Assembly: GCA_963457665.1 (NCBI GenBank) | Contig: OY735227.1 | Location: 48,035,252-48,099,251 of the forward strand | DNA: 64,000 bases | Direction of reading: 5' to 3' | DNA from: Thysanoteuthis rhombus | Lineage: Eukaryota; Mollusca; Cephalopoda; Oegopsida; Thysanoteuthidae | Shown: piece after piece, positions 1-64,000 of the stretch | Numbering within the stretch: the stretch's first letter is position 1 | Layout of the letters: every line of letters begins with the position of its first letter | Position numbers and translations under genes: made by a program | The notes under the pieces: generated by a model | What the model was told of the DNA's origin: nothing | Seen by the model: only the letters and a program-made list of their open reading frames with translations | Database searches by the model: none

Positions 1-1628
1 TTATTTTCCAGTAAGCAAAATCAGGCAAAAAATTTGTCAGTGATTTATTATCATTTTAAAAAAAAATATTAGATGAAGTATTGTAAACCAGGGCTTCTCA
101 AAGTCGAGGTCAGGATTCCCCAGGGGTCCCATGAAGATTATTGGGATCGCAGAGATATTTTAAAATCCTTTTTGAGAATAATGTTGGAGAAAATGCTGTT
201 TTTCGCAAAGAATGACTAGGGATCTTTTGGGGTTCTTGTATATTTGTGTCAGCACTACCAGACATACAACAGCAATTCACTTAATGAATGGTATGGGGTC
301 TTTTTTATTATTTTCCTTTATTCCCTTTTGTGCATAATTTTAATTCATGTTTTTATCATGAGCAAAAAAGAGAAATATAAAAATCTGGTAAAAATCAGCA
401 CAATATTCGGTTTTATTAAAAGATTTTCAATGCTTACTCATTAAAGGTCAATTTTTTTATAAGTATTTATTTCATCACAAATTTCAGGAAATATCTTTTT
501 TTTTACATGTGATTCCTACCCGACCTCTTGTTGATTTGATGATTTATCATATTTCTATATTCTTGTTCTCTTTGATCGTTGCACGTTTAAAAAGCAATCT
601 GTCTTCATATTAATTAGGTTATAGAAAAGCGCCCAGGAACTGCTCGAATCTCATTCTGGAAATTCGCAAACAGAAAAATTAAGTAAAATATTTGTCTTCG
701 CTGCAATTTTTTTTCCAGTTTTATTCAATTAATTATAATATAGGCTTTTTATCTGGAGAAAATAATTTTCACTCAATACTTAAAAAAAGTTTTCTTCATT
801 TTTATCGATTATCCAGACTATTATGATATTTTTTAAATGTGTATTTTTTCCTTTCTATATCTTGCTTTGCTGAAACTTACACAAAAATATTATGACAAGA
901 AGGAATAATAAAATATAGATAAATAATGAGAACATATTTACTGGCGTATTCATCATATATTTTTACTCTGTTTTTTTTTTGTTTATGTAAATTCACTGGT
1001 ATTTCAAATTGTTGCATTGCCCAACTGAGTCGCATTTTATTGTAGTTATTTGTTTGATCTTCTGTACCAAGCAGAAAATGCCCAGTGTGTCAACAACGAT
1101 CATAAATATCGATAACTTCCTTGGAGACGTGCTGATTGATACTGATAAAAGCGTTTTTATTATTTTGGGGGCAGATTTTTAACTACAGAATTTGAATTCT
1201 TAAAGTCTTATTTTATTGTCAGCGATAATGGCGTCATTATTGATTTTTGCTGAATATAGGGAACATTGAATCTATAAGTCAAAAGCTAGATGATAATTAA
1301 TGAAATTATGTTTGTTTTTTTACTTAGAGAACAATTTGGACTAATTCATTTTCAGAAAAAAAAATCGAGAGTGGATTTAAAAAATAGATATCACGTTTTT
1401 AAAATCGATTTTACGTTGAAAATTTTTCCAAATTATTCATGTTAACCTGAAAAATGCAATCAAACAAGTCATCACCCATCATGATTTTCTCTCATCCACC
1501 TTTGTCGGTATAACATAAAAAGAGAAAATGTAACTTTTTGTAATTGCTCAGGAAACTGAAAACACTACTCCACCCCCTGATATATTAATGAATGATTAAT
1601 ATTAACCAGAATTGCTTCCATTTTTCAG
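1..1628. other. Sequence upstream of the first recognised exon
   Basis: This is AT-rich non-coding sequence, either 5' flank or the first intron of gene 1. Because the 31-nt exon enters in phase 0, the start codon and signal-peptide beginning should lie here or left of the window, but no ATG-hydrophobic-donor combination convinced me. Apart from the hAT-like end at 89, I see no recognisable element. The small open frame at 244-444 has no recognisable content. Confidence 0.5.
89..130 (+). mobile_element. hAT-like terminal sequence fragment
   Basis: The stretch starts CAGGGCTTCTCAAAGT and continues with CAGGATTCCCCAGGGGTCCC. It matches the ends of the small hAT-like element at 10361-10748 (CAGGGGCTTCTCAAAGT and the reverse complement of its right end). 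No partner end was found in the following 1 kb, so this is a fragment or one end of a decayed copy. Confidence 0.45.
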
Positions 1629-1659
1629 TTCTGGATGTCTGGCTTAGGCATTATAAATG
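1629..1659 (+). CDS. 31-nt exon, probable end of the hemocyanin signal peptide
   Basis: A polypyrimidine run and AG (1627-1628) precede this stretch and a strong donor GTAAGT follows at 1660. Read in phase 0 it gives [10 protein letters not shown] plus the first base of a Gly codon, and the FU-a exon starts with the remaining two bases of that codon. The hydrophobic peptide just before the mature FU-a N-terminus suits the end of a secretion signal. The exon contains an ATG, but starting there would give only a very short, weakly hydrophobic leader, so an upstream exon with the real start is more likely. I could not identify that exon in 1-1628. Splice sites and phase are seen; the signal-peptide role is inferred. 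Confidence 0.55.
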
Positions 1660-4600
1660 GTAAGTATATACATTTTTCTTTCTACATTTTGTAATCAATT
1701 TAATATTGATTATATAGTATGCTTAATGTTCTATGGTTTCTATTTCTAGGCAATTTACTCCGTAAAAACGTCGACACGTTGACTCCTGATGAAATTCTCA
1801 ACTTGCAAGTTGCACTGCGTGCTATGCAGGATGATGAAGGAGCTACAGGCTATCAGGCCATCTCTGCCTACCACGGGGAACCAGCTGACTGTAAGGCTGC
1901 CGATGGTTCGACCATCGTGTGCTGTCTGCACGGTATGCCTACATTCCCGATGTGGCATAGATTGTATATGGTACAGTTCGAGCAAGCAATAGCTGCGCAT
2001 GGTTCCACCCTTGGTGTCCCCTACTGGGATTGGACGAAACCAATGACTCAACTTCCTGAGTTAGTGCAGCATCCATTGTTTATCGATCCCAATGGCAAGA
2101 AAGCTAAGAAGAATGTCTTCTATTCCGGTGAAATCAAGTTTGAAAATAAAGTCACGGCGAGAGCGGTCGATGCTAGACTTTATCAGGCTTCAAATGAAGG
2201 TCAAAAGAACTTTCTTCTGGAGGGAGTCCTAAATGCCCTGGAACAAGAAGATTTCTGTCGTTTTGAAGTGCAGTTGGAAGTAGCCCACAACCCCATCCAC
2301 TATTTAGTTGGAGGCAGATTCACTCATTCCATGTCCAGTCTTGAGTATACATCTTACGATCCACTTTTCTTTTTGCATCATTCCAACGTTGAACGACAGT
2401 TTACCTTGTGGCAAGCATTGCAAAAACATCGAGGACTATCAGCAAAACCCAACTGTGGCTTGAATTTGTTCCATAACCCAATGGAGCCTTTTGGACGTGA
2501 CACCAATCCATTTGCCATCACTAAGGACAACGCCAAGGCTAGCAGCCTATTTGAATACGAACATTTGGGATATGCATATGACGATCTCAGCTTGAATGGA
2601 ATGACAGTAGAGGAACTTCAAACTTTACTGAAGGAGCGCAAGTCTAAGGCAAGAGCTTTTGCCAATTTTAGATTGGGTGGAATCAAGACGTCTGCAAATG
2701 TTAGAATCAAATTGTGTATCCCTACCAAGGACAAAAGACAAAGTGATAACTGCGATAATGATGCAGGACAATTCTTTATTCTTGGTGGAGTTCAAGAAAT
2801 GCCATGGAATTTCCCTTATCCTTACCTCCATGAAATAACCGACACAGTCCAATCTTTGGGATTAATGTTGGATAGTAACTATTATGTGATCGCTGAGGTG
2901 ACTGCTATCAATGGGACTCTGATGCGTAGTCAGATCATTCCACGCCCAACCGTTACTTACATCCCACCCCAAGGATTCAAAGACAGTAAGTAAATATGAT
3001 AAATTCTTCCATCAACTCTTTGGGGCTTCAATGATTTACTGATTAATGTTCTCTGTATATATTTTTGTGTCTTACATAAGCTTAGATGATTAATTCTTTT
3101 ATCCTAACATTTGCTGCGAGTTTTCATCCCATGTAATTAATATGTTTTGCTCCAAAGAAAATCCATTAAACTTCTTATACAAATCTCTCATATTTTTTTT
3201 AATAGTTCATTGTAGTGGTTTTATTTCATATTAAATGTTCAAGTAGACTGTAATATCCCCGGTAGGATTTAAATAAATACGGCAAAACTTACCTTCGCAC
3301 TGATGATTACATATATAGTGACATAGAAAATACAAGGAGAAAATGGAAATTCACCAGAAATTAGTTTTCTATAAAAATGCATTGAACATTATTTCACTTT
3401 ATTCATGCATTCTGAATGATTTCACTGAAGTATTTCATTATATCTTTATTCAAAAATTCATTCCATCTAATCATCATGTAAATTGGTATTGGAAATTCTT
3501 ATCATCATAGATTTAACGATTATACAGGCAAGGTTTCAGTTTATCACTGACCACGAACGTTTCTGCCACTCAACCAGTCCTTAAATTTACATTGAGTTAT
3601 TTTCTGTGCGCTTAAAAAAATGTTTCTTTAGACCGTCCACAAAAAAATACTCAATTTGTTACACATATACGTCTCGGTTTATCTTATTTATTTATAAATG
3701 AAGGAATATTCATTATATCATGATAAGTATTACTTTGAGATAAACGAATGAATGTACATGTAACAAATTATAGTAATCTATCCAAGTTAGACCAAAGAAA
3801 CACTTTTTTTCAATGTTTAACAAACAAAATATTTCTCGGAGAGAAAAATCAGTGGGGATTTAATTTAGATTTTTGTCATTTTTACAAAGAATTATTTTTT
3901 AACAAGTTTTTGTGTTCAATCCTAATGTATAATGAAATCAATGAAAAGGGACAGTCAGTGGTAAATTAGACTAACTATTCATGATCAAATAGGGCCAGTA
4001 TATGTCAAATATGAATTCATTATTAATGATTTTACTATAAAATGCGTTGTGAATCAAGAAAAAAGTGTTATCAGTGACCAGGAATTAATGTTAGTATTTC
4101 TAACAGATAGGGTTACTATATGTTGCAAATGATTTTTCTATAGAAATGCACTTAAAATCAGAAAGAAAGGGATCGTTCGTTGTCAGGAAGCGAAGCTAAC
4201 ATTACGATATAATAGGGCTATTATAAGACAAATTTGCTATATATTACTGTTACTGCATTATAAAAATATACATTCCTGTTTTGCAGTCAACATGGTAAAT
4301 ATGGACAGAAGCCGTCTGCGATTCCGTAAAGACATCAGTTCCCTGACATCTGAAGAGGAATATGAATTGAGAGTTGCAATGGAACGTTTCATGTCTGATA
4401 AATCAATAAATGGCTATCAAGCGTTAGCAGAATTCCATGGACTCCCTGCTAAGTGTCCTCGTCCAGACGCCCTGAACAGAGTGGCCTGTTGTATTCATGG
4501 TATGGCCACCTTCCCACATTGGCATCGACTTGTAGTCATACAGTTTGAAAATGCCCTTGTCGCTCGTGGATCTCCTATTGGGGTTCCTTACTGGGACTGG

Positions 4601-7600
4601 ACCAAACCTTTCACTGCACTGCCACAACTTTTGGCTGACGAAACTTATGTCGATCCATACACCAAGGAGACAAAGCCTAATCCTTTCTTCAAAGCTCCTA
4701 TCGATTTCCTGAATGCCGATGTTTACACATCACGTCAAATTGATGAAAGGTACGTAAACAAGAAAAGAAAGAAATAATCATTCAGAAATGCAATAGACTG
4801 AATCCAGAAATTAATAATTTTCAAAGAATTAGGCTCGCTGACCTAAGTGTAAGGTATTCAACGAGAACTGAAATCCCTGCAATGTTATAACAGTCGGCTA
4901 AACTAACTTGCGAACCATTACCACACGCTAAAGTCAGAGGTATTTTTCTAATAAGTAAGTCTATATGTGTGGGGACAAACCAGTGAGAATAGAAATAAAT
5001 ACACTGTGGTAACATTAGACTAGCTGGCGAACCATTACCACACGGTGATAAGCCCACAAAATGATAATTCATTTGTTGCTTGTATTTTGTATGAATATGA
5101 GTCGTCATATCAATTTATGATATCAGTGTCATAATTATTATTACCATTAAAAGCCATATTCTTATTTCAAACAGGTAATTAAATTGCTTAGCCAAATAAG
5201 ATCAAATTTTATTTGAAATATTTTTTAAAAAGATTTGAATAAATTGTCTAAGAATTTTTTCAATGTATTTTCACGTGAAATGTGATTTGTTCTTTATGAA
5301 TAAGACTCGGTGTTAATGATCAGAATTTGTTGTGGATAGAATCAAGTTCATTTAAAGGTTTCTTTTCAAATTATAACAGATTATTCAAACAACCCAGCAA
5401 AGATGACCATGGTTTCCTTTACGATGGACTTTTATTGGCCTTCGAACAAGATGATTTCTGTGATTTTGAAGTTCAGTTCGAAGTGACCCACAACTCCATC
5501 CATGCGTGGACAGGTGGCAGCGAAGCGTACTCGATGTCCTCTTTACATTACACATCATTTGACCCGATGTTCTGGTTGCACCATTCGCAAGTAGACAGAC
5601 TGTGGGCTATTTGGCAAGCCCTTCAGATCCAAAGAGGGAAACCTTACAAAACATATTGTGCTAATTCTGAGGTTTATCGTCCCTTGAAACCATTTGCTTT
5701 TGAGGCGCCTTTAAATAACGATGAACTCACCAGGGAACACTCTATTCCCACAGATGTCTACGATTACCAAGCAGATCTCGATTATACCTACGACACCCTA
5801 TTCTTCGGAGGTTTGTCTATCCGAGAGCTGCAGCGACACGTCGAAGAATCCAAGTCAAAAGACCGAGTATTTGCTGGTTTCCTTCTTATGGGGATCCAAA
5901 CCTCTGCTAATGTGGATTTGTTTGTCGTGGCTGGAGGCAATGAATTCTTGGTTGGTTCGATTGCCATCCTCGGAGGCAGCAAAGAGATGACTTGGAGATT
6001 CGACAGGGTCTATAAACATGAAATCACTGATGCCTTGGGAGCTCTCGGGGTGGACATGTTTGCTGAATATACCTTACGGGTAGATATCAAGGACGTCAAC
6101 GGAACAGCTTTGCCACCGACCACGATCCCTCCTCCGATCGTCATTTTTGTACCAGGACAAGGTAAATACAATGGGTTTACTTGTGTTTTCATTTGGGTTT
6201 TCCATAGAAGTAAGAATGATTTAAATATGAAACGCTTAATATCAGCAAAGTACTTCGTCGTTCCATGAAGACATATCCTTGAATAGCGATGAACAATTAC
6301 GGTCAAATCGCATTGAATACATCGGTTCTCGTACGACCAATAAAGTTAATCAACGTCGAACCTCGTCAGTACCTCGATGGATGTCCATCTGGAAATATGA
6401 GGTGCTGGGAATCATGCAGAGAGCCTTCTGTGGCGATCCCCGTTAGCCTTCACAAGGAAGAGACCGATCTGTACACTACTCTCAATGGTGCAAGTCAAAG
6501 CCCCCCTACCTGAACCCCAGACTGATCAGGCTGCAAGCAACAGGAAATTAATGGATGGGCGATAAATACATATTCGTAGATCTTCATTGTAATCACTATA
6601 TACGTGGAAAAGAAATCCAAAAACACTCCACTTTCTTTTATGCCCTGATAGACTAGACATACTTCATTATTACGATAGATAGGTTCCATGATATCTTAAA
6701 GGATGATGAAATCTGTGGATAATAGCGAACCATATATACTATCAGTGCTATCAGATTTATTTCCATATTTAAATGTAAAATTAGACACAAAAAATCTAGA
6801 AACATGTACATTCTCCAGGTATGTATCAGAGATGTGATTTCAATCGTCAACATTTGCGATATTAAAATTACTTATTTGAACAAAATATCACTGATTTTGT
6901 CACTACAAATTAAATTTCTTATTTCATTTGAAAATAATCGAAAAGCTTTTTCTGACATTTAGTCTCTGATGAAAAACATCTAAGTTGGGCCAACCGCAAA
7001 TAAGTGAAACCGCACTTAGCGATTCAACAAGTGTGAAAAGAAATGCCATTCCGAGATAAATAAATCCTCAATAATACCACATGTAAAATAATGATGTATG
7101 TATATCATGTTACTTGATACTAAATCTTACCATTAAAAAAGAAATAAAATGATTTTTCAAGAAATGAAAGATTCTATAAACGTATCAAATTGTCACAAAT
7201 AAATAAAAGGAGTAGTTTTTATACGGAAGTAAATTTAATGATAACCCATTGTAATTAATCTCCAAATTGTTTTCCATTTTCGTAGGCTGTATTAACATCA
7301 TTTCAGGTGAGACATGAGGATGATTAAGGCCAAAGAATACCTCGGTCGAAAAGTAATGATAAAACCAACAAAGATAAGAATATTAGTCTAAATAGCACGT
7401 ATCAACAACTATCTATACCAAAATTTCAAACGATAAGGGAAGCCGAAGAGTGCATTGGTCGATTAAACTAAGAAGAATGAAAATATTAGTTAATACAACT
7501 CATAGAATTATGATAATGGCACCTCTCAGTGCTTCAGGCAATGCGGAAAGTCAAAGAACATATGAAATGCAATTATAAAAACAATTATGATAATATCATT

Positions 7601-10600
7601 TTGATTTTTTTTACCTAGTATTTCTTCAATTTTATTTTTGTTTCCTTCTATAACAACTCCAAGATTGTCATTCAAAAATTATGAGTTGGTGGTGAGGATT
7701 GGATATAAACAATAAACTTCCGGCGAGACTGGCATCAATTATTATCTTTAGCATGTCCTTTATGGACAAAACAGATTAGTTTATGAAAGTGCATTGGTTG
7801 CTGTACTCGACTTCGATCCATAGAATCTATATTCTTTACTTCCACCGAACGCTTGATCTTCACTGCATCTTCATTGTTTACATAAACTAGTTACAACTAG
7901 TTTAAGCATTATTTGAATTTCGTAGATGGAACATTATCATCTTTTATATTTAATTTTCGATGGAAATGTCAGTCTAAAGAGATCGTGGAACATCAATATC
8001 AACTTTTAAATGGAGAAGATGAACGAATTTTTGATGCAGTTAATTCTCCACCTACATGGAATATAAGCTAAATCGCTGACTAATTTTGAAAATACCCGGA
8101 GCATCTTATTTATTCTCATTGATATAACATAATGACTTTTTGGGATTAACTGATGAATTACTGTTCAGAAATGCAAAATAATAGTTGTTCTATCTTTCAG
8201 TGGAAGATGTGAAGTTTGATGAACACCATCGTTCCCGAAAAAATGTGGATAGTATGACTGTATCCGAGATGAACGCTCTCCGAACGGCCATGGCCGCCTT
8301 TGCAGCAGATAAGGAGATTACCGGTTACCAACAGGTAGCTGCTTTCCATGGGTCAACGCAATGGTGTCCCAGTCCAGACGCTGAACAGAAATATGCTTGT
8401 TGTCATCACGGTATGGCCACTTTCCCACACTGGCATAGACTGATCGCTTTGAACTTTGAAAACGGCTTGAGACGAAACGGTTGGTCTGGTGGTCTTCCTT
8501 ACTGGGATTGGACACGCCCCATTGAAGCTCTTCCCTCCCTTGTATTGGAAGGAGAGTACACAGATGCCAACGGTGAAGCCCAACCAAATCCGTTCTTTAG
8601 CGGTGCCATTGATTCAATCGGCGCTGCTACAAGTCGAGCACCGGCTGAAGCACTTTATGAAAAACCTGAGTTTGGGAAGTATACCCATCTGGCTAATGAG
8701 ATCATTTATGCCCTTGAACAGGAAGACTTTTGCGATTTTGAAGTCCAATATGAGATCGCCCATAACCACATCCATGCTCTGGTCGGTGGTACAGAACCCA
8801 TCTCTATGGCTTCATTGGAGTACAGTGCCTTTGATCCGATCTTCATGCTTCACCACAGTAATGTCGACAGAATCTGGGCTACCTGGCAGGCATTACAGAA
8901 ATTCCGAGGAAAATCCTACAATTCAGCCAATTGTGCCATTGAAATGCTACGTAAACCAATGTCACCGTTCAGTCTTACAAGTGATATCAACCCTGACGAA
9001 ATGACACGAGAACATTCTGTTCCTTTCGATGTTTTTGATTACAAGAAAAACTTCCATTATGAATACGATACTTTGGAGCTGAACGGTTTGTCTATTCCAC
9101 AATTATCAAGAGAAATCAACCGACGAAGGGCCAAAAACCGTGTATTCGTCTCTTTCATGCTAGAAGGTCTGAAGCGGTCTTTACTTGTCCAGTACTATAT
9201 TGCAGAAGATGGAACTGATCAGAAAATGAAGGCCGGAGAGTTCTACGTTTTGGGCAGTGAAAATGAAATGCCCTGGAAATTTGACCGCGCCTACAAATCT
9301 GACATCACACATGTTATGGACGAAATGAAACTTCATTATACAGACAAATATCACGTGGAATTCACCGTCACTGACATGACTGGAGCTGAGGTAACTGATG
9401 TGAAATTATCAACATCTGTGATCTACGAACCTGGACTTGGTGAGTAGTTTTCTTCGTATTCCAATAAAAATCAAATACCCACCCATACAGCCAAATAACT
9501 TCATGTGTAGATATTTGATTTTTATTGAAATATCTTTATAGATAGATCATAATATGATATGAATATCCATAATACGTATGTAAATATTCAGATGGTAGCA
9601 AGAGCTTATTGTTACATATTTCTCAATTTAGTAAAGTTTTGTATCAAATAACAACTTTTGCGTCTTGAAGCTCCTCATAAAGGCAAAAATTCATCACAGC
9701 ATGACTGAATTTAGTTTATAGTAAACAGTTTTATTTGAAAGTTGTATTACAAAACTCTATACTCTATCCCTACAGTCATTCATTAATTTTTGACTAACAT
9801 TCAGTAGGAACTACCACTGTCTCGTTGACTCGATGCATTTCGCCGAATTCCATTTCTAAAAACACTTTTGCAATGCAGAAAAAATGTTGGGGGTGCAGTT
9901 CTGACATGTGCGGATAATATATTAAACTGAGAACAAATACTGCAATTAGTGTTGGTTGTTGCTGAAGAATATGGGGCAAGTATCTGTGAACCTGGGATGG
10001 GATCAACTCAGGGTATTTTAGTTACATAAGGTGGATGATAAGTCTATGCTTCAGCCCAAGAAAAGTGTGAATTGATATGTAAGCTTTTTGTTTTAGTTCC
10101 AGGGTAGTTGTGTCGATGGAGTGTTTGTCTGTCAATTTATAGTTTCATTATTATTCGTGTTATCGCATTTTAACAGTGTAATTCGGTGTCAATGTGCTGC
10201 TTTGCGATATTATGGTAACTAACCCACAAACCAACGATTGATACAGACTTTATAGGCAGTTATTTTTCCATATCATCTGGAAAATTTAAGAACTGAATTT
10301 TTTTCAAGCATAAAATCGTCTCTGATGAAATTGTGCTGAACAAATTCGCTGTTTAATATACAGGGGCTTCTCAAAGTAATTATTACCAAGATCACATATT
10401 AGTCTCGAATCGTATTCAACATTAACATGACATAGAAACAAATTAAGACATAAATTGCAACATGTTTATCATGTATAACGAGTTTTACTGTGTTTATTAC
10501 GAAACAAATACTTTTCAAAATTAAATTGCTAAAACGTTACATAAATGAAATTTATCGAAAATATTGAATAGTGTTGAGTCATTTTTTCTGTAAATACCAA

Positions 10601-13600
10601 AGAGAGTACATCTTTTTATAGAGATAGTAAAAAAACTAGTTACATCATTATTCTTTGAAAAGAAACTCCAAATATTTCAGTGACAACAAACAATCATTAC
10701 TTGACCACTTATCCCGAGGGGCCTCGACCCCTACTTCGAGAAGGCCTGTAATATATACTAATCCTTATTTTATTTTATACTTCAGGTAATTTTGGAGAAG
10801 GCAGGCGTTGGATCAGCCCTGTTACAAGCGCCAGTCGCATCAGAAAGAACTTGTTACATTTCGATGACGGTGAAATGGAGTCTTTGAGAAATGCCTTCAA
10901 ACAAATGGCAGATGAAGGCAGGTATGAAGAGATAGCCTCCTTCCACGGTCTCCCAGCTCAATGCCCTAATGAAGATGGTACAATGGTGCATACATGCTGC
11001 CTCCATGGAATGCCAATATTCCCCCATTGGCATCGACTCTATGTTTCTCTTGTAGAAGATGAGTTATTGGCCCGAGGGTCGGGAGTGGCCGTCCCCTACT
11101 GGGACTGGATCGAACCATTCGATGAATTGCCACGTTTAATCAATGAAGTAACCTTCTATAATTCCCGTAATCTTCAGATTGAGCCAAACCCTTTTTTCAA
11201 AGGGAAGATTAGTTTTGAAAATGCTGAAACTGATCGAGACCCCCAACCAGATTTATTTGGTAATAGGTATTTGTACGATCATGCACTCTTTGTTTTCGAA
11301 CAGACAGACTTCTGCGAGTTTGAAGTCCACTACGAGGTTCTTCATAACACCATCCATTCGTGGTTGGGAGGAAGGGATGCTCATTCGATGTCTTCTCTTG
11401 ATTATGCTGCCTATGACCCTGTGTTCTTCCTGCATCATAGTAACGTTGATCGCTTGTGGGCCATTTGGCAAGAGCTTCAGCGTTACCGCAAGTTGTCATA
11501 CAACGAGGCTAATTGTGCTTTGCCCCTGATGAACCAACCTATGCGCCCTTTCAGCAACAGTACAGCCAATCAAGACCGATTGACATTCACCAACAGCAGA
11601 CCCAACGATGTCTTTGACTATCAGAATGTCTTGCATTACAAGTATGATAGTCTTTCCTTTGCAGGACTCACTATTCCCCAACTAGAAAGAATCTTGCAAA
11701 AGCACAAAGGAGAAGACCGAATTTTTGCAGGATTTTTGCTTCATGGCATCAAAGCTTCTGCTGACGTCCGTATCTTCATCTGCGTACCAACTGGTGTAGG
11801 GGAAGAGAATTGTGCCAATAACGCTGGGATCTTCTCCGTTTTGGGAGGAGAAACTGAGATGCCCTGGAAGTTTGATCGTCTCTTCCGGTACGAAATCACC
11901 AACGAATTAAAAAAACTGGGTCTTAACCAAAACAGCCATTTCCGAATCAAAATGGAGGTAACCGCTGTCAATGGTTCGAGGATAATGCAAAAGATCTTCC
12001 CAAGTCCTACAATTATTTACCTGCCGAGCCAAGGTAAGTGTATGCTGAGATTAATACGAAGACTATTGTATTGCTGTTTAAATGTGGGAGCTTATGTAAT
12101 TTATTTCATTCAAATGCATTTCCCCTAATTTCAGTTCACTTCATAACCATGTATTGGCCCTAGAAGGCTTATTGAAGTATTCTTTAGTGATAGATAGAAC
12201 CACCATAGCTTCTTATTTCGTTCATAACACGGATTTCTCTCTAATTGGAATGAGCATTTTGTGTTGAATGTATATGAATACTTCGTTAGTCTGTGCACAT
12301 GGATACGCACTACAAAGCAGCATCAATCATTGTGGCATATAATTTTTCTTCCTAACAGTGAATACCCTTTAATTAAAAGTAATCGGAAAATTCTACGCAG
12401 AAATATTCGTCACGACAATCTGGTACTTGCATCATTGTATTTATCTGGTAAATTGATATTTGAATTGTTTCAATGTGTTTTACTTTGTAAACGAACAGAA
12501 TAATAAGTCCACCATACTTACGTCCATATCTGCCCATATAGTTTCCTCAATTACAAGCAATTCCCAATTAGTGACAAGCATTTTAGCAATGGTTTGATGA
12601 TTAGCAACAAATAACAATTTGGGACTTTTGATTCTAAACACGAACATATAAACAAAGAACAACAATGAAATACGCAAGAATAAACAAATACAAACAAACT
12701 AATACCTACAAATAGAAAATGTGGAAAATATTTTTAGGACAGTCGAGAAAACCAGAGAGAGAGAGAGAGAGAGACTTTGGATTATCAAGTCTTACATCCC
12801 TGGCAGTCGATTTTCCTCAGCAATCGAAGAGGATGGGGAGAAGCAGATGGATGGTACACCTGATTGACCCAAAAGTCTGACTTGGATTTCAAATCGATTT
12901 AACTTGATACAATTTAAAAAGTCGCAAATCTCCCGAAAGTAAAGAGAAAGAGAAAAGAGAAGTGTAAGAGGAGAGGAGGTTGGCTTCAAAAGAGAAGGAA
13001 TTGTGAAAGAAAATGAGCCGTGCGTGATTAATAATCCCATCAGAAAATGAAGCGTTCTGATTTGTTTTGGACCGGGGACAATTTTGTCATACATCAGTAA
13101 ATTCTTGCCGACTGATTTGTTATGAAACAAATAAAACAAAACAATAACATAAATTGTTTATTCATAATTATTTAAAAACCAACTGCGATACAAATTACAC
13201 ATTTATTGATTTTGTGTCAATAACTACGAAACAAATATTCAAAGAGTTTTTCGGACGATAGAACTCCTTGTTTATGTTGGATTCGAATGATATCCTTTTC
13301 TTTCCTGAGTCGATGTATGCTGTCTTTTTGATTTTTCTCGATTTCCAAAAGTGCCCCTCGTATAGGCAGCACACATCGATAAAAAGGGGTTCAGTCCTCC
13401 GAAATACTGTTTGAATATTGATGACCCTTCTCAAAACTATAAAGAATACAAATGTTTTTTTTTTATAAATACATACAGTTCAAAACAAACGATAACAATA
13501 TTAAATACTTATACATTTTTTCTAATAAGTGTGTACGGTGTAAGTTTTCTTCAAATCAATGTAATACTCCCATTGATCCTGTGATTCACGCTCACGCGAA

Positions 13601-16600
13601 CACGACTTATTTGGATGCACACGGAGCAATTTCAAAAAGATGTTTAAAGCTCTGATGGGGTGCATTCTGCCATAATTTATTTGGAAATAGCAATATAGCT
13701 ACGCACACACACACACACACACACACATGCACACACATACCGATACTTTCAACAAAATCACTGAAATATTTATAAAAACTCCCTTGACACTTGATCGTTA
13801 ATCAAATATGGATTAGCGACTGGCATGCTTTCCAGGAATACTTTTTTTTATATATTCAAACCAATATATGACGAATCGCTTCGCTGATGGTCATCATGAG
13901 TGCACAAATAAAAGTTCATGTAATGTTAGGTGGAAAATTCGAGAAGGGTTTAGCCTTAACCAATAACACTTTAATGGCATCAGGTTACTTTGAATGATCA
14001 TTTTCTTTAATCAATACGTATGTGCATTTGTGGGGTTTCCTGTTGGGGGTGGTCTCACCAACTATACTAAACCAGCCGTGGTTCTGGGTTAGTAAAAGGA
14101 GGCAACAAGACGGAATTTCGTTTATACGTTTTATATAGAATATTGATTATTAATATCTCTGGAGACGGGAAATGGCTATTCGCAGTTGAAAAGAGAGGAA
14201 GCTGATTATCATCAAAGTCAAAATGACGACTGGTCTCTCATGTCACGAACGGTAGTCTACTGAATGGTAGCAGCGGTTGACGGTTACTAAGGGCGGCGTC
14301 TAACACGAGAGAGAGCCTGGCAGCGAGTCTCTTCTCCAGACCCAAATTTTACTCTGCTTGCTTGTTACGAAAATTCTTCCTATTTAAGCCCTTGGTATCA
14401 ACACTGTATCTCTTTGTAATTGACTCCCTTTCTTTCTTTTTCCTGTTATCTCGACCTTTCCGGAAAAACCCAAAACATTGACCCTCATTCATCTCGCGAC
14501 GCAGGTCTGTTCAATATCATAAATTAGTCTCCCCCTCTCCCAAGGACTCTGCAAAAAACTTTTCTTTCATAAGCTTTTACTCTCTCTCTCTAGACCCCAG
14601 ACACTGACCCTTATATCTGGCTTTGTTTTCAAACCCAGGATTTGGCAGATGACACTAGATTGAAAAAGTACAGATAACTCAACTTCCCATGACATGGTCA
14701 TCGAATCGGGAACAAAACCTTTTTCCAAAAGCATTTGTTTTTGCAACCCAGGATTTGACAGATGACACTAGATTGAGAAATCGCAGATGCCCGCACCTGG
14801 AAGCACACAGTTCTCATATTATCTCGAAAAACACATTATCCCTTTTAACACAGATAACTCCTTTTGTAATAACAATAGTAATTACTGGTAATAACCATAG
14901 TAATTTTTGGTAACAGCCATAGTAATTTTCAGGACACGGGGGACTCCTGGCCCCCTAGTGTCACATATTATGCTATTTACTTACATGCATATAAGCAAAT
15001 TATTTCTTTGTGGACCACAATTTATGTTAGTTTCCTCTCTTCCTTTTCCTCATTATGGCGTTTACTCATTCATCTGGCTTGTTTTATATATTCTAAAATA
15101 AATACTTCTTAAATCAAGAAAATTAGTTGAATCTGATGTGACCAGAATGAACCTGAGTTTTCACGCATTTACAAAAAAATTTAGAAATGGAGACTACTCT
15201 CCCTACCATTCATTAGTTGACAAAAAAAAATTGATAGACGAACTGACACACTATAGAATAGATGGTGTGATGGGTAACATTTTTATACAGCTTGTATACA
15301 TAATGATTTGTCTTATTTCTTGCAGGTGAATTTAAAGAGGGTGGTTGGGGTAACGTTGTTACGAGTGCCAGTCGTATCAGAAGGAATCTAAAAGACATTT
15401 CTGCTGATGATGTGTTATCATTAAGAACCGCCTTCAGACGCATGACAGATGAGGGAAGATACGAGGAGATCGCCGCTTTCCATGGCCTACCAGCTCAGTG
15501 TCCCAATGCTGATGGTACTAAGGTACACACGTGTTGTCTGCATGGAATGCCAACCTTCCCACACTGGCATCGTCTCTATCTGTCTCTTGTCGAGAATGAA
15601 TTGCTGGCTAGGGGTTCAGCTTTATCGGTACCTTACTGGGACTGGATCGAACCTTTTGATGAACTTCCCGGTCTGATAAACGATGAAACTTACGAAGATC
15701 CCGTAACCAAGCAAATGATTGCGAATCCTTTTTTTAAAGGAGCAATTTCGTTCGAAAACGCCGAGACAACTCGATCCCCGCAACCTGACTTGTTTGGCAA
15801 CACATATTTTCTTGATAACGCTTTGCTCGCGTTTGAGCAGACTGACTTCTGTGATTTCGAAGTACAGTTCGAAATTCTTCACAACTACCTTCACTCGTGG
15901 CTTGGCGGGCCAAATTCTCGCTCAATGTCTTCGCTGGACTACACTGCATACGACCCAGTATTTTTCCTCCATCATAGCGCTATTGATCGTCTATGGGCCA
16001 TTTGGCAGGAACTGCAGCGTTACAGAAAATTAGATCATAATGTTGCTAACTGCGCCCTTCATCTCCTTAGCAAACCTATGCGACCTTTCAGCAATGCAAC
16101 AGCCAACTCAGATCAGTTAACCTACACTAACAGCAGACCAAACGACGTATTTGACTACCAAAACAACTTGAAATATAAGTATGACACACTTGCTATTTCC
16201 GATTTGAATATTATCCAACTGGAGACATTGCTTGAAAATCGGAAGTCACGCGACCGAGTATTTGCCGGTTTTATGCTTCACGGCGTGAAGCTTTCGGCGG
16301 ATGTCCGTGTTTACATCTGTGTTCCAAGAGATGTCTATGTGGAAAACTGTCACAATTATGCTGGTATTTTCACTATTCTTGGAGGGGAAACAGAAATGCC
16401 CTGGAAGTTCGATCGTGTATTCCGTTATGAAATCACAGACGATATCAATAAATTAGGGCTCGGTGCCAACAGTCGCTTCCGTATTTCCACTGAGGTAACT
16501 GTGGTAAATGGATCCAAAATTTATCAGAAAATATTCCCTGCACCATCTGTCATTTTCGTCCCAGCTCAAGGTAAACGCTTTGAAATCATCTTTTATTATT

Positions 16601-19600
16601 TACTACTTTACCAATGACATAAAAATTAGTACTTCCTGAATATTAACTAAACTGAAAGAAAAATTAAGTAGATTTTTTTTTTTGGAAAAGTACATGTCCT
16701 AAGTGTTTCGGCGTCGCTTAGCACAAAACATAGTTCCGTAAGAACTAACATTGATTGTAGACACATTTTCTGCAGAATGATGAGACATTTTTTTTTTTAA
16801 TAAAAAAAATCAGACTACAGGACTTGGACCTGTATCTCTCTATGTGTCGTGTTTGTGGATAATTATAAACATTTTTCAGTTGGGAATATTAAGAAAAAAA
16901 AAACGCATTTCTGTCGGGAATATTGAGAAAAACGCATTACGATTAATTCTTCTCATTTATCATTCAGTTGTTTTAACTCCATCTCAAGATTTGGCTAGTG
17001 TTCGATCGGACAACAAAAGTTATGCTTACCTTTTGAGTTAATTTTTTTTTAGGGTGGAGAGTGGAGAATTTACAAGCCGTCAAATGCTGTATTTACAAAG
17101 TATTCTTGTTTTGTGTAAAATGGTTTGAGTCATGCTTATTTGTGTATGCTACTACCACTGACTAAGCAGCTGCAACCAATAAAGTTTGCGTATAGTTATA
17201 GTATAAAAAAATCCCTTCGTACTGTGATAACTTACTTTCTTGAAGTCTAAAGCTAACAACTAGGAATAGTTGAGCAAATCTGTAATGTTTGTTCCGTTAT
17301 TTCATAATGAGAGACAACATATTTAAATTTGTTTTACAGAACGCTCTACGCGAGTTTCGGCATCAAAATCCCTTCGAGGTAACTTGGTAAGAAAGAATGT
17401 TGACCGTTTATCTCTACAAGAGGTCAACTCTTTGGTGCATGCCTTTAAACGTATGCAGAAAGATCAATCTTCCGATGGCTTTGAGTCGATTGCTTCTTTC
17501 CACGCTCTTCCTCCTCTCTGTCCTAACCCAACTGCAAAACATCGCCATGCTTGCTGTCTTCATGGTATGGCTACTTTCCCTCAGTGGCACAGATTGTATG
17601 TTGTACAATTTGAACACTCCCTGAACAGACACGGCGCCATTGTCGGTGTACCATACTGGGATTGGACGTATCCCATGAAGGAGGTTCCACATTTACTTGC
17701 ATCTGAGAAGTATACTGATCCCTTCACCGGAGTGGAAACATTTAACCCCTTCAATCATGGCCATATTTCTTTCATCAGCCCTGAGACAATGACCGCACGT
17801 GAAGTCAGTGAGCATTTGTTTGAACAACCTGCTCTTGGAAAACAAACCTGGCTCTTTAACAACATCATTCTGGCACTGGAACAGACTGACTACTGTGACT
17901 TCGAAGTCCAATTCGAGATTGTTCATAATTCCATCCATTCTTGGCTGGGTGGAAAAGAACTTTATTCATTAAACCATTTGCACTATGCTGCCTACGACCC
18001 AGCTTTCTTCCTTCATCATGCCAATGTTGATCGTCTTTGGGTTATCTGGCAGGAATTGCAGAAGTTCAGAGGCCTGCCAGCTTACGAGTCGAATTGTGCT
18101 ATCGAATTGATGTCTCAGCCGCTAAAGCCCTTCTCCTTTGGAGCTCCCTATAACTTGAATCCAGTGACCACTAAATATTCCAAGCCGTCTGATGTATTCA
18201 ATTACAAAGAGAACTACAATTATGAATACGACATGTTGGAAATGAATGGAATGTCCATTGCACAGTTGGAGTCTTACATTCGACAAGAGAGGCAAAAAGA
18301 TCGCGTTTTTGCAGGATTTTTGCTCAAAGGATTTGGTAGTTCTGCCTACGCTACATTCCAAGTACGTATTATCTTATGAAGTTTATTTTATTGTTATGGT
18401 GTCCTTGAAAGGGAACTCTCTAATTCCATGAAGTTTTTGAACTAGTTACTTGATCCAATGTGTGTTTCAGCCTTTCTCAAACACATACTGCATTCATTGA
18501 TCTTTTACAATAATTCGTCATTTCTTCTTTCTCTTGCTTTAAGAATAAAATCACGGTTTAATAAAACCATGGAGCCTTGTACCTGAGTTTCGTTCTCAAC
18601 AGAATACTTTTATTAGACAAAACTAAAATTGACGACCTCTTTTTCACAAGAAAATTCCCCTTACGATAGCCCCCTTGATATGGAAAACTTTAACGTCCAA
18701 ATGAATTTCTCCCGGGCATTCGTTCCCGTGTTATAGTTTGATTATGAATACTTAAATGGGCGCTCCGTCATGGAGCAATTGTTGGGAATCTAGGCTCACA
18801 GACTTTTACTTATCTAGTGAGTCTTTTTCATTGTGTGTTCTTCACGTTGCTTAGTGCCAGACTAAGTTAAGCTTAGTAAATTTGAAAGACCAAGAAGCAA
18901 AAACTGACTAGCAAGATTTACTCTTTCGGACGATTGTCTTACTAAGGTAAATATATATCATATGAATAGGTAGGCTTACTGTTTAACAGGCCAGCCAAGC
19001 AGACCCTTACTAATGTAGTTAGATCGCACCTACTGGATGTTCCACAGCTGTGGCTATGTTCGATTAGGCGCCTAATCACGTAGCAATTGCTAACAAGCTA
19101 GGCACATAGACCATTACTACTCTATCGAGTTTGTATTGGTTCCACACTACGGTAAGCTTCGTAAATATAAGAGATCGCTGTGTGCAATGGTTAGCAAGCT
19201 AGTCTAGCAAAGCATTTCCACTATAGCTAGTTCTATCCTCAGTGGATGCTCTACACTTGTGGCCTTGTCCTAGTCTAAAGTACGCTTTATAAATACGTAG
19301 GGCAGTAGCTAACAAGCGAGGCTCACTGACCATGATGACTTGATGCCTAAGACTTGTGACATCGTATTTGACAATGCTTGCTGATCATCCAAATATAGAA
19401 GATAATCTTTGGCTAAACGATCGCAGATGTGAAGCTCCGTGTTGTGTGGATTAGAGGGATCAGGATTCGCCTAATGACCTAGTCGATAGTGCTTGTGCTC
19501 TATTAGTAGTAACATGGATCAAATAATGAAATGTTAGTGATAAAAATTTTAAAAAATCATTGATATTTCTGTCACTCTTATATTATCAGTAGCAAAAAAT

Positions 19601-21412
19601 ACTTCTTAGGATGTAAGTAACGTCGCAGAGTCGGAACAATAGAAATATCATTTTTGAAAAGTCATATTGAAATGATTTGGCTTTTTTTCTCAAGTTACTC
19701 TTTTGCAAAGCTTGACGTGACAATTTGTTTGTTTAGATTTGCCCTGACGTTGGTGATTGCCGCGAGGGAAGTCATTTCTCTGTGTTGGGCGGAAGCACAG
19801 AAATGCCTTGGGCTTTTGATCGTCTCTACAAAATGGAAATAACAGACATTTTGCGAGCTATGAATTTGAATTTTGATTCTCACTTTACCATCAAAACCAA
19901 CATCGTCGCTAATAACGGAACTGAGTTACCTGAAAATCTTTTACCAGAAGCGACCATCGTCCGCGTCCCGCCTGCAAGTGAGTCTTCTTTTTGAAAAATA
20001 TTTGATGTTATAAACTAATTTTTAACACTTCTATCGAATTACTTTTAGTGGGGAACCTCTATCAAATTTTCACACAGTTTCCACATATTTAGTATTCCCA
20101 TCAAAATACACTAGGAACCTTCGCAGGTATTCTAGTATCACACATGCAATTCTCTCAACACTATTTCCATTCCGTTGCTCAAAAAAAATGTTAGCAGTAA
20201 TTTCCTTTTCCTTGCACTTGATTGTCAGCAAAGAAAAATCGCTGCATGAATGGACACCTTCCAATCACCCATCAGTGGTTGTTGCCATTCCAATTAACTG
20301 CAAGAAAAAGAAAATAGAATTAACATCCTCTAAGTACTCTATTTTTAGCAAATTATAACGAAATGAATTTCATATCTTTCAAGGAACGGACATTGAAGTG
20401 ACAATTCCATTGAACAGAATTAGACGAAATATCAATTCTCTAGAATCTCGAGATGTTCAGAATCTCATGTCAGCACTGAAACGTCTGAAGGAAGATGAAA
20501 GTGATTTTGGCTTCCAAACAATTGCCGGTTACCATGGTGATATGATGTGCCCAACACCCGAGGCTCCTGAATACGCTTGCTGTCTGCACGGTATGCCGAC
20601 CTTCCCACACTGGCACAGAGTTTATCTGCTCCACTTTGAAGATGCTATGCGTCGCCATGGTGCCAGTGTAGCTGTTCCCTATTGGGACTGGACTATGCCG
20701 GCTGATCGTCTACCTTCGCTTTTGGGTGATGCTGATTATTACGATGCTTGGACTGATTCTGTGATTGAGAATCCTTTCTTGCGAGGTTACATCAAATACG
20801 AAGATACATACACTGTGAGAGATACACAGGCCGAGTTGTTCGCTCTGGCAGAAGGACACAAAGAATCGACACTTTACAAAGATGTTATGCTGATGTTTGA
20901 ACAAGAAGACTATTGTGATTTTGAAGTACAGTTTGAAGTGATCCACAATTCGATCCATTATCTCATTGGCGGTCACCAGAAATATGCCATGTCCAATTTG
21001 ATGTATTCATCCTTTGATCCAATCTTCTATGTCCATCACTCAATGGTAAGCGAAATTGTTTTTGCTGATAGAAAACCTTTCATTTCACGCCTGTCTTGCG
21101 AGCATTATTTCTAATATAAGCTTTTTATGTGGTTAAGTTATGGCAAAACTTAATTGTGTACAACAGTATCAACAACAAAATACTCGTTGTGATATTCCCC
21201 TGCCTTCATCATCGCTACTGCAAAAGGCGGGATTAGAAAGGATGGAAATTCAACAATTCATTGAAACTTTCCAGCTGGAGACTGAGTATTTTGAGGAAGG
21301 TCATGGAGATTCTAGACGATTTTGTTTGAATTGATCTCAGGCACCAGCCACCAGATATCTAGTTTTGACATGCAAATGCATGAAATACAACAACAACAAC
21401 AACAACAACAAC

Positions 21413-21478
<66 letters not shown>

Positions 21479-24376
21479 CTAACCATATAATGAGCTTATA
21501 TGTAAATTTTTTCTGTTTGTCGCTGAATGCAAGCATATATAAATCATTTCTCTGTTTGTTGCTGACACATCTCATTGATTAATTTACCTTTCTATTATAA
21601 CATAACGATTACATTATAAATTGCATCATAAAAACTCTTAAAACTTTACATCTGATCACACATCAGAGCAGTTTAAGTCAGATTAGGATTATTTACTTAT
21701 CAAAAAAAATAATTACCCAATAAAATAGCTTCAGGCATTTCAGTCATTTTGGATGGTCAATTGCTAATTTACTGTATGTTTGTTGCTTGGAGCTGAAATG
21801 AGATATGCTGGTTGGGTTATTTTAGTTAAAATTACATAAAAAAGGAGTTAGTTTGAAAAAATGCTGAAAGATTTTCAAAATTCAACAAAGTCTACAAAAT
21901 AGAATTAAGATTTCAATAATATCTCGGAATTACTTTTCCCATGTGTGAACTGTTTCATTTCATTAAAAAAATGATCCGTGGAGTTCTGGCTTTCAAAAAA
22001 TTGATATTCACTCAGATCGTTTTATTTTTATTCTCACAACTACAGAATTACTTGAGTAATTCTGTTGATGATTCTCTTCACAAATCTATTACATAAATTA
22101 AACAATGAAAAAAGAATGAAAATATATCTATAACAGGTGTCTTTAATTTTGACCTATTCAAATGCACAAATCACCAATCAACACCTGATTTTTATATAAT
22201 TTCATCAAATTTTTTATTACCAACAATTCTCTTGCAAACAAAAATAAGAAAGCGGATACCTTGATAGATAACATTTTTTCAAATTACTGTAATCCTCATA
22301 CTACTAGAAGGAATCTCATTGTCCCAATATCTGATCGCCTATTATCACAATTATTCCAAAATTTAACACAAATTAAAAGCCAAAAAAGAACATGATACAT
22401 TCAAAGGTAATTGCACAAACTCTAAAATAGAAAAATGTCATATTTGTATTAATGATATAGATTGGAATAAATCATGATGATTAGAAGAAAATGATGCAAA
22501 TTTTACTCTCGATATATTCTATAAAATATTTGAAAAAATACTGCATAAATATAGGCTACTTGAAAAAATAATAAATGAAGGACTTTAAAAAGACATAAAG
22601 ATGAATAACTAATGGAATTTTAATGAGAATCAAAAGGAGAAATGTATTCTTTGGAAAATACATAAGAATGAAAATCTTAAATGAAATCAACGGAGCTTCT
22701 ATGAATACAAAATACAAAAATGAATACAAAATACAAAAATGAATATAGAACTCTGTAATACTATCATTGACTTTATCAGAAAAAAACAAATTTGGTTATG
22801 TTAAAAACTACTTTAAAAAACTCAAATAATATAAAAGTTTTTTTTTGATAAGAATCAATCAGATTGTTAATGTTAAATCCAAATATGATTTGGATTTATG
22901 ACTATCCAATATTCATGGAGGATGAAAATGGCAGACCAATAAAGGAACCAATTGAAAATTCAAATCATTTTAGTAATTTTTTTTCTAATAAACAAAAATA
23001 GAAAGGTTACAGAAACTTTGAAAAACACTTGAAAACTCTTTAGCAAACCCTTTAGTAATTATATAAGTTGATGAAAAAGAAATTTCAAATATTATCTTGA
23101 CATTTAAAACTGAAAAATCCTCAGGTCCATTTAGTATCCCAATAGACATGAAAAATGAATAAGCAAAACCACTCACCAAAATAATCAACATTTCTTTCAT
23201 GAATACTTACAATCAATTTAAAAATACCTAAACTAATTTCTATACAAAAAAAGGTTCAAGAGTAAAGGTATCTCACTAAAGACATATTTCTCTTCTGTCT
23301 TCTTGAAAAAAATTGTCTTCAAGCGTGTATATGATTTTCTAAATGATTATGATTGTTTTCATGAAGTGCATTCGGATTTCAATCAACAGAACATGAAAAA
23401 GAAATTGAAGCAACAATACAGAAAAATATACTTGTGGTTCATTTGTAGATTTTTGAAAAGCTTTTGACGCAGTAAATCATGTTATTCTTACAGAAAAAAT
23501 ATAAATAGCGTGGAATTAGAGGCCGTATAAAAAAATTGGTTCATATCTTATTTAAATGATAGACAGCAATATGTATCAGTATTTGGGTACAAATCTCAAA
23601 TGGAGACATTAAACATGGAGTCCTACAAAGATCTGTACTAAGATGCCTACTCTTTTAAATATATATAAATGACCTTTAAAACAAACTCTGCTAAGGAATA
23701 CTTTATAGGTAGATACATGTAAATCTTCAAATTGTTCTGAAAAATATTGTAATTTAATTGGAGATACAAAAAAAATTAAAATGATGGAATATAAGTATAA
23801 TCTATTTTTTTTCTATTTTGATTTATTTATTCTTTAATGTCATTTCATTCAATAATGAAATATTTCTAAAATTGAATAATGATAGAATTATTCTGTACAT
23901 GAAAATATGAAGGTGGGTACTGCTTGTAAGGCATAAAGCTTAATTTGTACCCTCCACAGCAATTGTTGCATTGAAAAAAAAAAATTAAGATTAATTTGCT
24001 ATTGTTTACTTGGTGAAATAAAATATATTCTATTCTATATTATAGTATTTATTTTCAACAGGAAATAAACTGAGAAAAGTACATATGGAATCGTATCTCA
24101 ATGTTTTGATTGAGAAAAGAACTGTAAGATAAGAAAAGAAAAATGTTTTTTTGATATTTTTAAATATATTACTAGTTTTTAAATTCAAATTAACAGTTCA
24201 CAGGAATGAAAAATAACAATAAAATCCTAAATCAATGTATGAAACGTCTTTACAGCCAGCATCCATTTGACCTTGTGTATAGTTATAGGAACAGACATTT
24301 TAATAGTACTTTTTTTTTATAATGAATTTCATTTCGTTTCTTTTAAAAACCTATTTACAATTCTTTTTTCTGTGTT

Positions 24377-24428
<52 letters not shown>

Positions 24429-27400
24429 GTCTTTTAGCGTCCATCGTTGGACATAGACCTTCCCCAGGATTTGCCACACTTCTCTATCATAGGCGTCACG
24501 GAGCCAGTACTTCCTGAACTTGTCTAGCTCGTCTCTCCATCTAACATTTTGCCGGCCTCGGTTGGTCTCGGGGAATCCATGTTGTGAGTCGTGATGTTTG
24601 CCATGTCGCGATTGTCTGCCATTCTTGCAACATGGTCAGCCCACCGCCATTTGAGATTTTTTTAATGGATTCTATGATGTCTCTAACTCTTGTCTTTTCC
24701 CGGATGTACTGTGCTGTTTTGTGGTCTCTCCATGTGAGGCCCAGCATTATTCTCCCATGTGCACGTTGCATGGTTCTCAGCTTACGGGTCTGTCTCTTGG
24801 TTAAGTTCCATGTTTCAGCTCCATAAGTGACTATTGGGAGGATGCATTGGTTGTACACCCTTCTCTTTAGGATCTTATTATTTTTGAAGGTTGAGCTAGC
24901 TCTGCCAAAGGCTTGCCATCCTAGTGTGATTCTTTGCTTGATTTCTTCTTCTTTTGAGGGTCTCATGGAGATTCGTTGTCCTAGGTAGATGTAGTGGTCT
25001 ACTTTCTCGAGTTCTGTGTCCTCGATTTCGATCTTAGTGTTTTTATCTCCAATGTGGTTGTTGCACATGATCTTCGTCTTGCTGAAGTTCATGTGTAGGC
25101 CGACTTTCTTGCTCTCTTCATTTAGTTTATCTATCATTAGTTGGAGGTCGTGTAGGCTCTCTGCAAAAAGGGCTATGTCGTTTGCAAATATGAGGTTGCT
25201 CAGATACTCGCCGTCTATTTTAATTCCTTTATTCTCCCAGTCTAGCCTTCTGAAAATCATCTCGAGGCAGGCTGTGAAGAGTTTAGGTGAGCTGGTATCA
25301 CCTTGTCTTACTCATTTCTGGAGCTGGAAGGGGTCTGAGTCTTTATGTAGCCTGATAAATGAGCTGCTGTGATTGTATATATGTTTCAACACTTCAACAT
25401 ATACTGGATCAACACCTTGCCGACTGATGGCCTCCATGACCTTAGGGATTTCTACTGAGTCGAACGCCTTTTTGAAGTCGATAAATGCTACGGCAAGTGA
25501 TAGTTTATACTCTGCTGCTTTTTCTTTCAGTTGATTTATCGAGTGCAGGTGGTCCATCGTCGAGTAGCTTCTTCTAAAGCCAGCCTGTTCACGTGGCTGG
25601 TTTTCATCGAGTGTTTTTGTGATTCGGTTGGTGATGATTTTTGTGAAAAGTTTGTATACACAGTTGAGTAGGCTTATAGGCCTATAGTTATTGAGGTCTT
25701 TCGGGTTTCTGTGTTTTAATTCTTAACAAATCTTATTTGATTGTACTACAGTAATTATTATTGGAGAAAAGGTTTGTAAAACAAATTCTGTGATACAAAA
25801 ATTTGTATATTTTCTGCTAGAATTAAGACTAATTCTTTTAAATAATTTCATCAAAACATTATGTCATTATCTTGCAAGGGAGATAGCCTGGATATACACT
25901 ATAAATGATCTGCTGCTATTATTTGGACATTTTGAATCTCTGAAAATGGTTAGATTTTTACTGTTGATCAAATAATGCTATTTTAGATCTAAAAAAACTA
26001 CAATTTACTCAAGAATCAATACAGCATGTCGGTAAGATTAGGGTCAGTAGGCTATCCTTGCAAAGATGCATCTTGTAACCATTTTGATATGGGCCATTTT
26101 TATGGCTAAAAGTGTCTAGATTTTTAAAAAAATTGGTAAATTAATTTCATGGTTTCGTGATATCATTATGGTTCTGAAAGTTCTAAACGAGGAGTAGGTG
26201 GCGTAAAGAATGTTGGAGACGAAGGGATTTGTCTCCTTGTGGTTTGGTGTTCACAGTGGCGTCACCGGAGATGTGGAAGGAGAAAGGGAGATATACGAAG
26301 AGAATGTGCGCTATGTATGAACTTAGATGCAAAGATGAAATGAGGCAAAAAAGGAACACATACTAGTATTTGGATGGACAAATTTAATACTAGAACATTA
26401 ATGACTAATTAAAATGAAGTACATATAATGATAACATAAATCTGATCGATTGCGTAAAGAGATGAGAAGAGATAGTGAAAGGTGGAAGTTTTCTTGTCGT
26501 TAATAGTACAGTCGTCGGAGTCGCAATGGAGTTGTCTGGACTGCTTGTGAAACCGTATGGCTTGGATCGTACCAAGGAATACGTGGAAAGCGGGGTCAGT
26601 TTGCGAGCCGGACTGCCAAGTCGTGCGTGTGACTTGGGGACTATTCTCTGACACTGATAAACACTCGTTTGGTAGACCATTAAAGGCAGAGAACACGGAG
26701 TCTTATGCATGTTCCCCGAAGTAAAGAAAAATTAGGAAAAATTACCGTCAATCTGATAGTAAAAAGCATTGCTATTTCATTCATAAGAGTGAGAGGTGTA
26801 TACGCGTTTGGGGCACGTGGTGAGAACAAGGTGGCGTAGCTGCGTAGCTGTGCGTATGTGCAATGTCTCAACATCGGTAAAGTGAAATGGGCAAAGCTAG
26901 TACAGAGGTAGGTCACGGTGGAAAAATGGTCGTGATCGGATCGCCTGGGCTGTCGACGAAATGATAACGATCTTAGAGAGAGAGAGAGAGAGAGAGCAAC
27001 CGGCAACAAGTGCCGGGGCCAGAGGCAACCAGCAAGGAATCGGAAGGGGAAGTGACGTTTTCGATATCTAGCTAAAAGAAGGGTTTCGTATTTAATTCCT
27101 AACTAAAAGTATAGGGGGTGCTACAATGGTAACAATGTAGATTCTTCTTCCTCTGTATAAATGTGAAATTATCTAAGGTTCACACTCATCATACGCATGC
27201 GTATCATCATCATCATCATCATCATCATCCTGTTCATGTCCATCGTTGGACACAGACCTTCCCAAACATTTGAAAGATCTTTAGATCATGGGCATTGCAG
27301 AGCCAGTACTTACTGACTTGATCTAGCTCATCACACCGTCTTACTTTCTGTGGGCTATATCTTTGCATAGGTTGTGAGTCGCGATGTCCAGCAGTTGTCT

Positions 27401-28596
27401 GACATTCTTGAAACATGTCCAGCCCATTACCATTTGAGTTTTCTAACATTTTGTATGATATATCTGACTCCTGTCTTTTCTCTGATATACTCTGCTGTAT
27501 TATGATGATCTATCCATAATTTTCTCATGTCCATGTTGCATGGTTCTCAATTTATTTAGAATAAATTAATTTAAACAATAGTAAAAATCTAGTCACTTTT
27601 AGCCTTTCAGAATTGCCAACATGAATGAAATTGTCCCCTTTCAAAATGGCTAATGATGCATCTTTGCAAAAAGAGCTGGCTAAGTATGTAAGATCAGTGT
27701 TTGGGTCAGTAGGTATGTTTAGACCTAGAGTTAGTTGGTAGGTTCTGGATTATTGTTTCTAATTTCCCTTTTATCAGTGTTGCTTTGTTATCACGAAATT
27801 GAATCTATCCAAAAGCCATTTTTAGAAACACATATCCTCTTTTAGCCATTCAAAAATTGCCAAATTCAGAACGGTCGTAACTGATGCAACGGTTCCAAAA
27901 GTATTCAATTTTCAATGTTCTTAATTGCAACTTAAAACCTAAGACTAATTCTAGGTACTAACACTAATCAATAACCCTGAATTATATTCTTTGTGGTTAT
28001 ATTTGATAGAATATGGTTTCAAATGTTTAGAGTTTTTTTTTCATTTTTATGTAATATCAGCGGCAGCTATACGTGACTGCTAAGAAGTCACCCCCCTTAC
28101 AAAATATGTACATAACGTTTAAATGAACCTATTCTAAATAATTATCTTATCTTAATATCTCATATGATAGATAGCAAAGACATTATGAAACACTGCACCG
28201 AACAACAAAAAAGTAGAAAACGATGGAACAGCAGAGTAGATAAGGAAAGGAAAATGGGAACAGAAGCTATAAAGAGAATTTAAAAGACAAATACAGGATG
28301 TTGCAGACGAGAAATCATGGACATGGCTAAAAAAAGGAAACCTGAGGAGAGAAATGGAATCGCTCATCTTGGTAGCCAAAAATAAATGCATCATTACTGT
28401 AAACCACATAACTAGTGAATGTAGTCAACCAACCAAGAAGGAGTATAAACACAGACGCGATAGAGTAGCAACAGTTTTACACTGGGAACTGTAAACATAG
28501 CACTGCTGTAGACTATGAGAGTGTGGAGAGGAAGGCTGGTGATCTGAGGAGACTTGCTGTCACTCAGTCTCGAACTGTGACCACCGGGCACTGGTG

Positions 28597-28665
<69 letters not shown>

Positions 28666-31600
28666 TGGCAATTGAAAACATAAACTCTCCCCGTTATTAT
28701 CAGACCCCTTGTGATAATCAAGGAAGACAAAGTAAAGTATCTCACCAAAATCTCTGGCGATCTTCCTCTCTGTGAAATCCAGAGGATTGTGCTAACCGGC
28801 ACTGCCCGTATACTATCACCCGACTGCAACACACACTCACAAGACTGTAACAGACAAGCGAAATAAGACTTGGAGAGAGAAAATCGTACATCATACTTCT
28901 TTTGTTGGTAACAACTCGTCAAAGGACAGCGACCACTATATACCCGCAAGCTATCAATTCCAATTCCATGATTCTACACCTGCTCTACTATTATTGCACA
29001 ATACTGCCATCAACTCTCATGAACGATTGGGTGTTTAAGGTTAGCAATTTTAACCAATTATCATCTTTAATCGCCGTTACAATTATTAGTGTGGCATATA
29101 TGTATATATAAGTATGATACACACATATACGACGCATGAATAGTTTTTTTAAATAGAAATCATAGCAGCCTCACGAAAATCGGAACGAAAACGAAGTAAA
29201 AGTATTACGGAAACGTCAGACATACTTGTGTTACCCGGCTGGGAACCAAATGATGGGAATAAATTACTTTACTATGCATGAAAAAGAATTACGTGTTCTA
29301 ATATTTTATGTTTTTTTTTTTTTTTAAATATAAGCCTCCTTTATAACATGCTACATGCCATGCGCTTGCTTAATCCGCTTCTGTTCATATAGTTCTCATA
29401 GTGCAAGCACTTTTCACTTTTATTGCAGATCTAAAAAAAAGGTCTTCTATGTTCGTTCGCACCAGTCTGCTTACACATGATTTCAAACATTGTTCTATTC
29501 ATTTTTTTCAGGTTGATCGTCTGTGGGCCATCTGGCAGGATCTTCAGCAATACCGGAAGTTGCCACATGATAAAGCATATTGTGCCTTAGATCAAATGGC
29601 TTTTCCTATGAAGCCGTTTATCTGGGAATCAAACCCCAATCCAACAACTCGAGCCGTGTCTACACCCAGCAAATTATTTGACTTTAAATCTCTAGGTTAC
29701 AATTATGACAACTTGGATTTCCATGGGATGACCGTTGGTCAGTTAGAAGCTGCCCTTAAGAAACAACAAGAGAAAGACAGAGTGTTTGCTGGATTCTTGC
29801 TCCATGGAATCAAGACGTCGGCTGATGTTCATTTGAAGGTTTGTAACGAAGCTGATTGTCAAGAAGCTGGCGTTATCTTTGTCCTTGGTGGTGAAACAGA
29901 AATGCCATGGCATTTTGACCGCAACTTCAAGATGGACATTACAGATGTCCTCAAGAAAATGGAAGTAACAATTGAAGCACTTTTTGAGCATGAAAGCAAA
30001 TTGCACCTCGATGTAGAAATCAAATCTGTTGATGGAGCTGTCCTGGACTCCCGCTCACTCCCCAAACCAACTTTGATATACACACCGGCTAAAGGTATGT
30101 TCACACGCATTATATCTTCAATATCTTAGCAAAGGTAGTCCCGATTAAAATTCTACTGAAAGAAATAAAAGAATACAATATAGAAATTATATTGATACTA
30201 CTTTTGTTCATAAATGATCAGCATATCGCTTACTTGCGTGACGTCATGTGCCTTTGCCTGTACCTAGAGATTACAATGGACTGGACACTTTTGCAAAGGT
30301 GTGGTTTTTTATTCCGTGGTTTCGATTCTCACAGAATTGGCTCTTCTGATGCATTTATGTTTGTACGTATCATTGTTCTCTGTTTATATCCTCATCGCAG
30401 GGGTAGATACACACAGGTAGTTGTTTATAATACCCACTTTCAGCTTGTCAGGCCTGTCGAAGTTTTGTTCTGCTTACGGCACTCGGTATTCCACAATGGT
30501 CACTCTGCTCAGTACTGACCAGGCTCGACATTGCTCAATTGCGGTTATCTTACAAGAACCAATGTATATGCCGTGATTTTAGTCGTAATCCCTTAGCCAG
30601 GGAAAGGGTTCCCTCGGGAGGGGAGGTATTACCATTTTTAAGTATTTGGTATGATTCAGCGATAGATTGAACTCATGACCCACCGAACCCGAGGCAAGCA
30701 ATCTACCGCTGAGCCACAATAATTTTTTTTCATATCTATCACCTCTAAAATATTCCAGGTTCTGGGGCGAAGCATTTTCATTATTCCACATATTTTTGTA
30801 TCTTCTATCTTGTTTATTATTACAACCTATTTTGATTACCTTGTATTTGTTGTTGTTGTTGAGGTCATTTGGGTTTCTGAAATGAAGTATTTTACTGGTG
30901 GGTAGACCACAGGTTCAATCCATGTCTTGCCACCTTTGTTATACGCCTTCTGAATCCCCAGATGCAATATTAGTAGTTGTTTAAGGTTCGAAAAGGATTC
31001 CATTATCCTGCTCATTTCCGATGAGTATTACTGATACTTTGAATACCTAGTAGTAGTAGAAGTAGTTATCGGCAGTCTGCTTACGTATGATTTCAAACAT
31101 TGATCTATTTTCATTGCTGCTCTCCCCCAACGTGAATCGACCACGCGTTATAAAATCATATGATGTCACACAAGCCACATCACTTATCTAACGTGGCATA
31201 CCAACGTAATACAACAACGTCGAACAACTTTTCTTGGTTGAGTCATGTCATTGCACCTAACATTTGATTTCTGGCACTATTCATGAAGGAGAGCGACAAT
31301 CGTCCATACTAGATTCTGTAGTCTACTATGATCTTTCTCTAACTTATCAGACTTGAGTAAATGTATTTCTTAACCTAACAGATTCTGATCTGATTTTTTT
31401 TAAGAACGGAAGGTTCATCAGAAGAAACCATACGTCGAAGGAATTTTGATCAGAAAGAACGTGGATACTTTAACTCAATCAGAGATCAGTAACCTGAGAG
31501 AAGCTTTGGCCCTTGTCCAGGCAGACACCACAAGCACTGGTTACCAGAAAATCGCCTCTTTCCACGGAATGCCCCTTAGCTGTAACTATCCGAACGGAAC

Positions 31601-33785
31601 CGCTTTTGCCTGTTGTCAACACGGAATGGTCACCTTCCCTCACTGGCATAGACTTTACATGAAACAAATGGAAGACGCTCTAAGAATGAGGGGCGTTAAA
31701 GTCGGTATTCCATATTGGGATTGGACCACAGCCTTTTCTAGCTTACCTAAATTGGTGACAGACACAAAAAACAATCCCTTCCATCATGGTTATATCGATG
31801 TTGCTGCCACAAAGACAACGAGAGACCCTCGACCACAATTGTTTGATGACCCTGAGCAAGGTGATCAGTCTTTTTTCTACCGCCAAATCGCCTTTGCCCT
31901 TGAACAGAGAGACTTCTGCGATTTTGAAATTCAGTTCGAAATGGGCCACAACGCCATCCATTCATGGGTTGGTGGACCAAGTCCTTATGGTATGTCAACT
32001 CTTCACTACACTTCTTACGATCCGCTTTTCTATTTGCACCACTCTAACACGGATCGAATCTGGGCTATTTGGCAAGCTCTACAGAAATACCGTGGTTTAC
32101 CTTATAATAGTGCCAATTGTGAGATCAATAAACTCAAGAAACCAATGATGCCGTTCAGCTCTGAAGAGAACCCGAACGAGGTTACTAAAGCCTATTCAAC
32201 GGGCATCAAGTCGTTCGACTACCACCAACTTGGCTATGAGTATGACAATTTGAATTTCCACGGCATGACCATTCCTCAGTTGGAAGTCCACTTGAAGAAG
32301 ATACAAGAGAAAGACAGAGTGTTCGCCGGATTCCTGCTCCGAGCCATTGGCCAATCAGCTGACGTTAACTTCGACATTTGTCGCAAAGACGGAGAATGTA
32401 CATTTGGTGGCACCTTCTGTGTTCTGGGAGGCGATTACGAAATGCCATGGGCATTTGACAGACTCTTCTTGTACGACATTTCCAAGAGTTTGGTACAACT
32501 TAGACTCAACGGTCATGATGATTTTGATATCACAGTTACAATTATGGGTATTGATGGCAAATCTCTACCTTCTACTCTTCTTCCAACACCAACCATCCTC
32601 TTTAAACCCGGAAAAGGTGAGAATTTAATTCAAAACATTTCTTCAATCGTTATATTTTCACAGGCATTTTATACTAGAGTGGTAATTTAGTTGTTTTCAC
32701 ATTCTCTGACTTCACTGTACATTTTATATTATCAAAATGCAATTTAGGCGGAACCCGACCACCAGCACTCGAAAACCATCATAATTGATGGGTGACTACT
32801 TCTAGACGTGAGGGACAAGTCAACACCCCTAAAACGCTTAAACCTGTTTTGAGCGGTACCGTCAGACCTTGTTTGATTTCATTCACTTCCAGAATTTCTG
32901 GTGGCTCTGAGGCATCGCTTAGTTTATGGCCTCAAAATTTCAAGAACTTCAATACTTGTATCCAGCATTTTGAAATTTGAAAAGGTACAGCTGATTAGAA
33001 TTGATTATGATGATATTAATAACGGATCTGCTTTGTCACTCAACGCAAACTGTCACGTGACATACGTCTTTTAAGCAACATGTTTAGTTGGGACTGATAA
33101 ATCAAGTTAGTTTGGGATTTATTTTTGATTGAAAGATTTTTGGTTGTTAAATTGGGCCACAAGATGAAGAAAGAAGTGATCAAATTCGGGTACGGATCCA
33201 TACACAAAAATCGTATTAGGAAGAAATATACATCCACAGTCGTCCATTTTGAATTTGGCATTGAATATAATAGAAAAAAACTAGCAATAATTCTTTCTTA
33301 AACTGGATGTTTTTTCCAACCTTGTTGCCAAGATTCTATCCCCCACTCTGCCCCAAAATTGGTAACTACCGCTTTCTGATAGATTACATATCGCTTTAGC
33401 TAGTGACTTTCCAAATTATCATCAAGCAAGCTCTTTTGGGACACATTGGGTGTTACTTTTGAGACAATATAATTAACGCTCTCTTATTCAGGGAGGTAAA
33501 TCGTTCATTATAAGTTTATGCAAAGCTCTTCCAACTTGGGAATAGAGCACTCTGGTGGATGGGGAATTTTGCATGAATATATATCGCTAAAATTCACCCT
33601 TACTGACCGTCCAGTTCTGCTTAGAGCAGTGATAGATGCCAGCCTCTGGGTCTGAAGCGAAGGTTTCGATTCTACCTCGTGGTATTGGATGGGACAATGG
33701 ATAGTCTATAGCCACACTGAAGAGTTGTAATACAATGAAACTGCTGTCTGTGGATAACATAATTATTTAATCATTATTTTTCATT

Positions 33786-33863
<78 letters not shown>

Positions 33864-34304
33864 TAGGAATGACGAGTGACACGAGTCATGTCCGTTGTTT
33901 ACTTATTGATCTATCATTGTCAAATACATTTTTGGGTGAACTACGTAAGCAAGCCCTGCTTAAAAAATGATGCGTAGTATAAAATAACAACCATGTACAA
34001 TGCAATATGGTAATACCCTATATAAAATAACAAAGTGCATCTAGTATGACATGAGCTAAATATCAAAAGCATAGCTGAAAGGAAAGTGATGTTTGATCAA
34101 CACAGCTGGGTTGCCATTTTGATATAAGTGTTTTATTTTTCAAAACCAGAAAAAAATTTACACGTATCAAAGTCTCGGTGATGAAAATTACATAAATTAC
34201 ATCAACAAATACTGGGGAATGGGTAAATGAAGTGACACAAAAATATTTGAAAACAAGATTTTTAATGTGTTTAGTGTCAAAGCCAAAGCTTTGACACTAA
34301 ACAC

Positions 34305-34348
<44 letters not shown>

Positions 34349-34545
34349 TGTGTGTGTGTATTTATATATATATATATATGTGTGTGTGTGAGTGTGTGTG
34401 TGGGTTCACCTATATTTCAATTTATAAACTCTACGAACTTATATATTCAACTGTATAAACGTTTTAAGTTGATGTATATTTCCAGTTTATAAGGTTTATA
34501 AACTTATATTTTTATCATATTTCAGGTACACAGCACCACCGTTGA
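1629..34545 (+). CDS. Hemocyanin gene 1, eight functional units (whole gene span)
   Basis: This multi-exon gene encodes a secreted, copper-containing oxygen carrier. Exons: 1629-1659, 1750-2985, 4287-4749, 5380-6161, 8201-9439, 10786-12033, 15326-16570, 17340-18361, 19737-19977, 20384-21045, 29512-30094, 31405-32616, 34526-34545. Joined they give 9984 nt, an exact multiple of three, with GT donors and AG acceptors throughout. Each of the eight units has the tyrosinase-like two-copper core followed by the beta-rich C-terminal domain (motif GG.x.EMPW.FDR or a variant). The order a, b, c, d, d', e, f, g is inferred from position and sequence; eight units point to a squid or cuttlefish. Subunits of this family assemble into decameric cylinders. 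The true start codon is not resolved: the 31-nt exon enters in phase 0, so at least one exon lies upstream, perhaps outside the window. A second gene of the same kind lies convergently at 49303-64000. Confidence 0.95.
1750..2985 (+). CDS. Hemocyanin gene 1, functional unit a
   Basis: This single exon of 412 codons codes for the first oxygen-binding unit, starting [16 protein letters not shown]. Copper A ligands are His42, His61 (inside CCLHGM, with Cys59 placed for the thioether bridge) and His70 (MWHR). Copper B ligands are His180 and His184 (AHNPIH) and His211 (second His of FLHHSN). The beta domain holds the [10 protein letters not shown] motif. The acceptor AG is at 1748-1749 and the donor GTAAGT starts at 2986; both introns are phase 1. 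An in-frame ATG at 1719 lies in the intron and is not the start. One oddity: the helix after the copper-B histidines reads NVERQFTLW where the other units have NVDRLWAIW or similar. An NGT sequon lies near the C-terminus. Confidence 0.96.
2986..4286 (+). other. Intron a/b with a degenerate ~105-bp tandem repeat
   Basis: This intron separates FU-a and FU-b. Its last third (about 3940-4250) holds about three poorly conserved copies of a unit with the pattern 'gtcagtggt ... ctaa ... aatagggc', visible near 3955, 4065 and 4175. The open frame 3748-3969 has no recognisable content. Nothing else was identified. Confidence 0.5.
4287..4749 (+). CDS. Hemocyanin gene 1, functional unit b, exon 1
   Basis: This is the N-terminal part of FU-b. 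Acceptor TTTTGCAG ends at 4286; the first codon joins the last base of FU-a and gives Ile, then [15 protein letters not shown]. Copper A ligands are His51 (EFHG), His71 (CCIHGM, Cys69 for the thioether) and His80 (HWHR), followed by PYWDW. The donor GTACGT starts at 4750 after GAAAG, so this internal intron is phase 2 and splits an Arg codon. The intron separates the copper A half from the copper B half, and the reading frame stops soon after 4749, which supports the splice. Translation continues in the exon at 5380. Confidence 0.93.
4750..5379 (+). repeat. FU-b internal intron with tRNA-like direct repeats
   Basis: An 18-bp sequence GCGAACCATTACCACACG occurs at 4910-4927 and again at 5027-5044. 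Its reverse complement (TGGTTCGC..GCTAGTCTA) resembles the modules in the FU-e intron near 19180. I read these as decayed copies of the same tRNA-derived repeat on the minus strand. Confidence 0.45.
5380..6161 (+). CDS. Hemocyanin gene 1, functional unit b, exon 2
   Basis: This is the rest of FU-b. The acceptor is ATAACAG (AG at 5378-5379); the first base completes the Arg codon, and the protein continues [16 protein letters not shown]. Copper B ligands are in THNSIH and [12 protein letters not shown]. The beta domain has [10 protein letters not shown], with Thr where most units have Pro. Joined with 4287-4749 it gives 1245 nt, 415 codons. The donor GTAAATAC starts at 6162, phase 1. An NGT sequon lies near the end. 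The upstream open frame from 5327 is intron sequence. Confidence 0.94.
6162..8200 (+). other. Intron b/c, partly shared with gene 2
   Basis: This intron contains no recognised gene. The segment about 6750-7545 is almost identical, in reverse complement, to 63218-64000 in gene 2. The segment 7550-8200 next to the FU-c exon shows no obvious match to 62788-63217. Open frames inside it have no recognisable content. Confidence 0.75.
8201..9439 (+). CDS. Hemocyanin gene 1, functional unit c
   Basis: This single exon has 413 codons. It follows the acceptor TATCTTTCAG and ends before the donor GTGAGTAG at 9440, both phase 1. Copper A ligands are His50, His70 (CCHHGM) and His79 (HWHR); copper B ligands are in AHNHIH and [12 protein letters not shown]. 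The C-terminal domain carries the variant [10 protein letters not shown] instead of LGG. The CuA motif is CCHHGM rather than the usual CC-L-HGM. Its counterpart in gene 2 (61546-62787) is one codon longer, in the N-terminal linker, and otherwise almost identical; differences appear mainly at the two exon ends. Confidence 0.96.
9440..10785 (+). other. Intron c/d of gene 1
   Basis: The intron is 1346 bp, against 304 bp in gene 2. Part of the excess is the small hAT-like element at 10361-10748. The remainder is AT-rich and I recognise nothing in it. Confidence 0.6.
10361..10748. mobile_element. Small non-autonomous hAT-like DNA transposon
   Basis: The 388-bp element begins CAGGGGCTTCTCAAAGT and ends in the imperfect inverted repeat ACTTCGAGAAGGCCTG. 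It is flanked on both sides by TAATATA (10354-10360 and 10749-10755), a direct repeat of seven bases, near the 8-bp duplication typical of hAT elements. There is no coding capacity. The homologous intron of gene 2 lacks it, so the insertion probably came after the gene duplication, or was lost from gene 2. Confidence 0.7.
10786..12033 (+). CDS. Hemocyanin gene 1, functional unit d
   Basis: This single exon has 416 codons. The acceptor is TACTTCAG (AG at 10784-10785) and the donor GTAAGTGT starts at 12034, both phase 1. It begins with a linker longer than in FU-a ([22 protein letters not shown]). Copper A ligands are His54, His74 (CCLHGM) and His83; copper B ligands are in LHNTIH and [12 protein letters not shown]. 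The beta domain has [14 protein letters not shown]. Sequons NST and NGS are present. FU-d and FU-d' are each other's closest relatives within the gene, consistent with a tandem duplication. The gene 2 counterpart is nearly identical over the first two thirds and differs at about 15 positions, mostly near the C-terminus. Confidence 0.96.
13705..13740 (+). repeat. (AC)n microsatellite
   Basis: An uninterrupted AC run is followed by a short imperfect extension (ATGCACACACATAC). It lies in intron d/d' and has no coding meaning. Confidence 0.9.
14041..14966. repeat. LTR-like or other repeat block in intron d/d'
   Basis: The block runs from TGTTGGGGGTGG to CCCCCTAGTGTCACA, and so has TG...CA ends, with a TATA-like TATTTAAG at about 14380. 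It contains a direct repeat (CCAGGATTTG.CAGATGACAC at about 14636 and 14749) and three copies of a ~21-bp unit 'ATAGTAATTTT..GGTAA' at about 14873-14930. No target duplication was found, so identification as a solo LTR is tentative. The matching intron of gene 2 lacks it. Confidence 0.35.
15326..16570 (+). CDS. Hemocyanin gene 1, functional unit d' (extra d-type unit)
   Basis: This single exon has 415 codons, from the acceptor TTTCTTGCAG to the donor GTAAACGC at 16571, both phase 1. It starts [20 protein letters not shown], closely matching the FU-d linker. Copper A ligands are His53, His73 and His82; copper B ligands are in LHNYLH and [12 protein letters not shown], then [14 protein letters not shown]. 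Sequons NAT and NGS are present. This extra unit marks the eight-unit decapodiform type. It is the only FU for which gene 1 and gene 2 clearly differ: about 30% of the first ~140 aligned residues by eye. Confidence 0.95.
16571..17339 (+). other. Intron d'/e of gene 1
   Basis: This is a 769-bp AT-rich intron with long A and T runs. I see no repeat or gene in it. Confidence 0.7.
17340..18361 (+). CDS. Hemocyanin gene 1, functional unit e, exon 1
   Basis: This exon holds the copper core of FU-e. The acceptor is TTTTACAG (AG at 17338-17339) and the linker reads [15 protein letters not shown]. Copper A ligands are His55 (FHAL, where other units have FHG), His75 (CCLHGM) and His84 (QWHR); copper B ligands are in VHNSIH and [12 protein letters not shown]. 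The exon ends GSSAYATFQ before the donor GTACGT at 18362, a phase 0 intron inside the beta domain. The frame runs only 18 nt further to a stop, which supports the splice. It joins the exon at 19737. Confidence 0.94.
18362..19736 (+). other. FU-e internal intron of gene 1
   Basis: The intron is 1375 bp (486 bp in gene 2). Its first ~40 bases after the donor resemble those of gene 2. The middle part holds tRNA-like repeat modules (18760-19340). Confidence 0.6.
18760..19340 (+). repeat. Tandem tRNA-like (SINE-head) modules
   Basis: Several related modules follow one another, each with a box A-like 'GG/CTTAGCAAGC' or 'GCTAACAAGC' and, about 35-45 bases later, a box B-like 'GAGTTC/GATTC' remnant. 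Recognisable starts are near 18772, 19085, 19180 and 19293. The sequence GCCAGACTAAGTTAAGCTTA at about 18857 recurs as GCCAGACTGAACTAAGCTTA at about 50123 in a gene 2 intron, so one repeat family is present in both genes at different places. Confidence 0.5.
19737..19977 (+). CDS. Hemocyanin gene 1, functional unit e, exon 2
   Basis: This short exon completes the beta domain of FU-e. It follows the acceptor TTTGTTTAG in phase 0 and reads [19 protein letters not shown], then [10 protein letters not shown]. It ends VRVPPA plus one base before the donor GTGAGTC at 19978, phase 1. With 17340-18361 it makes 1263 nt, 421 codons, the longest unit here. An NGT sequon is present. Gene 2 has an exon of exactly the same length (55321-55561). 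Confidence 0.92.
19978..20383 (+). other. Intron e/f of gene 1
   Basis: This is a 406-bp intron (1080 bp in gene 2) in which nothing was recognised. Confidence 0.7.
20384..21045 (+). CDS. Hemocyanin gene 1, functional unit f, exon 1
   Basis: This exon carries all six copper ligands of FU-f. The acceptor is ATCTTTCAAG (AG at 20382-20383) and the linker reads [16 protein letters not shown]. Copper A ligands are His51 (YHGD), His69 (CCLHGM) and His78; copper B ligands are in IHNSIH and FYVHHSM. It ends right after HHSM at the donor GTAAGC, a phase 0 intron. The next exon, VDRLW, lies 8.47 kb away at 29512. About 50 bases of intron after the donor are still close to those of gene 2. Confidence 0.94.
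21388..21477 (+). repeat. (CAA)n(TAA)n compound microsatellite
   Basis: About nine CAA units pass directly into about twenty TAA units. The poly-tyrosine open frame on the other strand is an artefact of this run. Confidence 0.95.
22880..24040 (+). mobile_element. Decayed non-LTR retrotransposon (reverse transcriptase remnant)
   Basis: Conceptual reading on the plus strand, with many stops and shifts, still shows the order of reverse transcriptase motifs: KSSGPF.IP near 23120, [11 protein letters not shown] near 23450, and GVLQRSVL...F.IYINDL near 23610-23670. The part after 23880 looks like a 3' end (ACCCTCCACAGCAATTGTTG, then an A-rich tail). No intact frame remains. The type resembles CR1 or Jockey-like LINEs; I cannot place it more precisely. 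Confidence 0.65.
24379..25713 (-). pseudogene. 5'-truncated RTE-like LINE, reverse transcriptase C-terminal half
   Basis: On the minus strand the frame starts near 25713 with [15 protein letters not shown] and continues with [12 protein letters not shown], a reverse transcriptase core. An in-frame TGA lies near 25305, just before [12 protein letters not shown]; the frame then stays open from 25260 to 24541 through the thumb and C-terminal part ([29 protein letters not shown]). The catalytic FADD box reads FAND, losing one metal-binding Asp. The 3' end is a (CAT)n run on the plus strand (24379-24428), as is common for this class. It is inactive by truncation, stop and active-site change. Confidence 0.85.
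26168..27125. repeat. ~960-bp interspersed repeat, copy 1 (LTR-like)
   Basis: The segment from ATGGTTCTG to GGGGGTGCTACA is matched along its length by 40236-41210. It contains a short (GA)n run near 26977 and no long coding frame. The plus-strand end CTACA would correspond to a TGTAG start on the minus strand, in keeping with a solo LTR, but I found no clear target duplication. Confidence 0.7.
27203..27556 (-). mobile_element. Second RTE-like LINE 3' end fragment
   Basis: It begins with (CAT)n and then GTCCATCGTTGGACA.AGACC, the same 3'-terminal sequence as the element at 24379 (GTCCATCGTTGGACATAGACC), and follows that element for about 350 bp with substitutions and small deletions before the similarity stops after GCATGGTTCTCA. 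It is a short, 5'-truncated copy of the same family. Confidence 0.8.
28170..28870 (+). mobile_element. LINE ORF2 C-terminal fragment interrupted by (AAT)n
   Basis: Reading on the plus strand shows [19 protein letters not shown] near 28312, then [19 protein letters not shown] near 28405, and, after the microsatellite, [19 protein letters not shown] and GTARIL near 28737-28815. This order resembles the C-terminal region of some non-LTR polymerases, with a deletion after the first motif. An (AAT)n run at 28601-28664 sits within it. No function remains. Confidence 0.55.
28601..28664 (+). repeat. (AAT)n microsatellite
   Basis: About 21 uninterrupted AAT units lie inside the LINE fragment. The poly-leucine and poly-isoleucine frames on the other strand come from this run. 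Confidence 0.95.
29512..30094 (+). CDS. Hemocyanin gene 1, functional unit f, exon 2
   Basis: The acceptor TTTTTTTCAG (AG at 29510-29511) opens phase 0 with [18 protein letters not shown], which continues directly from HHSM of exon 1. The beta domain has [14 protein letters not shown]. The donor GTATGTTC starts at 30095, phase 1. With exon 1 it makes 1245 nt, 415 codons. The upstream open frame back to 29401 is intron. Compared with gene 2, the last ~50 residues hold most of the differences. Confidence 0.94.
30095..31404 (+). other. Intron f/g of gene 1
   Basis: The intron is 1310 bp (431 bp in gene 2). It holds a SINE-like tRNA-derived segment on the minus strand (about 30600-30722) and a ~45-bp near-copy of the sequence before the FU-f exon 2 acceptor (31074-31115, compare 29463-29505). 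The remainder has a box B-like GGTTTCGATTCTCAC at about 30319 but no clear element. Confidence 0.55.
30600..30722 (-). repeat. tRNA-derived SINE-like segment
   Basis: On the minus strand the sequence reads TGGCTCAGCGGTAGATTGC, a good box A, and 30-odd bases later GAGTTCAATC, a good box B. There is no proper acceptor stem or clear cloverleaf, so it is a SINE head and not a tRNA gene. Cephalopods are known to carry tRNA-derived SINEs. Confidence 0.65.
31405..32616 (+). CDS. Hemocyanin gene 1, functional unit g
   Basis: This single exon of 404 codons is the shortest and last full unit. The acceptor is TTTTTTTAAG (AG at 31403-31404); the linker reads [19 protein letters not shown]. Copper A ligands are His54, His73 (CCQHGM) and His82 (HWHR); copper B ligands are in GHNAIH and [12 protein letters not shown]. 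The beta domain has [14 protein letters not shown]. It ends KPGK before the donor GTGAGAAT at 32617, phase 1. An NGT sequon lies before the CuA cysteines. Its first ~45 residues differ strongly from gene 2, while the following ~300 are almost identical. Confidence 0.95.
33614..33720 (+). repeat. tRNA-like (SINE-head) module
   Basis: The sequence CTTAGAGCAGTGATAGATG resembles box A and GGTTTCGATTCTACC, about 30 bases later, resembles box B. It belongs with the other tRNA-like modules seen in the introns. Confidence 0.4.
33787..33860. repeat. (TC)n(TA)n(GA)n compound microsatellite
   Basis: TC units, TA units and GA units follow in that order, so the whole run is self-complementary and could fold back on itself. 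Confidence 0.9.
34263..34308. repeat. Perfect 21-bp inverted repeat with a 4-nt loop
   Basis: The left arm (34263-34283) and right arm (34288-34308) are exact reverse complements around the loop CAAA; the core is GTGTTTAGTGTCAAAGC. A (TA)n run follows directly. It lies 218 bp before the terminal exon of gene 1. It could be the remnant of a small foldback element. Confidence 0.85.
34309..34400 (+). repeat. (TA)n(TG)n microsatellites
   Basis: Two TA runs are separated by short TG runs and followed by a TGTGTG-rich stretch. The short open frame across it is not a gene. Confidence 0.9.
34526..34545 (+). CDS. Hemocyanin gene 1, terminal exon with stop codon
   Basis: The acceptor ATATTTCAG ends at 34525. 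The first two bases complete a Gly codon, followed by Thr-Gln-His-His-Arg and TGA at 34543-34545. Gene 2 has a matching 20-nt coding part that reads Thr-Gln-Leu-Arg-Tyr then TAA. The identical coding length, the shared G-T-Q and the phase agreement in both genes support this exon. The protein therefore ends a few residues after FU-g. Confidence 0.85.
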
Positions 34546-34680
34546 CTGGACTCTTCCAAAGATGAAATGAAATGAATGAAGAAGAATTGAATTGATCTAC
34601 GTCAAATCATTTCATTTTAAATATTTGTATGGTCGATAATTCAACACTGAATTAAAACAGTTTTTATTTGGATAAATATT
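34546..34680 (+). promoter_or_regulatory. Gene 1 3' UTR with candidate poly(A) signal ATTAAA
   Basis: After the TGA the sequence is AT-rich. The variant signal ATTAAA lies at 34651-34656, about 105 nt after the stop, followed by a T-rich stretch at 34661. No canonical AATAAA was seen nearer to the stop. A SINE-like repeat in the opposite direction begins a few bases further on. The end of transcription is an inference. Confidence 0.5.
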
Positions 34681-34687
34681 TCGAAAC

Positions 34688-34868
34688 CATTATCATTATC
34701 ATTTCTTTTACGGGTGTTTTTTCACCTTTATTTGCTTCGTATCGCAATCTCTGGCATTGAGCAAACAGTGCGTAAATAATGAATAGTGGTGAGACTCGAA
34801 CTCACGTCCATTTAGCCCCAGGAGACCTGCCTTTACCGACTGATGTACGAGAACCCTTCCTCTCAATA
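34688..34868 (-). repeat. tRNA-derived SINE
   Basis: On the minus strand the head reads TCTCGTACATCAGTCGGTAAAG (box A-like) and GAGTTCGAGTCTC (box B), then TCACCACTATTC and a body ending near 34690. The length and layout fit a tRNA-derived SINE. It lies just after the gene 1 3' UTR, in the opposite direction. Confidence 0.7.
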
Positions 34869-35796
34869 TCATGATTATCATAATTTTTTCACTGGTAGTA
34901 TTAGTTAAAGCAACAAGGATATAGACAAAAATAAAAATAATTAAAATCAAAATATTCTCGTATGAAACAACATTTTAAAATTTCATTTCAATATCAAATA
35001 TACAATGGTATGACATGTTTTTTCATCAAAAAAATGTATGTTTACATAAGATACGTTTGTTCATGTCTGTAACTCAGTCTCGCGACGAAGCCAATTACTC
35101 TTTATAGCAAAAAAAAAATTGAGTTTTGAATACATCAAATAAAACTTCATTTAAACATAAAAATCTTTTCTCTCTGAACTTTATTAGAAAATTTTCCGCT
35201 CAAAATGAAAGTGATTAGTTATTATTTGGTAGAAATCATTGACACTACTTTTTCCAACCGTGATTTGAAATCGCGTCCAAGTAATTTTTTTTTTTGGTGT
35301 TGAGTACGCAGGGATTTCTAATCTCTTGATACGCAAGGATTTTGCTAAGTTTGAATAAGTGTTGATTTCTGATATTAGGTATGCTGGAAAGACTCGTGGA
35401 AGTTGTTTTCAGCAGAAAATTTTTCTTTACCATGTTAGCAAAAATCACACAGAATGCCTGCGGAGCACAATCATACATTTCAAAGCGCCTAAATATGGAA
35501 AATTGATCTTTGGATTTCTTATACTAGAGGGTAGGGTGGGCCAGTGTACCTGTGACACAGACAGTCGCTAAGGCAAATGCCAAGGGGCGCCTATTATGTG
35601 TCTGAGACAGGTGGACTTTCTCAATAAAAATGGGAATTTGAAAGCATTAAATTGAACGGTTATCATAAAACAAATCCCAGATGTGAAGTCAGATTTCCTT
35701 GGAAAATTTGACTTAGATACAAGAAAAACAATTTGGAACGGAAAATCTTATGACCAGCAACAAGCTCAGCACAGGTAGACAGCAGTATTTGTATAC

Positions 35797-35823
35797 AGTT
35801 GTGACAAAATTATTCACCCCCCA
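35797..35823 (+). mobile_element. Tc1-like terminal repeat, single end
   Basis: TACAGTTGTGACAAAATTAT followed by TCACCCCC looks like the terminal inverted repeat of Tc1-type elements. I found no matching inverted copy downstream, so this is one end only. Confidence 0.35.
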
Positions 35824-37439
35824 CTATATATGGATAAAGCTGCAATACCTAAGATCTCCATTGAAATTTCATATGCATTTTCCACAAATGTGTAGTTATG
35901 CCTATCACATAATTTCATAATTTCAAACTTTTTTCTTGATTCATGCTACTTACTCAATGGTCAGATTTGAGAGTTTGCGATGAAAGCAACAAAAATTAAT
36001 CGAAGGACAAACTACACTGAAATTTATAATCAGAACTATTGTCAGGAAAAATCTTGAGTAGTCAGAACCCCAGGAAAAATATAGGATTTTTAACCAATGG
36101 CATTACAAAAATATTATTTCCGGTTTTGTATATAAATTTACAAATTATTCTTGTTTTTATCTCAGTCTGAAAGAACAGTTTTAAGTGTTTGTTTGAAAGA
36201 AATACACCAACAAAAACGTTAAATTTAAGATGAGGTTACAACAATAAAAATAGTACGGTTTTGATTAGAACGGCTTTTGCTGAACAAATAAATGTAACTA
36301 AGTATAAGCCGAAAAATCCATAAATTACAGTAAGATCTCGAGCCTATACGCTGGTTCAGTGAAGAGATGAACGAATTGACCCCGCTCCCTGAAATGGACA
36401 ATAGAACGAAAACAATTTACCCGTGTGTTGGATATTGGGTTAGGTTTCTTCTACCGAGACTGTTACTGATTACAATAGTCTATCGGAGAAGGTCAAAGAA
36501 TACCGTGATCAGAACGTTGTGCTAAAAATTAGAATAAATCTGTGAAAAATAATAATTTTGCTGTCCGTTACACCTGATTATGAATGATTTTAAAAAGTCG
36601 ACTCTTCTGCTTGAATTCACAACAATTTTAATTCATTTATTACTCCTACTTCACAAACCTAAATTTCAGTTACAGTAATAGTAACTATAGGGATATATAT
36701 AGAAAGCAAAAGTAACCTTCATCGACCACAACAGTTTCATTTGCCTTTTCATGCTAATCACAAAATCAGCAGCCGGTATATATGCACGAAAAAGATGATT
36801 AATATTGTTGAACATTCTTAGTAGAAATTTAGAAACACCGAAAGTGAGTAAATTCAGTTTAAATACACGCCGGGTAATTCCTAAAGAAAACTAAACGTTT
36901 ATTGACAACTAAAGGACTTCTATGAAGTGCTTCTTGATTGGACAGCAATATTTCTCTCTTTTCTGGTTGCTTAGAAGGACTTTTTCAGCTTACGATTGAT
37001 TAGAACGACAACAGACAAAACTCAATTTCTTGTTAGCTGCTTTTGCACAGAATATATGATCGAACTAGACAGCAAAAGGTTGCACGCTACAAGTCCCAGT
37101 AAACTCTAATGATTTTGTGTTATATACTTGAAAACAAATATTTAAATAAAAAAGAAGACAAAAATCAAAACCAAATGATTTTCAAGCAACAATAGTTAAA
37201 TAGAAAAAAAAAGTTATGAAAAATCATTCATCTAAGAGATACAGACCTCTGGTCTATCACGGAACAACAAAATGATGGAGAAAAACATATGATAACGAAT
37301 GTAGATATATGATATAGATTTAACCTCTGCTTAGCAGTGGCCTAATCCCTAAGGTATAGTCATATCGGACAGGTTCTCAAAGTTGTAAATTCAAATCTCA
37401 TTCTTTATATCCGATTTATGTTTGTTTACGAAGTGATTG

Positions 37440-38060
37440 TAGAACGTAAAACGATCTAGAAATAATGATTACCGAAAAAGTTCGTTCGGTTTATTGAGCG
37501 AAAATTGAAGAATTCTATTTTAAAATTTTGACAAAATAACTTTATTAAACGAAATTATTCTCTGCTACCTGTTGAAGTCTTTCAAGAATTGAATTTTTTT
37601 CATTCAGAGAGTTATGTAAATAAATGGTCATCCAAAAGTGCAATATCTGATAGATATGACGGAAGAGTGAAAAGTCATCTACCAAGCTCTGAGAGTTTTT
37701 ACCTGGTCACCAAAGAAAGATGTCATCCAGCATTATTTTGATTGAACATTGCGTCATTTTCCCTTTTTAGACTCTTTTCGTCAATTGCTGCCTTCAGTTA
37801 GTTTAGATGGAAGATGTAGGTGTATGAATCAATAGTTTGGTTTTCTGGAGAAAAGAAAACTCGTAATGAGGGATTCCATCCCAGTCTCACCAGTCCCAGC
37901 ATAATTTTCTTTGAATGAAGACCAGCCTTTGGTACAGACCAAAGGCATAATAAGCCGATAATTTTGCTTATATTTTTCCATCTTCCAAGTTGCAATCAGT
38001 AAACTTTTGTCATTTTTTGCCCTTTTTCTAAAAGCACATTGATATGACAGCTTTGACAAT
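37440..38060 (-). pseudogene. Mariner-like transposase remnant
   Basis: On the minus strand, with stops, the reading shows ENQTIDSYTY near 37840, then LKAAIDEKSL, then SLVTR.KLSELG near 37710 and LLDDHLF near 37635. These match in order the C-terminal half of mariner transposases (NQTI, LKAAI, TSLVTR, SDYHLF), and the last one includes the third catalytic Asp. Several stop codons show it is dead. The 5' half is unclear and no terminal repeats were recognised. Confidence 0.7.
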
Positions 38061-39205
38061 ACCCTTAAAAGCGGTATTTTTAATGGAGTTGAAATGAAAC
38101 ATTCTCAATACCATTTAACAAGAAAAGCAGAGCGAATTTTTAGCTGTCCTATAAACTCAGTGCGTGCAGTGATCACAATTTTTCTTTCTAACGGCTTTAT
38201 TCAACCTTTCGTGTAAATTGCATATTCCATCAAGAAAGAAAGATGCCAGTTTGAATTATACTAATTCTTTGGGGGAATTTTTCGATATCTTCGACGTGGA
38301 GTGTTGCATGGAGCTAAACAAGAGAGAATATAAAAGTGACAAGTTAGGACAAACATTGTCATACAGAAAAATCCCCAGCCGACATTTTCAAGGATTTCCT
38401 AATAAAAAGAATTACTTTAAAATTCATTTTTTCCATTTATAGGGTCAAAAGTAAGGGTGATTTTTCCTTTTACGGAATGTACGGTGAGGTGAAACTCTTT
38501 TTAGGGTTCAAAATTGAAAGGAGACCTTTTCTCCTCTTTAGAGGAAACTTTGCTTTCCCTTTTGGGGATTAGAAGTAAAGGAACTCTTAATTCTCTTTGG
38601 GGGGAAAATTTTAATTATGGAGTTGAGTAGTTACATCAATTTAATTATTTTCCGATGATTATAATATGCATCAGACTTGATGGCCAGCGAGGGTATAATT
38701 AATTACTAATTTTATTGCAGGTGTACTTAGTCACTCAAAAGAAACTGTAACGGCTTTTGGCAGCATGTTGTGTTGGGGTGATACATTAAATAAATGGGAA
38801 AAATGTTGATCAATTTATAAATTACATCTCTCGCCTTTTGCTGGGCAGTGATCACTGAAGGAGCCCAAATTTAAAAATGAAGCATGTGCAATCACTGCCA
38901 GACACAAACCCATTGAGCAGTTTAGCTAATACATACTGTAAATTAAACACCTAACGGAGAACCGATTTAGAGGAAAATTTCCAGTAAAACTGAAAAAACT
39001 ATTTCTCTAGACATGATAAAAAGTAAATATCTAATATTTCAGCCATCTACTTCCATAGCTGTGGCAAGTGCGCAAGATGGATACGTACATACCCACACGT
39101 TTTCATACTCAAGATGTTAATTTAGTGTTTTAGCTTATTGCTTTTAGCATTAGTACGGAATCTTTATTTTATACTATTCAGTAAAGAATACGCAACTAGG
39201 GGATT

Positions 39206-42200
39206 GTAGACGTGATTGCGTTGTTCTTACCAAATTGTACAAAATGAAGATTCCATAGTAATGCCAAATGCATTAACTTAGTGAACGTAACAAATCACTG
39301 ATATGATTGCGTTATTCTTACTAAATACCACAAAATACAGATTCCTAACAATGCTAAACACATTAACTTACTGAACCAAAAAATGTATTGACTTACTGAA
39401 TAAGACGAAATAAAGATTCCCCGGTAATGTTAAACAAAGCAACTTGATGAACCAAAAAACTGATATGATTGAATTGTTTTGATTGAATAAATCAGAAGAA
39501 AGATTCCATAGTAATGCCCAACAAACAACCTCTAGAAATGCTTATATGATTGCATTGCTCTTACTAAATACCACAAAATAAAGATTCCATTGTATTGTCA
39601 AACACATTGATTTGGTGTGAAAAAAAGTGCTGACGTGATTGTGTCGTTCTTACTAAATAACACAAAATAAAGATTTTCTAGTAATGTCAAACACATTTAC
39701 TTAGAGGACCAAAGATGACCTGACAAGACAGCATTGTTTTTATTAAATACAACAAAAAAGATTCCATGGTAACCCCAGACACAAGGAGTTAGAGAACTGT
39801 GACAAGTGCTGACATGATAAAGATTTCTTAGTAATACCAAACACATTAACTTGGTGTACAAAAAGTACTGACATGTTTGAATTATCTTTATTGAACAGCA
39901 CATGATAAAGATTCCATTGTAATGCCAAAAACAGTTACTTACCAAAAAATGTTGATATGATTGTATTAATTTTATCATATAGCACAAAATGAAGTATTGC
40001 CAAACATATCGATTTAGTGCTGACGTGATTGTATTGTTTTTATTAAATAGCACAACGTAAAAATTCCATAATAATGCCAAAAATATTACTCAATGAACCA
40101 AAAAAAGTGCTGATATGATTGTGATTTCTTTATTGAATTGCACATGATAAAGATTCCATAGAAATGTCAAAAATATCAACTTCATGAATTTAAAAAAGGG
40201 CTGACATGATTGCGTTGTTTTTATTTAGTAGCTTAATGGTTCTGTAGAGGAATGGGTTGAGGAATAGGTACCACAATTTTGTTGGAGACGAGGGAGTTGT
40301 GTCCTCGTGGTTTGGTGTTAGCGTCAGCGTCACTGGAGATGTGGAAGGAGAAAGGGAGATGTACGAAGAGATGTATGAACTTAGACGCAAAGATGAAACA
40401 AAGTAAAAAGAACGCATACAAGTATTTGGATGAAAAAAATAAGACGTACATTTAATACTAGGACATTAATGACAAATGACGAATGGAAATCAAGTACATA
40501 TAATAATAACATAAATCTGATCGATCGCGTAAAGAGATTAGAAGAGATAGTGAAAGGTGGAAGTTTTCTTTTCGTTGATAGTACAGTTGTCGGAGTCGAA
40601 GCAGAGTTTTCTGAACTGCTTGTGAATCCGTGTGGCTTAGATCATACCCCAAAATACGTTGAAACCGGGTTCAGTGTGCGAGCCAGACTGCCAAGTCAAG
40701 TGTGTGACTTTGGGGCTATTTTCTGACGGTGATAAACACTCGGCGGATAAACCATGAAAGACAGAGTACATGGAGTTTTATCCATGCATTTTTCCCGGAG
40801 TGAAGAAAATTAGAAAAGATTATGGAAACTATCAGAGAGTAAAAAGCATTGCTATTTCATTCATGAGAGTGAAAGGTGCATATGCGTTTGGAGCACGTGG
40901 TGAGAACACGGTGGCGTAGTTGCTTAGCTGTGCGTATGTGTGATGCCTAAACACCGGTAAAGTGAAAAGGGCAAAGTTAGTACAGAGATAGGTTACGGTG
41001 GAAAAATGGTCAATATCAGATCGGCCAGGAGGTCGGCGAAATGATAACGATCTTAGAGAGAAAGAAAGAGAGTGAAATAGTAGCCAGCAACAAGTGTTGC
41101 AGCCAAAAGCATAACCAGCTAGAGGTGCTGGTGGAAGTGACATTTTCGATATCTAGCTTAAAGAAGGGCTTCGTATTTAATTCCGAACTAAAAGTATAGG
41201 GGGCGCTACAGCACGAAATGAAAAATGCATAGTAATGCCAAACACATCAACTTATTGAACTAAAAGGGCGTGATAGTGTTGTTTCTATTAAAATACACAA
41301 CAAATAGATGCCTTAGAATGCCAAACACATCAACTTCGTGAACCAATAAAAGTGCCGATGTGATTTCATTGTAAATAAATGGCAAAAAAAAAAAAAGAAA
41401 AAAAGATTCCAGGGTAATTTCCAAACATACTATTGGGTATGCAGGGAAAACGCTGACATGATTGTGTTTTAGCTTTTTAATAACACATAATAATTCCTTA
41501 GTAATGCCAAACACATCAACTTGTACAAAATACTGGCATGATTGCACTGTTTTTAGTGAAAGATTCCCAAGTATTACCATTTTTATTAATATTAAGATTT
41601 TTATTGATACTAAAATATCAAATATTAACCAGCACAAAATGAAGATCCTAAACAAAGCAAGTAAGTGAACTAATAAAAGTGCCGAAGTGATTATATTGCT
41701 CCTACTAAATACTACAAAATAGCAATTCCATGGTAATGCCAAACACATCAAGTAAGTGAGCCAAACAAATTGCTGGCGTGATTGCTCTGTTCTTATTAAA
41801 TTGCACAGAATAAAGATTCTATAGTTATGGCAAACATATATTTAGTGAACTGAAAAAATTGCTGACATGATTGTTGTTTTTATTAAATAGCATAGTAAAG
41901 TAAATATTCCTAAGTAATGCCAAACACATTAAATCAATGAAACAAAAAAGTTCAGATATCATTGAATGATTTCTATTGAATAACACGGAATGAAGATTCT
42001 ATAGTAATGCCAAAGACATTAACTTGGTGAGCAATAAAACTGTTGACATAATAGTATTGTTTTTAATGAATAGCACAAAATGAATATTCCCAAGTACAAA
42101 GAAAATTGCTTGGATGGTTTCGTTGTTCTTACTAAATAGCACAAAATAAAGATTCCATCGTTATGTCAAAAATATTAACTAAGTGAAGTAGTATGTGCTG

Positions 42201-42605
42201 GTATGATTGCGTTGTTTTTATTAATTAACATGAAATGAAATTTCCATCGTAATACCAGACACATCAATTTGATGAACCAAAAAAATGCTGACAATTGCGT
42301 TGTTTTGTTAGATAGCACAAAATAAAGATCCCATGCTAATGCCAAAAATTTTAACTCGGTGAAATAAAAAAAGAGCTGACATTATTGTGTTGTTTTTATT
42401 AAAAAGCCAAAAATAATGATTCCCAAGTATTGCCAAAAATATCAACTTAGTGAACAAAAAGAAAGTCCTAACATGATTACGTTGTTTATATTAAATAGCT
42501 CATGATGAAGTTTCCCAAGTAATTCCAAACATTAATGTAGTGAGCAATAAAAGTGCTGAACTGATTGTTTTGTTCTCACTGAATAGCACAAAATACAGAA
42601 ATCAC
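39206..42605. repeat. Minisatellite array 1, ~90-bp unit
   Basis: The block repeats a pattern about every 90 bp: 'GATTGCGTTGTTTTTATTAA', 'ATAGCACAAAATAAAGATTC', 'CATAGTAATGCCAAACACAT', 'AACTTAGTGAACCAAAAAAG', 'TGCTGACAT'. Copies are diverged and vary in length from about 60 to 110 bp; roughly two dozen can be followed. The array is split by the interspersed repeat at 40236-41210. Minus-strand open frames inside it repeat the same peptide pattern and are not genes. Confidence 0.85.
40236..41210. repeat. ~970-bp interspersed repeat, copy 2 (LTR-like)
   Basis: This copy matches 26168-27125 from ATGGTTCTG to GGGGGCGCTACA. It sits inside minisatellite array 1: the array motif continues on both sides (TTTATTTAGTAGC before, GCACGAAATGAAAAATGC after), so it was inserted into an existing array. 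It has no coding frame of note. Confidence 0.75.
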
Positions 42606-45199
42606 GAAAAAAATATGAAGTTAACAATTGCTTTTATTTCTCTTCTTAATTTTTGATTTTATCATTTCAATTACTCAATTCGTCGACGTTGAACAAATTT
42701 AATGATTTGTACGAAAATTGACAAACATTGTAAGATTAGGATTTTTTCTGGGTTCCATATTTACTTATTAACGTTTCTGTTTTGATGAATAAATATACTT
42801 ATTCGTTTATCGAGCGTAATGATATTTTGATAGATTTTAAATCTTTCATTTGGTAAGTTTACTCTCAATATCTATTTTCTCAGGAGTTTCATTCTAATAT
42901 TTCCAACTAAGTTCCGATTCTTACTGGTGAAGGTGTATATTCTATTCATGTATTTTAGAATATTTTAAGACATTTTCAAGTTTGCTAAAACATTTTAATA
43001 TTCATCTGAAACATTATATAAATAATTTAGATCCTATTTACCTCTGCCAACGTGGAGCTGTATATATGCCTCTCTTTCCCCCCTTCTGTCTTTACCTCTG
43101 CCTACCTGTCTGTCTGTACCACATGATATCTCTATAGGTAGATTCCAATGAAAGCTAAAACTGAAAAAAAAGTGATTAAATCTTGGGGCAGATCTAGGGA
43201 TTAATATTTTTCGATTGACTTAGTATACGCAGTTGGCAAACGTACGTACTCTCTGAATGCATTGAAATTAATGTTCATGTTTTTGAGAATTTTTATTAAC
43301 CTAAAATAGAAGTATTTTTCTGAATTGCGTGGAAGCATCAATTTTGATAGAATCAACATTCTTGGACCAATTACAGATCGTCAGTTTTTTTGTTTTTTTT
43401 AGCAAAAAGTCATGAATGTTTTGTTATAATCAATTCATGTGATTGTATTTATTTCAGGTATTTAGAAATCTGGACAACACGGTTAAAATAGAATCCCGCC
43501 AGAATTTCGAATGCTGATTTCTCCGGCTGGAAGATCCAACCTAAATATAAGATTAGTGTAACACAATCATTCTGCCCGATTTTCTCTACTTGGTCGAATG
43601 CCACACAAGGTTAAGCTGATTAAATATCAATTTTTGAAAAGACATACTAGTGAATGAACTTATCTACTGTCCATAAACGATCTGGACTCACGTGTACCGG
43701 TGATCATTTGCCCAGACTTTCTTAATCGGTTATTTCCTCTCTTTTTCTTCTTTTCCTTCTTTCTAACTTACCTGCCTGCGTATTTTGCATCATTTGATCG
43801 TGACTCTTTTACACCGTCTTTTGTAACCAATCTTCCTCAATATGAGTATCCGTAAAAGCTTTCTGGCGACTTGGTGCAAACACTGCATTTAATTCACTTA
43901 TCTCTCTATCTGTTGCGCCCAAAACTGAACCAACCACCTTTTGATAATCTAGCCTGGTTAAACGCATCATTAAAAGAACCACTAATCAGGCTTCATTCGA
44001 TTGATAAATCGAACGACGTTAGGCCCGTTATGTCACATATTTCCATAACTAATAATTTTTCAATAATTTTTTTTATGTATAGGAACAAACTTGATAACCA
44101 AGGCTCTTCTTGACATCTCCATTTCTATAAAAAAATGCTACGTAGTAGTCTATTCTAAACTGGCTTTTTTTTATCACGATCGATCTTACTGATTTTAACA
44201 TGTGTTTTCTTTTCGGTATTTTTATGTTGTTTTATTTTTTCATACACAAATGTCTCATTTGTCGAATCATCATCCTGTTTGTTTGTCTAAACATTTATAT
44301 TTGTCTTTGTTTCGATTACAGACTCTTTTTAATCACTGCGTCCATATTCATACATGCTGCACGTAGATTCTACTTCCCCAAAAAGAACTGCCATGGCGAA
44401 TAGCGCATCTCCCTTCATCAACACTTATCGTGACGTCAGCATGAAGCAGTAAACGAACTGACATATTGCACATGTGGCTAGATTTGAGGTTTCGTACCTA
44501 AAGCTAATATCTATTTTCGTATTTAATTTTAACTAAAAATAAAGGAGTCGCTACATAAGTGAGAGTAAATGTAATGTAGCAAAATTTGTGAGGGTTTCTT
44601 GTTTTTTGGTATTGACTCCATCAAGATATAATTTATAGTATACTATAAGAAGTTTCCAATAGATAAATTTAGATGCATGCTTACCAGTACTTGGAAGGGG
44701 TGTGTATGTTATATTGCAGTTAATTAGGGGGAAAAGGCTTTAAAGCTTGGGAGAAACAAATCACAAAGGAATAGACGACAAAGTTTCTGCATGTAAAAAT
44801 ATTACACTATTTATTGATGTATTGGAATTATAATCAAATAAGAGAAATGATTTTTGTTATATGTAGTGAATGTAAAGCCTTTTCAATGCGTAAATTTGAA
44901 GTCTGTAACCAAGATACTTAATTTAAGTTGTAATTGAGCCATTGCGTTGTTATATTCACCTGTTGATTGTCAAGGGGATTTTTCAAGACTGTCCTGTTAT
45001 CTTTCGGATTCAGCTGAATAAATATGGGTTTTGTTCCCATACAACTTTAGGCATTTTCTGGAAACTCTCGTCATTTTATGGTAGAAGGGGATAATTTCCC
45101 AGAAAAACATTTCTCTTTATTTCGGCAATTTCAGGAAAAATATTCAGCCTTCGGCGAGTTCTCAGGTATATTTAATTTAGTCTTAGGTAAATTGACAAA

Positions 45200-45262
<63 letters not shown>

Positions 45263-45387
45263 CGTGTATTTGTAGTATGTTCAACTAAGATATTTTGTTT
45301 AGATGTATTTTTATTTAATAGAATCTTTATATATAGATATTATTAAATTGGGATGACTACACTACTTTCTGCCTAGGAAATAGAGCG
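42606..45387. other. Intergenic spacer, middle part
   Basis: This part has no recognisable gene. A short diverged copy of the end of the ~970-bp repeat lies at about 44471-44555 (CGTATTTAATTTTAACTAAA, then AGTCGCTACA). A (GA)n run lies at 45203-45259. The open frames at 43871-44113 and 44200-44403 have no recognisable content. Confidence 0.55.
45203..45259 (+). repeat. (GA)n microsatellite
   Basis: An uninterrupted run of about 28 GA units in the spacer between the two hemocyanin genes. Confidence 0.95.
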
Positions 45388-46620
45388 TTAAAATGCATGT
45401 AGAGATTTGATAGTAAAAATGCGAGCTTTCATTTCTCTACTTGATTTTTCGCATTTATTTTTCTGTTCTTCAATTCCATTGGAATTTGATTGAGAGTTAT
45501 GCAGCATAAAATTGACGAAACCTTTTGTATTCACGGTTTCTGGAATGAATGCTAGTCTATCCATAGAAATAGTATCATGTACATTTTCTGATATTTCAAA
45601 GTTTAAATGATTCTCTTTACGGCTCAATGCTTTATAGCGTCCTGAGTATTGAGCTTCTAGAAATTTTCTAACTCTGTCTGTAACCACACGTATTCACATT
45701 TTTCAAGTCTATTTGTATATAAAAATCGAGTACAGAATGTATGCACCCTCTTAATAATGCGTCCACGTCGAATCTTTTTTTGATTAATTGCTTTACTGGT
45801 AAGTTTGATACTACAATTTATTCGTATTCATATCGATTCATGATTGGGGAACTTGCGTATTAGTGCCAGTTACAGCACTAAATGAAGAGTGAAATATCTC
45901 ACTTGGTATCATTTTGATGCTGCAACGATTGCTATTTTGGGAGTTTAATGAACACGGTCCCATTTGTTTATTGGTGCTAGGATGTCGTTCTTGGTCTGTT
46001 GAAGCCCATTATTTTCGACAATTCTGAAAACAATTTCGATTTGAGTTGGGAGTCCCTATCCGTGATGACATGGAGTGGGACTCAAAATCTAGATATCCAC
46101 GTTTCAACAACCCCCCCAGCTGTAGTTTGTGCTGCTATTTCTATAAATGAACAAGCTTCTATCCATCAAGTACTTTTATCGATACGCATTAGTAAATAGT
46201 AATAGGGTTAGAAGTAGGAGTCGGTGAGTTTTGCAACTGGAAAGGCCAACAATATCCACATGTATTGCTTAGAAGCGAGGAGAAAGCAATTCAAATGGAT
46301 GAAATGCACTCATAGTATGTTTGATAATTCTAGCTCCTTGAAAAAGATCACATTCTTTACAACTTGTTCTATCATTTTGCTCATTTCTGGCCAATAATAC
46401 CAAAATTTTATGAATTCTATGAAAGCTAATGTTCCAGGATGAAATAAATTTTGTAAACTGTAAAACACAAACCTCTTGATCTTTTGTGTAACAAAAGTTC
46501 CTGGGTAATGTAGTGACACATTGCTTAGTAGAGTTTGATCTTTGTTTAGTGAATACGGTTTCAATTTATCATGAAATTGCTTGGTTTCTGTGCCCGTGAC
46601 TTGACTTGGAACTGGAATGC
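45388..46620 (-). pseudogene. Ty3/gypsy-like integrase remnant
   Basis: On the minus strand, in order: LFHPGTLAFIEFI..YYWPEM near 46430-46380 (integrase zinc-finger region), IHVDIVG near 46260 (start of the catalytic core), VITDRDSQLKSKLFSELSK near 46070-46010 (core around the second catalytic Asp), and YSGRYKALSR...SMDRL near 45640-45555 (C-terminal GPY-like module). Several stops and shifts break the frame. No reverse transcriptase part or LTRs were seen next to it. The right end runs straight into minisatellite array 2. Confidence 0.7.
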
Positions 46621-48485
46621 GGTTGGTATTTCACTCAGGAGGAAGAATGCATAATGGAAAGTGGGTAATGATAAAAAAAAAAAAGAATTCTAAATGGATC
46701 AAGAATTCTTTTACCATTATCCAGTGAAATACCTATCCAATTCCAGTTCAATATTGAGTTCACTCTTCTATAAATATTAACTTCTCAAAGTACATTCCCC
46801 CCTGAGTGAAATAAAAACCAAATTTCTGTTCCATTTTCAATGATATAAGAATGAAATGAAAATGAAAAAAGAATTGGGTTGCTATTTAACTCAGTGGAGG
46901 AATATTTAATGGTAAGTGGATAATGATAAAAGAATGAATTCAAGGTGGGACTGGAATGGGGTTGGTATTTTATTCAGAGGGAGGAATATATAACGGGAAG
47001 TAGATAACTGTAAAAGAATGAATTCGAAATGGAACTGAATGAGGTAGGTATTTAATTCAGAGGAAGGAATGTATAATGAAAAGTAGATAATGATAAAAGA
47101 ATGAATTCAAAATGGAACTGGAATGGTGTTGGTATTTTACACAGGGAAAGGAATGCATAATGATAAATAGATATTGATGAAATAATGAATTAAAATGGAA
47201 CTGGAATTTGGTTGGTATATTATTCAGGGGAAAGAATGTATAATAGTAATTGGATAACGTTAAGAGGATAAATTCAAAATAGAACTCAAATGGGTCGGTA
47301 CTTTAATATATCATGAACAGTGGATAATGATAGAAGAATGAATGCAAAGTGATACTCGAATGGGGTTATTATTTCACTCTGGGGAAGGATAGTATAATGA
47401 GAAATTAGTAATAATTAAAGAATGAATTCAAAATGGAACTGGCATTGGGTTGGTATTTTACTCAGGGGAATGAATGTATAATGGTAAGTGGATAAAGGTA
47501 AAAGAATGAATTCAAAATGGAACTGGGATTGAGTTTGGTATTTCATTCAGGGGGAGGGATGTATTTGATAACAGTTAAAGAATGTATTCAAAATAGAACT
47601 GGAATGGAGTTTGTATTTCACTCTGAGGGAGAAATGTATAATCGGATAATGATAAAAGAATGAATTTCAGATGGAATTGGAATAAAGTTGGTATTTCACT
47701 CAGGCTAAGGAATGTATAATGGAATGTGATAACCATAAAAGAATGAATTCAAAATGGAACTGGAATGAAGTTGGTTTTTCACTCAGAGGAAGGAATGTAT
47801 AATGGTAAGTAGATAACGGTAAAAGAATGAATTCAAAATCAAAGACGGAAATGGTTGTTATTTTACTCAATGGAGGAATATATCATGGTAAGTGTAAAAT
47901 AAAAAAAGAATCAATCGGAAGTTGGGTTGGTATCATAAAAAAAAAATGAATTCAAATTAGAATTGGAATGGGGTTGGTACTTTACTAAGGTGAAGGGAGG
48001 TATGATGTTCAGGGGATAACAGTAAAAGAATTAATTTGAAATTCAACTGGAATAGGGTTGGTATTTGGGGGATGTATAATGGTAAGTGGACAATGATAAA
48101 AGAATGAATTCAAGATGGAACTGGAATGGGGTTAATATTTCACTCAGGGTAAGGAATGTGTAATGGTAAGTTGATAACGGTAATAGAATGTATTCAAAAT
48201 GGAACTGGAATTTGGTCGCTATTTCACTCGTTGGAGGAATGTATAATGTGGATAATGGTAAAAGAATGAATTTGAAATAGAACTTGAATGGTGAAGGAAT
48301 GTATAATGGTAAGTGGACAGTGATAAAAGAATGTATTCAAAATGGAATTATGAATGGGATTCGTATTCCACTCAGGGAAAGTAACGTATAATGGAAAGTG
48401 TATAATGAAAAAAAAATGAATTTAAAATGGAAAGGGGTTGGACAGATGTTTCACTCAAGGGGAGGAATGTATGATTGAAAGTGAG
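46600..48485. repeat. Minisatellite array 2, ~84-bp unit
   Basis: The unit reads 'AAAAGAATGAATTCAAAATG', 'GAACTGGAATGGGGTTGGTA', 'TTTCACTCAGGGGAAGGAAT', 'GTATAATGGTAAGTGGATAA', 'TGAT'. About twenty copies follow each other with point changes and small deletions, the last ones near 48480. There is no coding potential across the array. Confidence 0.9.
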
Positions 48486-49160
48486 TAATTGTAATTGTGT
48501 TACAATTTGTTCATATGAAGAGGTATTATCATTCAAAGAAATCTTTGGAAAATATTTTTCTGCTTATTTTTTTTCCACAACTTTTAATCCATACTTTACA
48601 TATTTATTTGTATATAATCCATATGACTTTGAAAATGGATATAGATATGAGTGCTCATGTGGTTTTGTTGCTCTGAGTGGAAGAAGCCGGCCTGATCGAT
48701 CAGCTACCATTTCTTTTGGCCATCTTGTTTCTAGAATATTTACTCTTCCTATTTTTTGTGTATTATACAACAATCGAAGTTTGTATGGTTTTGGAACCAA
48801 ACACCATCATCAATGCAAATAATGAATTTTAGTGTCATAGTTTTTTTCCACTTTTGTTTAGGCTAATCTCTTCTTACCCTTTTCGATGGTAACAGCACTA
48901 GCACAGTAAACGATTCATCCTATAGCCGCCTTCGTATATCTTCATTATATCTATTTCCTTGTGGAATTACATATTTTACCTTAGGAATGTCGTTGAATGA
49001 TTTTGCTGAAATGTTATATCAACATTAAACTTTGGAAGAAGAGATTGAATTTTTCAAACCGAAAGAAGAATAACAATGACTCCCTCAAAGTTGGAGATGA
49101 TTGAAAATTTATTAAATTGAAAAAAAAGGCGTAAACAAACTCAAAATTGGATTGCAATAG
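48486..49160. other. Intergenic spacer, right part
   Basis: AT-rich sequence between array 2 and the gene 2 3' end. Two overlapping open frames (48475-48822 plus, 48564-48800 minus) have no recognisable content. Confidence 0.5.
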
Positions 49161-49302
49161 TTTATTGAACAATTATCAATTGAAATTAAACTGTAATCAG
49201 AAAACATTCAAACATTTAACCAAAGTCGTACACATTTCATCGTTGCAATTATTCCATAAAATGTTGTTTTCAAATTCCTGATTCAGCCATGTGTATGAAA
49301 CA
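49161..49302 (-). promoter_or_regulatory. Gene 2 3' UTR with poly(A) signal AATAAA
   Basis: On the minus strand the canonical AATAAA lies at 49166-49161, about 137 nt after the TAA stop at 49305-49303. Its direction is towards the spacer, convergent with gene 1. Confidence 0.6.
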
Positions 49303-49322
49303 TTAATAGCGCAACTGTGTTC
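49303..49322 (-). CDS. Hemocyanin gene 2, terminal exon with stop codon
   Basis: On the minus strand the acceptor TTTCTTTCAG is followed by two bases completing Gly, then Thr-Gln-Leu-Arg-Tyr and TAA at 49305-49303. The coding length equals that of gene 1, but the last three residues differ (Leu-Arg-Tyr against His-His-Arg). Confidence 0.85.
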
Positions 49323-52300
49323 CTGAAAGAAAAAAGAAGTCAGATTACTCAATTAATAGAAACTTGCTTCTCTCTTTGAAAATAGCAGATAAGTTACCTC
49401 TCCCTTCAAGAACAAGCGGTAAGTTACTTTTCTTTTCAAGGACAAGCGTGAATGTTTTGGGATGAAAACTAAGTAATCAATGCAGCATAAACATTACAAT
49501 TGTACCCTCCAACTAAATCCTCTCTAAAGGCGTTCGTAGAGTAAGTGCTTAAGTTTTCTGCACTCCAACTGCATAGGTGCAGTTTGTACACGTGGTACAG
49601 GCATGCATACATACATGGGCAGCCAGCTGGATTAACTTGATACTGAAGAAACCTCTGTTGACAGTTTTGATGACGATTTTTCATACAATTCCATCGCATT
49701 AAAAACACACGTTTGGTTCAAGTATTTTATTTTGATAAATGCAGTTAATTCATTTATCTTTTCACAATTTTCTAAAATTCTGATATTAAAAGTTTCCATT
49801 ATTCCATTCACTATTCGGACTGTTTTCCTTCTTAGTATTATTTGGTATTTTGAGATGAACTTTCATTAGTTCATGAATAAATCGTACTAACATCCTTACA
49901 TTTCATATTTGACAACAGCATCAGACGTCTCTATTTGGAATTCCTGTATCAGTTTCTATTGGCTTACGATTTGTGAAATCGACGTAGAGGTGACAAGCAT
50001 CTGAAGTGGCGTCACTCACTTCACCAAATAAGGCAACTCACCATCGAGTTGTGTTTGCAGGTAAGTCTAGCAGACTGTAGTCAGTTCAGTTCTCACTGTG
50101 ACCCACATTTATATCCTTATGCCAGACTGAACTAAGCTTAGTAAATATCGCAGTTCGCTTTGCAAACACATCCCCACTATACTGAGTTCGATACTTACTA
50201 GATTCGCTGTAATTGTAGCCTTGTACATGATTAGTTACTGAATCACTTCATTGTAAAACAGCGGTAAGCAAGCTCCTTTTGCAGAATATTACTATTGTTG
50301 AGATTTCGATTCTACGTGGATACCCAACAATTGTTACCTTGCTCCTGACTTTGCTAGTTCTCTTATAGATGAGATTCATAGTCTTGTGTTTAACTTTAAA
50401 TTTTCCCGTTTTGAAAGCCGGTCTTTTAAACTTCAGGGTTTGACCAGCTACGACAGGGCGCTTAGTTTGGAGGGAATGTTGTGCCTAAGTTCCATTCCCC
50501 CTCCCTTTCGACTGGACTGAAGGCTTTCAAAAGAAAGAAAAGTTTATCGACTACGATTTTGCCGTGATTAAAATAGAATTATTTCAACTTAATTAATACA
50601 ACAATAAAATGTTTAAGGGAATATATAGATCGAAGAGATGTGTTTTTGGAATTAATTCTCACCTGTTCCGGGTTTAAAGAGGATGGTTGGCGTTGGAAGA
50701 AGAGTAGAAGGTAGAGATTTGCCATCAATACCCATAATTGTAACTTTGATATCAAAGTCATCATGAGCGTCAAGTCTAAGATGTACCAAACTCCTCGAAA
50801 TGTCGTACAAGAAGAGTCTGTCAAATGCCCATGGCATTTCGTAATCGCCTCCCAGAACACAGAAGGTGCCACCAAATGTACATTCTCCGTCCTTGCGACA
50901 AATGTCGAAGTTAACGTCAGCTGATTGGCCAATGGCTCGGAGCAGGAATCCGGCGAACACTCTGTCTTTCTCTTGTATCTTCTTCAAGTGGACTTCCAAC
51001 TGAGGAATGGTCATGCCGTGGAAATTCAAATGGTCATACTCATAGCCAAGTTGGTGGTAGTCGAACGACTTGATGCCCGTTGAATAGGCTTTAGTAACCT
51101 CGTTCGGGTTCTCTTCAGAGCTGAACGGCATCATTGGTTTCTTGAGTTTATTGATCTCACAATTGGCACTATTATAAGGTAAACCACGGTATTTCTGTAG
51201 AGCTTGCCAAATAGCCCAGATTCGATCCGTGTTAGAGTGGTGCACATAGAAAAGCGGATCGTAAGAAGTGTAGTGAAGAGTTGACATACCATAAGGACTT
51301 GGTCCACCAACCCATGAATGGATGGCGTTGTGGCCCATTTCGAACTGAATTTCAAAATCGCAGAAGTCTCTCTGTTCAAGAGCAAAGGCGATTTGGCGGT
51401 AGAAAAAAGACTGATCACCTTGCTCAGGGTCATCAAACAATTGTGGTCGAGGGTCTCTCGTTGTCTTTGTGGCAGCAACATCGATATAACCATGATGGAA
51501 GGGGTTGTTCTTGGGCTCAGTTACCAAAATCGGGAGATGCTGGAAGGCAGTCGTCCAATCCCAGTATGGAATACCAATTTTGGCACCTTTAGCTTTTAGA
51601 GCGTCTTCCATTTGTTTCATGTAAAGTCTATGCCAGTGAGGGAAGGTGACCATTCCGTGTTGACAACAGGCAAAAGCAGTTCCGTTCGGATAGTTACAAC
51701 TAAGGGGCATTCCGTGGAAAGAAGCGATTTTTTGGTAGCCATTTTCTGTCTTATCAGCTTGAACAGCACCAAGGGCCTCACGTAGATTCTCAATTTCTGA
51801 TGGCGTTAAACTGTTCACATCCTTTCTCACCAAAGTTCCAGCTTCATGTTCAACCATGGATTGAATCACCAAACCTTGAAAGGGGAAAGATGAAGGTTAG
51901 TTTATCAAATGAAAATTAATAGAACGAAACCATAAACAAAAAAAATTCATTATAAATTTCTCAATATGAACAATGGAGGAATTTGCGGAAAAAAACAAAA
52001 CAAAAACATTGATATGCGTAATAATGAAAATACTTCATTTCATAATCTTAAAACAACTTGGGTACACAACAGCTATAATTATTTAGTAATCAACAATACT
52101 ACACTGTCAATCTTCGCGAAAATCTCATTCAAGGTATCCTTAGAAGTCCAGACCCCAAAGATAACCTCAAAAAGTTCTGATATAAATAATTGTAATTGCT
52201 TCTCTACTTTACGCCAATCCAGCTTACGAAAGTTTTCAGAGAAATGCTTTACTTTTGGATAACAAGGGAAACGATTACTCAATGAATACATAGTTGAGAA

Positions 52301-55300
52301 CTAACCTTTAGCTGGTGCATAAATCAAAGATGGTTTTGGGAGTGAATCAGGACCCAGAATGGTTCCATCAACAGATTTGATCTCCACCTCTAAATGGATT
52401 TTGCTGTTATGTTCGAAAAGAGCTTCCATGGGAATTTGCATATCTTTGAGGACATCTGTAATGTCCATCTTGAAGTTGCGGTCAAAATGCCATGGCATTT
52501 CTGTTTTGCCACCAAGGACAAAGATAACGCCAGCTTCTTGACAATCAGCTTCGTTACAAACCTTCAAATGAACGTCGGCCGACGTCTTGATTCCATGGAG
52601 CAAGAATCCAGCAAACACTCTGTCTTTCTTTTGTTGTTTCTTAAGGGCAGCTTCTAACTGACCAACGGTCATGCCATGGAAATCTAAGTTGTCATAATTG
52701 TAACCTAGAGATTTAAAGTCAAATAATTTGCTGGGTGTAGACACGGCTCGAGTTGTTGGATTGGGGTTTGATTCCCAGATAAACGGCTTCATAGGAAAAG
52801 CCATTTGATCTAAGGCACAATATGCTTTATCATGTGGCAACTTCCGATAATTTTGAAGATCTTGCCAGATGGCCCAAAGACGATCGACCTGAAAAAAAAA
52901 CGAATAGATCAATATTCAAAATCATGCATTGGTTGACTTATGGGAAGGGGCACAGAAGACCGTTTTTAGATTTGCATCAGAATTGAAGAATGCTTGCACT
53001 GTATGAGTTAAATGAATATTTACGATTTTTGAAATTTCTTCAGAAGTCATGCATTTTATATATTTTTTGTTGTTTTATTCGATGTCCCCACCACACATCT
53101 TGTGGCTGCAGCTGAAAATCATGTGGGATAGAGTCTTCCGAAATCTCCACATTTTCCTTTATGCTTGCAGCCCGTAAAAGTCTCATTTCCAAGTTCCATT
53201 TCCAGCAGATTATTTCAATTCGTACTTATGCTCGTGTTAGCGACATGGATCCACTTTCCATGTGCTCTATTCTATTACAAGATATGCAAACAAAATATAT
53301 TGTTTTCGCTGGAATACAGGGGTTGACGGAGAATGGAATTAGCGAGCAATTACCTCATATACACATGCAGAAGCAACAGTAAACTGTAACCTCTTTCCCA
53401 TCTTTGACAGGGATCAAACTAGTATTTTATTGTTGTCCTATTCTGCACAATTGAGTTTCGGTTCAACTGACCTACGCAAGAGTCTTTTTTAAAGAAAACA
53501 CTAACGTTATAATTGTAAGCAGTTGGTAAGACAGTTGTGAAATGAAAGGTTTTCTATCAGAAAAACAATTTCGCTTACCATTGAGTGATGGACATAGAAG
53601 ATTGGATCAAAGGATGAATACATCAAATTGGACATGGCATATTTCTGGTGACCGCCAATGAGATAATGGATCGAATTGTGGATCACTTCAAACTGTACTT
53701 CAAAATCACAATAGTCTTCTTGTTCAAACATCAGCATAACATCTTTGTAAAGTGTCGATTCTTTGTGTCCTTCTGCCAGAGCGAACAACTCGGCCTGTGT
53801 ATCTCTCACAGTGTATGTATCTTCGTATTTGATGTAACCTCGCAAGAAAGGATTCTCAATCACAGAATCAGTCCAAGCATCGTAATAATCAGCATCACCC
53901 AAAAGCGAAGGTAGACGATCAGCCGGCATAGTCCAGTCCCAATAGGGAACAGCTACACTGGCACCATGGCGACGCATAGCATCTTCAAAGTGGAGCAGAT
54001 AAACTCTGTGCCAGTGAGGGAAGGTCGGCATACCGTGCAGACAGCAAGCGTATTCAGGAGCCTCGGGTGTTGGGCACATCATATCACCATGGTAACCAGC
54101 AATTGTTTGGAAGCCAAAATCACTTTCATCTTCCTTCAGACGTTTCAGTGCTGACATGAGATTCTGAACATCTCGAGATTCTAGAGAATTGATATTTCGT
54201 CTAATTCTGTTCAATGGAATTGCCACTTCAAGATTTTGTGCTGTGCAAAAAATATGAACAGTAATTAGGAATCAGATGCTTATATACGAGATCGACTTAT
54301 ACTCAAGTACATACGGTATTTGGCAAATTTGTAAAAGACTTTACGGTGTAAGAAGAAAAATTACAGATATCTACAAAGTTCAACCATGTCTGATGTAAGA
54401 CTGGTGAAGACAGTGTTACACCAGTCATTCGAATGGGAAGTGCCTGCTTGCCTTTAAAAACGACTTCCAGAACTCAAACACTTGTGCTTGTGACGTGCAG
54501 TTCATCACCCCAGCCATCAAAATGGTTCATATACCTAAAAGGAAGTAAAGTCAAATCACCATGAAAATCAGCCTTCGAAATTTGGGGCCCAAAGATTGAC
54601 CATTTGACCCAGTGAGAAGTATGCAACTGTATCAGCCACTAAACAGATCATTATAGATGAAATAAAAGAGGATCTGCTTGCCATAAAAATCAATCTTTGA
54701 TGTCTAGGACACGAACATCTACGACTGGCGTCAGTGAGATTTACGCTGGCAGACTCAATATACATAAAAATCAGTCTTCGAAAGCCTGATCTCACATCAT
54801 AAGCCTGGAGCTTAGTATATAGTATGCAACTACTTCAGCCACCGAATGGGATAAGGACTGGGGCAATATAATTTACTTATAATGAACAGTGTGGTTTTCT
54901 TGGTTTTCCGTCCTTAACCATGGTTTCTAATGAAATTCAAATCCAATGTCACTGCTTTTTGAAAGTTCGCTTTCCACAACTTTTTGGTTCTTCAAAAAAG
55001 TCAGTCGACAAAACTTTCAGCTTTCGTTTTGCAATCATTTATTATAGAGGCAATAGACACCCTCTTCGTCTCTCTTCTACACCCAATCTCTTGAACCTCC
55101 CAACACCATAACAAACATTTCTTACCATGTTTTGGTCAGGGAACGATAAAATGTATTTCTCTTATGAAATTGTGATAATTCTATCTATTCTCAGCACAAT
55201 TTCGGCTTACGAAAGGCTTTCATTGTTACGCTTTAAAGCGGGAGAAACTGTCTATCCATGAATTTCTCTCTTGCATGAATTGAATTGTGGAATATATAAT

Positions 55301-57572
55301 TGTGGTATTTGGTTATTTACCTGAAGGTGGGATACGGATGATGGTTGCTTCTGGTAAAAGACTTTCAGGTAATTCGGTTCCGTTTTGAGCGACTATCTTC
55401 GTTTTGATGGTAAAGTGAGAACCAAAATTCAAATTCATAGCTTGCAAAATGTCTGTTATTTCCATTTTGTAGAGACGATCAAAAGCCCAAGGCATTTCTG
55501 TGCTTCCGCCCAACACAGAGAAATGACTTCCCTCGAGGCAATCACCAACGTCTGGGCAAACCTAAACAAACAAATTGTCACGTCAAGCTTTGTAAAAGAG
55601 TAACTTGAGAAAATGCCATATCATTTCAATATGACTTTTCACAAATGATATTTCTATCGTCTACGACATTACTTACATCACAGGAAGTATTTTCATCTTA
55701 TAGAAAAAAATTCGCTTACAATATCAAGAATGTGATTTCTTTTGAAATCTTATTATTACTACTCCACTGTACGTCGCATCACTCACAGTTTTCAAAATTG
55801 TACAAAAACAGAGTTGGGTGATGGCTGCTACTGATTCTATAAGTATAACATATGAGGTTGGAAAATTAAGTAGTTTAAAAAAAGGTAGTTTCCTTCAAGA
55901 ATGCAGCATTTACCAAAAGGAAGGCTGAAGCGCCCACTGGTTGAAAGACGGTGATAAAGACAACATGGATTAAAATACTAGTTTTTGAATTGCTTTTGTT
56001 TTCAAAACATTATGACGCTAAAATAAACTTCAAAAGATAATACGTACTTGGAATGTAGCGTAGGCAGAACTACCAAATCCTTCAAGCAAAAATCCAGCAA
56101 AAACGCGATCTTTTTGTTTCTCTTGTCGAATGTAAGACTCCAACTGTGCAATGGACATTCCATTCATTTCCAACATGTCGTATTCATAATTGTAGTTCTC
56201 TTTGTAATTGAATACATCAGACGGCTTGGAATATTTAGTGGTCACTGGATTCAAGTTATAGGGAGCTCCAAAGGAGAAGGGCTTTAGCGGCTGAGACATC
56301 AATTCGATAGCACAATTCGACTCGTAAGCTGGCAGGCCTCTGAACTTCTGCAATTCCTGCCAGATAACCCAAAGACGATCAACATTGGCATGATGAAGGA
56401 AGAAAGCTGGGTCGTAGGCAGCATAGTGCAAATGGTTTAATGAATAAAGTTCTTTTCCACCCAGCCAAGAATGGATGGAATTATGAACAATCTCGAATTG
56501 GACTTCGAAGTCACAGTAGTCAGTCTGTTCCAGTGCCAGAATGATGTTGTTAAAGAGCCAGGTTTGTTTTCCAAGAGCAGGTTGTTCAAACAAATGCTCA
56601 CTGACTTCACGTGCGGTCATTGTCTCAGGGCTGATGAAAGAAATGTGGCCATGATTGAAGGGGTTAAATGTTTCCACTCCGGTGAAGGGATCAGTATACT
56701 TCTCAGATGCAAGTAAATGTGGAACCTCCTTCATGGGATACGTCCAATCCCAGTATGGTACACCGACAATGGCGCCGTGTCTGTTCAGGGAGTGTTCAAA
56801 TTGTACAACATACAATCTGTGCCACTGAGGGAAAGTAGCCATACCATGAAGACAACAAGCATGGCGATGTTTTGCAGTTGGGTTAGGACAGAGAGGAGGA
56901 AGAGCGTGGAAAGAGGCAATCGTCTCAAAGCCATCGGAAGATCGGTCTCTCTGCATACGTTTCAAGGCATGCACCAAAGAGTTGACCTCTTGTAGAGATA
57001 AACGGTCAACATTCTTTCGTACCAAATTACCTCGAACAGATTTTGATGTCGAAACCTGCCCTGTACGTTCTGTAATGAAAATATTTTGCCACATTATAGA
57101 AGAATGAAATTTTTACTCAAATTATGAAGACGTCTTAAATATATAGTAGTACCGGTTTAAGTCCAATCGCCAAAATAAAAATAAAAAATCAATATGATAC
57201 CTTGTTGTCAGAACAAAAAGCAGAGCAAAATTTTGAAATTCTCAGACAATCTTTCCGCGTTCAATGATCGTTGTTAAACAAGTACGGGTCAATTCCATTG
57301 CATTTATCGACGCTGAGGCATTCAGAGCATCTATATAATCGCCCATACACTCCAACATTTCAAGTTTTTTGAGCTTTTCATGAAGGATAAACTTTTCATT
57401 TTGTTTTCGAAGAATATCTTAAATTGGTATATCTCCTTTCAGCATTGTTAGGGAAGTATCTCAGAATCAAATGAAACAGATTTAGATAAGAAATTTAAAA
57501 AAATTATCTCCAAAGATTATCATATTCTGTTCCCCAATTCATAATCGGTCATTTCATGCCAAGCCCCCTCAA

Positions 57573-57622
<50 letters not shown>

Positions 57623-59388
57623 GTTTAAATTATTTTCATTTTAAATTTAGAACAGCCAGCAAAGAAAACAACCTCATCAAATTCTGACAAAATTTATTTG
57701 AACGACCATAACATCAGTTAGATCGGAAAAAAACATTGGTCAATTTTGTCATCAGTTTAAATAAGACATTCGTTCTTCTCTTGAGGAGTCTCTGAAGAAT
57801 CAAAATCATTTTAATTTCTTTCGTAAAACAACCAAAGTAGTCAAAATTATACCATAAATCAATTTTTTTATAACTGCAGTACATATTGCTTTGTTTGATA
57901 CTTTTTTAGTTTTATCTATCAAACTTTAATGTTTTAACTCTGAACTTTGAACTCTGTCCATTATTTGAGTCTTTATCCGCTCGGCCAGCCCCAAAAGAGA
58001 TTTTATAAAGATGGGATGAAGATAACTCACCTTTTCTGGGGACGAAAATGACACTTGGTGCTGGGAAGACGTCACTTGGCACTTTCGATCCATTGGAAGC
58101 AATGAGCTCTGTTGTAAGGCGGAATTTACTGTCTTCAGTTAAACGCAGTTTTTTCATCTCGTCGGTAATTTCGTAACGGAACAAACGGTCAAACTTCCAA
58201 GGCATTTCTGTGACTCCACCAAGAACAGCAAAGCTTCCAACAAAATTGTCACAGTCTTCATGTTCGACGCCAATAGGCACACATATATAAATATTGACAT
58301 CTGCAGATGCTTTGATACCATGAAGCCAAAAACCGGCAAAAACGCGGTCATGAGATTGTCTGCTCTCCAATAGATCGTCCAATCGGGGGATACTAAGACC
58401 AGAGAAGGAAAGAGTGTCAAATTTATAATTCAAGCTGTTTTGATAGTCGAAGACATCATTAGGTCGGCTGTTCATGAAGGTTAGATGATCTTGATTGGCT
58501 GTTTTATTGTTGAATGGTCGCATTGGATCGCTAAGAAGATGGAGAGCACAGTTTGCCACGTTATAGTCCATTTTTCGGTAGCGCTGCAAATCTTGCCAAA
58601 TGGCCCACAAACGATCAACATTGCTATGATGGAGGAAAAAAATTGGGTCGTATGCAGCGAAATCCAAAGACGACATAGAATGTGGATTAGGACCTCCGAT
58701 CCAAGAATGGATCGAATTATGAAGGACCTCATAGTGGACTTCAAAGTCACAGAAATCAGTGTGTTCAAATGCATACAAGGCATGTTCGTAAAGATATCTG
58801 TTGTTGAAAAGCTGATCACGAGGTTCCCGTACAGTCACGGCATTAGCGAAGGAAATTTTCCCATGATGGAATGGGTTTTCAATATCTTCATTTGTTTTTG
58901 GATGTTTGAATGTTTCTTCACTTATTAGGCTTGGAAGCTTGTCAAACGGTTCAATCCAGTCCCAGTAGGGTACAGCCACGTCAGAACCCCTGGCTAACAA
59001 CTCATTCTCGACTAAGGATAGATAGAGACGGTGCCAGTGTGGGAATGTCGGCATACCATGTAAACAACATGTGTGTATACTAGAACCATCGGCGTTTGGG
59101 CACTGAGCCGGTAAACCGTGGAAAGAAGCAATTTCCTCATATCTTCCATCGTCAGACATACGTTTGAAAGCTGTTTGTATGGATAACATATCTTCTTGAG
59201 AGAAATCTTTCAGATTCCGTCTGATACGGTTGGCGCTAGTGACGACATCTCTCCAAGTATCTTCTTCAAATTCAGCTGGAAAACGAGGAAATATTTTATT
59301 TGCTTACGAAAACATGAGAAAATAAGAAAAGAAATTTAAGAGGTGTTTATATATGCATGTGTGTCTATATATGCATGTGTTTGAATGT

Positions 59389-59422
<34 letters not shown>

Positions 59423-62400
59423 GGATAAATAGATAGATATATTTCTTCGTTAAATGTATAAAGATCGAACTCATTATAACCTTCGGTGGAATTTAAGAAG
59501 TAAAACAAAATATATAAAATATTCCATTTCAAGTGGAAGAATATTAATTTTCTTGTTTTATAAGCATTATTCCCAAAGATTTTTCATTCGTAGGTAAAGA
59601 TGAAACGTTAAAAGTATTTATCATGGAGATTAAAGATTGTAACATCATTCTTTTCATATCTTAATTCACACTCGCATGCAGAAGTTTTCTTAGGTGTCAG
59701 GACAGATTGAAAGATTAAGAGAGAAAAGAGTACTGTATATGCCAGCTGATAAGACACTCATTTTACCCGGAGAATTCTTTGCTGATAGATCTCAAATGTG
59801 ATAATCAAATATCATTGAGAGAAAAAAAACAGCATAGAGTTTGTGATTTGTATTTGTACAGTAAGCTATATAATCATCAAATATTTTCCGAGAAATACAC
59901 AAATAATTATCAAGTGCGTCATACCATTTCTAGCGTCTTCTTGCCAGCCGGTAAACACAACAGTTTGTATTTATTTCGAAAACGTAATCTTACCATCGCT
60001 GGGAACAAAGATAATCGTCGGCTGAGGGAAGATCTTCCGTGTGATTCTCGATCCATTAACAGCGGTTAATTCCATTTTTACTCGGAAGTGGCTATTTTGG
60101 TTAAGACCCAGTTTTTTTAATTCGTTGGTGATTTCGTACCGGAAGAGACGATCAAACTGCCAGGGCATCTCAGTCTCTCCTCCCAAAACGGAGAAGATCC
60201 CAGCGTAATTGGCACAATTCTCTTCCCCTACACCAGTTGGTACGCAGATGAAGATACGGACGTCAGCAGAAGCTTTGATGCCATGGAGCAAAAATCCTGC
60301 AAAAATTCGGTCACGTCCCTTGACTTTTTGCAAGATTCTTTCAAGTTGAGGAATACTAAGTCCTGCAAAGAAAAGGCTATCATACTTGTAATGCAAGACA
60401 TTCTGATAGTCAAAGACATCGTTGGGTCTGCTGTTGGTGAATGTCAATCGGTCTTGATTGGCTGTACTGTTGCTGAAAGGGCGCATAGGTTGGTTCATCA
60501 GGGGCAAAGCACAATTAGCCTCGTTGTATGACAACTTGCGGTAACGCTGAAGCTCTTGCCAAATGGCCCACAAGCGATCAACGTTACTATGATGCAGGAA
60601 GAACACAGGGTCATAGGCAGCATAATCAAGAGAAGACATCGAATGAGCATCCCTTCCTCCCAACCACGAATGGATGGTGTTATGAAGAACCTCGTAGTGG
60701 ACTTCAAACTCGCAGAAGTCTGTCTGTTCGAAAACAAAGAGTGCATGATCGTACAAATACCTATTACCAAATAAATCTGGTTGGGGGTCTCGATCAGTTT
60801 CAGCATTTTCAAAACTAATCTTCCCTTTGAAAAAAGGGTTTGGCTCAATCTGAAGATTACGGGAATTATAGAAGGTTGCTTCATTGATTAAACGTGGTAA
60901 TTCATCAAATGGTTCGATCCAGTCCCAGTAGGGGACGGCCACTCCCGACCCTCGGGCCAATAACTCATCTTCTACTAAAGAAACATAGAGTCGATGCCAA
61001 TGGGGAAATATTGGCATTCCATGGAGGCAGCATGTATGCACCATTGTACCATCTTCATTAGGGCATTGAGCTGGGAGACCGTGGAAGGAGGCAATCTCTT
61101 CATACCTGCCTTCATCTGCCATTTGTTTGAAGGCATTTCTCAAAGACTCCATTTCACCGTCATCGAAATGTAACAAGTTCTTTCTGATGCGACTGGCGCT
61201 TGTAACAGGGCTGATCCAACGTCGGCCTTCTCCAAAATTACCTAAGAATAAAAAAAGAAGATTATTGTATATCACGCACTGAATTTGTTCATCTCAATTT
61301 CTTCGAGTTTTTTTTTTAATCAGATACAGTTTTTAAGTTTGAAAATTTCATTATTTCCCAATTAACATAGAAATTCGGTAAAATTATGAGAAAAGGATTT
61401 TTACACATGAAATGCCATTTATTTTTAAATCACACAGAGAAATGCTGGAATCATAATTGTTACAGTGGAGATGGAAATGTTATACTCATTCTTTAAAATC
61501 ACTGATACATTCATGATACCTGTAATATTTAATGTTACTACTCACCAAGGCCAGGCTCGTACACTACTGTTGATGATATTTTGATGTCAGTTACCTCAGC
61601 TCCAGTCATGTCAGTGACGGTGAATTCCACGTGATATTTGTCTGTATAATGAAGTTTCATTTCGTCCATAACATGTGTGATGTCAGATTTGTAGGCGCGG
61701 TCAAATTTCCAGGGCATTTCATTTTCACTGCCTAAAACGTAGAACTCTCCGGCCTTCATTTTCTGTTCAGTTCCATCTTCTGCAATATAGTACTGGACAA
61801 GTAAAGACCGCTTCAGACCTTCTAGCATGAAAGAGACGAATACACGGTTTTTGGCCCTTCGTCGGTTGATTTCTCTTGATAATTGTGGAATAGACAAACC
61901 GTTCAGTTCCAAAGTATCGTATTCATAATGGAAGTTTTTCTTGTAATCAAAAACATCGAAAGGAACAGAATGTTCTCGTGTCATTTCGTCGGGGTTGATA
62001 TCACTTGTAAGACTGAACGGTGACATTGGTTTACGTAGCATTTCAATGGCACAATTGGCTGAATTGTAGGATTTTCCTCGGAATTTCTGTAATGCCTGCC
62101 AGGTAGCCCAGATTCTGTCGACATTACTGTGGTGAAGCATGAAGATCGGATCAAAGGCACTGTACTCCAATGAAGCCATAGAGATGGGTTCTGTACCACC
62201 GACCAGAGCATGGATGTGGTTATGGGCGATCTCATATTGGACTTCAAAATCGCAAAAGTCTTCCTGTTCAAGGGCATAAATGATCTCATTAGCCAGATGG
62301 GTATACTCTCCAAATCCAGGTTTTTCATACAAAGCTTCAATCGGTGCTCGACTTGTAGCAGCGCCGATTGAATCAATGGCACCGCTAAAGAACGGATTTG

Positions 62401-64000
62401 GTTGAGCTTCACCGTTGGCATCTGTGTACTCTCCTTCCAATACAAGGGAGGGAAGAGCTTCAATGGGGCGTGTCCAATCCCAGTAAGGAAGACCACCAGA
62501 CCAACCGTTTCGTCTCAAGCCGTTTTCAAAGTTCAAAGCGATCAGTCTATGCCAGTGTGGGAAAGTGGCCATACCGTGATGACAACAAGCATATTTCTGT
62601 TCAGCGTCTGGACTGGGACACCATTGCGTTGACCCATGGAAAGCAGCTACCTGTTGGTAACCGGTGATCTCCTTATCTGCTGCAAAGGCGGCCATGGCCG
62701 TTCGGAGAGCGTTCATCTCGGATACAGTCATACTATCCACACTTTTTCGGGACCGATGTTGTTCGTTAAACTCCACATTAGCATCAACTGTGAAATCAAT
62801 GAATATATAAAATCAATAGATTACGATGATCTGCCTTATCGATGACATCTCTTTCCTACGATTTTAGTTATTTGAATTGAAAATAAATTTTGAAAAGCAC
62901 AATTGATTTATGTGTTTTTTGTAATTATTCGTAAAATGTATGTAAAAATTGTGGTGAACGCTCAAAGACAAAAGTTACTGTGGATAAGTAAACTCGAAGT
63001 AAAGAAAAAAAGGGGCTTGCTCAACATTTTTTGCAGACTATGAACCAAAAGAGTTGAAATTTTGCAATAAATTATTGTATTTTAATTAATTTCATTAGAA
63101 GAACTCGTCTATTTTCTCCATTCAAAAGTTAATACTGATATTTCACGAGCTCCCCACAAAAATAAAATGGCTTGTGTTTACAATACACTTCAGCCAATGT
63201 GTTCTTCGACTTTCATCATTGCCTGAAGCACTGAGAGGTGCCATTATCATAATTCTATGAGTTGTATTAACTAATATTTTCATTCTTCTTAGTTCCATCG
63301 ACCAATGCACTCTCCAGCTTCCCTTATCGTTTGAAATTTTGGTACAGATAGTTGTTGATACGTGCTATTTAGACTAATATTCTTATCTTTGTTGGTTTTA
63401 TCATTACTTTTCGACCGAGGTATTCTTTGGCCTTTATCATCCTCATGTCTCACCTGAAATGATGTTAATACAGCCTACGAAAATGGAAAACAATTTGGAG
63501 ATTAATTACAATGGGTTATCATTAAATTTACTTCCGTATAAAAACTACTCCTTTTATTTATTTGTGACAATTTGATACGTTTATAGAATCTTTCATTTCT
63601 TGAAAAATCATTTTATTTCTTTTTTAATGGTAAGATTTAGTATCAAGTAACATGATATACATACATCATTATTTTACATGTGGTATTATTGAGGATTTAT
63701 TTATCTCGGAATGGCATTTCTTTTCACACTTGTTGAATCGCTAAGTGCGGTTTCACTTATTTGCGGTTGGCCCAACTTAGATGTTTTTCATCAGAGACTA
63801 AATGTCAGAAAAAGCTTTTCGATTATTTTCAAATGAAATAAGAAATTTAATTTGTAGTGACAAAATCAGTGATATTTTGTTCAAATAAGTAATTTTAATA
63901 TCGCAAATGTTGACGATTGAAATCACATCTCTGATACATACCTGGAGAATGTACATGTTTCTAGATTTTTTGTGTCTAATTTTACATTTAAATATGGAAA
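49303..64000 (-). CDS. Hemocyanin gene 2, units c to g and tail (partial, 5' part outside the window)
   Basis: This is the second hemocyanin gene, on the minus strand. Exons in transcript order: 62787-61546 (c), 61241-59994 (d), 59275-58031 (d'), 57069-56048 and 55561-55321 (e), 54240-53579 and 52888-52306 (f), 51874-50663 (g), 49322-49303 (tail and stop). FU-a, FU-b and the signal peptide must lie to the right of 64000; the last 1.2 kb is the b/c intron. Exon lengths equal those of gene 1 (1248, 1245, 1022, 241, 662, 583, 1212 and 20 nt), except FU-c at 1242 against 1239. Splice phases also match. All visible units keep the six copper histidines. The protein should join the same kind of decameric oxygen carrier as gene 1; whether the two are made together or at different stages cannot be told from sequence. 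Confidence 0.94.
49323..50662 (-). other. Last intron of gene 2
   Basis: This 1340-bp intron contains tRNA-like repeat modules at 50040-50360 related to those in the FU-e intron of gene 1. The open frame at 49469-49708 has no recognisable content. Confidence 0.6.
50040..50360 (+). repeat. tRNA-like (SINE-head) modules
   Basis: GCCAGACTGAACTAAGCTTA near 50123 and AGCGGTAAGCAAGC near 50260, followed by GAGATTTCGATTCTACG near 50300, resemble the modules at 18760-19340 and 33614. They point to one tRNA-derived repeat family spread over introns of both genes. Confidence 0.45.
50663..51874 (-). CDS. Hemocyanin gene 2, functional unit g
   Basis: This single exon has 404 codons. The acceptor CCTTTCAAG precedes GLVIQSMVEHEAGTLVRKD, and the donor is GTGAGAAT after KPGT plus one base. 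Copper motifs are FHGM, CCQHGM and HWHR, then GHNAIH and [12 protein letters not shown]; the beta domain has [14 protein letters not shown]. From SFHGMPLSC on it is nearly identical to gene 1 for about 300 residues, then differs slightly near the end (RSLVHLRLDAHDD against [13 protein letters not shown]). The N-terminal linker is largely different. Confidence 0.95.
51875..52305 (-). other. Intron f/g of gene 2
   Basis: This is a 431-bp AT-rich intron. It lacks the SINE-like segment present in the gene 1 counterpart, and nothing was recognised. Confidence 0.7.
52306..52888 (-). CDS. Hemocyanin gene 2, functional unit f, exon 2
   Basis: The acceptor TTTTTTTTCAG opens phase 0 with [18 protein letters not shown]. 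The beta domain has [14 protein letters not shown]. The donor is GTTAGTTC, with GTTAG where most donors here have GTAAG or GTGAG; the exon ends in phase 1. The length of 583 nt equals gene 1. The last ~50 residues carry most differences from gene 1. Confidence 0.94.
52889..53578 (-). other. FU-f internal intron of gene 2
   Basis: This 690-bp intron is free of recognisable transposons. Its first ~50 bases after the donor match gene 1. It shows the compact state of the intron that is 8.5 kb in gene 1. Confidence 0.75.
53579..54240 (-). CDS. Hemocyanin gene 2, functional unit f, exon 1
   Basis: The acceptor TTTTGCACAG leads to the linker [16 protein letters not shown], and from there the exon is practically identical to gene 1. 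Copper motifs are YHGD, CCLHGM and HWHR, then IHNSIH and FYVHHSM. The donor GTAAGC lies directly after HHSM, phase 0. The length of 662 nt equals gene 1. Confidence 0.95.
54241..55320 (-). repeat. Intron e/f of gene 2 with ~110-bp imperfect repeats
   Basis: The part 54530-54850 repeats elements such as 'AAAATCAGCCTTCGAAA', 'AAAATCAATCTTTGATG' and 'AAAATCAGTCTTCGAAA' (about 54563, 54687 and 54767), together with 'AGTATGCAACT..TCAGCCAC' at about 54617 and 54821. This indicates a short degenerate tandem repeat. Nothing else was recognised in the 1080-bp intron. Confidence 0.55.
55321..55561 (-). CDS. Hemocyanin gene 2, functional unit e, exon 2
   Basis: The acceptor TTTGTTTAG is followed in phase 0 by [19 protein letters not shown] and [10 protein letters not shown]. 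The donor GTAAATAA follows in phase 1. The length of 241 nt equals gene 1, with an NGT sequon. Differences from gene 1 gather in the last ~35 residues. Confidence 0.92.
55562..56047 (-). other. FU-e internal intron of gene 2
   Basis: This 486-bp intron lacks the tRNA-like modules of gene 1. Its ends next to both exons resemble gene 1; the middle does not. Confidence 0.65.
56048..57069 (-). CDS. Hemocyanin gene 2, functional unit e, exon 1
   Basis: The acceptor TTCATTACAG leads to [20 protein letters not shown], then a core almost identical to gene 1, with FHAL, CCLHGM and QWHR, VHNSIH and [12 protein letters not shown]. It ends GSSAYATFQ before the donor GTACGT, phase 0. The length of 1022 nt equals gene 1. 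The open frame upstream of 57069 is intron. Confidence 0.95.
57070..58030 (-). other. Intron d'/e of gene 2
   Basis: This 961-bp intron has an (AC)n(AT)n microsatellite at 57573-57620. Nothing else was recognised. Confidence 0.7.
57573..57620 (+). repeat. (AC)n(AT)n microsatellite
   Basis: About eleven AC units are followed directly by about twelve AT units. Confidence 0.95.
58031..59275 (-). CDS. Hemocyanin gene 2, functional unit d' (diverged copy)
   Basis: This single exon of 415 codons starts after TCGTTTTCCAG with AEFEEDTWRDVVTSANRIRR and ends at the donor GTGAGTTA after VPRK plus one base. Copper motifs are FHGL, CCLHGM and HWHR, then LHNSIH and [12 protein letters not shown]; the beta domain has [14 protein letters not shown]. 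Sequons NKT and NGS are present. It is the only unit in which the two genes differ widely: about 43 of the first ~142 aligned residues differ. Length and splice phase are still the same as gene 1. Confidence 0.95.
59276..59993 (-). other. Intron d/d' of gene 2
   Basis: This 718-bp intron has a (TAGA)n microsatellite at 59388-59421 and nothing else recognised. It lacks the 14041-14966 repeat block of gene 1. Confidence 0.7.
59388..59421 (+). repeat. (TAGA)n microsatellite
   Basis: About eight TAGA units, followed by slightly altered units. Confidence 0.9.
59994..61241 (-). CDS. Hemocyanin gene 2, functional unit d
   Basis: This single exon of 416 codons starts after TATTCTTAG with [20 protein letters not shown], identical to gene 1, and ends VPSD plus one base at the donor GTAAGATT. 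Copper motifs are FHGL, CCLHGM and HWHR, then LHNTIH and [12 protein letters not shown]. The beta domain has [14 protein letters not shown]. Over the first two thirds only one residue differs from gene 1; the remaining differences lie in the last third. Confidence 0.95.
61242..61545 (-). other. Intron c/d of gene 2
   Basis: This 304-bp intron has no insertion; the hAT-like element of gene 1 is absent. Confidence 0.75.
61546..62787 (-). CDS. Hemocyanin gene 2, functional unit c
   Basis: This single exon of 414 codons starts after GATTTCACAG with VDANVEFNEQHRSRKSVDS and ends at the donor GTGAGTAG. Copper motifs are FHGS, CCHHGM and HWHR, then AHNHIH and [12 protein letters not shown]. The C-terminal domain has [10 protein letters not shown], the same variant as gene 1. 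One extra codon lies in the linker. The core is almost identical to gene 1; the last ~15 residues differ more (IKISSTVVYEPG against [12 protein letters not shown]). Confidence 0.95.
62788..64000 (-). other. Intron b/c of gene 2, continuing past the window edge
   Basis: From about 63218 to the window end the sequence is almost identical, inverted, to about 7545-6750 in gene 1. The 430 bases next to the FU-c exon are not. No gene or repeat was recognised. Confidence 0.75.

Follow-up and report, generated by a model that had tools for sequence, protein, structure and literature searches.

Probable exon-confined gene conversion between two hemocyanin genes of Thysanoteuthis rhombus, with FU-d' left untouched

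Hemocyanin genes of the window and of the genome

The hemocyanin genes of Thysanoteuthis rhombus were analysed in the window, which is the whole stretch of 64,000 nucleotides at C32:48035252-48099251 of the 2.73-Gb genome, and were compared with their relatives elsewhere in the assembly. A search of the genome with PF00264 gave at least 66 exon matches, the best candidates being scored, and exon tables were built from these. The exon limits are the limits of the open frames, so that a few intron-edge codons are included in some counts. Two genes lie tail to tail in the window, gene A on the plus strand and gene B on the minus strand, the latter extending beyond the right window edge; both show the squid-type order a-b-c-d-d'-e-f-g. 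The open frames of gene B (all minus strand) are FU-g (50655-51896), the second and first exons of FU-f (52304-52915 and 53510-54271), the second and first exons of FU-e (55316-55561 and 56033-57112), FU-d' (58031-59275), FU-d (59974-61293) and FU-c (61541-62812). The FU-a of gene B is located to the right of the window end. Reverse-transcriptase-like open reading frames (24544-25722, minus strand) lie within the 8.3-kb intron between the two FU-f exons of gene A, an intron of 493 bp in gene B, and by eye from their translation they probably represent a LINE insertion. An open frame resembling a retroelement integrase fragment, also judged by eye, is present between the two genes (46313-46630, minus strand).

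Gene C is on the same contig about 41 kb further on and carries both d and d'. The exon tables revealed eight unit frames in order in genes A, B and C, which is the squid-type chain with a duplicated FU-d. Genes D (C32:26208365-26223495) and E (C32:26253322-26274135), also on this contig about 22 Mb off, are octopus-like, with seven units and without d'. A tblastn search of their regions with three d' proteins gave one d-like exon per gene (64.7-67.7%), everything else being at or below 52%; the sole N run of the E region falls outside gene E. A sixth locus, F, is on C25. It holds on the minus strand an array (C25:56607662-56626488) in which nine d-like FU open frames stand in tandem, without a single mismatch over 9 x 1392 bp. 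Eight whole units, each about 2.18 kb long with introns, show 0-2 mismatches and 0-10 gap columns between any two of them and have plausible splice sites. Units of the c, d', e and f types come after the array, and neither a, b nor g was found at the locus. The array is either an amplification like that of mega-hemocyanin or an artefact of the assembly.

Divergence between genes A and B exon by exon

The FU-d' exons of gene A (15326-16570, plus strand) and gene B were both found to be intact open frames, running from stop to stop over 15307-16614 (plus) and 57915-59303 (minus). Two motif stretches of the type-3 copper site, one of 15 residues and the other HHS..DR, are kept in the d' of A, B, C and Todarodes; we take them to be the copper-ligand sites. 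The initial annotation had put the difference between the two d' units at about 30% in the first 142 or so residues; the count gave 37/142, or 26%, a little lower, and 128/414 (31%) over the whole exon. It had also described c, d, e, f and g as nearly identical, which agrees with the protein identities of c (95.7%), d (95.5%), e1 (96.3%), f1 (97.4%) and g (92.4%), that is 92.4-97.4%, and less well with those of e2 (85.4%) and f2 (90.9%). The near-identity further extends to FU-a (99.0%) and FU-b (b1 97.7%, b2 100%), units absent from that earlier list, as compared with 69.0% for d'.

The synonymous divergence was calculated by the Nei-Gojobori method on the aligned open frames. The ten other pieces gave dS values of 0.023 (a), 0.037 (b1), 0 (b2), 0.080 (c), 0.143 (d), 0.065 (e1), 0.191 (e2), 0.036 (f1), 0.284 (f2) and 0.213 (g), while d' is saturated (pS 0.738, dS 3.1, dN 0.209), with a nucleotide identity of 70% and a third-position identity of 0.49. 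Synonymous sites are therefore far from equally diverged in d' and elsewhere (0.000-0.284), and the idea that d' alone has kept a deep divergence is not refuted on this ground. A GENECONV-type permutation on 2262 polymorphic sites of A, B and C gave a longest run of identity between A and B of 347 sites, whereas none of 2000 shuffles produced a run above 33; within d' the longest such run is 4 sites. The dS contrast and the permutation, in which 0/2000 shuffles reached 347, exclude chance or an error of the eye as the source of the contrast. The same permutation was significant for A/C (0/2000) and gave P 0.385 for B/C.

Conversion tracts were delimited with a two-state HMM on codon-aligned nucleotides. 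The tract fraction for A/B was 1.00 in FU-a (gene A 1743-2990), 0.97 in b1, 1.00 in b2, 0.90 in c, 0.85 in d, 0.94 in e1, 0.65 in e2, 0.96 in f1, 0.73 in f2 and 0.82 in g, as against 0.00 in d', which has no tract with B or with C. The FU-b block of gene A (3896-7584; b1, its intron, b2 and part of the next intron) forms a tract that takes in introns, with 96.5% identity over 3704 columns, and the b2 open frame is identical at 966/966 nt. The FU-c frame (8188-9444) has a tract at about 8233-9398 with a small gap, and old-divergence islands at both ends and at about 8644-8677; these coordinates are approximate, and the 5' island takes in intron-edge codons. The main tract of FU-d (10784-11650) has 9 differences in 867 nt and an identical run of 501 nt, and a second tract lies at about 11715-11932. 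At the 3' end of this exon (11933-12038) 28/106 nt differ and the third-position identity is 0.47, which is d'-like. The first exon of FU-e carries a tract (17391-18373) with 13 differences in 983 nt; the second (19737-19982) begins as a tract and passes into an old island. A tract occupies 20371-21063 in the first exon of FU-f, the second (29503-30096) ends in an island at about 29955-30096 with 39/142 nt different, and FU-g (31440-32624) has old islands at about 31440-31556 and 31684-31775. All these gene A features are on the plus strand.

The identity profiles place the ends of the tracts within exons; exon d, for instance, drops from 100% to 73% inside its own 3' part. Identical tracts beyond chance, with ends inside the gene, are thus present between A and B by both the permutation and the HMM. 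Nine islands, most of them close to an exon end, lie in c, d, e2, f2 and g; they have 167/232 residues identical (72%) and a third-position identity of 120/232 (0.52), close to d' with 287/416 (69%) and 0.49, a likeness that is partly by construction because the HMM chose the islands for their divergence. These small islands would show about the same depth of the A/B split as d'. The islands of c are nearer to Todarodes in A (20 vs 16 of 24) and those of d and e2 in B (45 vs 39 of 51; 22 vs 20 of 24), so that together they are mixed and give no donor direction.

In seven introns from c to g, alignable sequence is limited to the surroundings of the splice sites and to some short stretches, including about 200 nt before e2 at 82%. 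The intron lengths in A and B are 1334/301, 3286/710, 813/998, 1360/471, 377/1057, 8272/493 and 1319/464. With the same settings the b1-b2 intron aligns at 99.6% and the 1.3 kb after b2 at about 98% (98.4%); parts of the a-b1 intron align at 76-80%. Since most introns have diverged past alignment, the tracts are mostly confined to exons.

Other gene pairs and trees of the units

Gene C presents a similar patchwork with its own d' untouched, in which b2, e2 and f2 escape as well. For A/C the dS was 0.130 (a), 0.087 (c), 0.162 (e1), 0.526 (g), 0.815 (f1), 0.924 (d) and 1.28 (b1), and saturated for b2, d', e2 and f2; B/C followed a like pattern. The A/C tract fractions were a 0.87, b1 0.21, b2 0, c 1.00, d 0.25, d' 0, e1 0.81, e2 0, f1 0.20, f2 0 and g 0.61, and those of B/C a 0.85, b1 0.21, b2 0, c 0.95, d 0.21, d' 0, e1 0.78, e2 0, f1 0.20, f2 0.04 and g 0.61. 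Genes D and E have exon-limited tracts with each other, in a genome whose A, B and C have d'. Their dS was 0.245 (c), 0.277 (g), 0.504 (a), 0.656 (d), 0.658 (b1) and 1.77 (e1), with b2, e2, f1 and f2 saturated, and their tract fractions were a 0.59, b1 0.50, b2 0.04, c 0.69, d 0.49, e1 0.21, g 0.76 and 0 for e2, f1 and f2. The matches of A/C and B/C in e1 and of D/E in c and g end close to the open-frame limits; those of A/C and B/C in exon c continue 70-180 nt beyond the frame.

Between the two clusters, 22 Mb apart, none of the six pairs of A, B or C with D or E had a 90-nt window at or above 95%. An identical run of 38 nt in FU-d occurs in all six pairs and exceeds the shuffle bounds of 24-29 without being a tract, as does a run of 26 nt between A d' and C d' (bound 20). 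Conversion from d to d' was also considered and rejected: eight d/d' comparisons showed no tract, with longest runs of 15-26 nt, the run of 26 nt between A d' and D d being the sole one above its bound (22).

The phylogenetic comparisons used DNA of the own genome and, as the sole other species, Todarodes proteins from PDB chains. The tree of d-type units was computed from fourteen proteins under LG+C20+F+G4, one of two identical array rows (F_x9) being omitted. In it the d' of A, B, C and Todarodes and a d-type unit of locus F form one clade (100/99), which suggests a single origin of d' ahead of the separation of these genes. This unit of locus F (L023), lying outside the array, is of the d' lineage and is sister to the d' of gene C (L020) with 78% amino acid identity and support of 100/100. 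The d' of B is sister to that of Todarodes (100/100), with A d' outside (92/89), and forcing A d' and B d' together cost 61 log units (AU p 3.4e-7). FU-d behaves in the opposite way: A and B exclude Todarodes (96/92), with AU p 0.046 against a pairing of B d with Todarodes d. Separate trees of a, b, c, d, d' and e against Todarodes (SH-aLRT/bootstrap) united A and B for d (94.9/95) and b (87.1/89), and together with C for a (95.7/81), the supports of a and b being below the usual cut-offs; the c and e trees left the grouping weak (bootstraps 43-72). The paralogs within the species are closer to each other than to the orthologue for d, more weakly so for b and a, and the opposite holds for d'. 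The topologies of d' and FU-d imply that A and B, as recorded in d', parted before the split from Todarodes. The unit trees imply that homogenisation of the other units, clearest for d, took place at least in part later than the Todarodes split.

Codon omega was estimated in IQ-TREE (GY+F3X4) on gene sets that differ between units. The values were 0.131 for d' (A, B, C, F); 0.132 for d, 0.073 for b2, 0.064 for f2 and 0.119 for e2 (B, C, D, E); and 0.118 for a, 0.146 for c, 0.113 for g, 0.087 for e1 and 0.119 for d (A, D, E). The pairwise dN/dS of d' between A and B is 0.07, which is unreliable at saturation. Judged from these codon sequences, d' is under constraint like the other units.

Explanations and comparison with known systems

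The initial annotation offered two readings, conversion that homogenises the other units and skips d', or selection for d' to differ. The former is supported by the dS contrast, the introns, the tract ends within exons and the unit trees, and probably A and B are old paralogs homogenised by gene conversion largely confined to exons, with d' left untouched. The two genes would be old duplicates in which recurrent conversion has since made all units but d' nearly identical; FU-d' was not overwritten and so kept the original depth of the split. We infer that gene conversion, and not some other kind of recurrent exchange between exons, is the process at work. A recent duplication of the whole gene, followed by replacement of A d' alone from a third ancient paralog now lost or outside the assembly, would likewise yield one divergent exon amid nearly identical coding sequence, and A d' is indeed a deep lineage. 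Such a duplication should have left alignable introns, however, and seven hardly align, and old islands are present outside d'. A third-paralog origin, envisaged from the start, was looked for in the own genome and not found: among 71 matches to A d', the best candidates being scored, the best non-self matches were B d' (69%) and the FU-d of A and B (70%), and nothing but A d' itself exceeded 70%. A donor since lost is possible; the replacement as a whole is unlikely. Still less credible is an assembly in which mixed reads of A and B made the exons look alike. Long identical stretches such as the b2 frame are prone to misassembly, but the divergence of the tracts varies from 0 to about 3%, the tracts end inside exons beside diverged introns, and D and E, at a different locus, show such tracts as well.

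Selection for d' to differ is not supported, as the whole-domain omega of 0.131 lies far below 1 and beside those of d and c. The dN of d' (0.21-0.28 in A/B, A/C and B/C; 0.255 and 0.282 in the latter two) is the highest of the unconverted or nearly unconverted exons in A/C and B/C, exceeding the 0.138-0.204 of b2, e2 and f2, but e2 in D/E is higher still (0.383) and synonymous sites are saturated. Diversifying selection between A and B is very improbable. A different role for selection, in which conversions into d' occur and are then removed for the sake of subunit identity or collar function, is a real though lesser possibility, and it may act together with the conversion described above. 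Among the exons longer than 1 kb in A/B, A/C and B/C, an HMM tract was found in 15/15 comparisons of a, c, d, e1 and g and in 0/3 of d'. Under a homogeneous Poisson model of tracts the escape of d' has P 0.0053 to 6e-6 for A/B, depending on tract length, but 0.22 to 0.03 for A/C; moreover the three comparisons lack independence, the rate clearly varies among exons, and escape is also seen in short ones. In A/C b2, e2 and f2 are also spared, in B/C nearly so, and in D/E the same holds for b2 (nearly), e2, f1 and f2. The inner collar, to which d' belongs, is where the squid architecture is unusual (PMC6503924), but FU-g is a collar unit as well and is converted. The escape of d' is no more than suggestive of a special status among exons, and selection against its conversion is possible. 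A barrier of divergence, chance or such selection could each be the reason for the escape. Most likely each d' lineage diverged early, until homology was too low for conversion, as in A/C and B/C d' exceeds the unconverted b2, e2 and f2 in dN by a factor of 1.4-2.0; selection against overwriting may have contributed.

In the squid hemocyanin structure the inner collar is described as made by d' (d*) and g, with d* forming no FU dimer and occupying the space opposite the g dimers, and its authors consider the collar most probably linked to high cooperativity (PMC6503924). With d' in the collar, A and B would share the wall and differ inside; as g is converted too, no simple rule of wall and collar applies. 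The differences in d' could bear on assembly or oxygen binding, and the net charge from residue counts (A d' -12, B d' -20) is a lead only. A rather doubtful proposal is that co-existing subunits have their cylinder wall kept alike by conversion and their d' kept distinct by selection, this interior unit encoding subunit identity and varying cooperativity within a common shell. A unit of about 414 residues separates otherwise nearly identical subunits, and swaps of d' would therefore cleanly test the role of the extra unit.

The squid-type (type 4) hemocyanin of Todarodes pacificus (6r83, 4yd9) has the unit order of A and B. Its sequence is close to gene B, with 90% amino acid identity in d' (90.3% to 6r83), 94% in d (94.1%; B d to A d is about 95.5-96.6%) and 95% in e. 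A d', at 70%, has no close counterpart there, the PDB search having shown one subunit sequence only. Sepia officinalis is reported to have three eight-unit isoforms, SoH1-SoH3, and a split of SoH1 and SoH2 dated at about 100 million years (Thonig 2014, PMC3945787). Its unit trees conflict, d uniting SoH1 with SoH2 and d' SoH1 with SoH3, which that report puts down to substitution rates; neither "gene conversion" nor "recombination" occurs in its text (PMC3945787). Unit-wise conversion could be another explanation of this conflict. The whole Sepia isoforms are given as 77-82% identical (PMC3945787), unlike A and B with their near-identity outside d'. Trees of whole isoforms have served there to date both the isoforms and the divergences among cephalopods (PMC3945787); should conversion act on the units one exon at a time, trees of this kind would combine different histories, and for dating purposes d' may be the unit least affected.

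Linker introns of gastropod hemocyanins have been compared in a passage that states no indication of concerted evolution and leaves gene conversion unmentioned (PMC7931591), and octopus haemocyanin alignments are described as checked for recombination by GARD ahead of selection tests (PMC4491423). Among the titles and abstract openings listed for gene conversion or concerted evolution with hemocyanin, none reports conversion in molluscan hemocyanin genes.

Exon-limited conversion with an escaping segment is familiar from opsin and globin paralogs. Genes A and B share with such systems the nearly identical exons in diverged introns, the clustering within the species and the sharp tract ends. 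Unlike those examples, the segment that escapes in A and B is an entire domain out of a chain of several.
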